A program made the position numbers and the translations under genes. From the NCBI GenBank assembly GCA_028751875.1, contig CM054143.1:69254131-69318130 (forward strand): DNA of 64,000 bases, in the 5' to 3' direction. Of this stretch, positions 1 through 64,000 are shown one piece after another; position 1 is the first letter of the stretch, and the number at the start of each line of letters is the position of its first letter. This stretch comes from Rapana venosa (Eukaryota > Mollusca > Gastropoda > Neogastropoda > Muricidae). The notes beneath the pieces are model-generated. The model made no database searches and had not been told where the DNA came from. It was given only the letters and a program-made list of their open reading frames with translations.

Positions 1-100
1 CAACAACAACTCACACACTCTCTCTATCTCTTCTCTCTCTCTCTCTCTCCTCTCTCCTCTCTCTCTCTACTCTCTACTCTCTCTCATCTCTCTCTCTCTG
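1..100. repeat. TC-rich array
   Basis: Nearly pure TC dinucleotides with occasional TCTA and TCC breaks, starting after a short CAA/CACA stretch. It ends at a LINE-3'-end-like motif. Confidence 0.9.
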
Positions 101-145
101 TATTGTTGGCCTTAAGGTTCGATTGTGGGATTAAATAATTCTCTA
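101..145 (+). mobile_element. LINE-like 3'-terminal motif, degenerate
   Basis: The stretch reads TGTATTGTTGGCC, a TTAAGG variant, then GATTAAAT. It resembles the better copies at 28598-28650 and 61713-61756 (TGTATTGTGG, CCTAAGGCC, ATGTACA, ATTAAAC). The second block has its equivalent near 14425-14457. A C-run follows at 149-177. The assignment is weak because of inserted bases. Confidence 0.4.
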
Positions 146-675
146 CTCCTCCCCCCCCCCCCCCTATCCCCCCCCCCTCATCTCTCTCCTTTTATTGTTT
201 TGCTATAGTTATAGTTGTTGTGTTATCATGTTGTAGGGTCGTTTTCATAATTTATATTTTTCAATATTGTATTGGGCTTGTGTGACTGTACTTGAATTAT
301 GGATTGTTCTATTTCTATATCTTATTGTTAAGTGTAACAACTATTGTACACCATTTACAATGTGAAGATATCATTTTATGTCTTTTTAAGTTTGGCTTCT
401 CTTTTTTTAATTTATAAACATTTTTTGACTTGATTTTGTTTTTGTTTTGGTGGGTGGTTATTGTGATTTTTTTCTTTCGTTTGATTGCTTGTTGTTGTTG
501 CTGTTTGTTGTTTTTTGGGGTGGGATGTTTTGGGGGGTTTTCTTTTATTTCTTTACTTTCAAAGTGTTTTCCTTTCTTTTATTTCTTTGTTTTTAAGTTT
601 TTTTACTTGTCCCCCTTTGTTTTCTACTGGTGTGAGAGTATGAGTCTTGGTTTAATTTATTAGATGTATCCCTAA
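146..675. other. C-run then T-rich non-coding stretch
   Basis: Positions 149-177 are nearly all C. The rest is T-rich with TTTG and TTG runs and no conserved coding signal. It is matched loosely by 14476-15010. I see no gene. Confidence 0.6.
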
Positions 676-748
676 GGGGGGACTGGATGTAAAAAAGCAC
701 CCACGAGGGCTTGTTCATTATCCTGTAATAAAAGTATTAGTCCATTCC
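676..748 (+). mobile_element. SINE-A 3' tail fragment
   Basis: GGGACTGGATGTAAAAAAGC followed by a TTGTTCATTATCCT segment and AATAAAAG matches the 3' end of the fuller SINE-A copies (for example 56865-56930). The tRNA-like head and core are absent. A TC array begins within a few bases of its end. Confidence 0.75.
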
Positions 749-749
749 C

Positions 750-1365
750 ATTGTCTCTCTCTTGTTTCTCTCTCTCAGTTTCTCTCTGTTTCTCTCTCTC
801 TCTCTCTCTCTCTCCTCTGCCTTATCTTCTCCTCTCTGTTACTCTCTCTCAGTTCTCTTCTGTGTTTCTCTCTCTCGCTCTCTGTTTCTCTCTCTCGTTT
901 CGCTCTCTCTCTCAGTCTCTCTCTCCTCTACAGTTTCTTGTATTCTCAGTCTCTCTCTCTCAGTTTCTCTCCTCTCGTCCCTCCTCTCTCTCTGTTTCTC
1001 TGTCTCTCTCACTCTCAGTCTCTCTCTCTCAGTTTTACCTCTCTTGTCTCTCTCTCTCCTCTCTCTCTCTCGCTTCGACTTAGTCTCGCTCTCAGTTCTC
1101 TCTCACTCTCAGTCTCGTAAGCTCCTCAAATTTCTCGTGTCGTCGACTCGTGTCTCTCTCTAGGTGCGCTCGGCGAAGTTCGCGACCCGCGCTATCTGTG
1201 GCGCGCTATCGCTGTTTCTCTCTCGCTCTCTCTCTATCTCCTCTGCTCTCTCTCTCTCCCCTCTCTCTGTGCCTTTCTCTCTCTCCTCGTTTCTCTCTCT
1301 CTCTCTCAGTATCCTCTATCTCCTTCAGTTTGCCTCTCTCCCTCAGTTTCTCTATCTCTCTCTCG

Positions 1366-1401
<36 letters not shown>

Positions 1402-1600
1402 TCTCTCTCTCTCTCCTCTCTCTCTGTTCGCTCTCTCCTTCTGTCGTCGTGTGTGTGTCTCTCATCTCCCCTCTCTCTCTGTCTCTCTCTCTCTTCTCCC
1501 TCTCTCCTCTCTCCTGTCTCTCTCTCTCCCCCCTCTCTCTCTCTCTCTCTGCTCTTCTCTCTCTCTCTTGCGCTCTCTTCTCTCTGTTTCCAGTTTGTAG
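750..1600. repeat. Interrupted TC array
   Basis: About 850 bases almost wholly of C and T, with CAG and GTTTC breaks (TCTCTCTCAGTTTC is a recurrent form). A short CG-richer patch lies at 1165-1210. The long Ser/Leu-rich open frames over it are a composition effect. The equivalent array in the second block is 15090-15850. Confidence 0.9.
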
Positions 1601-2045
1601 CAAGTCCCGCTTCTTGATACTAATGGCGTGCAGGCGAACACACTGCACACTTAGCCTTACATCCGCGCGCTTGCACACATCAACACAACTCCACACACAC
1701 ACACACACACACATAACACACTCACACACACACACATACACACACACAAAAACACATAACACACACACATTCTCACCCTCACTAACCACACACCCACACA
1801 ACACACACATAACCACCACATCACAACACACTACACACACACAACCACACACACACCAACACACCACACACACACCACACACACAACACTATCCGCACAC
1901 ACTCCACACCCCGACGCGCTAGCTCTCGTTCCACGCACACCACATGATTCACACACTTATGGCACACACACGCGCGCGCGCACACCACATACACACACAC
2001 ACACACCAAGGACACCACACACTCAACACCATGAGCTGTATGCAC
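1601..2045. repeat. CA-rich stretch
   Basis: Impure CA repeats (1690-1910, 1960-2010) with CG-rich patches such as 1968-1982. A non-repetitive lead-in at 1608-1680 is shared with 15868-15920. No gene is visible. Confidence 0.85.
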
Positions 2046-2077
2046 CCCCCCTCGCTGCACATTTATCATCATTCATT

Positions 2078-2365
2078 ATTATTATTATTATGGTTTTATT
2101 TCAGGGGATAATCGATAAAACACTCCATGTGCTTTTTTACATCCAGTCCCCGATAGAGCACGCATTGTGTAAATGTTGTTCATCCGTTCGCCACCGGCAA
2201 CAATGGCTTCACTCTTCCCGAAAAGCGGAACGTGTGTGTGGGTTGCGTGGGTGGCACAAGGGACCTCGCCGTTTACAGTCTCATCCCAAGGACTCTTAAG
2301 GTGGGAGTGTGGTGTCCAGCACTGATGTGTAACTCCAGAGGGAAAGGAAATATCCTCTTGAACCA
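2078..2365 (-). mobile_element. SINE-A, degenerate copy
   Basis: Read on the minus strand this is the body and 3' end of the tRNA-derived SINE seen intact at 58705-59068. On the plus strand it shows GGGGATAATCGATAAA, the CATCCAGTCCCCG box, CCGAAAAGCGGAAC and GGGACCTCG, ending in GAACCAG. The B-box region expected beyond GAACC is not recognisable. Relative to the other copies it carries many scattered single-base insertions, which could be old mutations or uncorrected read errors. Confidence 0.8.
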
Positions 2366-2413
2366 GTTTCTAACAAACTCACACACACTCACACACACAC
2401 AACAACTCACACA

Positions 2414-2454
<41 letters not shown>

Positions 2455-2455
2455 T
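2366..2455. repeat. CA microsatellite
   Basis: ACACTC/ACAC units running into a pure CA run at 2419-2452. Confidence 0.9.
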
Positions 2456-2867
2456 ATCTCTTTTAGATAGTCCTCTTTCTCTTAATTCCAAAAGATCAAT
2501 GTCACCACTCATTCCCCATTCTCATCATCCATCCTCCACCCTCCACGACTTCCACCATTCCATGCTTTGCTTCCAAATGTTTGCTGTGAAACATGTCAAA
2601 CAGAAACAGCAAGAAGGCTGGCTCTTATCCCCAGCATACTATTCCTGTTCTGGGATTGACAAAAGTCTTTGTATCCGTTACGGCTTTCGAAACATCCTGT
2701 ACTAGAAAAATTGTTTTTTAATCCATTAGACTGAAATTAAAGCCTTTCGAACAAGATTTGTCAGATATATACAATGCATTATGTGGTGAAACACTGTCCA
2801 CTGTTACTCGAGAGATTTATATCAGTGTCGAGGTTTAAAAAAGATTTTCCCTACCAACATAGAGTCA
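2456..2867. other. Unassigned stretch shared by both large blocks
   Basis: This is non-repetitive AT-rich DNA. Positions 2560-2860 have a recognisable counterpart at 16620-16900. The frames over it are short and not shared between the two copies, so I see no gene. Confidence 0.5.
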
Positions 2868-3865
2868 AAAGATCAATAATAATATTAATACTAGTAGAAC
2901 TTTATAGCGCTATAATCTTGCAAATAGCCATAATCAAAGTGCACAGTGCATTTACCTAATCTCTTACACAGTCATGCAATCAATGATAAATAACATCAAC
3001 TATTAGTTTTAAAGTCAAACAGATCATTACAACATGCGCACTGCACAGACAAAATCTATGAAATAAAATTTCAATAGTGAAATGTTTTTCAAAAGGCACA
3101 ACACACACTCACACAGGTCATGTGATTATTTAGCCTGACAGGTGATACGGACATGGCTGTTTAGTGAAGGTGGCAGATAGTTCTATATGAACAGGAGGGG
3201 GTAAAAAAATCTTAGGGTTTGAATTAAATATGTCTTGACGACTGGATTTTAAAAGTGTATAACTAGGTTTCTGGCGAGAGGCAGAGAGGGAGCTCATTCC
3301 AAGGTCGAATGGGACTGAAATAGCGACAAGAGCGGCGGCCACAGTGGACTTGTGATCTAGGTTATTTCGTCACAGGCACTAGGTATCTGCCAGCACCGAG
3401 CGGACAGTGGAACGTGAAGGTGTGTAGCGGTCCTATGACATCACAGAGGTAGGAGGTGCAGTAGTTTTTGCGGATGACATTTGTAACAGAGCGGTAGTGA
3501 TACTTATAATTGACCCTCTGTGGGCACAGGCAGCCAGTGCGGAACGGAGAACGCAGCGCAAACACGAGGCCGGTAATGTGCTCAATTTTTTTACCTCTCT
3601 GAGAACTAAGTCGAGCTTGCGCAGAGAGTTTTGTTTACGCTCGAAGGGTCAGTGATAGATGATGCTTGCTAGACCAGACAAAAGAGAAATTGCAATAGTC
3701 CAGACGTGAAAGCATAGGAGAAAGTGACCCTCCAAAACATCAGAGATGTAAATTTAGCCTGTAGCAGAACAGACTGTTGCCAGGCATTCTGGAAAACGGT
3801 CCAACATGGAAGTATGCTGCTCTTGCTTGACCCGTCGTGGAATCCAGCCAAATCCGTGGCCTGTT
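2868..3865 (-). mobile_element. L2/CR1-like LINE, 3' end with ORF2 C-terminus, decayed
   Basis: This is the 3' part of a non-LTR retrotransposon lying on the minus strand. The terminal motif (TATAGCGCTATA near 2902) with TTGCAA beside it marks the 3' end, as in the plus-strand copy at 26300-26360. Minus-strand frames at 3130-3342 and 3362-3565 match the reverse-transcriptase tail of that copy: MSSLSASRQKPSYTLLKSS corresponds to its ELPLSLHQKPSYDTFKSS, and PQRVNYK is shared. The frame at 3669-3851 ends in HVWTIAI-like residues corresponding to the SRLDYCNSLLAGL block. Stops and frameshifts break it, and the reverse-transcriptase active site is not present, so it is inactive. A parallel copy lies at 16905-17960. 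Confidence 0.85.
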
Positions 3866-4121
3866 AGTTAGGTCTGCAGCCACCCAATACCACTGCTCTA
3901 GATCGTCTGTAGCTCTTTGTCACGCAGAACATCCATCTTGTCAGTCCAGGCAGCAAACTGTGACAAGTATGGGCCGGGTTCCTCATGCGAGGGCGAGGTC
4001 TGCGATGCGGAATGCCCTAGCAATGTTGTCTGTGCCAGCTGGGGTGAAGCTAATGAATGCCTTCAGTACATCTACAAGCACTTTCACTTGTCACGTGTTC
4101 ATCTTCCCACCTTTGTCCTCA
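3866..4121. other. Unassigned stretch with a Cys-rich frame
   Basis: A plus-strand frame here reads with six cysteines in a short span (around NCDKYGPGSSCEGEVC), which resembles a small disulphide-rich domain. The matching stretch at 17815-17960 keeps only part of it (GPGSYCEG, DAECPS) and breaks the frame. The minus strand is also partly open and might be more LINE. I make no functional call. Confidence 0.25.
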
Positions 4122-4380
4122 ACACCAATAGTCTTTCCGATGAGACTATAAACCGAGCCCCGAGTGAGCGAGCATGATGCTGGAACATCTTGTGCACACG
4201 GGTTAAATCTGTTCCGCTTTTCGGAAGAAGTTTGGCGTTGCTGTGATGGTGGAACAGATGCAAAATTAACAATACGCTTACACAGGGGACTGGCATGTAG
4301 AAAAGCTAATAGAAAAGCAATTGAGTGCCTTATTTTCATTATCCGATCCAATAATAGAATAAATAAATAAATAAATAAAC
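4122..4380 (+). mobile_element. SINE-A, head-less copy
   Basis: It starts in the core (GTCTTTCCGATGAGACTATA), continues through AACATCTTGTGCACACG, CTGTTCCGCTTTTCGG, ACAGGGGACTGG and ATTATCCGATCC, and ends in an AAAT tail (4355-4380). The tRNA-like head is missing, as expected for a 5'-truncated insertion. The counterpart in the second block is 17998-18236. Confidence 0.85.
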
Positions 4381-5079
4381 CTAGGTAAGAGATCCTGCCT
4401 TCAGTAGACTCCAGTTTTCTTTTACAAGCGCCTCAAAACTGTCTGCCATTAATGCTCTGTCTTCTGCATGCACAAGCGACTGTGTCTGTCAGTTTGGCTG
4501 ACTCAGGAAAGAAAACGTGAGAAATTGTCTTCTGGTTATACAACATTCTCATCGTATGTTTTCTATGCCTGCCCTAATACAGCTGTAAACCTTGGTGCAT
4601 TTGGTCAAATCGCAGTCAATTAAAACAGACAATGTTTTCTTTGAAGAAGGAAAAGACATTTTTTAAAGTTACTTTCAGGCGCCTGTGTTTGAATGCTGTA
4701 CCCAAAATGTCCACTACAGTACACACTAGTGTTCACACCTAAAGCAACAGTGACCACGACACACAGCTAGACATGCTACATTGAGCTGTAGCCAACAGAC
4801 CGTTGCAAGCCCATCTCAGGCACTAGGCACGTGCAACTGCCCAATTACCAATGAAGGCCGGTTGGGTTTTAGACTGATGGACAGTTGCTGCTTACTGGAT
4901 ATCTGGTTGGTTTCCTTCTTTATATGATGTACATATTCAAATGTTATTTAAAGAACAACAACCGACCTTTTCAACATCTTGATAACGTCTCATGATGCAC
5001 TCATACACTATACATACATACCTCAGTCAGTCACATTTCAACACAACCACTGCACTCCAACTGTCCACATTTCAGTAGA
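4381..5079. other. Unassigned unique stretch
   Basis: Mixed-composition DNA with no long frame, duplicated loosely at 18237-18860. No gene, RNA or element is recognised. Confidence 0.5.
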
Positions 5080-8000
5080 GGGGCGAGAAAGAGAGGGAGA
5101 GACAGAGATGGAGGATAGAGGGGGGAAAAGAGACAGTGAGGAGAGAGATGGGAGGAGCAGAGATGGGAGAGGAGGAGGGGGAAAGAGAGGGGAAGAAAGA
5201 GAGTAGAGGAGAGGAGAGAAAGAGACAGGGAGAGAGAAGGCGTAGCGCGAAGGGTGGAGAACAAGAGGAGAGGGAGGAAAGAGAAGGGGGATGAGAGAGA
5301 AAGAGAGGGGGAGAGAAAGGGGAAGAGGGGGGAAAAGGAAAGGGGAAAACCGAGATGGAAGTAGGAGGGAGTTAGAGGGAACAGAGAGGGTCGGGGGTAT
5401 GGGAAGAAGAGATGAGGGGTGGAGAGGGAAAGAGAAGGGACGAGAGAGAGGATGGAAGAGGGAATAAGAGGGAGGAGAAAGAGGAGAGGAGAGGAGAAGA
5501 ATGACGAGAGGGGGGGGGGGAGGAGGAGAGAGAGGGAGACATGAGAGAGTAGGGGGGGAGAGAGATGTGGAGCCAGAGAGGGGTTAAGAGGTGTGGGGAG
5601 AAAGGGGGGAGAGAGGGGTGGATGAGAGAGGACAGAGAAGAGACAGGGAGAGAGAGGAGGAGAGGAAGTAGAGGGAAGGAGAGAGGAAGGAAGAGGGGGA
5701 AGGAGAGAGGGAGAGAGAGGGGCGGAGAGGGTGGAGAGTGAGGAGAGAGACCAGATAGAGACAGGGATGGAGAGAGAGGAGGAAAGAAGGGAAGGAGATT
5801 GAGAGAATCGGAAAGGGGGGACGAGAGAGGGATGGGGAGGAAGAGGTGGGAGGAGGAGTGGCGGGAGAGGATGGTGGAAGAGAGAGAGTGGAGAAAGGGG
5901 AGAGGTGAGAGAGAAAGAGAGGGAGAGGAGGGAGAGAGAGAGAGTGGGAGAGGAGGAGGCGAATGAGAGGGGTGAGAGTGGGAAGAGAGGAGGGAGAGAG
6001 ATGAGAGGTGGAAGAGAGAGGGGAGAGACAAGTGGGGGGAGTAAGAGGGGGTGAGAGAGAAAAAGAAAGGATGTGAGAAGGGGGAGAGAGGGTGAGGAGA
6101 GAGAGGGAAGAGAGAGGGGGAGACAGATCGAGGGAGAGAGAGAGAGGGGTAGGAGGAGAGAGGGACAGAGAGAGGGGGGAAGAGAGAGAGAAATGGGAGA
6201 GAGAGGAGGGGGATGAGGGAGGAGAGAGGAACAGAGAGGGGGAGAGAGAGGGGGGAGAGAAGAAACGAGGGAAGGGAGGAGAGAGGGTGAGAGGGAGAGA
6301 GATGAGGGGGGGGAGAAAGGAGAAAGGGAGAGGGGGGAGAGGAGAGATGAAAGAGAGTGGGAGAGAGGGAGGGACGTGAGCGAGGGAGAGACGAGAGTGA
6401 TGGGAGGAAAGAGGTAGATGAGAGAGGGTGACGTGAGGAGAGAGGGGGAGAGAGTGGAAAGAGAAAGACGGACGTGAGAGGGAGTAAGAGGGGGGGAGAG
6501 AGGGGAGGGGTAGAGGAGTGTGAAGGAGAGAGGGGGAGTAGGAGGAGAGGGAATATAAAAAGGTGGAGGGGGTGTGGGTGAGACGTGGGGATGAGAGAAT
6601 GGGGTTGGGAAAGAGTGGGAGAGAAGTGCGAAAGAGTGAAAGATGGGGATAGGTGAGAGTGGGTGAACGAGGTGTGAGTGGGAATGGTAGAGGTGTGGGA
6701 GTGAAAGTGTGTGCGGGAGGTGCGTGGTTTTTTTTGTGTCCGGGGGTCGTTTTCGGTGTTTTTTCCGTATTTGCACTTGGGGTTGAGTTGGGAATGAGGA
6801 GGAACGTCTGCCTGGCCGGCCTCCTTTGCCGCTCCCTGGGGTGTGCGTCGCCCCAGCTCTAGGAGGGTCTTCCTTACTAGTCGGAGCCGCCATTTCTGAC
6901 CCTCTCGGTGCTGTGGAGAGTGTGGCCATCGGGATGCTTTGGTATTATTGAGTTGTGAGTAAGGGTGCGGGAGGAGATAGAGGGGTCGGTGAGGGTTGAC
7001 GTCCGGGGTGAAGTGATCCCTCGAGGACAGACGGAGTCTGGTTGGCACACATAGAGCTTTTTTTGTATGCCTTAGATGAGTTTGGGGTTGAGCCTGTGCT
7101 GATCATTGATGAAGTGATTGGCTGGAGTTTTGTGTGAGAGATGACGATGAGGGTTGTGAGAGAGAGGGTTTGGTGAGAATGAGAGGCAGAGAGAGAAGGT
7201 GAGGAGAGAGGGGGGGTGAGAGAGAGGAGGCAGAGAGGTAGGGAGGGAGAGGGAGAGAAAGAGACGGGAGGAAGAGTGAGGGGAGTGAGAGGGGGGGGAG
7301 AGAGAGAGGGGGAGAGAGAGGGGGCCTGGGAGAGATAAGGGGGATATGAGAGAGGGGAGAGAGGAGGGAGAGACGAGGGAGAGTGACAGGGGCGGTGAGA
7401 GGAGTGAGGGAGAGAGAGGAAGAGAGATGGGAGAGAGGGAGAGAAAGAGGGCGGGATGACGAGAGGGACAGTGAGAGTGGGAGGGGAGGGATGAGTGGGA
7501 GGAGAAGTGAGGACGGTGATGAGAGAAGGGAGAGGGAGAGAGTGGGTGTGAGCGAATGGTGGAAGTGAGGAAGGGAGTGAGAGGGACTAGAGATTGAGGG
7601 AGATGGAGGGGGGGTGAGAAAGAGAGGAGAGAGAGAGAATGGTTGAGATGTGAAAGTGGGAGCGTGAGAGGGGGAGGTGATGTTAGGGGGAAGAGACACG
7701 GAGTGAGTGAGGAGGTAGGGCGTGTGGTTTGTCGTGGCGGGGGGGGGAGTAGGAGGGTGTTTAGAGAGGGGGGGGCGTGTGGGTGTGAGAGCCGGTGAGT
7801 GGGAGTGTGGGAGTGTGGGAGGTGTGAGTAAAGGAGAGATGAGTGTGGGGAAAGAGGGAGTGAGATGAGAGGGATGTGAGGGGGGGGGTGAGTGGATAAG
7901 AGTGAGAGGGGAGGGGGAGAAGAGGGGGGAGGAGAGAGAGAAAGAGGGAGGAGAGAGAGATGGGGAGAGAGAGAGGGGGAGCCGGATAGGGGTGTGAGAG

Positions 8001-8215
8001 GGGAGAGAGAGAGGGGAGAGAAAGAGAGCGAGAGAGAGGAAGAGACAGAGAGGGCTGAGGCAGAGGGAGATGAAAGTGGGGGGAGAGAGAAGGAGAGAGG
8101 GGAGAGGAGGAGAGGGAAGAGAGAGAGAGGAGTGAGAGAGAGAAGGGGCGAGAGAGCAAGGGGAGAAAAGAAAAGAGAAAGAGTTGGAGAGAGAGCGAAT
8201 TCTCGAAATAGATAG
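5080..8215. repeat. Polypurine (GA/GGGA) array
   Basis: About 3.1 kb of plus-strand G and A in runs of GAGAGAGG and GGGGAG type, with few pyrimidines. A T-containing patch at 6715-7130 interrupts it. The 632-residue and 558-residue minus-strand frames over it are Ser/Leu/Pro-rich read-through of TC repeats, not proteins. Confidence 0.95.
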
Positions 8216-8332
8216 GAGATGGGTATTTATATATATTTATATTTCTATTCAGTTATATATATTTAAATCTATATTTTTCATCCACTCACCTTTCTTCTAT
8301 TATATTTTTACCTCTCCCTTTTTCTATCTCAT

Positions 8333-8367
<35 letters not shown>

Positions 8368-8390
8368 CCCCCCAACCCCCCCCCACTTGA
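8216..8390. repeat. AT-rich island ending in a C-run
   Basis: The purine array is broken by a TATATTTATAT-rich stretch (8220-8275), a pyrimidine-rich stretch (8280-8334) and then about 50 bases that are nearly all C (8335-8386). The purine/pyrimidine polarity therefore flips for about 170 bases and flips back. Confidence 0.85.
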
Positions 8391-9000
8391 TTATGAGAAA
8401 GAGAGGGAGGAGAGATGAGGGGTGAGGGAGATAGAGAAGGGGTGAGAGAGACGAGATGAGAGGAGGAGAGACAGGGGAGTGAGAGACGGGTGAGGGGTGG
8501 GGTGGAGGTTCTGGGTAGAGTAGAGAGAGGGGGGGGAGAGAGATGGGTAAATGAGAGAGGGGGGAGGAGGGGGAGGTGTTGAGAAAGAAGAGTGGGTGAG
8601 AGGAGGCGTGAGCGAGGTGAGTTAGAGGAGTGCGAGGGAGAGAGAGAGGGAGAGAGAAAGGGAGAGTGTGTGAGGGAGAAGGGAGTGATGAGAGAGGACG
8701 GGAGTGGAAGGGAGAGAGGTGAGGGAGAGCGAGGTGGGTCGTGAGAGAGTGGGGGTGAGAGAGGACAGAAGAGAGTGTGCGTGGTGGGTGGTGAGTGTGG
8801 GGTTGTGTGATGGTACTGGTTGATTGTGGGTGTGTGAGGGGGTGGTCGGGAGAGTTTGTGTGGGTGCGTTGGTGTGGGGTGTGCGAGTGAGAGAGAGTGA
8901 GTGTGGGTGGGTGTGTGTGGGGGATGTGTTACGAGAGATAGGGTTGGTGAGAGAGACGGAGAGGGAGGGGACGGGGTGTAGGAGAGATTTGAGGTGGTGG
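8391..9000. repeat. GA array grading into GT-rich DNA
   Basis: GA-rich up to about 8765, then GTG-rich (8770-8930), then GA again. Short Gly/Val-rich frames are composition effects. Confidence 0.85.
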
Positions 9001-10393
9001 GATAATATAGTTATAGTGTAATTTTAATTTTTGAGTTATTTAGAAAGTGATAGAAAGAGTAGTAGTGTCAATAATATGTCGATTGATGTTAATATATAAA
9101 AAGTAGAGTTGAAAAGAGAGTGTCAAAGATAAAAGAGTAATATAATTAGAGAAGAGAGAGTGTACAAAGAGAAAAGAAAATGATAAAGAAAAGAGATAAG
9201 AGAAAATGGAAAAAAAAACAAAAAAAAAAAAGAAGTAAGAGAAAGAAGAGAGAAAAAAGAGAAATAAAAAAGAGAGATAGGAATGAAGAAAAGTGAGAAG
9301 AAAAAATAGAAGAAAAAATAAAAAAAAAAAAGAGAGTTAAGAAGAGCGTGTTAATAATAAAAGAGAAAAATGAAAAAAAAAAAAAAAGGAAGAAGACACA
9401 CACACAACCCCCCCCCCCCCCCCCCGCCCCCCATAAAAAAAGAAGAATTGGAAGACTAAGAAAAAAAAAAAAAAGTAAAAGAAGAAAAAAAAGAAAAGAG
9501 AATAAAGAGGAATAAGATAATAAATAAAAAATTAAAAAAATATTGAAGAAAAAATTGAAGGAGGAAGTAAAGGAGAGAAGAAAGAAAAAGACGGAGTAAG
9601 AGAGAAAATAGAAGAAAATTAAATAAAAGAAAATAAAAAACAGTCCAAAAGTGAATTATAATGAAAAAAGTAAAGAGAGAAAGAGTAAAAAGAGAAGTAA
9701 AAATAAGAGAGAGTAGAAAGCAAAAGATAAAAAATAAAGGATAAGTCAAAAGAATAGAAAAAAAGAGTGAAAAAAAATAAATAAGAGAGAAAAAAAGAGA
9801 AAAAAAAGAGTGAGAAAAACAAAGAGAAAATAAAATGAACGAAGAGAGAGAAAACAAGAGAGTAAAAAAGAGAAAAAAATAGAGTAAAGAGAGAAAAAAA
9901 AGAGATGAGAAAATAAAGATAAAAACAAGAATAAGAAAAAAGAGAAGGGAGAGAAAAAGAATAAAAAATAAGGAAGAGAGATAATAAGGAAAAAAAAGAA
10001 TGAAAAATAAAGAGGAAGTGTAGAAAAAGAGAGATGAGTAAAAAGAAATTACTGAGAAAAAGAAGGAAATAAGAGAGAAAAAAAAAAAAATAAAAGAAAA
10101 AAAAGAAAAAAAAGAAAAAAGAGAAAAAAAAAAGAGAGAGATTAAAATGAAGGAGCGAAGAAAAAAAAAAAAAAAGAAGAATAAAAGAGCAGGCTAAAAA
10201 AGAAGAGAAGAGAATAAAACAGAGAAAAGAAGGAACGAGAGATAAGAGAAAAAAAAGAGAGCCAAAAGAAAAGATTAAAAGAGAATAAAGAGAGTAGAGA
10301 ATGTTAAAAAAAAGAAATAAAAGAAGAAAAAAAAAAAAAAAAAAGAGATAAACAAAACAAAGTAAAAGAAATAAGAAAAAAAGAAAAAAAGAG

Positions 10394-10427
<34 letters not shown>

Positions 10428-12480
10428 AGAGAAAAGAAAAAAAAAAAGATAAAGAGATGTAAGTAAAAAAAAAGAGGAAAACGTAAAGTAAAGAGTAAGA
10501 ATGAAAAGAAACAAAAAAAAATAAAAAAATAAGGAGAAAAAAAAAAAAGAAGAAGGAAACAAAAAAAAATAAAGATAATTATAACAAAGAAAAAAAAAGA
10601 GAAGAGAGGTGAAGAGAGAGCCAAAAGAAAATAAGAGATAAAAAAAAAAAAAGAGAAAAAGAGAATAAAGAGAAGAGAATAAAAAAAAGAGAAAGATAAA
10701 GAAAGAAAGAAGGAAAATGAGCAGAAAGAAAAAAAAGAGAGAAGGAAAAAGAAGAAATAATAACGAAAAAAGTAAAAAAGAGGAAAGTTAAAAGTAGAGA
10801 AGGATATAAGGTGGAAAAGAAAAAAAGAAAATAAAGAGAGAAAAAAAAAAAGAGAAAAAAGAAAGAAAGAAAAAAAAATGAAATAAGGAGAAAAAAAGAA
10901 AGAAAAATAAAAGAAAAAAAAAAAAAAAGAAGAGAAGAGATGAAAGTGAAGGAAAGAGTTAAGATTAAAAGAACAAAGATAAGAAAAAAGAGACAAAAAA
11001 TTAAAAAGAAATAAAGAGAACGGAAGAACAATGAAAGAAACAAAGAGGAGATAAGAAGTAGATACAAGAGAGTATAAGAGGAAGAAAGAAAAAAGAAGGA
11101 AAAGAGAAAATAAGAGAAAAAAAAAAATGAAAATATAAAGAGTAAGAAAGAATAACAAAAAAAAGAATAAAAGAAGAAAGAAAGAAAGAAAGAATTTAAG
11201 AGAGATAAGAGAAAAAAAGAATAGAAAAAGAAAAAAAGAGAAAAAAGATGGACTAAAAAAGAAAAGAAAAAAAAAAGAAGACAGAAAAAAACAAAGAGAG
11301 AAAGAGAATAAAAGAAGTAAAAGAGAGAACGAGGAAAGATAGAAGAAGAAACAAAAAAGAAGAAAAAAAGATAGAGATCGAGAAAAAAAAAAAAAAGCAA
11401 GAGAGAGGGGGGCGCAAAATGAGAAGAAAGGAAGAAAAAGAAGAAAAGAAAAGAATCAAACAAAGAGAGAGAGGCTTTAAAAAAGAGAAAAAAAAAGAAT
11501 AAGAAGAGAGAAAAAAAGAGAGAGAAATAAGAGAAAAGAAAAAAAGAAGAAAGAAAAGAGAAAAAAACATGAAGAGAAAAAAATAATATAAAGTAGAAAG
11601 AGAAAGAAAGACTAGGAAAAGAGAGAGAAGAAAGAAAAAAAAAGAGAAGTAAAAAAAAGAAAGAAAAAGAAAAGAAAAAAAAAGGAAGAAGAAGAAATGA
11701 GAATTAAAAAATAGAGAGAAAAGAGGCGAGAGAGATAAGAGGAAAAAAAAAAGAAAGAAAGAGAATAAACAAAGAGAGAGAGGGGAAGAAAGAAAAGAAT
11801 AAAAAAAAAAGAAGAATAAAGAAAAAAAAAATGAGTGATAAAATATAAATAATGAGAATAGAAAAGGGAATAAGGGTTAAAATAAAAAGACGAGGAAAAA
11901 GAGAAAAAGAAAAAAATGAATAAAGGAAAAAAGAAGAGAGTTAGAAGAATAAAAAAGATATAGAAAGTAAAAATAAAAAAAAAAGAAAAAAAATAGAAAG
12001 AATTGAGTAAGAAAAAGAAAAATTAGAAAGCCGAAGAAAAAAGGAGTTGAGATAAGATAAATAAAGGAATAAAAAAAGAGAGAAAAAGAAATATGATAGA
12101 GAAAAAATAAAAGAATGAGAGAGTTAAAAAGAAAAAAGAAATCTGAGAGAGAGGGGGGTTAAACAATAAAATAAGAATGAAAAAAAGAAGAGAGAAGAAG
12201 AGAAGAGAGATAAAGATAAAAAGCAAAAAAATAAAAAATAAATAATATAAAGATATTAAGAGGAAAAAGAGATAAAAGAAAATGAGAAGCATGATATAGA
12301 AGAAAAGTGAAGAGAGAAGAAAAAAATGTAAAAAAAAGAAATAAAAAAATAAAAAGAAAAGAGAAAAAAGTAGAAAAAAAAAAAAGAGTAAAAAAGTAAG
12401 AAGATTAATAGAAAAAAAATAGAAGTGATGTGTAAGAGAGAAAAGTGAGCGAAGAATCAAGATGTGAAAGAGAGTCAAAA
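9001..12480. repeat. A-rich purine array (GAAA-like)
   Basis: After a short AT-rich lead-in (9001-9130), about 3.3 kb is almost wholly A and G with A dominating (AAAAGAAA, AGAGAAAA). A CACACA plus C-run interruption sits at 9399-9432. The Phe/Leu-rich minus-strand frames, up to 294 residues, are poly-pyrimidine read-through. This section has no counterpart in the second copy of the block. Confidence 0.95.
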
Positions 12481-13260
12481 ATGAGAAGTAGAGAGAAGAA
12501 AAGAAAAAGGAGAGATGATGGGGAGGAGGGGAAGAGAAAGAGAGTGGAGAGAGGGAGAGAGGGGAGAGAAAAGCAGGGAGAGAGCGGGGGGAGAGAGAGC
12601 GGGAGAGGGTGAGTAAGAGGGGGGCCAGCACCAGAGAGAGGGAGGGAGAAAGAGAAGGAGAGGTATAGGTGAGAGAGAGAGAGGGAGAGAGAGGGGGGAG
12701 AGAGAGCGGAGAGAGAGAGGAGGGAGCGGCTGAGAGAGAGGGGGGTTGAGAGACACAGAGAGGGAGGGAGGAGAGAGAACGAGAGAGAAAGGGAAGAGAG
12801 AGGATCGGAGAGAGAGGGACAGAGACAGTAGAGGGAGAGAGAGAGGAGAGAAAGAGAGGGTGGGATGACGAGAGATCGGAGTGGAGAGAGAGGGGGAGAG
12901 TCTGGGGGCGAGTGTGAGAGGAGAGGGGGATGAGAATGGAGATTGAGTGGGAGTGAGGGGGATGGGAAGAGAGTGAGAGAAAAGGATGATAGAGAATTCA
13001 GAGAGCAGTGGTAGCGGGCCGGAGAAATAGAGAAAGGGGGGAGATGGTGAGAAAGTAGTGGGGGAAGAGTGAGAGGTGGGAAAGAGAGAGGGAGGAGAGT
13101 GGAATGAGAGAGAGGAAAGAGAGGAGAGAGGTGGAGCGAGACGTGTGTGGGGGAGAGAGGGAGAGGGATACAGAAGGAGAGAGGGAGGCAGAGAGTAGAG
13201 GAGGGAGAGAGAGAAAGGGTGGAGTAGAGAGGTAGAGTGAGGGGGATGGGAGGTGGGATG
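12481..13260. repeat. Polypurine (GA) array, second part
   Basis: The GA/GGGAG composition of 5080-8215 resumes and ends at a unique stretch beginning GATGGTTACGATAAC. The counterpart end is at about 21590. Confidence 0.95.
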
Positions 13261-13860
13261 TTGAGTGAGATGAAGATGGTTACGATAACAATAACAAAAC
13301 CACGATACTACAACAGTTAGTAATAATAAATATGGTTATTGGGAATGAAGAAGTAAGAAAAAGAAGAAGAGAAGAAGGAAGGAGATGAAGAGACAACGAC
13401 GACGACAATGATATCTACTTCTCTACTACTACTATTCATAATACATTACCGACAGTCGCTGCAGGCAGACAGAAGAAAGTGACGCTGGGGGGCGCTTTTT
13501 CATGTACGGGGAACAGACGAAAGTGACTGGAAAAGCGCGGTGGTATTTACGCCGGTTGTGCAAGATGCCCCTCTTCCAGTTTGTTGAAGGTGTGTTAAAA
13601 AAAAATAAGACAGGAGGGGGGGGGGGGGGGGGGGGGGGGGAGACAAAAAGAAAGAACGATTGGGGTCTGCAATCACAGAAGGGCTGTGTGTGGTGATGTT
13701 TCTGCGGGATCAGCTTCGAACTTAAGTGTGTGTTTGGAGTTCAAAATTTCCACTGTGTCGTCTGACAAAGGTTTAGAATCTTTTCACTTTGTGTTTGGTT
13801 TGTTTTTTTTTGCACTTATTTGTCAGGGTGCTGGTTTGTTTTATTACACACGTGTTTATT
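13261..13860. other. Unique end of copy A with a G-run
   Basis: Non-repetitive DNA shared with 21591-22160 (ACATTACCGACAGTCGCTGC occurs in both), with a G-run at 13615-13640. Frames are short and not conserved between copies. No gene is seen. Confidence 0.6.
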
Positions 13861-13865
13861 TTATT

Positions 13866-14185
13866 TTATTCATTTACACGAGGATAATGGAAAAAAGCCT
13901 TATGTGCTTTTTTACATACACCCCCGTGTGTATGCGTTTTGAAAATTCTTTTTCTTTTCCCCCCGGCACACAATGGCTATTTTAAACCAAAGCGGAACAG
14001 GATTTAAGTGGTTAAAGTGTTCTGCGTGCGTTCACCTGGTTTATGGTTATCGGAAAGACTTTTGGGGGAGTGGAGTTGCACTGTGGTAACCCAGGGGAAA
14101 AATCCCTTGAACGGGAATCGAAACCCGGGTAGTCAGTTGGGAGCGCAATTTTTTGGGCCACTGGTACCGTCCCCCCTCCCCCTTT
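13866..14185 (-). mobile_element. SINE-A, near full length
   Basis: Minus-strand SINE-A. The plus strand shows ACGAGGATAATGG, the CCCCCGTGTGTATGCG box, AAAGCGGAACAGGATTTAA, CCAGGGGAAAAATCC and an inverted B-box (GGGAATCGAAACCC, with one extra A). It lies between the two copies of the large block, where no equivalent follows the second copy. Homopolymers look expanded. Confidence 0.8.
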
Positions 14186-14330
14186 TCCAAACCCTGGTGT
14201 GTGGGTGTGTGTGTGTGTGTGTGTGGGTGTGTCTGAAGAGTATAATAAAAAATGATGTTGATGGTGAGGGTGTACTGTTTTGAGAATTCTAATTCATTTT
14301 ATTTTTTAAAACCCACACACACCACACACA
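14186..14330. repeat. GT and CA microsatellites
   Basis: A GT run at 14200-14232 and CACAC-rich DNA at 14310-14350, with ordinary sequence between. Confidence 0.8.
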
Positions 14331-15014
14331 ACCCACACACACACACAACACTTTCTCTCTCTCTTCTTTTCTCTCTCCCCTCTCTCTCTCTCTCTCTCTC
14401 TCTTTTCCCCTCTCTCTCTCTTTTCCTTGATTGTGCCTAAGGTCGATGTGGGATTAAAAAATTCCCCTTCTCATCCCCCCCCCCCCCCCCTCCCCCCCCC
14501 CCCCCTCTCTCTCTCCTTTTATTGTTTTGTTATAGTTATAGTTTTTGGGTTTTTAATGATGAAGGACGTTTTCCCCCATTTTTTATATTTCAATATTTTT
14601 TTTGGGCTTTTTTTTTGGGATGTATTGAATTCTAAGAATTTTTCTATTTCAAATATTTTTTTTTTCGTGTAACAAATGGGTACCATTTTACAATGTGAAG
14701 ATTTTCATTTTTATGACTTTTTTTAAATTTTGGGTTCTTTTTTTTAATTTTTTAAAACATTTTTTGACTTGATTTTTTTTTGTTTTGGTGGGTGGTTTTG
14801 TTGCTTTTTTTTTTTCGTTTGTTTGTTTTTGTTGTTGTGTTTTTTTGTTTTTTGGGGTTGGTTTTGTTTTGGGGGGGTTTTTTTTTTATTTCTTTACTTT
14901 AAAAATTTTTTTTCCCTTTTCTTTTTTTTCTTTGTTTTTATTTTTTTAATTTTCCCCCCTTTGTTTCTAGGGTGGAGTATGAGTCTTGGTTTAAAAATTA
15001 AGTGTATCCCAAAA

Positions 15015-15085
15015 CAGGCGGGGATGGTGAAAAAAAAAAAAGCCACGAGTGCTTTTTTCATTATCCTTAATAAAAGAATTCGTCT
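15015..15085 (+). mobile_element. SINE-A 3' tail fragment (copy in A-prime)
   Basis: GGGGATGGTG, an A-run, then CTTTTTTCATTATCC and AATAAAAG match 676-748. The TC array starts just after, as in copy A. Confidence 0.65.
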
Positions 15086-15089
15086 TTTC

Positions 15090-15503
15090 CCATTGTCTCT
15101 CTCTCTGTTTCTCCTCTCGTTTTCTCTCTGTTTCTCTCTCTCTTCTCTCTCTTCTCTCTGTTTCTCTTCTCTGGTTACTCTCTCTCTTTTTTCTTCTCTG
15201 TGTTTCTCTTCTCTCTCTCGGTTTCCCTCTTCTCAGTTTTCCTTTTCAGTTCCTCTCTCTCATTTTTCCTGTTTTCAGTCTCTCTCTCTCAGTTTCTTTC
15301 TCAGTCTCTCTCCTCTCGTTTCTTGTCTTCTCTTCGTCTTCTCTTCAGTTTCTCTTAGTTCTCTTCTCTCTCTCTTCTCCTCTCTCTCCCCGTCTCTCTT
15401 CAGTCTCTCTCACTTGTCTCTTTCTTAATTTCTCTGTCTTCTCTAGTCTTTTTCTAGTTTTCTCTCTCAGTCTCTCCCTTTTTCTAGTTTCTCTCTTCTC
15501 ATT

Positions 15504-15541
<38 letters not shown>

Positions 15542-15850
15542 CCTTTTGGGTGTTTCTCTCTTTCAGTTTCTCTCTCTCTCTTCAGTTTCTCTCTCTCTTC
15601 AGTTTCTCTCTTCAGTTTTCTTTCTCTCTTCAGTCTCTCTTCTCTCTCTCTCTCTCTCTCTCTCTTTTCCTCCTCTCTCTCTCCCTCTCTCTCTGCTCTC
15701 TTCCTTCTGTGTGTTGTGTGTCTCTCTCTCCCTTCTCTTTTGTTCTCTCTCTCTTTCCCCCTTTTTCCTCTCTTCTGTCTTCTCTTCCCCCCCTCTCTTC
15801 TTTTCTCTTCTCTTCTCTCTCTCTCTTTTCTCTCTTTGTTTTCCAGTTTG
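15090..15850. repeat. Interrupted TC array (A-prime)
   Basis: About 760 bases of C and T with CAGTTTC breaks, the partner of 750-1600. The 426-residue Ser/Leu frame over it is not a protein. Confidence 0.9.
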
Positions 15851-15864
15851 TGCAATTTTCGTTC

Positions 15865-16215
15865 TTGATGGGTGCGGGGAACACTGCACACATAGCCTTC
15901 ACCCGCGCGCTTGCACACCCCAAACCACCAACACCCCACACACCACACACACACACACACACAACTAAAACCCCCACAAAACAACACACCACCATCCACA
16001 ACAAACACACACACCAAAACCCCAAAACCCCAACACAAAAACCAAACACACACAAAACCCAACACACACACACACCAAACAACACACACACAACCCCACA
16101 CCACACACACCCCCGCGTAGCTGGGACGCACACACAGTATTCACCACTTTCCCCAACACCCCGCGCGCGCGCCCCACAAACCACAAACAGGACACACACA
16201 CACACACAGGGCCCT
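15865..16215. repeat. CA-rich stretch (A-prime)
   Basis: Impure CA repeats, with the same CGCGCGCTTGCACAC entry motif seen in copy A near 1664. Partner of 1601-2045. Confidence 0.85.
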
Positions 16216-16239
16216 TTTTGCACCGGAATTTTCATCATC

Positions 16240-16497
16240 TTTTTTATTATTATTAATTGTTTTTTTGGGGGTAATCGAATAAACACTCATGTGTTTTTTT
16301 TACTCCGCCCCCGAGTGACGCGTTGGTAAATTTTGTCCCCGTTCCACCGGACACAAGGCTTTCTTCCCGAAAAGGGAACGTGTTGTGGGTGCGTTGGCAC
16401 CGGGACCTCGGTTTACGTTACCCAAAAGGGATTTTAAAGGGGGGGAGGGGGGTCAGCATGATGTTAAACTCCAGGGGGAAAACCCTTTTGAACCAGA
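16240..16497 (-). mobile_element. SINE-A, degenerate copy (A-prime)
   Basis: Partner of 2078-2365. GGGGGTAATCGAATAAAC, CCGAAAAGGGAACG and GGGACCTCGGTTTA are still readable on the plus strand. Homopolymer expansion obscures the rest. Confidence 0.7.
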
Positions 16498-16904
16498 TTT
16501 AAAAAAAAACACCCCACACAACAAAACACACACACACACCACACAACACACACACACACCACAAAACACACACACCCCACACTGCTCATCTCTTTTGATA
16601 TTCTCTTTTTCTTCATCGGGTATGTTTTGCTTCCAAAGTTTGCGGGAAAAACATGTAAACAAAAACAGCAAAGGCTGGCACCCCCAGCATATTGTTTGTT
16701 CGGGAATTTGACAACAGTCTTTGTACTCAGTACGGCTTCGAAAATCCTGTACTGAAAAATTGTTTTTTTTAAACCATAATGAAATTAAAAACCTTTTCGA
16801 ACAAATTTGTCAGATTTACAAAGCATTTTGGTGAAAAAATGTCCCCTGTTATGTTTTATATCGTGTCGAGGGTTTTTAAAAAAAATTCCCACAACTTCAA
16901 GATA
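16498..16904. other. CA stretch and unassigned DNA (A-prime)
   Basis: CA-rich at 16510-16580. Then comes the counterpart of 2560-2860 (TTTTGCTTCCAAA, TACGGCTTCGAAAATCC). No gene. Confidence 0.6.
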
Positions 16905-17960
16905 ATAAAAATATATACATAGAACTTATATAGCGTTTTCTTTCAAAGCCAAAAAAGTGCTGCTTCAACCCTTTTAAACTTACACAGTCATGCATCAAAG
17001 ATAAATAATCATAGTTTTAAAAAAACAGATATTACAAACATGGCGCCGCAGACAAAATTATGAAAAAAAATTTAATAGTGAAAGTTTTTCAAAAAACCCA
17101 AAACACTCACACAGGTCAATACTTTAGCAGGTGAAAAGGACATGGGGTTTGTGAAGGTGAGTTAGTTTCTGATATGGAAAACAGGGGGGGAAAAAATCTT
17201 AGGTTTGAAAAAAAATAGTTTGAGGTGGATTTTTAAAAGGTTTATAACTAGGTTTCTGGCGAAAGAGAGAGGGGCTCATTCAGGTCGAGGACCCAAATAG
17301 AGAAAGAGGGCGGCCCCCGTGGACTGGTTTAAATTTGGTTTTCGTAGGCACAAGGGATTGCAGCGGCGGAGGGAACGTGAAGGGTGTACAGGTTTTGAAT
17401 TCAAGAGTGGGGTGCAGGTTTTGCGGGACATTGTAACAGAGGGTAGTGATCTTTTAATTGACCCCGTGGACAGGCAGCCCCGGGGGAGAACGCAAGAGGG
17501 GGTAATGTGTCGATTTTTTCTCTTGGAACTAGTCGGCTGCAGAGTTTTGTTTCGTGAAGGGGTGGTGATGAGTGGCACCGAAAAAGAGAAAAGCAAAAGT
17601 CCCCCGTGAAAGAATGAAGAAGTGACCCTCACAACAACCCTAGGATGTAAATTTTTTGCCTTAGCAAAAGACGTGCAGGCCCTCTCAGGAAAATGTTCCC
17701 CTGGAAGTATGCGGTTTGTTGACCACGGTGGAACTCCGCAAATCCCCCTGGCCTGTGTTTGGTCAGCAGCCACCCCCATACACTGGGTTGTCGCTGTAGC
17801 TCTTTGTCCCCAGAACAGCCTCTTGTCAGTCCAGCAGCAAAACTGGCAAAATGGGCCGGGTTCCTACTGCGAGGGCGGGTCTGCCGATGCGGAATGCCCT
17901 AGCAAATTTGTCTGTTGCCGTGGGTGAAGTGAAAAAGATGTTCGTACATCTACAAACACT
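16905..17960 (-). mobile_element. L2/CR1-like LINE end, heavily decayed (A-prime)
   Basis: Partner of 2868-3865 in the same orientation. The 3'-terminal motif survives near 16920 as CTTATATAGCG. The coding equivalent (ATAACTAGGTTTCTGGCG at 17245 on the plus strand) is broken by numerous indels. No intact reading frame remains. The segment after about 17815 corresponds to the unassigned 3866-4121 stretch. Confidence 0.7.
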
Positions 17961-17997
17961 TCACTTGCACGTGTTCATTTCCCACCCTTTTTCCCAA

Positions 17998-18236
17998 CAC
18001 CCAAAAAGTCTTTCCCATGAGCTATAAACCCGGGGCCCTGTTTGGAAAAGCATGCGGAAATCTTGGGGGCACAGTTTTAAAACCTGTCCGCTTTTGGAAA
18101 AAGTTGGCCAGTGTGTGTGGTGGGAAAAAAGATGACAAAAATTAACAAAACCGCATACACAGGGGGGAGTTTGAAAAGCACTGAGTGCTTTTTTTTTCCC
18201 CGTATAATAGAATAAATAAAATAAAATAAATAAACC
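17998..18236 (+). mobile_element. SINE-A, head-less copy (A-prime)
   Basis: Partner of 4122-4380. AAGTCTTTCCCATGAGC, ATAAACCCGGGGCCC and an AAAT/AAAATAAA tail are readable. Confidence 0.7.
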
Positions 18237-18860
18237 CGGGTTAAAAGATCCTGTTCAGTGATCAGTTTCTTTTCAAGGCCCCTAACTGTCTGAATTTTTG
18301 CTCTGTCTTTGCTGCACAAAATACGTGTCTTTCAGTTGGGTGACCCAGTAAAGAAACGTGAGAAATTGTCTTTGGTTATAAAAATTTCTCTATTGTTTTT
18401 ATTTCCCTGCCAAAAAACGTTTTTAAACCTTGTGCATTTGGTCAAAACGCATCTAAAACAGAGCCTTTTTTCTTTGAGAAGGAAAGACTTTTTTTTAAAA
18501 ATTAATTTGGCGCCTGTGTTTTAAAAAGGGGTCCCCAAAAGTCACTACAATTCACCTAGGTTCACACCCAGAACTGACACACACACAGCAGAATGCTAAT
18601 TGCTGAGCCAACAGACCCTGCAAACCATCTCAGAACTAGGACGTTTCAATTGCCCAATCTACAATGAAGGCGGGTTTTGAGATGGACAGTTTTGTTACTG
18701 GAATTGGTTGGGGGTTTTTCTTTTTTGTGTAATATTCAAATGTTTTTTAAAAAAAAAACAAAAGACCTTTCACATCTTGATAAGTTTGATGCACCCTACC
18801 TTTCATACTACCTCAGTAGTCACATTCACACAACCATGCACTCCAAAATGTCCCAATTTT
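18237..18860. other. Unassigned stretch (A-prime)
   Basis: Loose counterpart of 4381-5079, with no gene or element recognised. Confidence 0.5.
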
Positions 18861-18861
18861 A

Positions 18862-21590
18862 GTAGAGGGGCGAGAAAGAGGGGGAGGGGGACGAGATGGA
18901 GAGAGAGAGGGGGGGAGAAAGAAAGAGGAGGGAGAAGGAGGGAGGGAGGAGGGGAGAGAGAGGGGGAGAAAGAGAGGGGGAGAAAGAGGGGAGAGGGGAG
19001 GGAGACAGGGAGAGAGAGGCGTAGAGAGAGGGGTGGGAAAAAGAGAGAGAGGGGGAAAAGAGAGGGGAGAGAGAGAAGAGAGGGGAGGGAAGGGGGAAGG
19101 GGAAAAGAGAGGGGTAGAGGGGAGAGGGAAGAGAGGGGGTTGGGAAAAAGGGGAGGGGGGGGGAGAGAGGGAGAGAGGAAGAGGAAAAAGGGGGGAAAAA
19201 AAAGGGGGGAAAAAGGAAAGAGGGAGAGAGAGGGGGGGGGAGGGGAGGGGGGGGGGGGGGGAGAGGAGGGAGAGGAGAGGGTGTGGAGGGGGGGGGGAGG
19301 GCAAAAGAGGGGAAGGTGGAGAGAAGGGGGGGTGGAGGAGGGGAAGGAAGGTAGGGAGGGAGGGGAGAGAAAGAGAGGGGGAAGAGAGAGGGGGGGGGGA
19401 AGAGAGGGGGGGGAGAGAAGAGAGGGGGGAGAGAGAGGGGGCCGGGGTGATAAGGGGGAATGGAGAGGGGAGAGGGGGAGAGAGGGGAAAGAGGGGAAGG
19501 GGGGGTGAGAGAGGGGGGAGAGAGAGAAGAGGATGGGGAGAGAGGGAGAGAAAGAGGGCGGAGAAGAGGGCAGTGAGAGAGGGAGGGGAGGGAAGAGGGG
19601 AAAAAAGAGGGAGGGAGAGAAAAGGGGGGAGAGGGGAAGAGAGAGTGGGGAGGCGAGGGGGGGAAAGAGAGAAGGGAGAGAGGGGGCAGAGATAGAGGGA
19701 AAGGAGGGGGTGAGAAAGAGGGGAGAGAGAGAAAAGGAAAAAGGAGAAAGGGAGAGAGGGGGGGAGAGAGAAAGGGGGGAAGAGAACGGAGAGAGAGGGG
19801 CGGGAGAGAGAGGGGGGGGGGGGAGAGGTAGAGGGGGGGGGGGGGGAGAGGGAGAGGAGGTGGGAGAGAGGGAGAGAGGGAGGGAGAGAAAAGGAGGGGG
19901 GGGGAGGAGAAGAAAGGGGGAGAGAGAGAGAGGGAAAAGGGGGGGGGAGAGAGGGGAAAGAGAGAGAGGGGAGGGGAGGGGGGGGAGAGGAGAGGAAAGA
20001 GGGAGAGAGAGTGGGGAGGGGAGAAAGGGGGGCCCGGATGGGGGGTGGGGGAGAGGGGGAGAGAGGGGGAAAAAAGAGAGCGAGGAGAGGAAGGACGGGG
20101 AAAAAGGGGGCGGAGGGAGAAAAGAGGGGGGAGAGAGAAGGAGAGAGGGGGAGGAGAGTGGGGAGAGGAGAGGGGGGGAGAGAAGGGGGAAGAGAGAAAA
20201 GGGGAAAAAGGGGTTGGAGAGAGGCAAATTCGCGAAAAGAGAGGGAGGGGGAAAAGGGGGTGGGGGAGAGAGAGAGGGGGGAGGGAAAAGGGGGAAGGGG
20301 GGGGAGAGAGGGAAAGGGAAGAGGGGGGAAAGATAGAAAGGGAGGGGAGGGGGGAGAAAAAAGGGGGAAGAGAAGGGGGGAGAGAGATGGGGGAGAGAAG
20401 AGAGGGGGGAGAGGGAGGGGAGGGGGAGAAGAGAAGGGGGGGGAGAGAGAGAGAGAGGGGGGGAGAGGGGGGGGGAGAAAAAGAGGGAAGGGAGGGGGCG
20501 GGGGGGAGGAGAGAGAGGGGGGAGAGGGGAGGGGGGGGGAGGGGGGGAGGGGGGGGAAGGAGAGTGGGGGGGGGGAGGAGGCGGGGGGAAAGGGGGGAGA
20601 GCGGGGAGAGGAGGGAGGGAAGAGAAAAGGGAGAGTGAGGGGGAGAGAGGAGAGGAGGGAGAGAAAAGGGGGAGAGGGGAGGGAGAGCGAGGTGGGAGAG
20701 AGAGAGGGGGGGAGAGGAAGGCAGAGTAGAGAGCGAGGTGGGAGAAGAGAGGGGAGAGAAAAGGACGAGATAGAGTGGAGAGAGGGGGTGAGAAGAGATG
20801 GAGGGAATAGAGGGGAGAGAAAAGAGAGAGGGAGAGAGGGGGAAGGGAAAAGGGGGGAGAGAGAAAGGGGGGGGAGGAGAAAACGGAGAGAGAGGGGGAC
20901 GGGGGGAGTTAGGGTGGGGAAAGAAGAGGGGGGGGGAAGGGAGAGAAAGAGAGGGGAAAAGGGAGAGGGAGAAAAAGCCGGGGGAGAGGGGGGAAAAGGA
21001 GGGGGAAAGGGGGAGAAAGGGGGGGAGAAGAGGGGGAGGGAGAAAAGAGAAGGGAGGTTTATGGGAGAGGAGGGAGGGGGAAAGGGGGGAGAGAGAGGGA
21101 GAGGAGGGGGGAAGGCAGGAGGAGGGGGGTGAGAGACACAGAGAGGGAGGGGGGAGGGAAAACGAGAGAGAAAAGGGGGAGAGAGAGATCGGAGAGGGGG
21201 ACAGAGACAGAGAGGGAGAGAGAGAAGGAGGAAAGAGAGGGAGGGAGAGGAGGGGGAAGAGGATGAGGGGAGGGGGGAGAGACAGGGGGAGGAGAGGGGG
21301 AGGAAAAATGGGATTGGAGGGGAGGGGGGAGGGGGAGAGAGAGAGAGAAACGGAGAGAGTGGCGGGCCGAGAAAGAGAGAAGGGGGGGGAGGGGAAAAAG
21401 GGGGGGAAAGATGGGGGGAAAGAGAGGGGGGGTGGAAAGAAGAGAGGGGGGGAGGGGGAATGAGAGAGAAAGGGGGGGGGGAAAAAGGGAGAAAAAACAA
21501 TTTTTTCCCCCCCCCCCCCCCCAAAAAAAAAAGGGGGAAAAAGGTTTTAGGGGGGTTTGAGGGGGGGAGAGGGAGAGGAGAAAAAAAGAA
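18862..21590. repeat. Polypurine (GA/GGGGA) array (A-prime)
   Basis: About 2.7 kb of almost unbroken G and A, with longer G runs than in copy A. Near 21498-21530 a T/C-run interruption occurs. The 1020-residue minus-strand frame and several long plus-strand frames here are Ser/Leu/Pro-rich or Arg/Gly/Glu-rich read-through and not genes. Confidence 0.95.
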
Positions 21591-22160
21591 TGGTAACGAT
21601 AACAATAAAACCACGATAAAAAAAACGTAGTAAAAATAATTATGGTTGGGAAGAAGAAGAAGAAAAAGAAGAAGAAGAAAGAAAAAGAAGAAGAAGAGAA
21701 AAAACGAGGGACGCCCAATGATACTACTTCTACTACAAACTACTTTTCCATAATACATTACCGACAGTCGCTGCGGCGGGGCAGAAGAAAGTGACGGGGG
21801 GGGGCGCTTTTTCACTGAGGGGGGAAAGCAGACGAAATGGGACGGGAAGGCGGTATTTACGACTGGGTTGTGCAAAAATGCCCTCTTCCAATTTTGGGAA
21901 GGGTTTTGTGTTAAAAAAACGGGGAAGGGAGGGGGGGGGGGGGGGGGGGGGGAGAAAAAAAGAAAGAAACGTTTGGGGTTGAAATCCGGGCCAAGGGCCC
22001 ATTTTGTTTTGGAGATGTTTCTGTGATCAGCTTCGAAACTTAAGTTTGTGTTGGAGTATCCACGTGTGTCTGAAAAAAGGTTAGAATCTTTTCACTTTGT
22101 TTTTGTGTTTTTTTTTGGGGCCTTTTTTTGTCGGGGTGTTTTGTTTTTTTTTTTTAACAC
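21591..22160. other. Unique end of A-prime with a G-run
   Basis: Counterpart of 13261-13860 (GAAGAAAGTGACG and the ATTACCGACAGTCGCTGC motif recur), with a G-run at 21930-21952. The match to copy A stops near 22150. Confidence 0.6.
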
Positions 22161-22684
22161 TTCAATGGTTTTTGATGTTGATGCTAATTTTTTTTTGGTT
22201 TCTTGATTTAAAAAAATTTTTTTTGTTTTGGGGAAAGATTTTTTCCCTTTTTTGAATTTTTTTTTTTGATCCCCCTTTTTCCCCGACTCTTTTTTTAAAT
22301 TTTTGCCTGTTTTTTTTTCCCCAAGGTAATTTGTTCTGTCCTTTTCCGGATTATTTATCTCTTTCTATGTTTATCAACTTTATTTTTTTTAAATATGTCC
22401 GTTTTTCAGGTTATTTCCCCTTTTGGGTTTTTTTTTTTGAACAGGAAAACATTTTCGTTAGGTCCCTTTTTTGGGGGTTTAAAGTTTGTGGGTTTTTGGG
22501 GGAAATTTTGGTTTTTCTGCAAATACAAAACTTTTCTTTTTTGTTTACTGATGTATCCTCTGGCGGAAATTTTTGTGGGGGTTGTTTACAATTTTTTTGG
22601 GAATCAAAACCCCTTTTCCCCCGGGGGAAAGGGGGGGGGTTATTTAATTAAATTAAAAACCCCATAATAATATGCACAGACTTC
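22161..22684. other. T-rich, homopolymer-rich stretch
   Basis: Long T, G and C runs dominate. Two Phe-rich frames (22331-22651, 22395-22667) follow from the T content. No gene or element is recognised. Confidence 0.5.
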
Positions 22685-22689
22685 TTGCA

Positions 22690-22860
22690 AGCAGACATAA
22701 ACGCGCTGGCGCGCGCATACACATACACACACACACGCACACGCACGCATGAACACACATGCACGCACACCAACGCACTACACATACACATGTTTGCTGA
22801 TGGCTTGCAATCAGGCACACATGCACAGGCGCGTGCAGATACGCACACTTGGTATGCGTA
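22690..22860. repeat. CA-rich stretch
   Basis: Impure CA/CGCA repeats directly upstream of the LINE RNase H fragment. A Thr/His-rich frame runs through it and is not part of the LINE protein. Confidence 0.85.
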
Positions 22861-22894
22861 CTTGATACACAAGAACTTCCTGCTTGATTTTCCT

Positions 22895-23640
22895 TTCACG
22901 TGTTTACAAGTATTACTCTGTGTTGATTCCAAGTCTGTTCTACAGTCTTTACAATCCTTTAGTACTAATGTAAGAGATGAGATTGTGACTGAAATTGTTC
23001 ATTTAGTTCATTTGTTGTCCACACGTGGTACCTGTATGCAATGTTGCTGGATTCCATCCCATTGTGGTCTTTGGGGAAACAAATGGGCAGATCGCACAGC
23101 TAAAAGGGGTGCAATGAACAATGCAAGTTCCATCAACATGCAAATTCCCCTGTCTTTACAAGAGGGATGCTGTCTTCTAAAAAAGACTTGCTGGGATCAG
23201 TTTGGCACTCTATATCATGAAACTTATCATTCAAAAGGATATGCAAGACGTAAATCGATAAAGTCTTAAAACAAAGATTTCTCTGATCGGAACAATTTGT
23301 GTCACAGACACTTGACAAGTCTGATATACAGACCAAGGCTCAATGCTCTCAAAACGAAATTCAGTCGAAATGTGTCATGTATTTGTGGTGATCAGATTAC
23401 GCCACAACTTGTGACTTTTTATTGCGATCAGTTGAAGCCTTATTTGCCGGCTTGGTTCTCTAACAACAACTCTGCTAGTTTATCCCACACAGACATTTTG
23501 TTTGATAATTTTGAAATGCTAGAAATAGTGAAAGGCTTGAGTAAGAGTTATAAACGATTTTTGTTGTTGCTGTTAAAGGTTGATTTGATTCTGTTTGAAT
23601 TTTTGACATGTTTGATGTTATAGTTCTTTTTAAAAAAAAT
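22895..23640 (+). mobile_element. Non-LTR retrotransposon fragment: RNase H and C-terminal domain
   Basis: This plus-strand frame encodes the C-terminal part of a LINE polyprotein that carries an RNase H domain, which degrades the RNA strand of the RNA-DNA hybrid. VDSKSVLQ (22922-22945) is the second-aspartate block, and IPSHCGLWGNKWAD (about 23051-23092) is the family's His...Asn...Asp block. The first aspartate strand (usually TDGS) is missing, so the copy is 5'-truncated. One in-frame TAA (23267-23269) divides an otherwise continuous frame running to 23623. Downstream, SLIYRPRLNALKTKF leads to CICGDQITPQ (about 23378-23407), which looks like the C-terminal zinc knuckle, but its expected histidine appears to be leucine. 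Such RNase H domains are typical of the I-group of LINEs; the exact clade is not resolved. Confidence 0.85.
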
Positions 23641-24400
23641 ACATCACAACTATGCAGGCCTACAGATTCCTAGCTGTTTTAGGGTATAAACGTACCTATG
23701 CGCAACACCACGCTGGCACACACGCATGCGCGCGCCCCAACACACACACGCACACTTAATCCCTCACTCACACCCACATGCATTTTAACCACCACACACT
23801 CAAAACCCTCACAACATACACCAACCATTGCAAAAACATGAACCCCTCAAACACACCCACGGCGCACACAAAGGCTCGCAACGTTCACACACGCGGCGTG
23901 CAAAAAAAACACAACACACTTTGAATTATTTAAATGAAAAAAGAGAAAAAAAGGGAACTGTCCAAATTGAAGCTTTTGATTTAGCACACGTTTTACTGAC
24001 CATATTACATTTGGCTGTACACTGTCTTTTTATTGAGGGGGGAGAGGAGGGAAAAGACTTCGGGAGACAGTATTCACCCCCCCGTAGACCCCCCATCCAT
24101 CGTCTTTTCCCTCCCCCTTTCCCCAGCCACCAAATATCCATCATCCATCCCCTCACGCCAAACCATCCATTGATCTATCCCTTGTCCATCCACTCCCTTT
24201 AAAATCCACTATCCATCGTAATTAACTGTCCACCCATCCCAAAAACAGACCCACCCACCCATCCATCCATCATCATCCCTCCTAGACCTGAAAAAGAAAA
24301 GAGAGGAGAGAGAGAGGGGGAGAGGGGGGAGAGAAGAGAGAGAGGGGATGGGAGAAGAGAAGGGAAAAGAGAAAAGAAAGTGAGGGGGGTGGGGGTGAAG
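23641..24400. repeat. CA-, CATC- and GA-rich low-complexity DNA
   Basis: CA-rich at 23690-23830, a short mixed stretch, CATCC/CCCTC-rich DNA at 24070-24280 and GA-rich DNA at 24290-24390. No gene is seen. Confidence 0.75.
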
Positions 24401-24547
24401 GACGGGCAAAAGGGGAACCCAGGTTTTTTCGTTTCTGGGTGGTTGGTGTGTTTTGTGTGTGTTTTGTGTGTGGGGGGGTTGGTGTTTGTGTGTGTGTGTG
24501 TGTGTGTGTTTATTTTTTATTTTAAAAAATTTTGTTTATTTTTTTTA
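24401..24547. repeat. GT-rich stretch
   Basis: GTGTTTTGTGTG and a GT run at 24487-24509, leading into a T-rich SINE tail. Confidence 0.7.
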
Positions 24548-24643
24548 TATCGAGGATAATGGAATAAGCAATCTGTTCTTTTTTACTCTGTCCCCTGTTG
24601 TTTGCGGGTTTTTAAAACGTCATCTGTTCCCACCGGCCCCCAA
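24548..24643 (-). mobile_element. SINE-A cut by an assembly gap
   Basis: ATCGAGGATAATGGAATAAG, TCTGTCCCCTG and CATCTGTTCCCACCGG show the 3' half of a minus-strand SINE-A. The sequence then runs into N, so its head lies in the gap or is lost. Confidence 0.8.
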
Positions 24644-25143
24644 NNNNNNNNNNNNNNNNNNNNNNNNNNNNNNNNNNNNNNNNNNNNNNNNNNNNNNNNN
24701 NNNNNNNNNNNNNNNNNNNNNNNNNNNNNNNNNNNNNNNNNNNNNNNNNNNNNNNNNNNNNNNNNNNNNNNNNNNNNNNNNNNNNNNNNNNNNNNNNNNN
24801 NNNNNNNNNNNNNNNNNNNNNNNNNNNNNNNNNNNNNNNNNNNNNNNNNNNNNNNNNNNNNNNNNNNNNNNNNNNNNNNNNNNNNNNNNNNNNNNNNNNN
24901 NNNNNNNNNNNNNNNNNNNNNNNNNNNNNNNNNNNNNNNNNNNNNNNNNNNNNNNNNNNNNNNNNNNNNNNNNNNNNNNNNNNNNNNNNNNNNNNNNNNN
25001 NNNNNNNNNNNNNNNNNNNNNNNNNNNNNNNNNNNNNNNNNNNNNNNNNNNNNNNNNNNNNNNNNNNNNNNNNNNNNNNNNNNNNNNNNNNNNNNNNNNN
25101 NNNNNNNNNNNNNNNNNNNNNNNNNNNNNNNNNNNNNNNNNNN
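24644..25143. other. Assembly gap, 500 N
   Basis: Exactly 500 unknown bases. The round number indicates a scaffolding placeholder, so the true distance is unknown. Confidence 0.98.
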
Positions 25144-25334
25144 TACCCTCGGAAATAAAAATTGCCTTTGCATGTGCCTCTGAACTAACAGGACCCCCCC
25201 CCCCCCCGCCCCCCCCCCCCCTGACGGCCTGTCCTGCTGGCTGAGCTGCTTTGCCGGGTGATGCAGGCGTTAGTTCAACTGGCCACACACGGCAACTGAC
25301 TGTGGAATGTAGCAACGGTTCTGTCCAACACGTG
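25144..25334. other. Contig start with a C-run
   Basis: Short unassigned DNA with a C-run at 25194-25220. It may contain further upstream LINE sequence, but I cannot recognise it. Confidence 0.4.
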
Positions 25335-26362
25335 ATGATGTCAAACGATGGGACCGTTAGGGACCAAACACAAACTCTCTTCCATTACAACAGCTTCAAT
25401 AGAACTCGGCAATACGTCTGTCCCTCTATCCACTGTAGTGAAATATCTAGGGGTCGTTATGGACAACACACTCTCCTTGCAAAAATTCATCACCCAGACC
25501 TGTCAGTCATGCTACTATCAATTACAGCGTATTAGTGCAATTCGAAAGTACCTGTCCACGATGCAACAGCCAACTTGTCACTTCTCTCATTTCTTTCACG
25601 TCTGGACTATTGCAATTCTCTTTTGGCTGGTCTGCCAGCATCATCTATCCACTCCCTTCAACGTATACAAAACTCCGCAGCTCAACTAGTTTTTAGAAAG
25701 AAAAAATCTGAGCACATTACCCCTCTCTTGTGATCTCTCCACTGGCTGCCTGTGCCACAGAGAGTAAATTATAAGATCTGTAGCCTCTGTTACAAATGTC
25801 TCCACCAAACAGCACCCTCCTACCTCTGTGAATGTCTTAACCTGTACACTCCATCTCGTTCTCTCCGCTCTACTGCAGATACCTTGTGCCTACGAATACC
25901 TAGATTCAACCAATCTACTGTTGGCCGCCGCTCTTTCTCTATTTCGGGTCCATCTACCTGGAATGAGCTCCCTCTCTCTCTTCACCAGAAGCCTAGTTAT
26001 GACACTTTTAAATCCAGCCTCAAGACATATTTATTTCAAACCTAAGATTTCCCCCCTCCTGTTTCATATCAGAACTACCCCACCTTCACTAACCCATGTC
26101 CTAATCACCCTGCTAAAGTATATGACCTGTGTGAGTGTGTGTGTGCTTTTGAAAACATTTGACTATTGCAATTTTATTTCATAGATTTTGTCTGCAGCGC
26201 ACCATGTTTGTAAATATCTGTTTGTTTAAACTATTGATTATTTATCATTGATTGCATGACTGTGTAAGATTAGGTTGAATGCATGGGCTTTGATTTGTCT
26301 TTGCAAGATATAGCGCGATATAAGTTCCATTTATTTTTTATTATTATTATTATTATTATGTA
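25335..26362 (+). mobile_element. L2/CR1-like LINE, 5'-truncated, ORF2 C-terminus and 3' UTR
   Basis: This is the best-preserved copy of this LINE in the window. The reading frame shifts several times but keeps the family order after the reverse-transcriptase active site: VKYLGVVMDNTLS (about 25437-25475), a SRLDYCNSLLAGLP block (about 25596-25637), HWLPVPQRVNYKI (about 25740-25777), LRSTADTLCLRIPRF, and GPSTWNELPLSLHQKPSYDT, ending FQT at 26045. An in-frame stop lies just before HWLPV. About 300 bases of 3' UTR follow, then the terminal motif TATAGCGCGATATAAG and an ATT tail (26337-26360). The catalytic YxDD segment is absent, by truncation or the nearby gap. The element is not autonomous. 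Confidence 0.9.
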
Positions 26363-26547
26363 CGAAAACATGCAGTCAGATTCCTCGCCAGTTGCAAGAA
26401 TATTCCAGGGCGATGTCATCGGATTCACACATCACAATGTTTTGATCGCCTGAACCATGAACCCCAACCTTTCCAAACCCTGTGTTTCTCTGGCTGTCCC
26501 CTCAGTAATCCAGACTGCAGACGTTTGTCTGTCAGAGGGGACACATA
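26363..26547. other. Unassigned stretch
   Basis: Mixed-composition DNA between a LINE tail and a SINE head. Nothing is recognised. Confidence 0.5.
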
Positions 26548-26965
26548 CTGTGGAGCGGTGGTCTAGAGGTAACGCGCCTGTCTAGAAAGCCAAAAGTCCG
26601 GGTCGGAAGTGTGCGGTGGTTCGAATCCCGTTTGGACCCGAAACTTTTCCCCCATCCATTAGACCATGAGTGGTGGTCTGGGCGCTAGTCTTTCGGATGA
26701 GACGCTAAACTGAGGTCCCGTGTGTTACACATAATTATTTAGCGCACGTAAAAGAACCCACGGCAACAAGAGAGTTGTCCCTGGCAAAATTCTGTCGAAA
26801 AAAGCCACTCTGATCTATCTATCTATCTATCTAAATACAGTTGCAGACAGGAAAAAAAAAAATATGGGTGGCGCTGCTCTTGTGGCGACGCGCTCTCCCT
26901 GGGGAGAGCAGCCCGAATTTCACGGAGAGAAATCTGCCGTGACTTAAAGTGGTATAACATAAATT
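26548..26965 (+). mobile_element. SINE-B: tRNA head, Deu-like core, hairpin-bearing 3' domain
   Basis: This is a second SINE family. The head has an A-box-like GGTCTAGAGGTAACGC (26560-26575), an anticodon-arm-like GCCTGTCTAGAAAGC and a B-box GGTTCGAATCC (26618-26628), implying RNA polymerase III transcription. The core TTTCGGATGAGACGC, TAAACTGAGGTCCCGTGTG (26690-26725) followed by GCACGTAAAAGAACCCA resembles the Deu domain of animal SINEs. A TATC microsatellite (26812-26833) precedes a 3' domain, GGTGGCGCTGCTCTTG through CTCTCCCTGGGGAGAG to AAGTGGTATAA. The same 3' domain stands alone at 59484-59612. Confidence 0.85.
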
Positions 26966-27007
26966 AAACTTTTTAAAAAAATACTGTTCACAATTTGAGA
27001 GGAAAGT

Positions 27008-27037
27008 GAGTGATGAGAAGGAGAGAGAGGAAGAGAA

Positions 27038-27068
<31 letters not shown>

Positions 27069-27210
27069 AGAGCTGGAATGATTTGTTCACAAAAAGGCCA
27101 TTGGCCCATACATGCCGAACTGCTTAGTATTTTGGTGGGGGTAAAAGCAATAGTAACGACAACATGTTACTGTATAACAAAAAGTCAGCTACAAAAATAT
27201 GACTCAGGAT

Positions 27211-27246
<36 letters not shown>

Positions 27247-27272
27247 TGAAAGAGAGAGAAACTGAGAGAGAG
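27008..27272. repeat. Two GA microsatellites
   Basis: GA-rich at 27008-27072 and 27208-27272, separated by about 135 bases of ordinary DNA. A GAAACT-type break occurs in the second. Confidence 0.9.
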
Positions 27273-27399
27273 ACTTTTTCTTTTTGGTGATGTCTGGATT
27301 GATATAAAAACAAATCCCTCATTTATTTTTCTTTTCAACTTAGATTAACACTGTCTTTTGAATGCTTTTCTATGTCAATTGTCTTGATTTTTTTGTGTG
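27273..27399. other. Unassigned AT-rich stretch
   Basis: No gene, element or clear repeat is visible. Confidence 0.5.
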
Positions 27400-27690
27400 A
27401 GGGCGGGATGAAAAGAAAAGTGTAAATGCAATCTTTTACCCTCAGAAAGGATCATTTTGACTCGACTCCACACACACACACACACACACACACACGCTCG
27501 CGTCGCACGGACCACACGCAAAGCACGGAATATGTATGGGGCCAGGCGCAGACAAAATTTACAAACCCGCACACTATTTGAGGAAAGTTGCACGTGTGAA
27601 AATGATTTGAGTGCAAGCGATTTCGATTTGTTTGTTTTTACAAGATTCAGCACTATATAAATTCAATATATTATTATTTGCATTATTATT
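27400..27690 (+). mobile_element. L2/CR1-like LINE 3'-UTR fragment, diverged
   Basis: GAGTGCAAGCG (27610), ACAAGATTCAGCACTATATAA (about 27640-27660) and an ATT-rich tail resemble the 3' terminus at 26300-26360. The upstream part includes a CA run (27469-27495) and is not clearly alignable, so the left edge is uncertain. No coding part is present. Confidence 0.55.
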
Positions 27691-28180
27691 TTAAAAAAAT
27701 TATCAGGAGTCGGAGTATGGCTGCCTATATATATATATATATGGCGATGTATTAGAACAGAAATTAATGTACAGGGGAACCTCTCACCCATTGTCTTACT
27801 GTCTGAAAATGATTTCCCGGTGAGATGAATGAGTCAGGAATCTCTTCTGGATTACACTAAGGCGCACGCGCGCGTGTGTGTGTGTGTGTGTGTGTAAGTA
27901 AATCTTCAATTTTAACATCTTTCCACTTTAAAGGATACCAGACACCCTAAAATAGGAGATTGAATATGCGAGAAGAGAGAGAGAGAGAGAGAGAGAAGAG
28001 AGAGAGAGGGGAAGAGAAGAGATGAGAGAGAGAGAGAGAAGGAGAAGAGAGAGATCTACTCTGGGGGTGTGCGTCGTCCCTGCATGCATCCAGTACCGCT
28101 CGTGTGTGTGTGTAAAAAATAGTAATAACAAAAGAATAGTATTCTTAACATAACAGATAAAACAGAAATTTCCCTGCCCG
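27691..28180. repeat. TA, GT and GA microsatellites in unassigned DNA
   Basis: A TA run at 27727-27741, a GCGCGTGTGT run at 27864-27893 and GA-rich DNA at 27967-28053. The rest is unassigned. The large duplication starts at the right edge. Confidence 0.75.
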
Positions 28181-28660
28181 TAGTATGCTTTATAGAATTA
28201 TTAACAGTTTTTGAGTTCAATACTAAAACAACATAATGACAAAGAAAGAACAAAAACTATTTGCAAATTTGTTGTTATAGAAATATAAACGGAAGAAAAA
28301 TACAATTACTTTAGTGTGAGATTTAAGTCTAATATCATGAAAGAAAACCAAAAAAAACTGTCATTGTAATAGAAAGTACCATCACGTAATGGAACAATGT
28401 TCTCTATTTTGTATGTACAGTAATCTTTTTCCGATAAAACAGCCAAGCCAAACTTAAGGAAAACTGAATTTAATCTGCACCTTAGAAGAGTTGTTAGGCG
28501 TATACTGAAAACGCATGAATATGTATTGAATTGTTGAGTACTGTGTGTTCCTGTACTATTGTTATATCGTGATGCTTTTCCCAAATCATAAACCTTGCAT
28601 TGTATTGTGGTCCCAAGGCCGATGTACAGATTAAACTATTATTCAAGTTCAGTTCAAGTT
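28181..28660 (+). mobile_element. LINE-like 3' end (family with GTATTGTGG tail), D1
   Basis: The last 65 bases (about 28596-28660) read GCATTGTATTGTGG, CCAAGGCCGATGTACAG, ATTAAACTATTATTCAAG and end in TTCAG/TTCAAG units. This is a compact non-coding terminus of the sort found at non-LTR 3' ends, shared with 61713-61756. The 415 bases upstream are AT-rich and uncoded in the plus direction, so could be its 3' UTR, but I cannot confirm that. The array begins at once after the tail. Confidence 0.6.
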
Positions 28661-29215
28661 CTCTCCGCCCTCTGTCTCTCTGTCTGTCTGTCTGTCTCTC
28701 CCTCCGCCATCAGTCTCTCTCTCTCTCTCTCTTCTCTCTCAATCTCTCTCCTCTCGTCTCCGCCCCCTCTGTCTCTCTCTCTGTGTCACTCTCTCCGCCC
28801 TCATGCCCTCTCTAGCTCTCTCTCACTCTCTCTCCGCCTCTGTCTCTCTGTCTCTCTCTCCGCCCCTCTGTCTCGTCTCTCTCATCTCCGCCCTTCTCTC
28901 TCTCTGTCTCTCTCATCTCCGCCCTCTGTCTCTGTCTCTCTCTCTCCGCCCTCTGTCAGTGTCTGCTGTCTCTTCACCGCTCTCTGTCTTCTCCTTCATC
29001 TCCGCCCACTGTCGTCTCTCACTCACCGCTGTCACTCTCTCTGTACTCTCTCCTCTCCGCCTCTGTCTCTCTCTCTCTCTCTCTCACCCCCCTCTGTCTC
29101 TCTGTCTCTCTCTCTCTCCGCCCTCTGTCTATCTGCGTCTCTCTCTCTCCACTTCTCCGCCTCTCTTCGCGTCTCTCTGTCTCTCTGTCTCACTTTCTCA
29201 TCTCTCTCTCTCTCT
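28661..29215. repeat. Interrupted pyrimidine array, D1 part 1
   Basis: TC dinucleotides interrupted by a recurrent CCGCCCTCTGTC-type element at irregular spacing. Long Ser/Leu frames are read-through. Confidence 0.95.
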
Positions 29216-29350
29216 TATAATTATTACTGATGCATTGCTTTTTGTTATGTTTCTTTTTATTCGAGTTGTTATTGTACTTCTTTTCTTTATTCACCAACCC
29301 CTCAGAAGGGCGGTGGCCTAAACATGAATAAATACCGATTCCGATTCCGA
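29216..29350 (+). mobile_element. LINE-like 3' terminus with ATTCCG tail, D1
   Basis: An island of ordinary sequence ends GGCGGTGGCCTAAACATGAA, TAAATACCG, then repeated ATTCCG units before the pyrimidine array resumes. A short poly-purine-free terminus with a tandem hexamer tail is typical of non-LTR 3' ends. No coding part survives. Confidence 0.6.
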
Positions 29351-29402
29351 ATCTCTCTGTCCCTCACTCGTCACTCTCTCCGCCTTCTGTCTCTCTCTCC
29401 GC

Positions 29403-29433
<31 letters not shown>

Positions 29434-32028
29434 CGTCCTCTGTTCCTCTCCCTCTCATCCGCCCCTCTGTCTCTCTCTCCTCCTCCGCCTCTGTCTCTCT
29501 CCGTCACTCTCCTCTCTCAATCCTCTGTCCTCACCATCACGCCCTCTGTCTCTCTCTCTCTCCGTCCTCTGTCCACTCTCTCTCTCTCTCCGCCCTCTGT
29601 CTCATCTCTCTCTCAGTCCCTCTCTCCCGCCCTCTGTCCCTCTCTCTCGTATCCGCCCTCTGTCTCTCTCTGACTCTCGTCCGGCCTTCTGTCTCTCTCT
29701 CTCTCCGTCCTCTGTCTCCTCCGCCCTCTGTCTCTATGTCCTCTCTCTTTTCCGCCCTCTGTCTCTCTGTCATCTCTCTTTCACCCGCACTATGTCTCTC
29801 TGTTTCTCTCTCTCCTCCTCTGTCCTTCTCTCTCCGCCTCTGTCCTCACTCTCACTCCGCCCTCTGTCACCACTCTCTCCTCTCCGCCCCTGTCTCTCTG
29901 TCTCTCTCTCACTCACGCCCTCTGTCTCTCTCTCTCTCACCGCCCTCTGTCTCTCTGTCTCTCTCTCTCTCCTTCTCCGATTCCACTTCTCTCTGTCTCT
30001 CTCTCTCTACCGTCCTCTGTCGCTCTCTCTCTCCGCCCTCTGTCTTCTCTCTCTCCGCCCTCTGTCTCGTCTCTCATCTCTCCGCCCTCGTCTCTCTGTC
30101 CTCCTCCATCTCACCGCCTCTGTCTTTTCCTCTCTCTCCGCCCTCTGTCTCTCTGTCTCTCCTCTCCTCCGTCCTCATGTCTCTCTCCGTCTCTCCGTCC
30201 TCTCGTCTCTCTCATCTCCGTCCTCTCTCTCTCCTCTCTCTCTCTCTCCGTCTCTGACTCTCTCTCTCCACCCTCGTCTTCCTTCCTCTCTCTCTCTCCC
30301 CCTCTGTTCTGTCCGCTCTCTCTCCGTCCTCTGTATCCACCTCTCTCTCCACTCTCTGACTCTGTCTCTCTCTCTCTCTTCTCTCCGTCCTACTTCTCTC
30401 TCTCTCCCCCTCTGTCTGTCTCTCTCTCTCCGTCCTCTGTCCTCTCTTCTCTATCCGCCCTCTTCTCGCTGTCTCTCTCTTCTCGAACCGTCACTCTGTC
30501 TCTCTGTCTCTGTCTCTTTCCGCCACTGTCTCTCGGTCTCAGTCTCTCTCCGCCCTCTGTCTCTCATCTCTCTCCTCTCTCTCTCTCTCTTCTCTGCTCC
30601 TCTGACTCTCACTCTCATCCGTCATCTAGTCTCTTCACATCTCCGCCCTCAGTCTCTCTCCTCTCAGCCCTCTGTCTCTCCTGCTCTCTCTCTCTCGCGC
30701 CGTCTGTCTCAGTCTCTCTCTCCGCCCTCATGTCTCTCTCTCTCTCTCTCTCCGTCCTCTTGTCCTCATCTGTCTCTCCGTCCTCCTGTCCTCTCTCACT
30801 CTCTCTCCACCCTCTGTCTCTGTCTCTCTCACTCTCTCGCTCCGCCCTCTGTCTCTCTCTCTCTCTCATCTCTCCCCTGCCCTCTGTCTCGCTGTCTCTC
30901 TCCCTCTCTCCGCCTCTGTCTCTCTTCTCTCTCTCTCTACCGCCCTCTGGTCCTCTCTCTCTCTCAATCCGCCTCTGTCTCTCAGTCTCTCTCTCTCTCG
31001 TCCATCTGTCTCTCTTCTCTCTCTCTCGTCACGTCTCTGTCTCTCTTCCTCTCTCTCCGTCCCTCTCTCTCACTTCTCACGCCCTCTTCTCTCTCTTCTC
31101 TCTCTCTCTCTCCTCTCTCTCTCCGTCCTCTGTCTCTTCTCTCTCCACCTCTGTCATCTGTCTCTCTCTCTCTCCGCCCTCTGTCTTGTCTCCTCTCTCT
31201 CCGTCCTCTTGTCACTCACTCTCTCTCCACCCTCTGTCTCTCAATCTCTCTCTCTCTCTCTCCTCTCTTCCTCCTCTGGTCTCTCTCTCTCACCGCCCCT
31301 CTGGTCCTGGTCTCTCTCTCTCCCGTCCTCTGTCTCTCTCTCCTCTCTCTCTCCACCCTCTGTCTCTCTCATCCTCCCTCAGTCACTCTCTCCGTCCTCT
31401 GTCTCTCTCTCTCTCACGCCCACCTGATCTGTCTCTCTCTCGGTCCGCCCTCTTGTCCTCTGTCGCACTCTCTCGCTCCGTCCTCTGTCTCTCTCTCTCT
31501 CCGCCCTCCTTCCTCTCATGGTCTCGTCTCTTTCCGCCCTCTGCTGTCTCTCATTCACTGTCTCTCTCACGCCCTCTGTCTCTCTCATCTTCCGTTCCTC
31601 TGTCTCTCTCTCTCTCTCTCTCTGCCCTCTGTCGCTCCTCTCTCAGTCATCTGTCCCTGTCTCTTCTCTATCTCTCCGCCCTCCTGACGCTCTCTCTCAG
31701 CCTCTGTCTGTCTCTCTCTCCCCGCCCTCTGTCCTCTGTCCACCTCCGACCTCTGTCTCTCTGTCTCTCTCTCTCTCCGTCCCTGTCCTCTCTCTCCTCT
31801 CTCCAACCTCGTCTCTGGCTCTAACTCTCTCTCTCCACCCTCGTGTCCTCTCTATCTCTTCTCCCGCCCTCCTGTCTCTCTGTCCTCTCTCTCTCTCTCC
31901 GCCCGTCTGTCTCTCTTTCTCTCTTTCACTCTCCGCCGCTCTGTCTCTCTCTGTCTCTCTCTCTCCTCCTCCTCTCTCTCTCTCTCTCTCCTCTTCTGTT
32001 TTCTCTCTCTCTTTCCGTCCTCTGTCAC
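29351..32028. repeat. Interrupted pyrimidine array, D1 part 2
   Basis: About 2.7 kb of C and T with recurrent CCGYCCTCTG elements, some as CCACCCTCTG. The 787- and 364-residue frames over it are Ser/Leu/Pro read-through with no protein character. Confidence 0.95.
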
Positions 32029-32578
32029 TTTTAAACAAATTAGATCAAATAAGAAAAAGTTCATACTATGGCTTGCAAAAGATTTTTTAGGTGTAACCAG
32101 TTTAGAACTCCAAAGCAATGGTCTATGGGGAATTTTAGAAGATTTCCTCTTCAATGTTTAATTCGTGTGTTTCGGTCTTAAGGATAGTTTAAGAATATTG
32201 ACAAATGAAGAAATGGAAACTGCCAAATATAGCTTATCAGATTTTATTAGACTTAGACAAAGTGGTAAAGATTGTTGGTGTGGAAAATCAGGGAAATTTT
32301 ATGTAAGACCAGTTTTTAGCTATGTTTGATGCAGCAGGTGTTGGTCAGGGTCAAAGTGATATCTAAGACTATTTAAGCAAGAACCTGGTTATCATACTAC
32401 AAGAATGGTCCTGGCACTATATAGATAACCGTGACAGATATGACAATTACAGAATCTTTTAAAATCATTTTTGAAAAAAAGAAAAGTTACTGTCTGAACA
32501 TGTATAACCTACTGTTTTAGAGTTGCCACATCACAAGCTAGATATAACGTTCTCCTATTAATGCAAATTGTACTCTCC
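32029..32578 (+). mobile_element. Relic of a LINE protein C-terminal domain, D1 copy 1
   Basis: A 550-base island of ordinary, coding-like sequence inside the pyrimidine array. Pieces of frame read VHTMACKRFFRCNQF (from about 32059) and RRFPL, then TNEEMETAKYSLSDFIRLR and KDCWCGKSGKFYVR. The order (a CKRF motif, a G-x-x-G/R-R-F/Y-P-L motif and a W-C-G segment) is what I associate with the post-reverse-transcriptase tail of some animal LINEs. Several frameshifts and stops disable it. A second, roughly 80 percent similar island lies at 34585-35134 and starts and ends at the same points of the protein. The clade is not assigned. Confidence 0.65.
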
Positions 32579-34584
32579 TAATCTCTCCGTCCTCTGTCTC
32601 TCTGTCTCTCACTCCGTCCCTCTGTTTCTCTGTCTCTCTTCAATCCGTCCTCTGTCGCTCATCTCATCTCTCCGTCCTCTGACCTCTCTGCTCTATCTCC
32701 GTGCCTCTGTCTCTCCTGTCTCCCTTCCGTCCTCTGTCCTCTCTCTCTCCCGCCCTCTGTCTCTCTCTCTCTCGCCCTCTGTCTCTCTGTCTCTGTCTCT
32801 CGCCGTCTTTACTCACTGTCTCACTCTCATCCGCCCACGTCCTCTACTCTCCGCCCTCTGTCTCTCTCTCCGCCCACTGTCTCACTCTCACCGCTCTGTC
32901 TTCTCTCTCTCCCGCTCTGTCTCTCTGTCTCTCTCCTCTCGCCCTCTGTCTCTCTCTCTCCTCTCTCCCGCCGGTCTTACTCTCTGTCTCTCTCTCCGCC
33001 CTTTTTCTCTCTGTCTCTCCTCGTCTCTCACGCCCTCTGTCCTCTCTGTCTCTCTCTCTCACTCCGCCCTCTGTCTCTCTCTCCGTCCTTTGTCTCTCTC
33101 TCTCCTCTCTCCGTCCTCTGTCTCATCTCTCTCCTCTTCCTCCACCCTCTTGACCTCTCTGTCCTCTGGCTCTCTCCCCGCTCTGTCACTTCTGTCTCTC
33201 TCTCTCCGTCCTCGTCTCTCTCTCCTCTCTCCGCTCTGTTTCCCCCTGTCTCTCTCTCCGACCTATGACTCTCTTCTCTGTCTCTGTCCGCCCTCTGTAT
33301 CGTGTCTCTTCCGTCCCTGTCTCTCTCTCTATCCGTCCTCATGTCATCTCTCTCTCTCCTCGGCATTCCGTCATCTGTCTCTCTCTCTCTCTCTCTTCCT
33401 TCTCTCTCTCTCCGCCCTCTGTCTCTCTCTCTCTCAATCAGTTATCTGTCTCTCGTCCTCGTCTCTTCTCTGCCCTCTGTCTCTCTCTCTCTCTCTCCCG
33501 TCCATCTCTCTCTCTTCTTTCACTCTCTCTCCGCGCTCTGTCCTCGCTCTCTTCAGGCCCTCGTGTCCCTCTCTGTCTTTCCTCGCTCCCGCCCTCTGTC
33601 TCTCTCTCTCTCTCTCCCGCCCTCTGTTCTGTCTCTCTCTCTCTCTCCGCCCTCTTGTCGCACTGTCCCCTCTCCTTCTGCCCTCCTGTCTCTCCTCTTC
33701 TCTCAATTCCGCCATCTGTCTCTCTGCCTCTGTCTCTCGTCTCTCTCTTTCTCTCACCCCACCTTCCTCCTCTAACTATCACTCTAATATAAAACAACAT
33801 CTCTAAATATCTCTCAAGTCCTCTCTCTCTTCCTTCTTTTCCTCGTGACTCTGTCCCCTCTCTCAATCCGCCCTCATCTGTCTCTCTCTCCGCCCCTGTC
33901 CCTCCTCTCTCTCTCTCCGCCCGCTCTCTCTCTCTCGCCCTCCTCTCTCTCTCTCTAATCTCCTAATCCTCTCTCTCCGTGCTCTTCCTCTCTCTTCAAT
34001 CACTCCGACCCTCATTCCTCTCTCTCTCTCTCTTCTCTCACTCACCGTCCTCTGTCTCTCTCTCTCTTCCACCCTCTGTCTCTCTGTCCTCCGTGTCCGA
34101 CTCTCCGCCCTCTGTCTCTCTTCTCTCTCTCTCCGCCCGCTGTCTCTCATCTCGTATCCGCCCTCTCCTGTACTCACTCAGAATCCGCCCTCTGTCTCTG
34201 TCTGTCACTCTCTCCGCCCTCTGTCTCTCTGTCTCTGTACTCTCATCCGCCCTCTGGCTCTTTCACTAACTATTCCGTCCTCTGTCTCTCTCTCTCTCTA
34301 TCCGTCCTCTGGTCGCTCCTCTCTGCCCTCTTTCTCTCTCTCTCTCTTCTCTCTCTCTCCATTCACCGTCCATCGGTCTTTCTGTCCTTCTGTCCTCACT
34401 CTCTCTCTACTCTCTCTCTCTTCCTTCTCTCTCTCTCTTCCGCCCTCCTTCTCTCTCTCTCTCTCTCTCTTCTCCGCCCTCTACCTGTCTGTCCTTCTGT
34501 CCTGACTCTCGTCTCTCTCCGTCTCTCTCATCCCTCGACTCTCTCTCCTCTCTCTCAATCTCTCTCCTCCGTCCTCTGTCCTCT
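32579..34584. repeat. Interrupted pyrimidine array, D1 part 3
   Basis: Same array type as parts 1 and 2. A short A-containing break at 33770-33810 (CTAACTATCACTCTAATATA) interrupts it. Confidence 0.95.
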
Positions 34585-35134
34585 GTTTAAACAATTAGAT
34601 CATATAGAAAATGTTCATACTATGTCTTGTAAAAAGATTTTTAGGTGTAACCAGTTAGAACACCAAATCAATGGCTATGGTGATTTAGGAAGATTTCCTC
34701 TTCATGTTAATTCGTGTGTTGCGGCTTACGGTATTTTTAGAATTAAAACAAATGAAGAATGAAAGACTGCCCACCATATTATAGCTTATCAATGTTACGG
34801 GGGAGAATTAGACAAGAAATGGCACAGATTGTTGTGGTGTGGAAAATTCAGGACATTTTATGTAAGACTAGGATTTAGCTTTGTTTGGTTGCAGCAGGGT
34901 GTTTGGTCCAGGGTCAAAGTGTTTTCCAAGACTATTTAAGCAGAGACGGTTGATCTATACATACAAGAATGGTCTGGCACTATCGAGAGACGTGTCAGAT
35001 ATGACAATTAACAGATCTTTTAAAATCATTTTTGAAAAAGAAAGTACGGATACTGACATGGAAACCTACTGTTTTAGAGTCGCCATCTCACAAGCTAGAT
35101 TAATGTTCTCCCTATTAAAGCAAATAGTAACTCT
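34585..35134 (+). mobile_element. Relic of a LINE protein C-terminal domain, D1 copy 2
   Basis: Better preserved than 32029-32578: VHTMSCKKIFRCNQLEHQ, YGDLGRFPLHVNSCVAA and RIKTNEE appear in one frame, followed by a stop (TGA in GAATGAAAG), then AYQCYGGELDKKWHRLLWCG. Frame changes continue to the end at about 35134, where the array resumes. A 464-residue open frame begins at 34881 and includes the tail of the relic before passing into the array; it is not a gene. Confidence 0.7.
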
Positions 35135-36135
35135 CTCCGTCCCCTCTGTCTCTCTCACATCTCTCTCTCTTCCGTCCCTCTGTCTACTGTCTCTCTCTCC
35201 TTCCCTCTGTCCTCACATCTCCGTCCCTCTTTCTCTCTCCTCCATCCCCACTCGTCCTCTCTCCATCATCTCACCTCTCCGTCCTCTGTCTCTCTCTCGC
35301 CTCCTCTGTCTCTTGTCTCCCTCTCCGTCGTCTCGTCTCTCTGTCTCTCTTCTCCGTCAGTCTGTCCTCTGTCTCACTGTCTCTCTGTCTCTCTCTCTCT
35401 CGTCTCTCTCTCTCTCTCGTCTTCTCTCGTCTCCTCCCTCTGACTCTTCTCCTTGCGGTCCTACGTCTCTCTCGTCTCTCCGCCCTCCTGTACCTCTCTC
35501 TCCGCCCCTCTGTCTCCTCCGCTCTCTCCGCCCTTGTTCTCGTCTCTCTCCGCCTCTGTCTCATCCCCCCTTGTTCCCCCCCCTCTGTCCTCTCCGCCTC
35601 TTACTCACTGTCCTCTCTCTCCGCCTCTGTCTCACACACTATCCTTGCCGCCCCGCTGTCTCCACTCTCACCGACTCTGTCTCTCTCTCATCCCGTCCTC
35701 TGTCTCTCTGTCTCACTCTCTCCGCCATCGTGTCTCTCTCACTCGTCCTCTGTCTCTCTGTCTCTCTCCTCTCTCTCCCTCTGTCTCTCTCTCTCCCGCC
35801 CTCAGTCCTCTCTCTCTCTCCTACGGCCCCTCTGTCTCTCTGTATCTCTACTCTTCTCTTCTCCCCCTCTTACTCTGTCTCTCTCATCCGCCGTCTTACT
35901 CTCTGTCTCTCACACTCCGCCCTCGTCTCTGTCTCACTCTCCGCCGTCTACTCTCTGTCTCTCTCTCCGCCCCTCTGTCTCTGTCTCTCTTGTCTCTGTC
36001 TCTCTGTCTCTCTCTCTCTCTCTGTCTCTCTCCTCTCTCTCTTTCTGTCTGTCTCTCCTCTCTCACTCTCTCTCCTCATCTCATCCTCCCATCTCTCATC
36101 TCTCTCTCTCTTGCATCTTGCGTCTCCCTCTATTT
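35135..36135. repeat. Interrupted pyrimidine array, D1 part 4
   Basis: CCGYCCTCTG-studded TC array directly after the LINE relic, ending in plain TC with GTCTGTC. Confidence 0.95.
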
Positions 36136-36320
36136 TTCTTATCCATGTTACTTATCAAATTAGTGTAATCAGGTTCATTGTTTATGTCAACTTTCATTTG
36201 AGAATGATATGTTTATTAACGTATATCTCTTTTCTACAACAACAGCAACAACAATATAATCAATGTATCTCTTGACATTAACGTTCAGGTCAGTTAGGGA
36301 TTATGTATTGTTGAATATAC

Positions 36321-36325
<5 letters not shown>
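36136..36325. other. Non-repetitive island holding all D1/D2 differences
   Basis: AT-richer island with CAACAACAGCAACAAC. Against 52518-52709 it shows about eight substitutions and two single-base insertions within roughly 100 bases (36206-36300), whereas the rest of the duplication looks identical. Confidence 0.85.
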
Positions 36326-36359
<34 letters not shown>

Positions 36360-36742
36360 CCCCCCTCTCTCTCTCCCTCATTCTCCCCTCTCTTTTCTCG
36401 TCGTTCAGTCTTCTGCCTCTCTGTCTGTCACTTTTGTTCTCAATCTCTCTCAACCGTCTTTCGTCAGACCTGTCTGTTCTGTCTGTTTGTCTGTCTTTCT
36501 GTCTGTCTGTCATGTCTGTCTCTCTCTCTCTCTCTCTCTCAAGAAAAATCTCTCTCTCTCTCGTCGTCCACTGTCTGCTCTCTGTCTGCCTCTCTGTCTG
36601 CCTCTCTGTCTGTGCCTCCCACCCCCACCCCCCCCCACCCCCCCCCCCCCCCCCCCCCCTCCCCCATGCCCCCCCCCCTCCCCCCCCCACCCCCTCCTCC
36701 CGCACCCCCCCCCCCCCCCCCACCCTCCCCCCCCCCCCCTAG
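36326..36742. repeat. TC and TCTG repeats ending in a C-only tract
   Basis: TC runs and GTCTGTCTGTC units, then from about 36617 to 36740 almost only C with single A, T or G breaks. Repeated at 52710-53126. The opposite strand is G-rich and could form G-quadruplexes. Confidence 0.9.
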
Positions 36743-36784
36743 ACAGAGATCATAGACCCCCCCCCAAGTAAAGTGCACCCCTCT

Positions 36785-37140
36785 CTCCCGCCAAAAGCCC
36801 TTCTTATGACACTTTAAAATCCAGTCTCAAGACTTATTTTATTTCAAACCTAAGACATTCGCTCTGCTTCATCTCATATATTTCCCTGCCATTCAACAAC
36901 CAGATTCTATCGCCTGCCAGGGTGGGTGTCCTTGTGTGGGTGTGTGTGAGTGTGTGTGCGTGCGCGTGCGTGCAACATTTGGACTTGATGGAACCTATTA
37001 ATTGTTTTACAGGTTATGACTGTGTAGAGAATGTGTAGTTGGAGTGCAAGCTCTTTGAATTGTCTCTTGCAAGATATAGCGCTATATAAAATTTTCATTT
37101 ATTGATATTATTAATATTATTATTATAATTATTATTATCT
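36785..37140 (+). mobile_element. L2/CR1-like LINE 3' end, D1
   Basis: It begins in the last codons of ORF2 (AAAAGCCCTTCTTATGACAC, matching the KPSYDTFKSS end at about 25990-26020) and passes a GT-rich 3' UTR (36925-36975). It ends in GCAAGATATAGCGCTATATA and an ATT-rich tail. Repeated at 53169-53524. Confidence 0.85.
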
Positions 37141-37237
37141 GTATGCATATAGGACATGCCTGTCAGGCTCTCCACTTCTGTCTCTCATCCTCTCTCTCCT
37201 CTGTCTGTCTGCCTGTCTTAAAAAAAAAAAAATTCTT
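37141..37237. other. Short link with TCTG repeats
   Basis: TCTCTCCTCTGTCTGTCTGC followed by an A-run. A diverged version of this link and the SINE start after it recurs at 54880-54995, just outside copy D2. Confidence 0.6.
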
Positions 37238-37510
37238 TTAATTTGGAGATAATGGAATAAGCACTCTTGTGCTTTTTTTTTCATCTATCCCCTGTGTGTA
37301 TGGCAGTTTTGTCAATTTTGTCATCCTTTCCCACCGTCACACAATGGCCTACTCTATCCGAAAAGCGGACGGGACCTCGGTTTATAGTCTCAATCATCCG
37401 AAGGACTGTTGGGGAGAGGAGGGGTGTCTGCTCAATGTTAACCACCAGAGGAAAACACCTCTCGCACGAGAATCAACTCCCGGTCAGTACAGATCACGAA
37501 ATACATCATC
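37238..37510 (-). mobile_element. SINE-A, degraded, D1
   Basis: The plus strand shows GGAGATAATGGAATAAGCAC, CCCCTGTGTGTATGGC, CCGAAAAGCGGACGGGACC (an internal deletion relative to other copies), CCGAAGGACTGTTGGGGAG and a damaged B-box near 37470-37485. Repeated at 53622-53894. Confidence 0.8.
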
Positions 37511-37584
37511 TCCCCTCTGTCTCTCTCCTCTTATCCTATCGTCTCTCTGGTCTCAACGTATTTTTATTTCATTAATATATTTTA

Positions 37585-37682
37585 TAATTAATTTTATCTT
37601 TTATTCGAGATGAGTGGAATAAGCACATATGTGGGAGTTGGCACTGATGTTAACTCCAAGACAAATCCTCTCGAACGTATGT
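37585..37682 (-). mobile_element. SINE-A, internally deleted fragment, D1
   Basis: TTATTCGAGATGAGTGGAAT, AAGCACATATGTG, then a jump to GCACTGATGTTAACTCCAAG. The middle of the SINE is missing. Repeated at 53969-54066. Confidence 0.7.
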
Positions 37683-38437
37683 ATTTATGTATGTTTGTAA
37701 TGTATGTTATGTATGTATGATATTGTATGTAGTATGTATGTAAGTAAGTATGTATGTAGTATGCTTACTGTCTCTTTCTCTCTGTCACCTCTCCGTGTCA
37801 GGTCTGTCTTTCTGTCTGTCTCTCTCTCTCTCCCTCCTCCCTCTCTCTCTCTCATCCCACCTCCTCTCTCTCTCTCCCCTCCTTCTCATCTACCCCTCCC
37901 TCCCTCCCTCTCACCCTCCTCTCTCTCTCTCTCCTCCTCCCAATCTCCCACCTCTCTCTCTAGCCTCTCTCTTTCCTCCCCTCTCTCCCACTCTCCCTCC
38001 CTCTGCTCTCCTCTCTCTCTCCCTCTCTCTCCTCACTCCCTCCACTCCATCCCTCTCTCCCCCTCTCCTCTCCCGAACCTCTCTCTTTCCCTCCCTCACA
38101 TCTCTCCCCTCCTCACTCTCTCCCCTATCTCTTTCCTTCTCTCTGTCCCTCCTTCCACTCTCTCCCTCCCTCTGTCACCTCTCCATCCCTCTCGTCACTC
38201 TCCCCCGCTCTCTGTCCCTCCTCCCTCCCTCCCCTCCCTCTTTCTCGCTCCCTCCCTCTTTCTCCCTCTCCCTCCCTCTTACTCTCTCGCCACTCCCACT
38301 TTCTCTCTCCCACTCCCTCTCTCTCTCTCTCTCCTCCTCTCCGCTCTCTCTCTCCTCCCTCTCTGTCCCTCCTCTTCTCTCTCCCTCCCTCTCTCTCTCC
38401 ATCTCCCGCTCTTCCCCCTCTCCCTCTCTCTTCTAGC
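37683..38437. repeat. GTAT repeat, then TC/TCCC array, D1
   Basis: GTAT units at 37680-37764, then a C/T array rich in TCCCTCC to 38437. The duplication ends inside this array at 38419. Confidence 0.9.
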
Positions 38438-38819
38438 ACACAAACTTTATCTCTTATTGATGCATGAATAAATATCTATGACAGCAGTGAATTTTTGCCA
38501 CTGTTTTCTCTTATAAGAGATCATGCAAAGAGTTATCACACAATCCCTTAAAATTTAATTCGTTAAATCATTAAACACAAAACATCATACAGTAAATGCT
38601 TTCACATCTTCAATTTTGGGTTTACAAAATGGACATTTTTTCTTCTGATTCTGTGCACTATATCGAAGTACATTGTTTGTTGAGTGTAAAACATGACATT
38701 CTCACCGTGACACTAAACAAAGCTACTACTAAAGCAGTAGGTACTAAGTGTAAGAAGAATTTCTTCTTAACAAATATTGTTTTGAAACACCTGTAACTAT
38801 CGTATCTGTCCTCGGGAGC
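38438..38819. other. Unassigned unique stretch
   Basis: AT-rich, non-repetitive DNA with one 66-residue frame (38596-38796) that I do not recognise. No element ends are seen. Confidence 0.5.
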
Positions 38820-38832
38820 GAGACGAAGAGAG

Positions 38833-38882
<50 letters not shown>

Positions 38883-39386
38883 TGTGAGAGAGAGAGTGTG
38901 TGAGAGAGAGATGTGGGGGTAGTGAGAAGAGGGAAGATAGAAAGGACAGAGAGAGAGGGAGAGAGAAAGAGAGAGAGGGAGAGGAGTGTGAGAGAGAGAA
39001 AAAGAGGGGAGAGAGAGAGAGTGTGAAGAGAGAGAGAGTTAAAAGCAAAGAGAGAGAAGAGGGAGAGAGAGAAAAGTAGAGAGAGTGTGTGTGAGAGAGA
39101 GAAGGGGGGGGAGATAGAAGTAAGAGAGAGAGAGTGTGTGTGAGAGAGATGAAAAGAGTGAGAGAGAGAGTGGAGAGAGAGGAGGGGAGAGAGAGAAAAT
39201 GGAGATAGAAGAGGGAGAGAGAGAAAGGTAGAGAGAGAGAGGAAGGGAGAAGAGAGAGAGAGAAAGAGGGAGAGAGAGAAGGGGAGAAAGAGTGAGAGAG
39301 AGTGAAGAGATAGATAGAGAGAGAGAGAGTGAGATAGGAGATAGTGAAGAGAGAGTGAGATAGAGAGAGAGTGCGATAGAGAGTTT
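38820..39386. repeat. GA array, 3' of a minus-strand LINE
   Basis: GAGAGAGA with GTGTGTGAGAGAG and GAAGAGGGAG forms. On the minus strand it reads as a TC array that begins within about 10 bases of the end of the LINE coding relic at 39390. Confidence 0.95.
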
Positions 39387-39389
39387 AGA

Positions 39390-41270
39390 AACTGAATTGA
39401 CTTTCTAATAAAACTAGTTTTTGGCCTCTGTTTGTTGATTGGGCATTCGAGAACTCATCGAACCTAGAATGAAGTCACAATGCATAGTGATGTGAAAGCA
39501 CGTGGGTTTCTTCAGTGAAATGTCTTATAGCTTTTTAGTCATCTGATTTTCATAACAATGATTTAGCGTCTTTTTGTCTTTATCACCAACAATTTTCCCC
39601 ATACATTTACAAAACTTTATTCAATACGATCTATGTTACATCAAACAACCAAACCAGCATAGAAACCCCAGTGATGATAATACTGATTCCTACAAAACTC
39701 GATAAAACAAGCACATAATTTCTTTTTTACGTTCAGTTATCGCAGTATTTAGAAGGCTGTATAGTCCTTGATTGACATATTCTAATGTAAATAAAACAAT
39801 GTTTGCATTAAATTTAATTTTTTATCAAAGTTGTACAAGGATATTTGTACTCCTACTAGCACACTCTCAACTTTTGTTCCTAGTAAGAACAGAACAAAGG
39901 GGGTGTATTTCTGCGAAATCAATGACATATATCTTGGTTTTGTTGACGTATTTAAGTCAAGATAGTTATTTTAACACCATTAACGAACCTTTCTAACTTC
40001 ATCAAAAATAAACCAAAATCTGAGTTGGCTACATCTAGTAAAGCCAGCTCATCTGAGTACTTTACAACAGATGTAAGTAAATGTACCAGAGCAGTCATTT
40101 GTAATACAGGGTAAAAAGGTAACTGGAGCTAAGACAGTGCCTTGTGAGCACCTGTGGAAGTGGTTCTTTGAATATTTTTTTCCTTCAACAATAAACACAC
40201 TGAAAATCGCTGGATTAACAATTCACAATCCTTAAAATAAGTTCGGTTAACTTTCAGTGATCGTAGCTTTTGGGCCATGAATGTTGCTGAATCATGTAAA
40301 TGCAGAGAAAAATCAACAAAGAGAAAAATCAATAAAGTAGTTGTTATTTTCACAAGTGTGTGTAAATATGATTCAAGAGCGTGATTGTTGCATCAACTGC
40401 ACTTCTGTTATGGCTGTCGGCGAATTGGTAATGGTCAAGGGCATCTTTTAACATTGTTGCAGGAGTACTGAAGAACAATGCGCTCAAAGCTTTCAATAAC
40501 AAAAGGGTGTTAAGCAACGGGGTCGTAGATCATTTAAAACTTTAAGCATTTTTTTGTTTTATGGAATGGCAGATGGTGGATTTTTTCCAGATAAGGAATG
40601 CTTCCGTTATTAAAGACAATGAAAACAACCTGCAAAAACAAACGACAACTTGATCAGCACAAAGTTTATAAAAGTTTTCCGAAGTTGTATCTTGCCCTAC
40701 ATCTTTATTCACCTTTACTTTCTGAACAGTGTGGTACCTCTAAAACTCTATGTTTAAAAACAAGGTTGTCTCTAATCACAGCTGCCTGTTAATGTCTAAC
40801 ATATGTATCCAAACTTTTCTTTCAGGATCACTACGTTCAAAGCGGCAGTAAAAAATCATTTAATTTATTTGAAAAGGCACTGCCATTCTTCTTCTGTATG
40901 TACGCTGCTACCGTGTCTTATTTTGTCCTGTAAACGTTTTTAACCCAGTCCCACGCACTTTTCATATTTCCAGACTGAAATTGTCCTTTCTACTTTGGTT
41001 CTGTACTGTGTCTGGGCATGCTGTATTTCCTTTCTAAGTTTTGTTTGAATTTGTTTTCGTGGCAAGGTTGTCTCCTGCAGGAATGCAATATTCTTTGTTT
41101 TAAAAGTGTTTATTCTTTAAAGATTTTGTGACCAGGGTTTGTTATTTTAACACATATTTTTATTTTTCTTGGAATAAATTTCTTCACCAAATTTATGATG
41201 TCTGAAATAACATCAGCTGTTTTTTGGTTGACATCACGAGAAAGTTTTAAAAAATTGGCTGTCTGTCCCT
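39390..41270 (-). mobile_element. Decayed LINE polymerase (Rex1/CR1-like), endonuclease-RT linker to C-terminus
   Basis: Reading the minus strand from 41270 down gives, in several frames, the order of a LINE ORF2. First is the endonuclease-RT linker (TADVISDIINLVKKFIPRK near 41190-41240, and SGNMKSAW near 40980). Next are RT segments: CADQ-VVVCFCRLFSLSL near 40620-40660, the NDLRPVA block near 40520, FERIVLQYS near 40480, FVDFS near 40306-40322, and a GA/QGTVLAP block split by a frameshift near 40145. The active-site segment KYSDELALL lies near 40035-40062. The C-terminal half follows, with EYKY near 39840 and FVESVLSF near 39690. The canonical YxDD is Tyr-Ser-Asp-Glu here. Stops and frameshifts are frequent, so the copy is dead. 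The family call is from memory of animal LINE proteins. Confidence 0.75.
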
Positions 41271-41580
41271 TCAGTCCATACCATCCCTCTCCCCCCCCCC
41301 CCCCGCCTCCCCCCCCCCCCCCCCCCGTGTCCACTAGGTAACCATGTGACAATCTGGCCCCCAGGCTGGGTAGCAACACTAAAACTCCACCCCTCCTTCT
41401 CTTTTCAAAAAATGGATTTTGTCCCAGTCTGTATGATCCAAAATATAATTCTTAATAATGAAAACTAACCGTGGCTCTGAGTAGTATTTCTGGTAAATGT
41501 GCGTCCATAAGAGTGAAAGAAAATCACCTATCTATTTCACGGCGTCTCGCTAGACGGTCTCTGAGGTCTTGGTCTCTGTG
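41271..41580. other. C-run and unassigned stretch
   Basis: A C-rich tract with a CGCC break (41288-41327), then unassigned DNA to the start of the TC array. A short frame from 41471 runs into the array and is not a gene. Confidence 0.6.
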
Positions 41581-44276
41581 TCCCTGTCTCTGTCTCTCTG
41601 TCCTTGTCTCTAGTCGTCTCTGTGTGTCTGTCTCTATGTCCTCTGTCTCTCTATCCGCTGCTTTCTTTCTTTCTTCTCTGCGTCTGTGTGTTGTGTGTGT
41701 GTGTGTGTGTGTGTGTGTTGTGTGTGTGTCCCTATCTCCCCCCCCCCCCCCAAACTCTCCTCTCTTCTTCTCACGGTGTCCCATCTGATGTTTCGTCTCT
41801 GTCTCTCTCCTCCCTCACCCCCCCCCCCCTCCTCTCTCCACTCTCTCTCTCTCTCTCTCTCCGCCCTCTGTCTTTCTCCTCTCTCTCCCCCCTCTATCTC
41901 TCTCTCTCCCCTTCTCTCTTCTCTCTCCGCCCTCTGTCTCTCTCTCATCCCTCTCTCTCCGCCCTCTGTCTCTCTGTCTCTCTCTCTCTCTCTCCTCCGC
42001 CCATCTGTCTCTCTGTGTCTCTTCCATCTCTCTCCGCCTCTGTCTCTCTGTCTCTCTCTCTCCCTCTGTCTCTCTCCTCCGCCTCTCTGTCTGTCTCATC
42101 CTCTCCGCTCTCTTCTCTCTGTCTCTAACTCATCTCAAGCTCCGCCCTCTGTCGTCTCACTCTCTCTCTCTACGAATCTCCTCTCTCTCTCTCTCCTCTC
42201 TCTCTCTCTCCCTCTCTCTTTTCCCCCTCTGTCTCTCTCTTCCCCGCCCTCTGTCTCTCTGTTCTCTATCTCATCTCCGCCATCTGTCTCTCTGTCTCTG
42301 TCTCTCTCCTTCGTTCCCCCTCGTGTCTGATCTCTCTCTCCACCCTCTGTCCTCTCTGTCTGTTCCTCTCTCATCCACCCTCTGTCCACTCTGCTGTCTG
42401 TCTCTCTCTCCACCCCTCATGACACTATGTCGTCTCTCTCTCTCTCTCCCCTCTGTCGCTCATCTCTCTCTCTCTCTCCTCTCCTCCCTCTGTCTGTCTG
42501 TCCTCTCTCTCTCTCCGCCCTCTTTCTTTCTTTCTGTCTCCTCTGACCCTCTCTCGTCTCTCTCCCTTCTGTCACTCTGTCTGTCTCTCCCACCCGCCCC
42601 TCTGTCTCCCTCTGTCTCTCTCCTCTCCTCTCTCTCTCTCCTCTCTCAACTCATCATCTCTCTCTCTCACGCCCTCTGTCTCTCTCTCTCCGCCTCTGTC
42701 CTCTCTGTCTCTCTCTCACTCCACCGCCCTTTGCTCTCTCTCTCTCTCTCATCGTCTCAAGTCATCTCACTCATCTCTCCTCTCTCTCCGAGCCCTCAGT
42801 CTCTCCTGTCTCTCTCCTCTCTCCGCCCACTGTCTCTCTGTCTCTCTCTCTCTCTCTCTCCGCCCTCTGTCTCTCTCTCGCCTTCCCGCCCTCTGTCCTC
42901 TCTCTCTCTTCAACTCTTATCTCTCTCCCTCCGCCCTCTGTCTCTCTGTCTCTCTCCGCCCTCTGTCTCTCTGTCTCTGTGTCTCTCCTTCTCCGCCCTC
43001 TGTCTCTGTCTCACTCGCCGGTCTCTGTCTCTCTCCTCTCTGGGTCCCCCTCTGTCTATCTCTCTAGTCTCTCTCTCTCTCTACGCCCTCTGTCTGTCTG
43101 TCTGTTCTCTCTCTCTCTACGCCCTCTGTCTGTCTCTCTGTCTCCCTCTCCGCCCGTCTGTCTCTCTGTCTCTCTTCCTCCCGCCCTCTGTACTCTCTCT
43201 CTCTCTCCGCCCTCTGTCTCTCTGCTCTCTCTCTCCGCCACTCTGTCTCTCTGTCTCTCTCTCTCCGCCTTCTGTCTGTCTGTCTGTCTCTCCTCTCTCC
43301 TATCTCTCCACCCTGTCTCTCGTCCCTCATCTCATCCTCCGCCCTCTATCTTCTCGGTCCTCTCTCTCTTCCCCCTGTCTCTCTCTCTCTACCGCCCTCA
43401 TGTCTCTTCTCTGTCTCTCTCTCTCCCGCCCTCTTCTCTCTGTCTCTCTCTCCTCCGCCCTCGTGTCTCTCTGTCCTCTGTCTCTCTCTCTCCGCCACTC
43501 TGTCTCTTTGTATCTCTCTCTCTCCGCACTCGTGTCTCTCTCATCACCCCCGTCCTCTGTCTCTCTCTCTCTCTGTCTCCTCTCTCTCTCTCTCCTCTCC
43601 GCCCTCTGTCCTCTCTCTCTCTCTCCTCCCTCTGTCTCTCTGTCCTCTCTCTTTCCGCCCTCTTCTCTCTCTCTCTCTCTCTCTCATCTCTCTCTCCGTC
43701 CTCTGTCTCTCCTGTCTCTCTCTCCCACCTCTCTGTCTCCTCTGTCTCTCTCCTCTCCCCCTCTGTCTCTCTCTTGTCTCTCTCAGCTCCGCCCTCTGTC
43801 TCATCTCTCCGCCTCTGTCTCTCTGTCTCTCTCTCTCATCATCCCGCCCCTGTCCCTCTCTCTCTCTCCCCTCTGTCCTCTCTCTCGTTCCGCCTCTGTC
43901 CTCTCTCCTCTCGTCTGCCCCTCTGTCCTCTCTCTGTCCTCTCTCTCCGCCCTCTGTCTCTGTCTCTGTCATCTCTCTCTCTCCCCCTCAGTCTCTCTCT
44001 CGTCGCTCCGCCCGCCTCTCTCTCTGTCTCTCTCTCCGCCCTCTGTCTCTGTCATCTGTCTCTCTTTCTCTCTCACGCCCTCTACTCTCTCTCTGTCATC
44101 TCTCCTCCTCTGGCCCTCAGTCTCGTCTCTCTCTGTCTCTCTCTCTCGTCTCTCTCTCTCTCCTCCGAGCCCGATCTCTCCTCTGTCTCGCTCTCTGTCT
44201 CTTCCCTCTCTCCTCGTTCGTCTTCTCCCTCTCATCATCTTCTCTCTCTCTCTCCTCTTCTCTCTCCGCCCTCTAG
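41580..44276. repeat. Interrupted pyrimidine array between D1 and D2
   Basis: About 2.7 kb of the same CCGCCCTCTGTC-studded TC type as in the duplication, with a GT run at 41687-41729 and C-runs near 41740 and 41817. It contains no LINE island. The 676-residue frame is read-through. Confidence 0.95.
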
Positions 44277-44562
44277 CAAACACCTCAATAGAAAATTGCC
44301 GAGCTAATTGGTTGTGTAATTATTGGTTTATCAACATGATATCTGTGTCGTGATAACTACTCAAACTAACTATAAAATGTACTTTACACATGTTTTCTCA
44401 TAGTCTAGTAGATGCATTTGGTTTGACTATGAGTTTAAAGTACTCTTTGTGTGTGTGTGTTTTTGTGGTGAGTGTGTGTGTGGTTTTGTTATTTGTTTCT
44501 CACTTTCCTTTATTTTGAAACAAAAGCTTGGTGGCTCCAGTATGCAGCAAACTTGCAGGGAA
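44277..44562. other. Unassigned stretch with GT repeats
   Basis: AT-rich DNA with GT-rich patches at 44448-44485, ending at the left edge of D2. Nothing is recognised. Confidence 0.5.
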
Positions 44563-45042
44563 TAGTATGCTTTATAGAATTATTAACAGTTTTTGAGTTC
44601 AATACTAAAACAACATAATGACAAAGAAAGAACAAAAACTATTTGCAAATTTGTTGTTATAGAAATATAAACGGAAGAAAAATACAATTACTTTAGTGTG
44701 AGATTTAAGTCTAATATCATGAAAGAAAACCAAAAAAAACTGTCATTGTAATAGAAAGTACCATCACGTAATGGAACAATGTTCTCTATTTTGTATGTAC
44801 AGTAATCTTTTTCCGATAAAACAGCCAAGCCAAACTTAAGGAAAACTGAATTTAATCTGCACCTTAGAAGAGTTGTTAGGCGTATACTGAAAACGCATGA
44901 ATATGTATTGAATTGTTGAGTACTGTGTGTTCCTGTACTATTGTTATATCGTGATGCTTTTCCCAAATCATAAACCTTGCATTGTATTGTGGTCCCAAGG
45001 CCGATGTACAGATTAAACTATTATTCAAGTTCAGTTCAAGTT
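44563..45042 (+). mobile_element. LINE-like 3' end, D2
   Basis: Copy of 28181-28660 with the same tail (44978-45042) abutting the array. Confidence 0.6.
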
Positions 45043-45597
45043 CTCTCCGCCCTCTGTCTCTCTGTCTGTCTGTCTGTCTCTCCCTCCGCCATCAGTCTCT
45101 CTCTCTCTCTCTCTTCTCTCTCAATCTCTCTCCTCTCGTCTCCGCCCCCTCTGTCTCTCTCTCTGTGTCACTCTCTCCGCCCTCATGCCCTCTCTAGCTC
45201 TCTCTCACTCTCTCTCCGCCTCTGTCTCTCTGTCTCTCTCTCCGCCCCTCTGTCTCGTCTCTCTCATCTCCGCCCTTCTCTCTCTCTGTCTCTCTCATCT
45301 CCGCCCTCTGTCTCTGTCTCTCTCTCTCCGCCCTCTGTCAGTGTCTGCTGTCTCTTCACCGCTCTCTGTCTTCTCCTTCATCTCCGCCCACTGTCGTCTC
45401 TCACTCACCGCTGTCACTCTCTCTGTACTCTCTCCTCTCCGCCTCTGTCTCTCTCTCTCTCTCTCTCACCCCCCTCTGTCTCTCTGTCTCTCTCTCTCTC
45501 CGCCCTCTGTCTATCTGCGTCTCTCTCTCTCCACTTCTCCGCCTCTCTTCGCGTCTCTCTGTCTCTCTGTCTCACTTTCTCATCTCTCTCTCTCTCT

Positions 45598-45732
45598 TAT
45601 AATTATTACTGATGCATTGCTTTTTGTTATGTTTCTTTTTATTCGAGTTGTTATTGTACTTCTTTTCTTTATTCACCAACCCCTCAGAAGGGCGGTGGCC
45701 TAAACATGAATAAATACCGATTCCGATTCCGA
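45598..45732 (+). mobile_element. LINE-like 3' terminus with ATTCCG tail, D2
   Basis: Copy of 29216-29350. Confidence 0.6.
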
Positions 45733-45784
45733 ATCTCTCTGTCCCTCACTCGTCACTCTCTCCGCCTTCTGTCTCTCTCTCCGC

Positions 45785-45815
<31 letters not shown>

Positions 45816-48410
45816 CGTCCTCTGTTCCTCTCCCTCTCATCCGCCCCTCTGTCTCTCTCTCCTCCTCCGCCTCTGTCTCTCTCCGTCACTCTCCTCTCTC
45901 AATCCTCTGTCCTCACCATCACGCCCTCTGTCTCTCTCTCTCTCCGTCCTCTGTCCACTCTCTCTCTCTCTCCGCCCTCTGTCTCATCTCTCTCTCAGTC
46001 CCTCTCTCCCGCCCTCTGTCCCTCTCTCTCGTATCCGCCCTCTGTCTCTCTCTGACTCTCGTCCGGCCTTCTGTCTCTCTCTCTCTCCGTCCTCTGTCTC
46101 CTCCGCCCTCTGTCTCTATGTCCTCTCTCTTTTCCGCCCTCTGTCTCTCTGTCATCTCTCTTTCACCCGCACTATGTCTCTCTGTTTCTCTCTCTCCTCC
46201 TCTGTCCTTCTCTCTCCGCCTCTGTCCTCACTCTCACTCCGCCCTCTGTCACCACTCTCTCCTCTCCGCCCCTGTCTCTCTGTCTCTCTCTCACTCACGC
46301 CCTCTGTCTCTCTCTCTCTCACCGCCCTCTGTCTCTCTGTCTCTCTCTCTCTCCTTCTCCGATTCCACTTCTCTCTGTCTCTCTCTCTCTACCGTCCTCT
46401 GTCGCTCTCTCTCTCCGCCCTCTGTCTTCTCTCTCTCCGCCCTCTGTCTCGTCTCTCATCTCTCCGCCCTCGTCTCTCTGTCCTCCTCCATCTCACCGCC
46501 TCTGTCTTTTCCTCTCTCTCCGCCCTCTGTCTCTCTGTCTCTCCTCTCCTCCGTCCTCATGTCTCTCTCCGTCTCTCCGTCCTCTCGTCTCTCTCATCTC
46601 CGTCCTCTCTCTCTCCTCTCTCTCTCTCTCCGTCTCTGACTCTCTCTCTCCACCCTCGTCTTCCTTCCTCTCTCTCTCTCCCCCTCTGTTCTGTCCGCTC
46701 TCTCTCCGTCCTCTGTATCCACCTCTCTCTCCACTCTCTGACTCTGTCTCTCTCTCTCTCTTCTCTCCGTCCTACTTCTCTCTCTCTCCCCCTCTGTCTG
46801 TCTCTCTCTCTCCGTCCTCTGTCCTCTCTTCTCTATCCGCCCTCTTCTCGCTGTCTCTCTCTTCTCGAACCGTCACTCTGTCTCTCTGTCTCTGTCTCTT
46901 TCCGCCACTGTCTCTCGGTCTCAGTCTCTCTCCGCCCTCTGTCTCTCATCTCTCTCCTCTCTCTCTCTCTCTTCTCTGCTCCTCTGACTCTCACTCTCAT
47001 CCGTCATCTAGTCTCTTCACATCTCCGCCCTCAGTCTCTCTCCTCTCAGCCCTCTGTCTCTCCTGCTCTCTCTCTCTCGCGCCGTCTGTCTCAGTCTCTC
47101 TCTCCGCCCTCATGTCTCTCTCTCTCTCTCTCTCCGTCCTCTTGTCCTCATCTGTCTCTCCGTCCTCCTGTCCTCTCTCACTCTCTCTCCACCCTCTGTC
47201 TCTGTCTCTCTCACTCTCTCGCTCCGCCCTCTGTCTCTCTCTCTCTCTCATCTCTCCCCTGCCCTCTGTCTCGCTGTCTCTCTCCCTCTCTCCGCCTCTG
47301 TCTCTCTTCTCTCTCTCTCTACCGCCCTCTGGTCCTCTCTCTCTCTCAATCCGCCTCTGTCTCTCAGTCTCTCTCTCTCTCGTCCATCTGTCTCTCTTCT
47401 CTCTCTCTCGTCACGTCTCTGTCTCTCTTCCTCTCTCTCCGTCCCTCTCTCTCACTTCTCACGCCCTCTTCTCTCTCTTCTCTCTCTCTCTCTCCTCTCT
47501 CTCTCCGTCCTCTGTCTCTTCTCTCTCCACCTCTGTCATCTGTCTCTCTCTCTCTCCGCCCTCTGTCTTGTCTCCTCTCTCTCCGTCCTCTTGTCACTCA
47601 CTCTCTCTCCACCCTCTGTCTCTCAATCTCTCTCTCTCTCTCTCCTCTCTTCCTCCTCTGGTCTCTCTCTCTCACCGCCCCTCTGGTCCTGGTCTCTCTC
47701 TCTCCCGTCCTCTGTCTCTCTCTCCTCTCTCTCTCCACCCTCTGTCTCTCTCATCCTCCCTCAGTCACTCTCTCCGTCCTCTGTCTCTCTCTCTCTCACG
47801 CCCACCTGATCTGTCTCTCTCTCGGTCCGCCCTCTTGTCCTCTGTCGCACTCTCTCGCTCCGTCCTCTGTCTCTCTCTCTCTCCGCCCTCCTTCCTCTCA
47901 TGGTCTCGTCTCTTTCCGCCCTCTGCTGTCTCTCATTCACTGTCTCTCTCACGCCCTCTGTCTCTCTCATCTTCCGTTCCTCTGTCTCTCTCTCTCTCTC
48001 TCTCTGCCCTCTGTCGCTCCTCTCTCAGTCATCTGTCCCTGTCTCTTCTCTATCTCTCCGCCCTCCTGACGCTCTCTCTCAGCCTCTGTCTGTCTCTCTC
48101 TCCCCGCCCTCTGTCCTCTGTCCACCTCCGACCTCTGTCTCTCTGTCTCTCTCTCTCTCCGTCCCTGTCCTCTCTCTCCTCTCTCCAACCTCGTCTCTGG
48201 CTCTAACTCTCTCTCTCCACCCTCGTGTCCTCTCTATCTCTTCTCCCGCCCTCCTGTCTCTCTGTCCTCTCTCTCTCTCTCCGCCCGTCTGTCTCTCTTT
48301 CTCTCTTTCACTCTCCGCCGCTCTGTCTCTCTCTGTCTCTCTCTCTCCTCCTCCTCTCTCTCTCTCTCTCTCCTCTTCTGTTTTCTCTCTCTCTTTCCGT
48401 CCTCTGTCAC

Positions 48411-48960
48411 TTTTAAACAAATTAGATCAAATAAGAAAAAGTTCATACTATGGCTTGCAAAAGATTTTTTAGGTGTAACCAGTTTAGAACTCCAAAGCAA
48501 TGGTCTATGGGGAATTTTAGAAGATTTCCTCTTCAATGTTTAATTCGTGTGTTTCGGTCTTAAGGATAGTTTAAGAATATTGACAAATGAAGAAATGGAA
48601 ACTGCCAAATATAGCTTATCAGATTTTATTAGACTTAGACAAAGTGGTAAAGATTGTTGGTGTGGAAAATCAGGGAAATTTTATGTAAGACCAGTTTTTA
48701 GCTATGTTTGATGCAGCAGGTGTTGGTCAGGGTCAAAGTGATATCTAAGACTATTTAAGCAAGAACCTGGTTATCATACTACAAGAATGGTCCTGGCACT
48801 ATATAGATAACCGTGACAGATATGACAATTACAGAATCTTTTAAAATCATTTTTGAAAAAAAGAAAAGTTACTGTCTGAACATGTATAACCTACTGTTTT
48901 AGAGTTGCCACATCACAAGCTAGATATAACGTTCTCCTATTAATGCAAATTGTACTCTCC
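48411..48960 (+). mobile_element. LINE C-terminal domain relic, D2 copy 1
   Basis: Copy of 32029-32578, with the same frameshifts and stops. Confidence 0.65.
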
Positions 48961-50966
48961 TAATCTCTCCGTCCTCTGTCTCTCTGTCTCTCACTCCGTC
49001 CCTCTGTTTCTCTGTCTCTCTTCAATCCGTCCTCTGTCGCTCATCTCATCTCTCCGTCCTCTGACCTCTCTGCTCTATCTCCGTGCCTCTGTCTCTCCTG
49101 TCTCCCTTCCGTCCTCTGTCCTCTCTCTCTCCCGCCCTCTGTCTCTCTCTCTCTCGCCCTCTGTCTCTCTGTCTCTGTCTCTCGCCGTCTTTACTCACTG
49201 TCTCACTCTCATCCGCCCACGTCCTCTACTCTCCGCCCTCTGTCTCTCTCTCCGCCCACTGTCTCACTCTCACCGCTCTGTCTTCTCTCTCTCCCGCTCT
49301 GTCTCTCTGTCTCTCTCCTCTCGCCCTCTGTCTCTCTCTCTCCTCTCTCCCGCCGGTCTTACTCTCTGTCTCTCTCTCCGCCCTTTTTCTCTCTGTCTCT
49401 CCTCGTCTCTCACGCCCTCTGTCCTCTCTGTCTCTCTCTCTCACTCCGCCCTCTGTCTCTCTCTCCGTCCTTTGTCTCTCTCTCTCCTCTCTCCGTCCTC
49501 TGTCTCATCTCTCTCCTCTTCCTCCACCCTCTTGACCTCTCTGTCCTCTGGCTCTCTCCCCGCTCTGTCACTTCTGTCTCTCTCTCTCCGTCCTCGTCTC
49601 TCTCTCCTCTCTCCGCTCTGTTTCCCCCTGTCTCTCTCTCCGACCTATGACTCTCTTCTCTGTCTCTGTCCGCCCTCTGTATCGTGTCTCTTCCGTCCCT
49701 GTCTCTCTCTCTATCCGTCCTCATGTCATCTCTCTCTCTCCTCGGCATTCCGTCATCTGTCTCTCTCTCTCTCTCTCTTCCTTCTCTCTCTCTCCGCCCT
49801 CTGTCTCTCTCTCTCTCAATCAGTTATCTGTCTCTCGTCCTCGTCTCTTCTCTGCCCTCTGTCTCTCTCTCTCTCTCTCCCGTCCATCTCTCTCTCTTCT
49901 TTCACTCTCTCTCCGCGCTCTGTCCTCGCTCTCTTCAGGCCCTCGTGTCCCTCTCTGTCTTTCCTCGCTCCCGCCCTCTGTCTCTCTCTCTCTCTCTCCC
50001 GCCCTCTGTTCTGTCTCTCTCTCTCTCTCCGCCCTCTTGTCGCACTGTCCCCTCTCCTTCTGCCCTCCTGTCTCTCCTCTTCTCTCAATTCCGCCATCTG
50101 TCTCTCTGCCTCTGTCTCTCGTCTCTCTCTTTCTCTCACCCCACCTTCCTCCTCTAACTATCACTCTAATATAAAACAACATCTCTAAATATCTCTCAAG
50201 TCCTCTCTCTCTTCCTTCTTTTCCTCGTGACTCTGTCCCCTCTCTCAATCCGCCCTCATCTGTCTCTCTCTCCGCCCCTGTCCCTCCTCTCTCTCTCTCC
50301 GCCCGCTCTCTCTCTCTCGCCCTCCTCTCTCTCTCTCTAATCTCCTAATCCTCTCTCTCCGTGCTCTTCCTCTCTCTTCAATCACTCCGACCCTCATTCC
50401 TCTCTCTCTCTCTCTTCTCTCACTCACCGTCCTCTGTCTCTCTCTCTCTTCCACCCTCTGTCTCTCTGTCCTCCGTGTCCGACTCTCCGCCCTCTGTCTC
50501 TCTTCTCTCTCTCTCCGCCCGCTGTCTCTCATCTCGTATCCGCCCTCTCCTGTACTCACTCAGAATCCGCCCTCTGTCTCTGTCTGTCACTCTCTCCGCC
50601 CTCTGTCTCTCTGTCTCTGTACTCTCATCCGCCCTCTGGCTCTTTCACTAACTATTCCGTCCTCTGTCTCTCTCTCTCTCTATCCGTCCTCTGGTCGCTC
50701 CTCTCTGCCCTCTTTCTCTCTCTCTCTCTTCTCTCTCTCTCCATTCACCGTCCATCGGTCTTTCTGTCCTTCTGTCCTCACTCTCTCTCTACTCTCTCTC
50801 TCTTCCTTCTCTCTCTCTCTTCCGCCCTCCTTCTCTCTCTCTCTCTCTCTCTTCTCCGCCCTCTACCTGTCTGTCCTTCTGTCCTGACTCTCGTCTCTCT
50901 CCGTCTCTCTCATCCCTCGACTCTCTCTCCTCTCTCTCAATCTCTCTCCTCCGTCCTCTGTCCTCT

Positions 50967-51516
50967 GTTTAAACAATTAGATCATATAGAAAATGTTCAT
51001 ACTATGTCTTGTAAAAAGATTTTTAGGTGTAACCAGTTAGAACACCAAATCAATGGCTATGGTGATTTAGGAAGATTTCCTCTTCATGTTAATTCGTGTG
51101 TTGCGGCTTACGGTATTTTTAGAATTAAAACAAATGAAGAATGAAAGACTGCCCACCATATTATAGCTTATCAATGTTACGGGGGAGAATTAGACAAGAA
51201 ATGGCACAGATTGTTGTGGTGTGGAAAATTCAGGACATTTTATGTAAGACTAGGATTTAGCTTTGTTTGGTTGCAGCAGGGTGTTTGGTCCAGGGTCAAA
51301 GTGTTTTCCAAGACTATTTAAGCAGAGACGGTTGATCTATACATACAAGAATGGTCTGGCACTATCGAGAGACGTGTCAGATATGACAATTAACAGATCT
51401 TTTAAAATCATTTTTGAAAAAGAAAGTACGGATACTGACATGGAAACCTACTGTTTTAGAGTCGCCATCTCACAAGCTAGATTAATGTTCTCCCTATTAA
51501 AGCAAATAGTAACTCT
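50967..51516 (+). mobile_element. LINE C-terminal domain relic, D2 copy 2
   Basis: Copy of 34585-35134, including the same internal stop. Confidence 0.7.
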
Positions 51517-52704
51517 CTCCGTCCCCTCTGTCTCTCTCACATCTCTCTCTCTTCCGTCCCTCTGTCTACTGTCTCTCTCTCCTTCCCTCTGTCCTCACAT
51601 CTCCGTCCCTCTTTCTCTCTCCTCCATCCCCACTCGTCCTCTCTCCATCATCTCACCTCTCCGTCCTCTGTCTCTCTCTCGCCTCCTCTGTCTCTTGTCT
51701 CCCTCTCCGTCGTCTCGTCTCTCTGTCTCTCTTCTCCGTCAGTCTGTCCTCTGTCTCACTGTCTCTCTGTCTCTCTCTCTCTCGTCTCTCTCTCTCTCTC
51801 GTCTTCTCTCGTCTCCTCCCTCTGACTCTTCTCCTTGCGGTCCTACGTCTCTCTCGTCTCTCCGCCCTCCTGTACCTCTCTCTCCGCCCCTCTGTCTCCT
51901 CCGCTCTCTCCGCCCTTGTTCTCGTCTCTCTCCGCCTCTGTCTCATCCCCCCTTGTTCCCCCCCCTCTGTCCTCTCCGCCTCTTACTCACTGTCCTCTCT
52001 CTCCGCCTCTGTCTCACACACTATCCTTGCCGCCCCGCTGTCTCCACTCTCACCGACTCTGTCTCTCTCTCATCCCGTCCTCTGTCTCTCTGTCTCACTC
52101 TCTCCGCCATCGTGTCTCTCTCACTCGTCCTCTGTCTCTCTGTCTCTCTCCTCTCTCTCCCTCTGTCTCTCTCTCTCCCGCCCTCAGTCCTCTCTCTCTC
52201 TCCTACGGCCCCTCTGTCTCTCTGTATCTCTACTCTTCTCTTCTCCCCCTCTTACTCTGTCTCTCTCATCCGCCGTCTTACTCTCTGTCTCTCACACTCC
52301 GCCCTCGTCTCTGTCTCACTCTCCGCCGTCTACTCTCTGTCTCTCTCTCCGCCCCTCTGTCTCTGTCTCTCTTGTCTCTGTCTCTCTGTCTCTCTCTCTC
52401 TCTCTGTCTCTCTCCTCTCTCTCTTTCTGTCTGTCTCTCCTCTCTCACTCTCTCTCCTCATCTCATCCTCCCATCTCTCATCTCTCTCTCTCTTGCATCT
52501 TGCGTCTCCCTCTATTTTTCTTATCCATGTTACTTATCAAATTAGTGTAATCAGGTTCATTGTTTATGTCAACTTTCATTTGAGAATGATAAGTTAATAA
52601 ACGTATATCTCCTTTTCTACAACAACGGCAACAACAATATAATCAATTAATCTCTTGACCTTAACGTTCAGGTCAGATTAGGGATTATGTATTGTTGAAT
52701 ATAC

Positions 52705-52743
<39 letters not shown>

Positions 52744-53168
52744 CCCCCCTCTCTCTCTCCCTCATTCTCCCCTCTCTTTTCTCGTCGTTCAGTCTTCTGC
52801 CTCTCTGTCTGTCACTTTTGTTCTCAATCTCTCTCAACCGTCTTTCGTCAGACCTGTCTGTTCTGTCTGTTTGTCTGTCTTTCTGTCTGTCTGTCATGTC
52901 TGTCTCTCTCTCTCTCTCTCTCTCAAGAAAAATCTCTCTCTCTCTCGTCGTCCACTGTCTGCTCTCTGTCTGCCTCTCTGTCTGCCTCTCTGTCTGTGCC
53001 TCCCACCCCCACCCCCCCCCACCCCCCCCCCCCCCCCCCCCCCTCCCCCATGCCCCCCCCCCTCCCCCCCCCACCCCCTCCTCCCGCACCCCCCCCCCCC
53101 CCCCCACCCTCCCCCCCCCCCCCTAGACAGAGATCATAGACCCCCCCCCAAGTAAAGTGCACCCCTCT

Positions 53169-53524
53169 CTCCCGCCAAAAGCCCTTCTTATGACACTTTA
53201 AAATCCAGTCTCAAGACTTATTTTATTTCAAACCTAAGACATTCGCTCTGCTTCATCTCATATATTTCCCTGCCATTCAACAACCAGATTCTATCGCCTG
53301 CCAGGGTGGGTGTCCTTGTGTGGGTGTGTGTGAGTGTGTGTGCGTGCGCGTGCGTGCAACATTTGGACTTGATGGAACCTATTAATTGTTTTACAGGTTA
53401 TGACTGTGTAGAGAATGTGTAGTTGGAGTGCAAGCTCTTTGAATTGTCTCTTGCAAGATATAGCGCTATATAAAATTTTCATTTATTGATATTATTAATA
53501 TTATTATTATAATTATTATTATCT
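53169..53524 (+). mobile_element. L2/CR1-like LINE 3' end, D2
   Basis: Copy of 36785-37140. Confidence 0.85.
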
Positions 53525-53621
53525 GTATGCATATAGGACATGCCTGTCAGGCTCTCCACTTCTGTCTCTCATCCTCTCTCTCCTCTGTCTGTCTGCCTGT
53601 CTTAAAAAAAAAAAAATTCTT

Positions 53622-53894
53622 TTAATTTGGAGATAATGGAATAAGCACTCTTGTGCTTTTTTTTTCATCTATCCCCTGTGTGTATGGCAGTTTTGTCAAT
53701 TTTGTCATCCTTTCCCACCGTCACACAATGGCCTACTCTATCCGAAAAGCGGACGGGACCTCGGTTTATAGTCTCAATCATCCGAAGGACTGTTGGGGAG
53801 AGGAGGGGTGTCTGCTCAATGTTAACCACCAGAGGAAAACACCTCTCGCACGAGAATCAACTCCCGGTCAGTACAGATCACGAAATACATCATC
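53622..53894 (-). mobile_element. SINE-A, degraded, D2
   Basis: Copy of 37238-37510. A smaller internally deleted SINE-A piece follows at 53969-54066. Confidence 0.8.
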
Positions 53895-54803
53895 TCCCCT
53901 CTGTCTCTCTCCTCTTATCCTATCGTCTCTCTGGTCTCAACGTATTTTTATTTCATTAATATATTTTATAATTAATTTTATCTTTTATTCGAGATGAGTG
54001 GAATAAGCACATATGTGGGAGTTGGCACTGATGTTAACTCCAAGACAAATCCTCTCGAACGTATGTATTTATGTATGTTTGTAATGTATGTTATGTATGT
54101 ATGATATTGTATGTAGTATGTATGTAAGTAAGTATGTATGTAGTATGCTTACTGTCTCTTTCTCTCTGTCACCTCTCCGTGTCAGGTCTGTCTTTCTGTC
54201 TGTCTCTCTCTCTCTCCCTCCTCCCTCTCTCTCTCTCATCCCACCTCCTCTCTCTCTCTCCCCTCCTTCTCATCTACCCCTCCCTCCCTCCCTCTCACCC
54301 TCCTCTCTCTCTCTCTCCTCCTCCCAATCTCCCACCTCTCTCTCTAGCCTCTCTCTTTCCTCCCCTCTCTCCCACTCTCCCTCCCTCTGCTCTCCTCTCT
54401 CTCTCCCTCTCTCTCCTCACTCCCTCCACTCCATCCCTCTCTCCCCCTCTCCTCTCCCGAACCTCTCTCTTTCCCTCCCTCACATCTCTCCCCTCCTCAC
54501 TCTCTCCCCTATCTCTTTCCTTCTCTCTGTCCCTCCTTCCACTCTCTCCCTCCCTCTGTCACCTCTCCATCCCTCTCGTCACTCTCCCCCGCTCTCTGTC
54601 CCTCCTCCCTCCCTCCCCTCCCTCTTTCTCGCTCCCTCCCTCTTTCTCCCTCTCCCTCCCTCTTACTCTCTCGCCACTCCCACTTTCTCTCTCCCACTCC
54701 CTCTCTCTCTCTCTCTCCTCCTCTCCGCTCTCTCTCTCCTCCCTCTCTGTCCCTCCTCTTCTCTCTCCCTCCCTCTCTCTCTCCATCTCCCGCTCTTCCC
54801 CCT

Positions 54804-55010
54804 AAAGTTTTAGAGGGTTTGATGGGAAATTTTGATTTGTTTAAGTTGGTATTAAATTATTATTATTTTATTATTTATTTTTATTATGCATTGGCATGTC
54901 TGTCTGTCTTCCTTCTGTCTCCAGTCCTCTCTCTCTGTGTCTGTCCCCTGTCTTTTTAAAAAAAAAATTTATTTGGGGGATAATGGAATAGCACTCTCTC
55001 CCCCTCTCTC
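54804..55010. other. Link with TCTG repeats and a SINE-A start
   Basis: ATT-rich DNA (54850-54890), GTCTGTCTGTC, an A-run and GGGGGATAATGGAATAGCAC (54975-54994), which is the 3' start of a minus-strand SINE-A that breaks off after about 20 bases. It resembles 37141-37270 inside the duplication at lower identity. Confidence 0.55.
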
Positions 55011-55261
55011 CGGAAGGAAGTGGCAGGTGGTTAGCCCGTTTTCCCTTTGCCAACAAGCAAACCGTGAGGTTCGGGTTCGATTCCCAGCCTCGCCCTTTTT
55101 TCCTAGTTTGAAAACAATCGAACTGAATGTCAAAGTCCGATGAACTATAAACCCGAGGCCCGATTCGAACGCATGCAGAACATCTTGCCACCCCGTAAAT
55201 CCTGTTCAGCTTTTAATAATAATAATAATAATAAAAATAATAAAAAAATTTAATAATAATT
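55011..55261 (+). mobile_element. SINE-A variant with a different tRNA head
   Basis: The head TGGCAGGTGGTTAGCCCG and B-box GGGTTCGATTCCC (55074-55086) differ from the usual SINE-A head. The body rejoins SINE-A at TGAACTATAAACCCGAGGCC, CATGCAGAACATCTTG and AAATCCTGTTCAGC. It then goes to an AAT tail (55217-55261), which merges with the tail of the next LINE. Confidence 0.75.
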
Positions 55262-55757
55262 TAAAATTTTAATATAAAAAATAATAATGGAACTTATATA
55301 GCGCTGTATCTTGCACAGAAAATCAAGCGCTTCCCATCAACTCTTTTCTTACCGTCATGCAACCAATAGCAAGTAATAGTTCTACAAGTCCAATTTGCAC
55401 ACACACACACCACACCACACACATTATCACTTTGCAGGTGATGAATCTTTGGCCCTTTTGAAAACAGGGATAGCTTGAAAAACAGGAGAGGAATTTCTTA
55501 GGTTGAACAAATATGTCTTGGGGCCAGATTTAAAGTGTCACAAGAAGTTTTTGGGTTTGAAAAGATGAGAGGCCATTCAAATCGATGGACCGAAACAGAG
55601 AAAGAGCGACGGCCAACAGTGATGGTTGAATCTAGGTATTTTGTAGCCAAGGAATCTGCAGCAGAGCAAGGAACGAGAAGGGTTTCAGGTGGAGACATTC
55701 CAGAGGAGGAGGGTGCGTTTTGTGGAGACATTGTTAAAAAGGGTACTGATTTTAAAA
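55262..55757 (-). mobile_element. L2/CR1-like LINE end, truncated
   Basis: The 3' terminus is at the left (GGAACTTATATAGCGCTGTA, 55289-55308). A CA run (55397-55425) sits in the 3' UTR. The minus-strand frame 55498-55731 keeps SAADSLATKYLDSTI and VGRRSFSVS from the ORF2 C-terminus, with a degraded GPSTWN block. It is cut at its 5' side where the next LINE's tail begins. Confidence 0.85.
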
Positions 55758-55910
55758 ATAATAAATATGGAATTTATATAGCGCTGAATCTTGTAAAAAA
55801 CAAACAAATCGAAGCGCTTGCACTCAATCATTTACAGGCATGCAATTCTCCTTAACATAAAAGAGGGAACAGATTTCAAATCCATGCGCGCGCACTACCC
55901 CACGCACACG

Positions 55911-55947
<37 letters not shown>

Positions 55948-56224
55948 CACACACACACACACACACACAGGAACAACACTTAGAAAAGGTGAAAGATGCT
56001 GTTGAAAATTAGGGACATATATGTGGGGGGAAAGTCTCAGGTAGGAAATAAGTGTGTTTTGAGGCTGGATTTGAAGGAATCAAGTGAAGGCTTTTGACGA
56101 AGTGAAAGAGGGAGGTCATTCCAGGTGGATGGACCAGAAACAGAGAAGGAGCGACGGCCAACAGTGGTTTGTTTGAATCTGGGTGTTCGAAAGCACGAAG
56201 TATCTGCGGCTGAACGAAGGGAAC
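55758..56224 (-). mobile_element. L2/CR1-like LINE end, second in tandem
   Basis: The 3' terminus (GGAATTTATATAGCGCTGAA, 55769-55788) abuts the previous copy in the same orientation. A CA run (55914-55968) lies in the 3' UTR. The minus-strand frame beginning at about 56224 reads SLRSAADTSCFRTPRFKQ, GRRSFSVSGPSTWNDLPLSL and RQKPSLDSFKSSLKTHLF without a break, closer to the family than the other minus copies. Only the C-terminal 60 or so residues remain. Confidence 0.9.
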
Positions 56225-56375
56225 TCTGTCTCCCTCTCTCTCTCCCCCCTCTCTCCCCCCCTCCTCTCTCCCCCTCTCTCCCCCTCTCTCTCCCCCCCTC
56301 TCTCTCCCCCTCTCTCCCCCTCTCTCTCTCCCCCCCTCTCTCTCTCCCTCTCCCTCTCTCCCTCTCTCTCTCTTC
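56225..56375. repeat. TC/CCCTC array
   Basis: About 150 bases of C and T, starting at the truncated end of the minus-strand LINE. Here the pyrimidines lie on the strand opposite to the LINE's sense strand. Confidence 0.9.
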
Positions 56376-56391
56376 ACATGATATTTCCCTA

Positions 56392-56482
56392 ATAAGGGCA
56401 CGGACTGGATGTAAAAAAAACAACACCCCACAAAAGTTCAGAAATACTTATTCATTATCCCAACAATAAAGAATTTGATTTT
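56392..56482 (+). mobile_element. SINE-A 3' tail fragment
   Basis: CTAATAAGGGCACGGACTGG, ATGTAAAAAAAAC, TTATTCATTATCCC and AATAAAGAATTTG match the SINE-A 3' end. TCTG and TC repeats follow (56490-56562). Confidence 0.75.
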
Positions 56483-56491
56483 GATGGGATC

Positions 56492-56563
<72 letters not shown>

Positions 56564-56593
56564 GTGTGTGTGTGTGGGGGGGGGGGGGGGGGG
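56483..56593. repeat. TCTG and TC repeats, then a G-run
   Basis: GTCTGTCTG units (56490-56524), TC (56525-56561), GTGTG, and a G-run at 56576-56594. Confidence 0.9.
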
Positions 56594-56945
56594 GGAATAG
56601 CCTAGTGGTTAGAACATTGCGCTCGCTATCTCACGACCCCGGTTCGATTCCCGTTCAAAGGGATATATCCTCTGGAGTTAACATCAGTGCAGACTCCACT
56701 CTCCCCAAAAATCCTTCGGATGAGACTATAAACCAAGGCCCCGTGTGCGAACGCACGCAGAATATCTTGCGCACACGTTATATCCTGTACCGCTTTTCGT
56801 AAGAGTAGGCCATTGTGTGCCGGTGGAACAGATGACAGAATTTACAAAACCGCATACACACGGGGACTGGATGTACAAAAGCATATAAGGGCTTGTTCAA
56901 TTATCCTCGATATAAAAGAATGAAATAAATTAATTAATTCAATAA
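56594..56945 (+). mobile_element. SINE-A, full length
   Basis: A-box-like TAGCCTAGTGGTTAGAAC (56597-56614) and B-box GGTTCGATTCC (56641-56651) form a tRNA-type promoter. The core reads CTTCGGATGAGACTATAAAC. The 3' part has CCGCTTTTCGTAAGAG, GGGGACTGGATGTAC and ATTATCCTCGATATAAAAG, then an AAT-rich tail. One of the three near-intact plus-strand copies here. Confidence 0.92.
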
Positions 56946-57785
56946 ATGTCTATCGCGCTCTCTTTGCATGCACTGCAAGCATGACCCCCTCTCTCTGCTT
57001 TTTTTTTATTTTATAAAAATAACTCCATTCCATTCCAAGCTTATTCCATTCCTCGAAATAAATAAATAAATAAATAAATAGTATCACCTGTCTTTTCCCC
57101 AACTTTCCTTTGTAGTAACTGTGTCCTTTCAGACAATAACTAGTGATCATCTTTAACTGCATACTTTGCTTTTTGCTTTCTTTCTTTGTATTTTTTGCTT
57201 CTTGCTTTGTTTGTTGTTGTTGTTGGTTGGTTGGTTGGTTTTGTTTTGGTTTTTTTTTTGGTTTTTTGGGTTTTGTTGTGTTTGTTTTTTGTTTTATTTA
57301 TTTTATTTTATTTTTTTGGTTGGGGGGGGGGGGGGGGGGGGGTGTTGTTTGTTTTTCTTTCACTGACACCAACGCGATAAAGTGGCAAGAAGTTCTGTGT
57401 TCCGTCTCCACATTTGTAACCACGAAAGGTAACTCTTCCCAGCGGGCAGAGTGACAGCCCTTTGCGATGTGTTTTCATGAATTGTTTTGAATTGTGATGG
57501 CATAGGCCTAGTCTCAAGTAGTAAAAAAACAATGAATAAATATATAAAATGACCTTGTGTAAACTAACCGGCAAGCCTTCAGGTCAAGTTTCGATCAGTT
57601 TCTGACATGCACTGGACAGTTGAGAAAAATCAATGATCTTCCGACTGGAGTTCCGAAGTGTTTAGAAAGTTCTGCTCAAGACATTGGCAGTGAATGTGCC
57701 GACCCATCAGATCAGTGCGTAGTCAGTGACATTTTAAAACGATGCACCGGAGCCATTGTGTTTGGTGGGGTTGTTGTAAAAACGG
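56946..57785. other. Low-complexity and unassigned DNA to the gap
   Basis: An AAAT repeat at 57056-57080, a T/G-rich stretch at 57165-57345 with a GGTT repeat and a G-run (57319-57342), then mixed DNA. A frame from 57620 (NDLPTGVPKCLESSAQ onward, four cysteines) runs into the gap; it could be an exon but has no supporting splice or family evidence. Confidence 0.4.
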
Positions 57786-58285
57786 NNNNNNNNNNNNNNN
57801 NNNNNNNNNNNNNNNNNNNNNNNNNNNNNNNNNNNNNNNNNNNNNNNNNNNNNNNNNNNNNNNNNNNNNNNNNNNNNNNNNNNNNNNNNNNNNNNNNNNN
57901 NNNNNNNNNNNNNNNNNNNNNNNNNNNNNNNNNNNNNNNNNNNNNNNNNNNNNNNNNNNNNNNNNNNNNNNNNNNNNNNNNNNNNNNNNNNNNNNNNNNN
58001 NNNNNNNNNNNNNNNNNNNNNNNNNNNNNNNNNNNNNNNNNNNNNNNNNNNNNNNNNNNNNNNNNNNNNNNNNNNNNNNNNNNNNNNNNNNNNNNNNNNN
58101 NNNNNNNNNNNNNNNNNNNNNNNNNNNNNNNNNNNNNNNNNNNNNNNNNNNNNNNNNNNNNNNNNNNNNNNNNNNNNNNNNNNNNNNNNNNNNNNNNNNN
58201 NNNNNNNNNNNNNNNNNNNNNNNNNNNNNNNNNNNNNNNNNNNNNNNNNNNNNNNNNNNNNNNNNNNNNNNNNNNNNNNNNNNNN
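57786..58285. other. Assembly gap, 500 N
   Basis: Exactly 500 unknown bases, the same size as the first gap, hence a placeholder. Confidence 0.98.
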
Positions 58286-58442
58286 AAAGTGAGACAGAGA
58301 GAGAGAGCAAAGCCTAGAGCCCAGTGCTGTCACACAATCAGACAGGACAGAGCACAACAGGGATCTGTCTTACAGCGAAATGAAATGGAAGGCCACCACA
58401 TCCACGGACACTTCGGAACCAGACCTGAGACAGATGAATCGT

Positions 58443-58667
58443 GTAAGACCAAATCTGTGGCAGATGAACTGTCGTCACGTGAGACCAGGTCTGTGACAGA
58501 TGAACTGTCCTCGTGTAAGACCAAAAAATCTTGACATATAAACTGTCGTCATGTAAGACCAAATATGTGACAGATGAACTGTCGTCATGGAAGACCAAAT
58601 CTGTAGCAGATGAACTGTCGTCATGTAAGACCAAATCTGTAGCAGATGAACTGTCGTCACGCAAGAC
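58443..58667. repeat. 36-bp minisatellite, six units
   Basis: Units start at 58443, 58479, 58515, 58553, 58589 and 58625, with a partial unit from 58661. The unit runs GTAAGACCAAATCTGTGGC then AGATGAACTGTCGTCAT. Five are 36 bases; the one at 58515 is 38. As 36 is twelve codons, the plus strand reads a 12-residue repeat (CKTKSVADELSS) and the minus strand is also open. The two-base excess breaks the frame. No start, exon boundary or matching protein was seen, so coding is not claimed. Confidence 0.9.
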
Positions 58668-58704
58668 AGCTGCACGACCTGAAAGGCAGCGGTGGTCATC
58701 GTGG

Positions 58705-59068
58705 GACGGGATAGCCTGGTGGTTAGAACATTGCGCTCGCAATCTGACGACCCGGGTTCGATTCCGGTTCAAGGGGATATTTTCCCCTGGAGTTAACATC
58801 AGTGCAGACTCCACTCTCCCCAAAAGTCTTTCGGATGAGACTATAAACCGAGGCCCCGTGTGCGAACGCACGCAGAACATCTTGCGCGCACGTTAAATCC
58901 TGTTCCGCTTTTCGTTAGAGTAGGCCATTGTGTGCGGTGGGAACAGATGACAGAACTTACAAAACCGCATACACTCGGGGACTTGATGTGTGGTTTTTTT
59001 AAAGAGCACAGAAGTGCTTATTCCATTATCCTCGATATAAAAGAATTAAATAGATAAATAAATAAATA
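58705..59068 (+). mobile_element. SINE-A, full length, ending in a pyrimidine array
   Basis: A-box-like TAGCCTGGTGGTTAGAAC (58712-58729), B-box GGTTCGATTCC (58755-58765) and core TTTCGGATGAGACTATAAAC (58829-58850). Then CACGTTAAATCCTGTTCCGC, CGGGGACTTGATG and CCATTATCCTCGATATAAAA follow, and an AAAT/AGAT tail to 59068. The tail passes directly into a TCCC-rich array. Confidence 0.93.
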
Positions 59069-59375
59069 TCTCCCTCTCTCTCCCTCCCCCCTCCTCTCTC
59101 CCTCCCCCTCCCTCTCTCCCTCCCCCCCTCTCTCTCCCTCCCTCCCTCTCTCTCTCCCTCCCCCCTCCTCTCTCCCCTCCCCCCTCTCTCTCCCTCCCTC
59201 TCGCTCCCTCCCTCTCTCCCTCCCACTCTCTCTCCCCCCTCTCTCTCCATCCCTCTCTCTCCATCCCTCTCTCCCTCCCTTTCTCCCCCTCTCTCTCTCT
59301 CTCCCTCTCTCCCCCTCTCTCTCCCTCCCTCTCTCTCTCCCCTCCCTACCCCCCTCCCCCCCTCCCTCTCTCTCT
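59069..59375. repeat. TCCC/TC array
   Basis: About 300 bases of C and T rich in CTCCCTCC, starting at the last base of a SINE-A tail. Confidence 0.95.
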
Positions 59376-59483
59376 CCAGCTAAGCACTGGTGAAGGATCA
59401 AACACGATCCATCCCAGCAGGGATCTGACAAACGATATAAGGATAAAAGGTCAAGGTCACCACAGCTACGGGGAATCTGGAGC
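59376..59483. other. Unassigned short stretch
   Basis: Mixed DNA between the array and the SINE-B 3' domain. Confidence 0.5.
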
Positions 59484-59612
59484 CAGATGGGTGGCGCTGC
59501 TCTTGTGGCGACGCGCTCTCCCCGGGGAGAGCAGCCCGAATTTCACGCAGAGAAATCTCGTGACTTTAAGTGGTATAATATAAAATATCAAAAAATAATA
59601 AAATAAATAGAT
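59484..59612 (+). mobile_element. SINE-B 3' domain alone
   Basis: GGGTGGCGCTGCTCTTGTGG, CGACGCGCTCTCC, the perfect palindrome CTCTCCCCGGGGAGAG and CAGCCCGAATTTCACGCAG match 26867-26955 almost base for base, then an AAT/AAAT tail. No tRNA head or core precedes it, so it is 5'-truncated or mobilised as part of another element. Confidence 0.85.
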
Positions 59613-59858
59613 CTGTCAAGACTTCTCCGAGCCCTGCAAGTGTGCAGCCGTTGTTGCTGGTGTCCCTGGTGCCGCTGTCTCTTTGCCAGACACTGCCAGC
59701 ACTCAGTGCCCTGCTGCCTGTGCTTCAGTCTGATGCCAGGACAAACCAGTCCGAGGTTTTGTGGTGGTTTTGTTTTTTGGTTGAGATTCTGGTTCTCTGT
59801 GGGTCAGATGACTTAGGGAGCGAGACACACGTGGCAGGGTCAGAGGCAAGACAGACAG
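59613..59858. other. Unassigned stretch
   Basis: A plus-strand frame from 59642 starts with a hydrophobic signal-like run (MQPLLLVSLVPLSLCQTLPA) but becomes GACA-repeat read-through after about 70 residues. No family is recognised. Confidence 0.35.
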
Positions 59859-60117
59859 ACAGACAGACAGACAGGCAGGACAGACAGACAGACAAGACAG
59901 ACAAGACAGACAGACAGACAGACAAGACAGACAGACAAGAAAGACATACAAGAAAGACAGACAAGACAGACAGACAAGACAGACATACAGACAAGACATA
60001 CAGACAAGACAGACAGACAAGACAGACAGACAAGACAGACAAGACAGACAAGACAAACAGACAGACAGACAAGACATACTGACAGACAGACAGACAGACA
60101 AGACAGACAAGACAAGG
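59859..60117. repeat. GACA/GACAA microsatellite
   Basis: ACAGACAGACAGACA interrupted by AAGACAG and ACATAC units. Long frames on both strands are periodic read-through. Confidence 0.95.
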
Positions 60118-60257
60118 CAATGGAAAGGGTAGCCCTTAACACACTTCTGATGATGACTAGTGCCATCAGGACCTAAGAGGTGTGTGGGTCAGTGAGTTCA
60201 TGCCATTAATGCCATTAATGCCATTCATTTTACACACTTCTGATGATGACTAGTATC
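60118..60257. repeat. Short direct repeats
   Basis: A 23-base sequence beginning ACACACTTCTGATGATG occurs at about 60139 and again at about 60232, flanking three ATGCCATTA units (60200-60226). Confidence 0.8.
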
Positions 60258-60618
60258 ATTTATTTATTTTTAAATTTATTTTATTCTTTTATATCGAGGA
60301 TAATGGAATAAGCACTCATGTGCTTTTTTACATCCAGTCCCCGTGTGTATGCGGTTTTTGTAAATTCTGTCATCTGTTCCCACCAGCACACAATGGCCTA
60401 CTCTTACGAAAAAGCGGAACAGGATTTAACGTGTGCGCAAGATGTTCTGCATGCGTTCGCACACGGGGCCTCGGTTTATAGTCTCACCCGAAGGACTTTT
60501 GGGGAGAGTGGAGTCTGCACTGATGTTAACTCCAGGGGAAAATATCCCCTTGAACGGGAATCGAACCCTGGTCGTCAGATTGCGAGGGCAATGTTCTAAC
60601 CACTAGGCTTTCCGTTCG
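60258..60618 (-). mobile_element. SINE-A, full length
   Basis: The tail is at the left (TATTTATTTT, 60258-60290). ATATCGAGGATAATGGAATA, CATCCAGTCCCCGTGTG, AAAAGCGGAACAGGATTTAA and GGGGCCTCGGTTTATAGTC follow. The inverted B-box GGGAATCGAACCC lies at 60557-60569 and the A-box TTCTAACCACTAGGCT near 60593-60608. A C-rich run follows its 5' end. Confidence 0.93.
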
Positions 60619-60890
60619 CCCCCCCCCCCTCCCCCCTCCCCCTTCCCCTGGAAGTTCGTGAATCACGTGCAAATTGTTGAAGGGCAGCAGGGTCAGAGTG
60701 AAGTGGGTCACAAGACCAGCACAGTCAGATAAACACAACTCACAAGTCAATGCCCATTTTGAACAAATTAACAGAAGATGAACATTATAAATTGGACTAT
60801 TTCAAAAAGTAGGTAGTAACACAGACATGTCCTGACCATACAATTCAGCGTGAAAACAGGAGTATAAAGATGTAGAAATTTCTTGGCAGG

Positions 60891-60922
<32 letters not shown>
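60619..60922. other. C-rich run, unassigned DNA and CA microsatellite
   Basis: C-runs at 60619-60650, then mixed DNA with no gene seen, then a CA run at 60893-60922. Confidence 0.6.
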
Positions 60923-60924
<2 letters not shown>

Positions 60925-61272
60925 GAGGGATAGCCTAGTGGTCAGAACATTGCACTGGCAATCTGACGACCCAGGTTCGATTCCCGTTCAAGGGGATATT
61001 TTCCCCTGGAGTTAACATCAGTGCAGACTCCACTCTCCCCAAAAGTCCTTCGGATGAGACAATAAACCGAGGCCCCGTGTGCGAACGCACGCAGACCATA
61101 TTGAGCACACGTTAAATCCTGTTCCGCTTTTGGTAAGAGTAGACCATTGTGTACCGGTGGGAACAGATGACAGAATTTACAAAACTGCATACACAGGGAC
61201 TGGATGTAAAAAAGCACATAAGTGCGTATTCCATTATCCTCGATATAAAAGAATAAAATAAAATAAATAAAA
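60923..61272 (+). mobile_element. SINE-A, full length
   Basis: A-box-like TAGCCTAGTGGTCAGAAC (60931-60948), B-box GGTTCGATTCC (60974-60984) and core CCTTCGGATGAGACAATAAA. The usual 3' parts and an AAAT/AAAAT tail to about 61272 follow. It is inserted right after a CA run. Confidence 0.93.
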
Positions 61273-61689
61273 CACACACACACACACATCTAACAGCCAA
61301 ACACAGAGCAACACACTCTGCTGCCATCAGGGCAAAGGTGAACTCATCCTCATCCAGACAATTATATCTATCCAGATACATAGTCCATTCCAGGAATAGA
61401 AGGAAGACATCGTTGTGTCACAATGTGACTTAATGGATACCTGTGTCACATAAGCTATGTCTCTACAAAGATGGTTTCTATCAACCTGAATTGAACTATG
61501 ACATTTTGATTTACACCGATGTTGATGTATGCTGTTAGCAATATTCAGGCAGTCTAATAGCAGTTTATCCAGTTCATAGTCCAAGACTTGATCAGTGCGG
61601 TCATGATTCACTTGAATGGTTGTTGGTTTGTTTACTTGTTTTCTTTTCTTCCATATACTATGGTACTGTATATACCAGTATGTTGATTC
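61273..61689. other. CA run and unassigned stretch
   Basis: A CA run (61272-61288), then mixed-complexity DNA. A 134-residue minus-strand frame (61327-61731) is of ordinary composition but overlaps the LINE tail and matches nothing I know. Confidence 0.45.
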
Positions 61690-61767
61690 CCCTCCTTCCC
61701 CCAAACTCCGTGTATTGTGGCCTAAGGCCAATGTACATATTAAACACGTTCACAGTTCAGAGTTCTG
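61690..61767 (+). mobile_element. LINE-like 3' terminus (GTATTGTGG family)
   Basis: GTGTATTGTGGCCTAAGGCC, AATGTACATATTAAACACG and TTCACAGTTCAGAG correspond to 28598-28660. The pyrimidine array starts immediately after. Confidence 0.65.
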
Positions 61768-61776
61768 TCTCTCTCA

Positions 61777-61875
<99 letters not shown>

Positions 61876-62514
61876 CTCTCTCTCTGTGAGTTTCTCTCTC
61901 TCTCTCAGTCTCTCTCTCTCTCTCAGTTTCTCTCTCTCAGTTTCTCTCTCTCTCTCAGTTTCTCTCTCTCAGTTTCTCTCTCTCTCTCAGTTTCTCTCTC
62001 TCAGTTTCTCTCTCTCTCAGTTTCTCTCTCTCTCTCAGTTTCTCTCTCTCTCAGTTTCTCTCTCTCTCTCTCTCTCCCTCTCTCTGTTTCTCTCTCTGTT
62101 TCTCTCTCTGTTTCTCTCTCTCTCTGTGTTTCTCTCTCAGTTTCTCTCTCTCTCTCAGTTTCTCTCTCAGTTTTCTCTCTCTCTCTCTCAGTTTCTCTCT
62201 CTCTCTTACTCTCTCAGTTTCTCTCTCTCTCTCTCTCTCTCCAGTTCTTTCTCTCTGAGTTTCTCTCTCACTCTCTCTCTCTCACTCTCTTTCTTCTCTC
62301 TCTGTTTCTCTCTCTCTCTGAGTTTCTCTCTCTCTCTGTTTCTCTCTCTCTGAGTTTCTCTCTATCTCTGTTTTCTCTCTCTCTCTCAGTTTCTTTCTCT
62401 CTCATTTTCTCTCTCACTCCTCTCTCTCCCTCTCGGTTTCTCTCTCTCTCTGTTTCTCTCTCTATGAGTCTCTCTCTCTCTCTGTTTCTCTCTCGGCTTC
62501 TCTCTTCTCTCCCT
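61768..62514. repeat. TC array with CAGTTTC breaks
   Basis: About 750 bases of TC interrupted at fairly regular intervals by CAGTTTC or GTTTC (unit about 16-22 bases). The break motif differs from the CCGYCCTCTG of the D1/D2 arrays and resembles that of 750-1600. Confidence 0.95.
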
Positions 62515-63120
62515 TAATTGTAGACAACAATCTTCTTGGTCAATATCACATTTCAAAACTACAAGAAGCTATCACAAAAGATATTCCGCGACTAAACAAA
62601 ATAAAAAGCATTTACTGATGAAACATAGTCGGAAAGTTATTTTTTCTAACGCTTTACATACCACCAGATTTGATTATCGTCAACATGTTGGGACTCAGCA
62701 AGTAAAAACCTGCGTTAAAAAAGACTTTAGAAGAGCTTATACAGGCACGTACTCTGAAGTGAAACTCCTCAAAGCCTTCCTTGCAACCAGTGAAGATTAC
62801 AAGAATAAATAGTTTTCCCGTTTTAACCTCAATGCCAATTAATAAAGGGTATTTTCATGTACAAAATTATGAATAGCGACTAGCACCACCCTACCTGAAT
62901 GTAAAAACTTTTGGTCAAGACTTCTCGACATGTAAACTGTTTCTATTTCTTCCCCGCCCAAGAATTGACCTTTTCATGTCATCTTTGTGTATACTCAGGT
63001 GGTAAATATGGAAGTGAAATCCCTGATAATCTCAGCAAAAAAGTGTATCTTCATCCCTTTAAGAAAAGTTACCACAGACATCTATTCAAAACGTTTTTGA
63101 TTGAAGTATTATTAGTTATT
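62515..63120 (+). other. Unassigned, possibly decayed coding, stretch
   Basis: Ordinary-composition DNA with a 64-residue plus-strand frame (62618-62812). Pieces of other frames are open (for example ITKDIPRLNKIKS). It might be a decayed retroelement or a host relic; I cannot assign it. Confidence 0.3.
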
Positions 63121-63735
63121 ATTATTATTATATTATTATTATTATTATCATTTTGGGTCTATGAATTGATTGGTTGTATTCCATATTTTTCAAGTATGTG
63201 AATGTCTTTCCATTCTACTCCTTCCTTGTCTGTCTCCGCCTCCCTCGAGAGTCCTCCGGTTCGACTGCTGCTCCGTCCGATTTAATTTTATTTATATGCA
63301 TATTTATTGGTCTGCATACGTAGTGTATGTGTAGCATATTAGAACATATGGTGTGTAATTTGGAGCTGTGATAAATGTAAGATAGAGATGGTATGGGGAG
63401 ATTGAAGGGATTGGGGGGGGTGTGCTGAAAGTATTTGAAATGGAATGTCAGTGTGCTGAAATCATAATTACAAGTTTGTTTATTAGCTCCATTTGTTTTG
63501 TATGTTGAGTTGATTTGTTGTTTGTCTGTTTGAGTCTTATTTATTTACTTGAAATTTGTTATGCAATTGACTGTAGCATTGAGATGTTTTGGGCTTTTTC
63601 CTTTGCGTTTTTCTATTATTGGAGGAAAGGGAATGGGTGGTGGGGCTGAGGGCCATGGTGTGAGTGAGAGAAGCTGTAACTTATCCATTTACCCTCAATA
63701 AGCAAAAATGTCGGATATCGTATTCGTAGTTCTCT
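63121..63735 (+). other. ATT repeat, unassigned DNA and a possible element 3' end
   Basis: An ATT run at 63110-63152, then T/G-rich DNA. The end, TTTACCCTCAATAAGC, AAAATGTCGGATATCG and TATTCGTAG, looks like a retroelement terminus with a short degenerate tandem tail, and it runs directly into a TC array. Confidence 0.4.
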
Positions 63736-63924
63736 CTGTCTGTTTCTCTCTGTCTGATTTCTCTCTCTGATTTCTCTCTCTCTCTTTCCCTCTCTCACTC
63801 AGTTTCTCGTCTCTCAGTCTCTTCTCTCTCAGTTTCTCTCGTCTCTCAGTCTCTCTCTCTCTCTCTCTCCTCATCTCTCTCTCTCTCTTCACATCTCTCT
63901 CCTCTCTCTTCTCTCTCTCTCTCA
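63736..63924. repeat. TC array with CAGTTTC breaks
   Basis: About 190 bases of TC with GATTTC and CAGTTTC breaks. The minus-strand Arg/Glu frame over it is read-through. The last 76 bases of the window (63925-64000) are unassigned. Confidence 0.92.
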
Positions 63925-64000
63925 TCCCCAACTGAGTGCAAATACATGTTCTCAAGAGTATACAACTGACAAAATCAACCATTTTTCTTTTCTCGTCTTC

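Follow-up and report, generated by a model that had tools for sequence, protein, structure and literature searches.

Probable insertion of retrotransposons into TC microsatellites in one orientation in Rapana venosa

Introduction

Long polypyrimidine and polypurine arrays take up a large part of the locus studied here, a 64-kb stretch of a 2.28-Gb Rapana venosa assembly that was analysed as a whole (the window): pyrimidine and purine segments cover 14,958 and 9,644 bp, respectively, or ~24.6 kb of the 64 kb. Several retroelements end at or near such arrays, which raises the question of whether the elements bring the arrays along or insert where arrays already stand. An initial annotation of the window had listed ten junctions at which the 3' end of an element ran into a TC-type array on its own sense strand, and had named expansion from the tail, a TC-rich 3' UTR and preferred insertion beside TC tracts as possible explanations.

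Junctions in the window

Pyrimidine arrays do begin within 20 bases of the junctions listed, but these are not ten independent 3' termini. First, self-comparison of the window showed that 28181-38419 recurs at 44563..54803 (10,241 bp, 99.9% identity; features are on the plus strand unless stated otherwise), so one set of events had been counted twice. The pair is either a recent tandem duplication or an assembly artefact. One edge of the duplicate block falls inside a LINE, the second copy, at 28181..28660, of LINE-1b, an element with a tail related to that of LINE-1. Second, two relics that had been taken for LINE 3' termini, at 32029..32578 and 34585..35134, match positions 58-559 and 45-558 of the 1150-position LINE-1 profile. 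They are internal LINE-1-like coding fragments that end within the coding region, ~590 bp before the LINE 3' end, with TC on both sides. Since the array segments holding them are 74% alike and the fragments themselves are alike, the two relics amount to one event and to no 3' terminus. Third, the element ending near 748, read as a copy of the short element SINE-A, matches SINE-A only over positions 270-331 of the SINE-A profile, and its relatives in the genome carry (ATTGTC)n tails; it belongs to a separate family, here called family B. Lastly, an array reading TC on the minus strand (38825..39385) is indeed present beside the minus-strand element at 39386; a LINE-1-like internal fragment beyond the array (38585..38811, minus strand, profile 433-650 of 1150) has sense-strand TC on its 5' side and none on its 3' side. 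For the element at 39386, a Pfam search of ORFs 40132-40392 and 41113-41451 returned no families.

TC repeats 3' of LINE-1, family B and SINE-A

The LINE that ends at 61.7 kb, LINE-1, is represented in the window by a 3' part at 61288..61767 (profile 668-1149 of 1150) whose tail, ...TTAAACACGTTCACAGTTCAGAGTTC, is followed by a TC array. An anchor from the end of this LINE, AAGGCC[AG]ATGTACA[GT]ATTAAAC, has 269 exact copies genome-wide, compared to 0 for the reversed control. The tail consists of (GTTCAGA)n or of GTTCAGC repeats and closes in GTTC, after which TC begins. TCTCTCTC, that is (TC)4, was found 5-35 bp 3' of 103 of 131 anchors in a genome-wide count confined to the forward strand; the reverse-strand search scored several ends per anchor, and a hand count on the reverse strand of C1-C4 gave TC at 37 of 43 distinct anchors.

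Sampled copies gave the same picture. Within 60 bp 3' of 40 LINE-1 copies, (TC)4 was present in 34, (TC)3 in 37 and (GA)4 in a single copy (L024), which has TC there as well. The three copies lacking (TC)3 in this interval are one whose flank is N (L082) and two with TG-rich flanks (L039 and L073). By chance, 3.3% of random 60-bp stretches contain (TC)4 and 3.5% contain (GA)4 (220 kb of genome, 20,000 draws), or 2.5% and 2.8% without the two loci adjoining the window. Set against this rate, the 34 of 40 copies bear out for LINE-1 the 3' enrichment over random positions expected of a genuine association. The long arrays that had drawn attention are present in the window, but their length is a property of the locus: in most of 20 sampled LINE-1 copies the TC run stops within 200 bases, and by eye it runs on in L026, L030, L031 and L036.

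Family B shows a similar association. In the window it is found at 100..749, with TC at 18-99 on its 5' side and at 754-1585 on its 3' side, and a family-B-like 3' end at 56376..56482 is flanked by TC at 56229-56375 (5') and from 56483 onward (3'). The family B anchor, AAATAAAAGAATTTGTCATTGTC, has 10,884 exact copies genome-wide (control, 0), and the tail is (ATTGTC)n. Its 3' flank contains (TC)4 in 11 of 20 copies and (GA)4 in none. Among the nine copies without (TC)4, inspected by eye, TATC-type arrays follow three (L101, L102 and L106), and the target may accordingly be wider than pure TC, extending to (TATC)n-type arrays; one flank is TCC-rich (L095) and five copies have neither array type (L089, L092, L093, L094 and L099).

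SINE-A behaves differently. It is ~345 bp long with an (AAAT)n-like tail and a head that looks tRNA-derived by eye, and a 36-bp word from its core occurs in 14,722 exact copies across the genome. In the 70 bp 3' of 20 anchored ends, which come from 19 of the 20 loci fetched (two ends from L053, none from L065), neither (TC)4 (0/20) nor (GA)4 (0/20) was found; in a random 220 kb, TC lies 3' of 3 of 24 copies and GA of 0 of 24. The difference in 3' TC from SINE-A is significant both for LINE-1 (Fisher test, p 5e-11) and for family B (11/20 vs 0/20, p 1.5e-4, with the family B and SINE-A samples drawn from one contig). In the window, a SINE-A copy at 58709..59067 has a TC array 3' (98% pyrimidine) and none 5', the minus-strand copy at 37231..37498, duplicated at 53615-53882, has sense-strand GA on its 3' side, and most window SINE-A rows have no TC 3'. 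The fixed polarity first proposed for all these elements therefore stands for LINE-1 and family B and fails for SINE-A, which shows no 3' enrichment and was rejected as a family bearing the rule.

Other SINE-A observations concern its 5' side and its presence within arrays. Upstream, 5 of the 20 anchored copies (L049, L050, L055, L059 and L066) have (TC)4 within 70 bp, and 0 of 20 have (GA)4 there; in the random sample, the corresponding counts are 3/24 for TC and 1/24 for GA. Some truncated SINE-A copies also lie inside TC arrays, with TC on both sides, for example at L013:2501-2724 and L002:3997-4229.

TC repeats 5' of truncated copies and array units

If the arrays were there first, TC would also be expected where a truncated element begins. 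We located 5' ends by profile in the 20 LINE-1 copies whose profile match ends within the fetched DNA, and found sense-strand (TC)4 at most 45 bp upstream in 16 of them and (GA)4 in none. On reading the four exceptions (L036, L039, L081 and L085), LINE-like sequence goes on past the profile match. Three longer copies, L043, L044 and L046, also start in TC, and the sequence upstream of a fourth (L045) is N. Among truncated family B copies inspected by eye, TC lies 5' of L091, L093, L096, L098 and L105, and is missing from L089. In the window, TC of the same polarity flanks both sides of 100-749, 29217-29350, 44281-45043, 56376-56482 and 62516-63735. A comparison of TC frequency 3' and 5' of the elements had been suggested as a way to refute the association; insertion into a TC target should leave TC on either side of a truncated copy, and that comparison therefore misfires as a refutation.

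The composition of the arrays points the same way. LINE-1b, which occupies 44281..45043 and has a related tail (AAGGCCGATGTACAGATTAAAC ... AGTTCAAGTTC), lies between arrays built on the same unit, CCGCCCTCTGTC, at 20.2 per kb on the 5' side (41800..44280) and 19.4 per kb on the 3' side. The element at 62516..63735, one ORF of which was searched and matched 0 Pfam families, lies between arrays that have the CAGTTTCTC unit in common, at 20.1 per kb in 61768..62515 and 10.3 per kb in 63736..63930. Each of the two units scores 0 in the array pair of the other insert. A unit shared across one insert and differing between inserts indicates that the array belongs to the site. The CCGCCCTCTGTC unit also makes up the arrays at 28661..29216 and 29351..32028 (25.8 per kb in the latter), on either side of a short insert with an (ATTCCG)n tail (29217..29350). 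There are exceptions: the 5' flank of the LINE-1 copy at 61288..61767 is a CA repeat plus SINE-A, with no TC, and the arrays around 56376-56482 look mutually different.

Single arrays also hold two or three elements, inserted in the same orientation. Three LINE-1 copies lie within one array at L031, and LINE-1 and family B share an array in the same orientation at L040 and at L085. In a scan of 198 arrays for tails, an (ATTGTC)-type tail was found 5' of the array 8 times and 3' of it 0 times, though two of the eight cases (L004 and L011) look like chance. Because the target is a dinucleotide repeat, target-site duplications would be invisible.

Taken together, we consider LINE-1 to be a non-LTR retrotransposon that favours pre-existing (TC)n and inserts in one orientation, and family B to do likewise, less strictly, with a probability of about 0.86; the arrays behind both would then be mostly landing sites and not element cargo. 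Preferred insertion beside TC, the third of the explanations originally offered, is thus upheld for these two families by the TC at 5' truncation points, the common units and the arrays with several elements.

Another way to obtain such junctions would be for elements to seed short TC stretches at their 3' ends that later grow into arrays. This has been proposed for RTE elements in Lepidoptera (PMC2887409), and the tails described here are themselves variable tandem repeats closing in TC. We nevertheless think it unlikely: it is disfavoured by TC of the same polarity at 5' truncation points, by a unit that differs among copies of related tails and yet is identical across one insert (in two inserts), and by the presence of two to three elements in one array. 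Still less probable is a mere coincidence of density, by which any element in a window so rich in pyrimidine and purine tracts would adjoin one. The sheer extent of these tracts and the duplicates among the listed junctions speak for it, but for LINE-1 and family B it is refuted by the genome-wide anchors and sampled copies, LINE-1 elsewhere in the genome having TC at 34/40 against 3.3% by chance and SINE-A at 0/20; for SINE-A and the element at 39386, coincidence is a likely reading. Least probable of all is read-through, in which the transcript carries the TC array along as a TC-rich 3' UTR or by transduction, since it accounts for fixed-polarity TC after the tail and leaves unexplained both the TC 5' of truncated copies and the variation of the array unit among copies.

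Possible mechanism of insertion

Insertion of LINE-1 and family B into existing TC tracts would most likely proceed by target-primed reverse transcription (TPRT), as summarised in PMC3747384. If the GA strand were nicked within a TC tract, the break would provide a 3' primer ending in ...GAGA. The 3' tail of the RNA (...GUUC or ...GUC) may anneal there and be copied from this primer; both tails end in TC, and could pair with the primer end. The cDNA, frequently 5'-truncated, would then be joined to the remaining TC tract, and the outcome would be a copy with sense-strand TC on both sides. The long arrays of the window would represent large landing sites, presumably grown by their own tandem expansion and by regional duplication.

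What sets the target is a further question. SINE/LINE pairs with a common 3' end have been described (PMC3747384), and SINE-A and family B resemble them in sharing a 3' stem of ~62 bp (SINE-A profile 270-331). They differ from such pairs in that their tails, (AAAT)n and (ATTGTC)n, and their TC targeting are not the same, and in that the family B copies sampled yielded no coding part. Family B may thus be a LINE, or else a non-autonomous element. A common stem combined with another tail, and TC at 11/20 vs 0/20, suggests that the tail contributes to target choice. The stronger proposition, that the tail and not the endonuclease alone sets the target, with RNAs that terminate in ...(U)UC or ...GUC going to TC and SINE-A, with its (AAAT)n tail, not, is possible but rather doubtful, and SINE-A may simply use another LINE. 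If the tail did set the target, the two families would form a natural tail-swap experiment, and TC arrays would be a common landing zone for families. With thousands of copies available, a comparison of family B and SINE-A would make it possible to measure what part the RNA tail plays in selecting the target.

Identity of LINE-1 and relation to known elements

The coding part of LINE-1 beside its 3' UTR is the C-terminus of a reverse transcriptase; it matches zf-RVT at E 9e-4, below the Pfam curated cut-off. With an E-value limit of 0.001, a search with this C-terminus returned 159 relatives, and RVT_1 is present in some among the matches listed (120 of 159). P0087, one of these relatives, aligns to 48% of the query at 48% identity and matches the structures of R2 (2e-15) and L1 ORF2p (2e-12). 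The reverse transcriptase expected of a non-LTR element is therefore recognised in LINE-1 through sub-threshold zf-RVT and relatives, and the other hallmarks of such elements, namely frequent 5' truncation, a 3' end that stays constant and a short tail of repeats, are all present. Its own RT core was not recovered from the sampled copies, and the copies recovered included neither a full-length LINE-1 nor an endonuclease.

LINEs that target microsatellites are already known, and the insertion described here would be of that kind. Kibi, a Tx1-group LINE of fish, was reportedly described by Kojima and Fujiwara in 2004 as specific for TC microsatellites. LINE-1 is like Kibi in being a non-LTR element within (TC)n in fixed orientation, and it has the features of a Kibi-like element, with insertion within (TC)n, TC on both flanks and fixed polarity; host and tails differ, the likeness being one of target. 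Other LINEs that target microsatellites are the NeSL-related, (TG)n-specific Togen and the microsatellite-specific families of HERO (PMC4640811). Togen and HERO resemble LINE-1 in having a microsatellite as target, and Togen differs in its (TG)n target and fish host. In the lepidopteran RTE elements, LINE 3' ends likewise adjoin simple repeats; according to PMC2887409 the simple sequence repeat is part of the element's own 3' UTR, whereas the array of LINE-1 also precedes truncated copies. In molluscs, L1-Tx1 elements belong to the most ubiquitous types of LINE (PMC10294476), and a possible Kibi-like origin of LINE-1 would fit this. A search of the open-licence literature turned up no mollusc LINE described as targeting TC, which is not proof of absence.

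Such insertion would account in part for the long, interrupted TC arrays in the genome, and two families whose tails differ would then have a microsatellite target in common and enter it in a single orientation.

Duplications and further repeats

Several additional duplications were seen in and around the window. L001:1593-5000, from the upstream neighbour, is identical to window 7965-11372, in the purine-array region (3,408 bp, 100% identity), and is another duplicated block, perhaps of assembly origin; L001:733-1511 matches window 27235-27941 at 91-95%. Collinear copies at 75-78% identity pair 6-6545 with 14337-20186 (75-77%) and 13273-13842 with 21586-22147. These reflect either an old duplication or an uncorrected long-read haplotype or noisy assembly. 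Among the window ORFs searched against Pfam, the sole match was a sub-threshold RNase_H in one of ten; this match, at 22652-23266, is weak (E 0.0017, below cut-off) and has simple repeats inside.

Outside the window, three different elements lie in one long CAGTTTCTC array at L013:1-2900, all in the same orientation, and among them is a further family whose tail is of the (ATTGTC) type. Within the window, another SINE-like repeat occurs at 26553-26963 and 59487-59584; by eye its head is tRNA-like, and its 3' domain, GGTGGCGCTG...GAGAAATCTG, is conserved.
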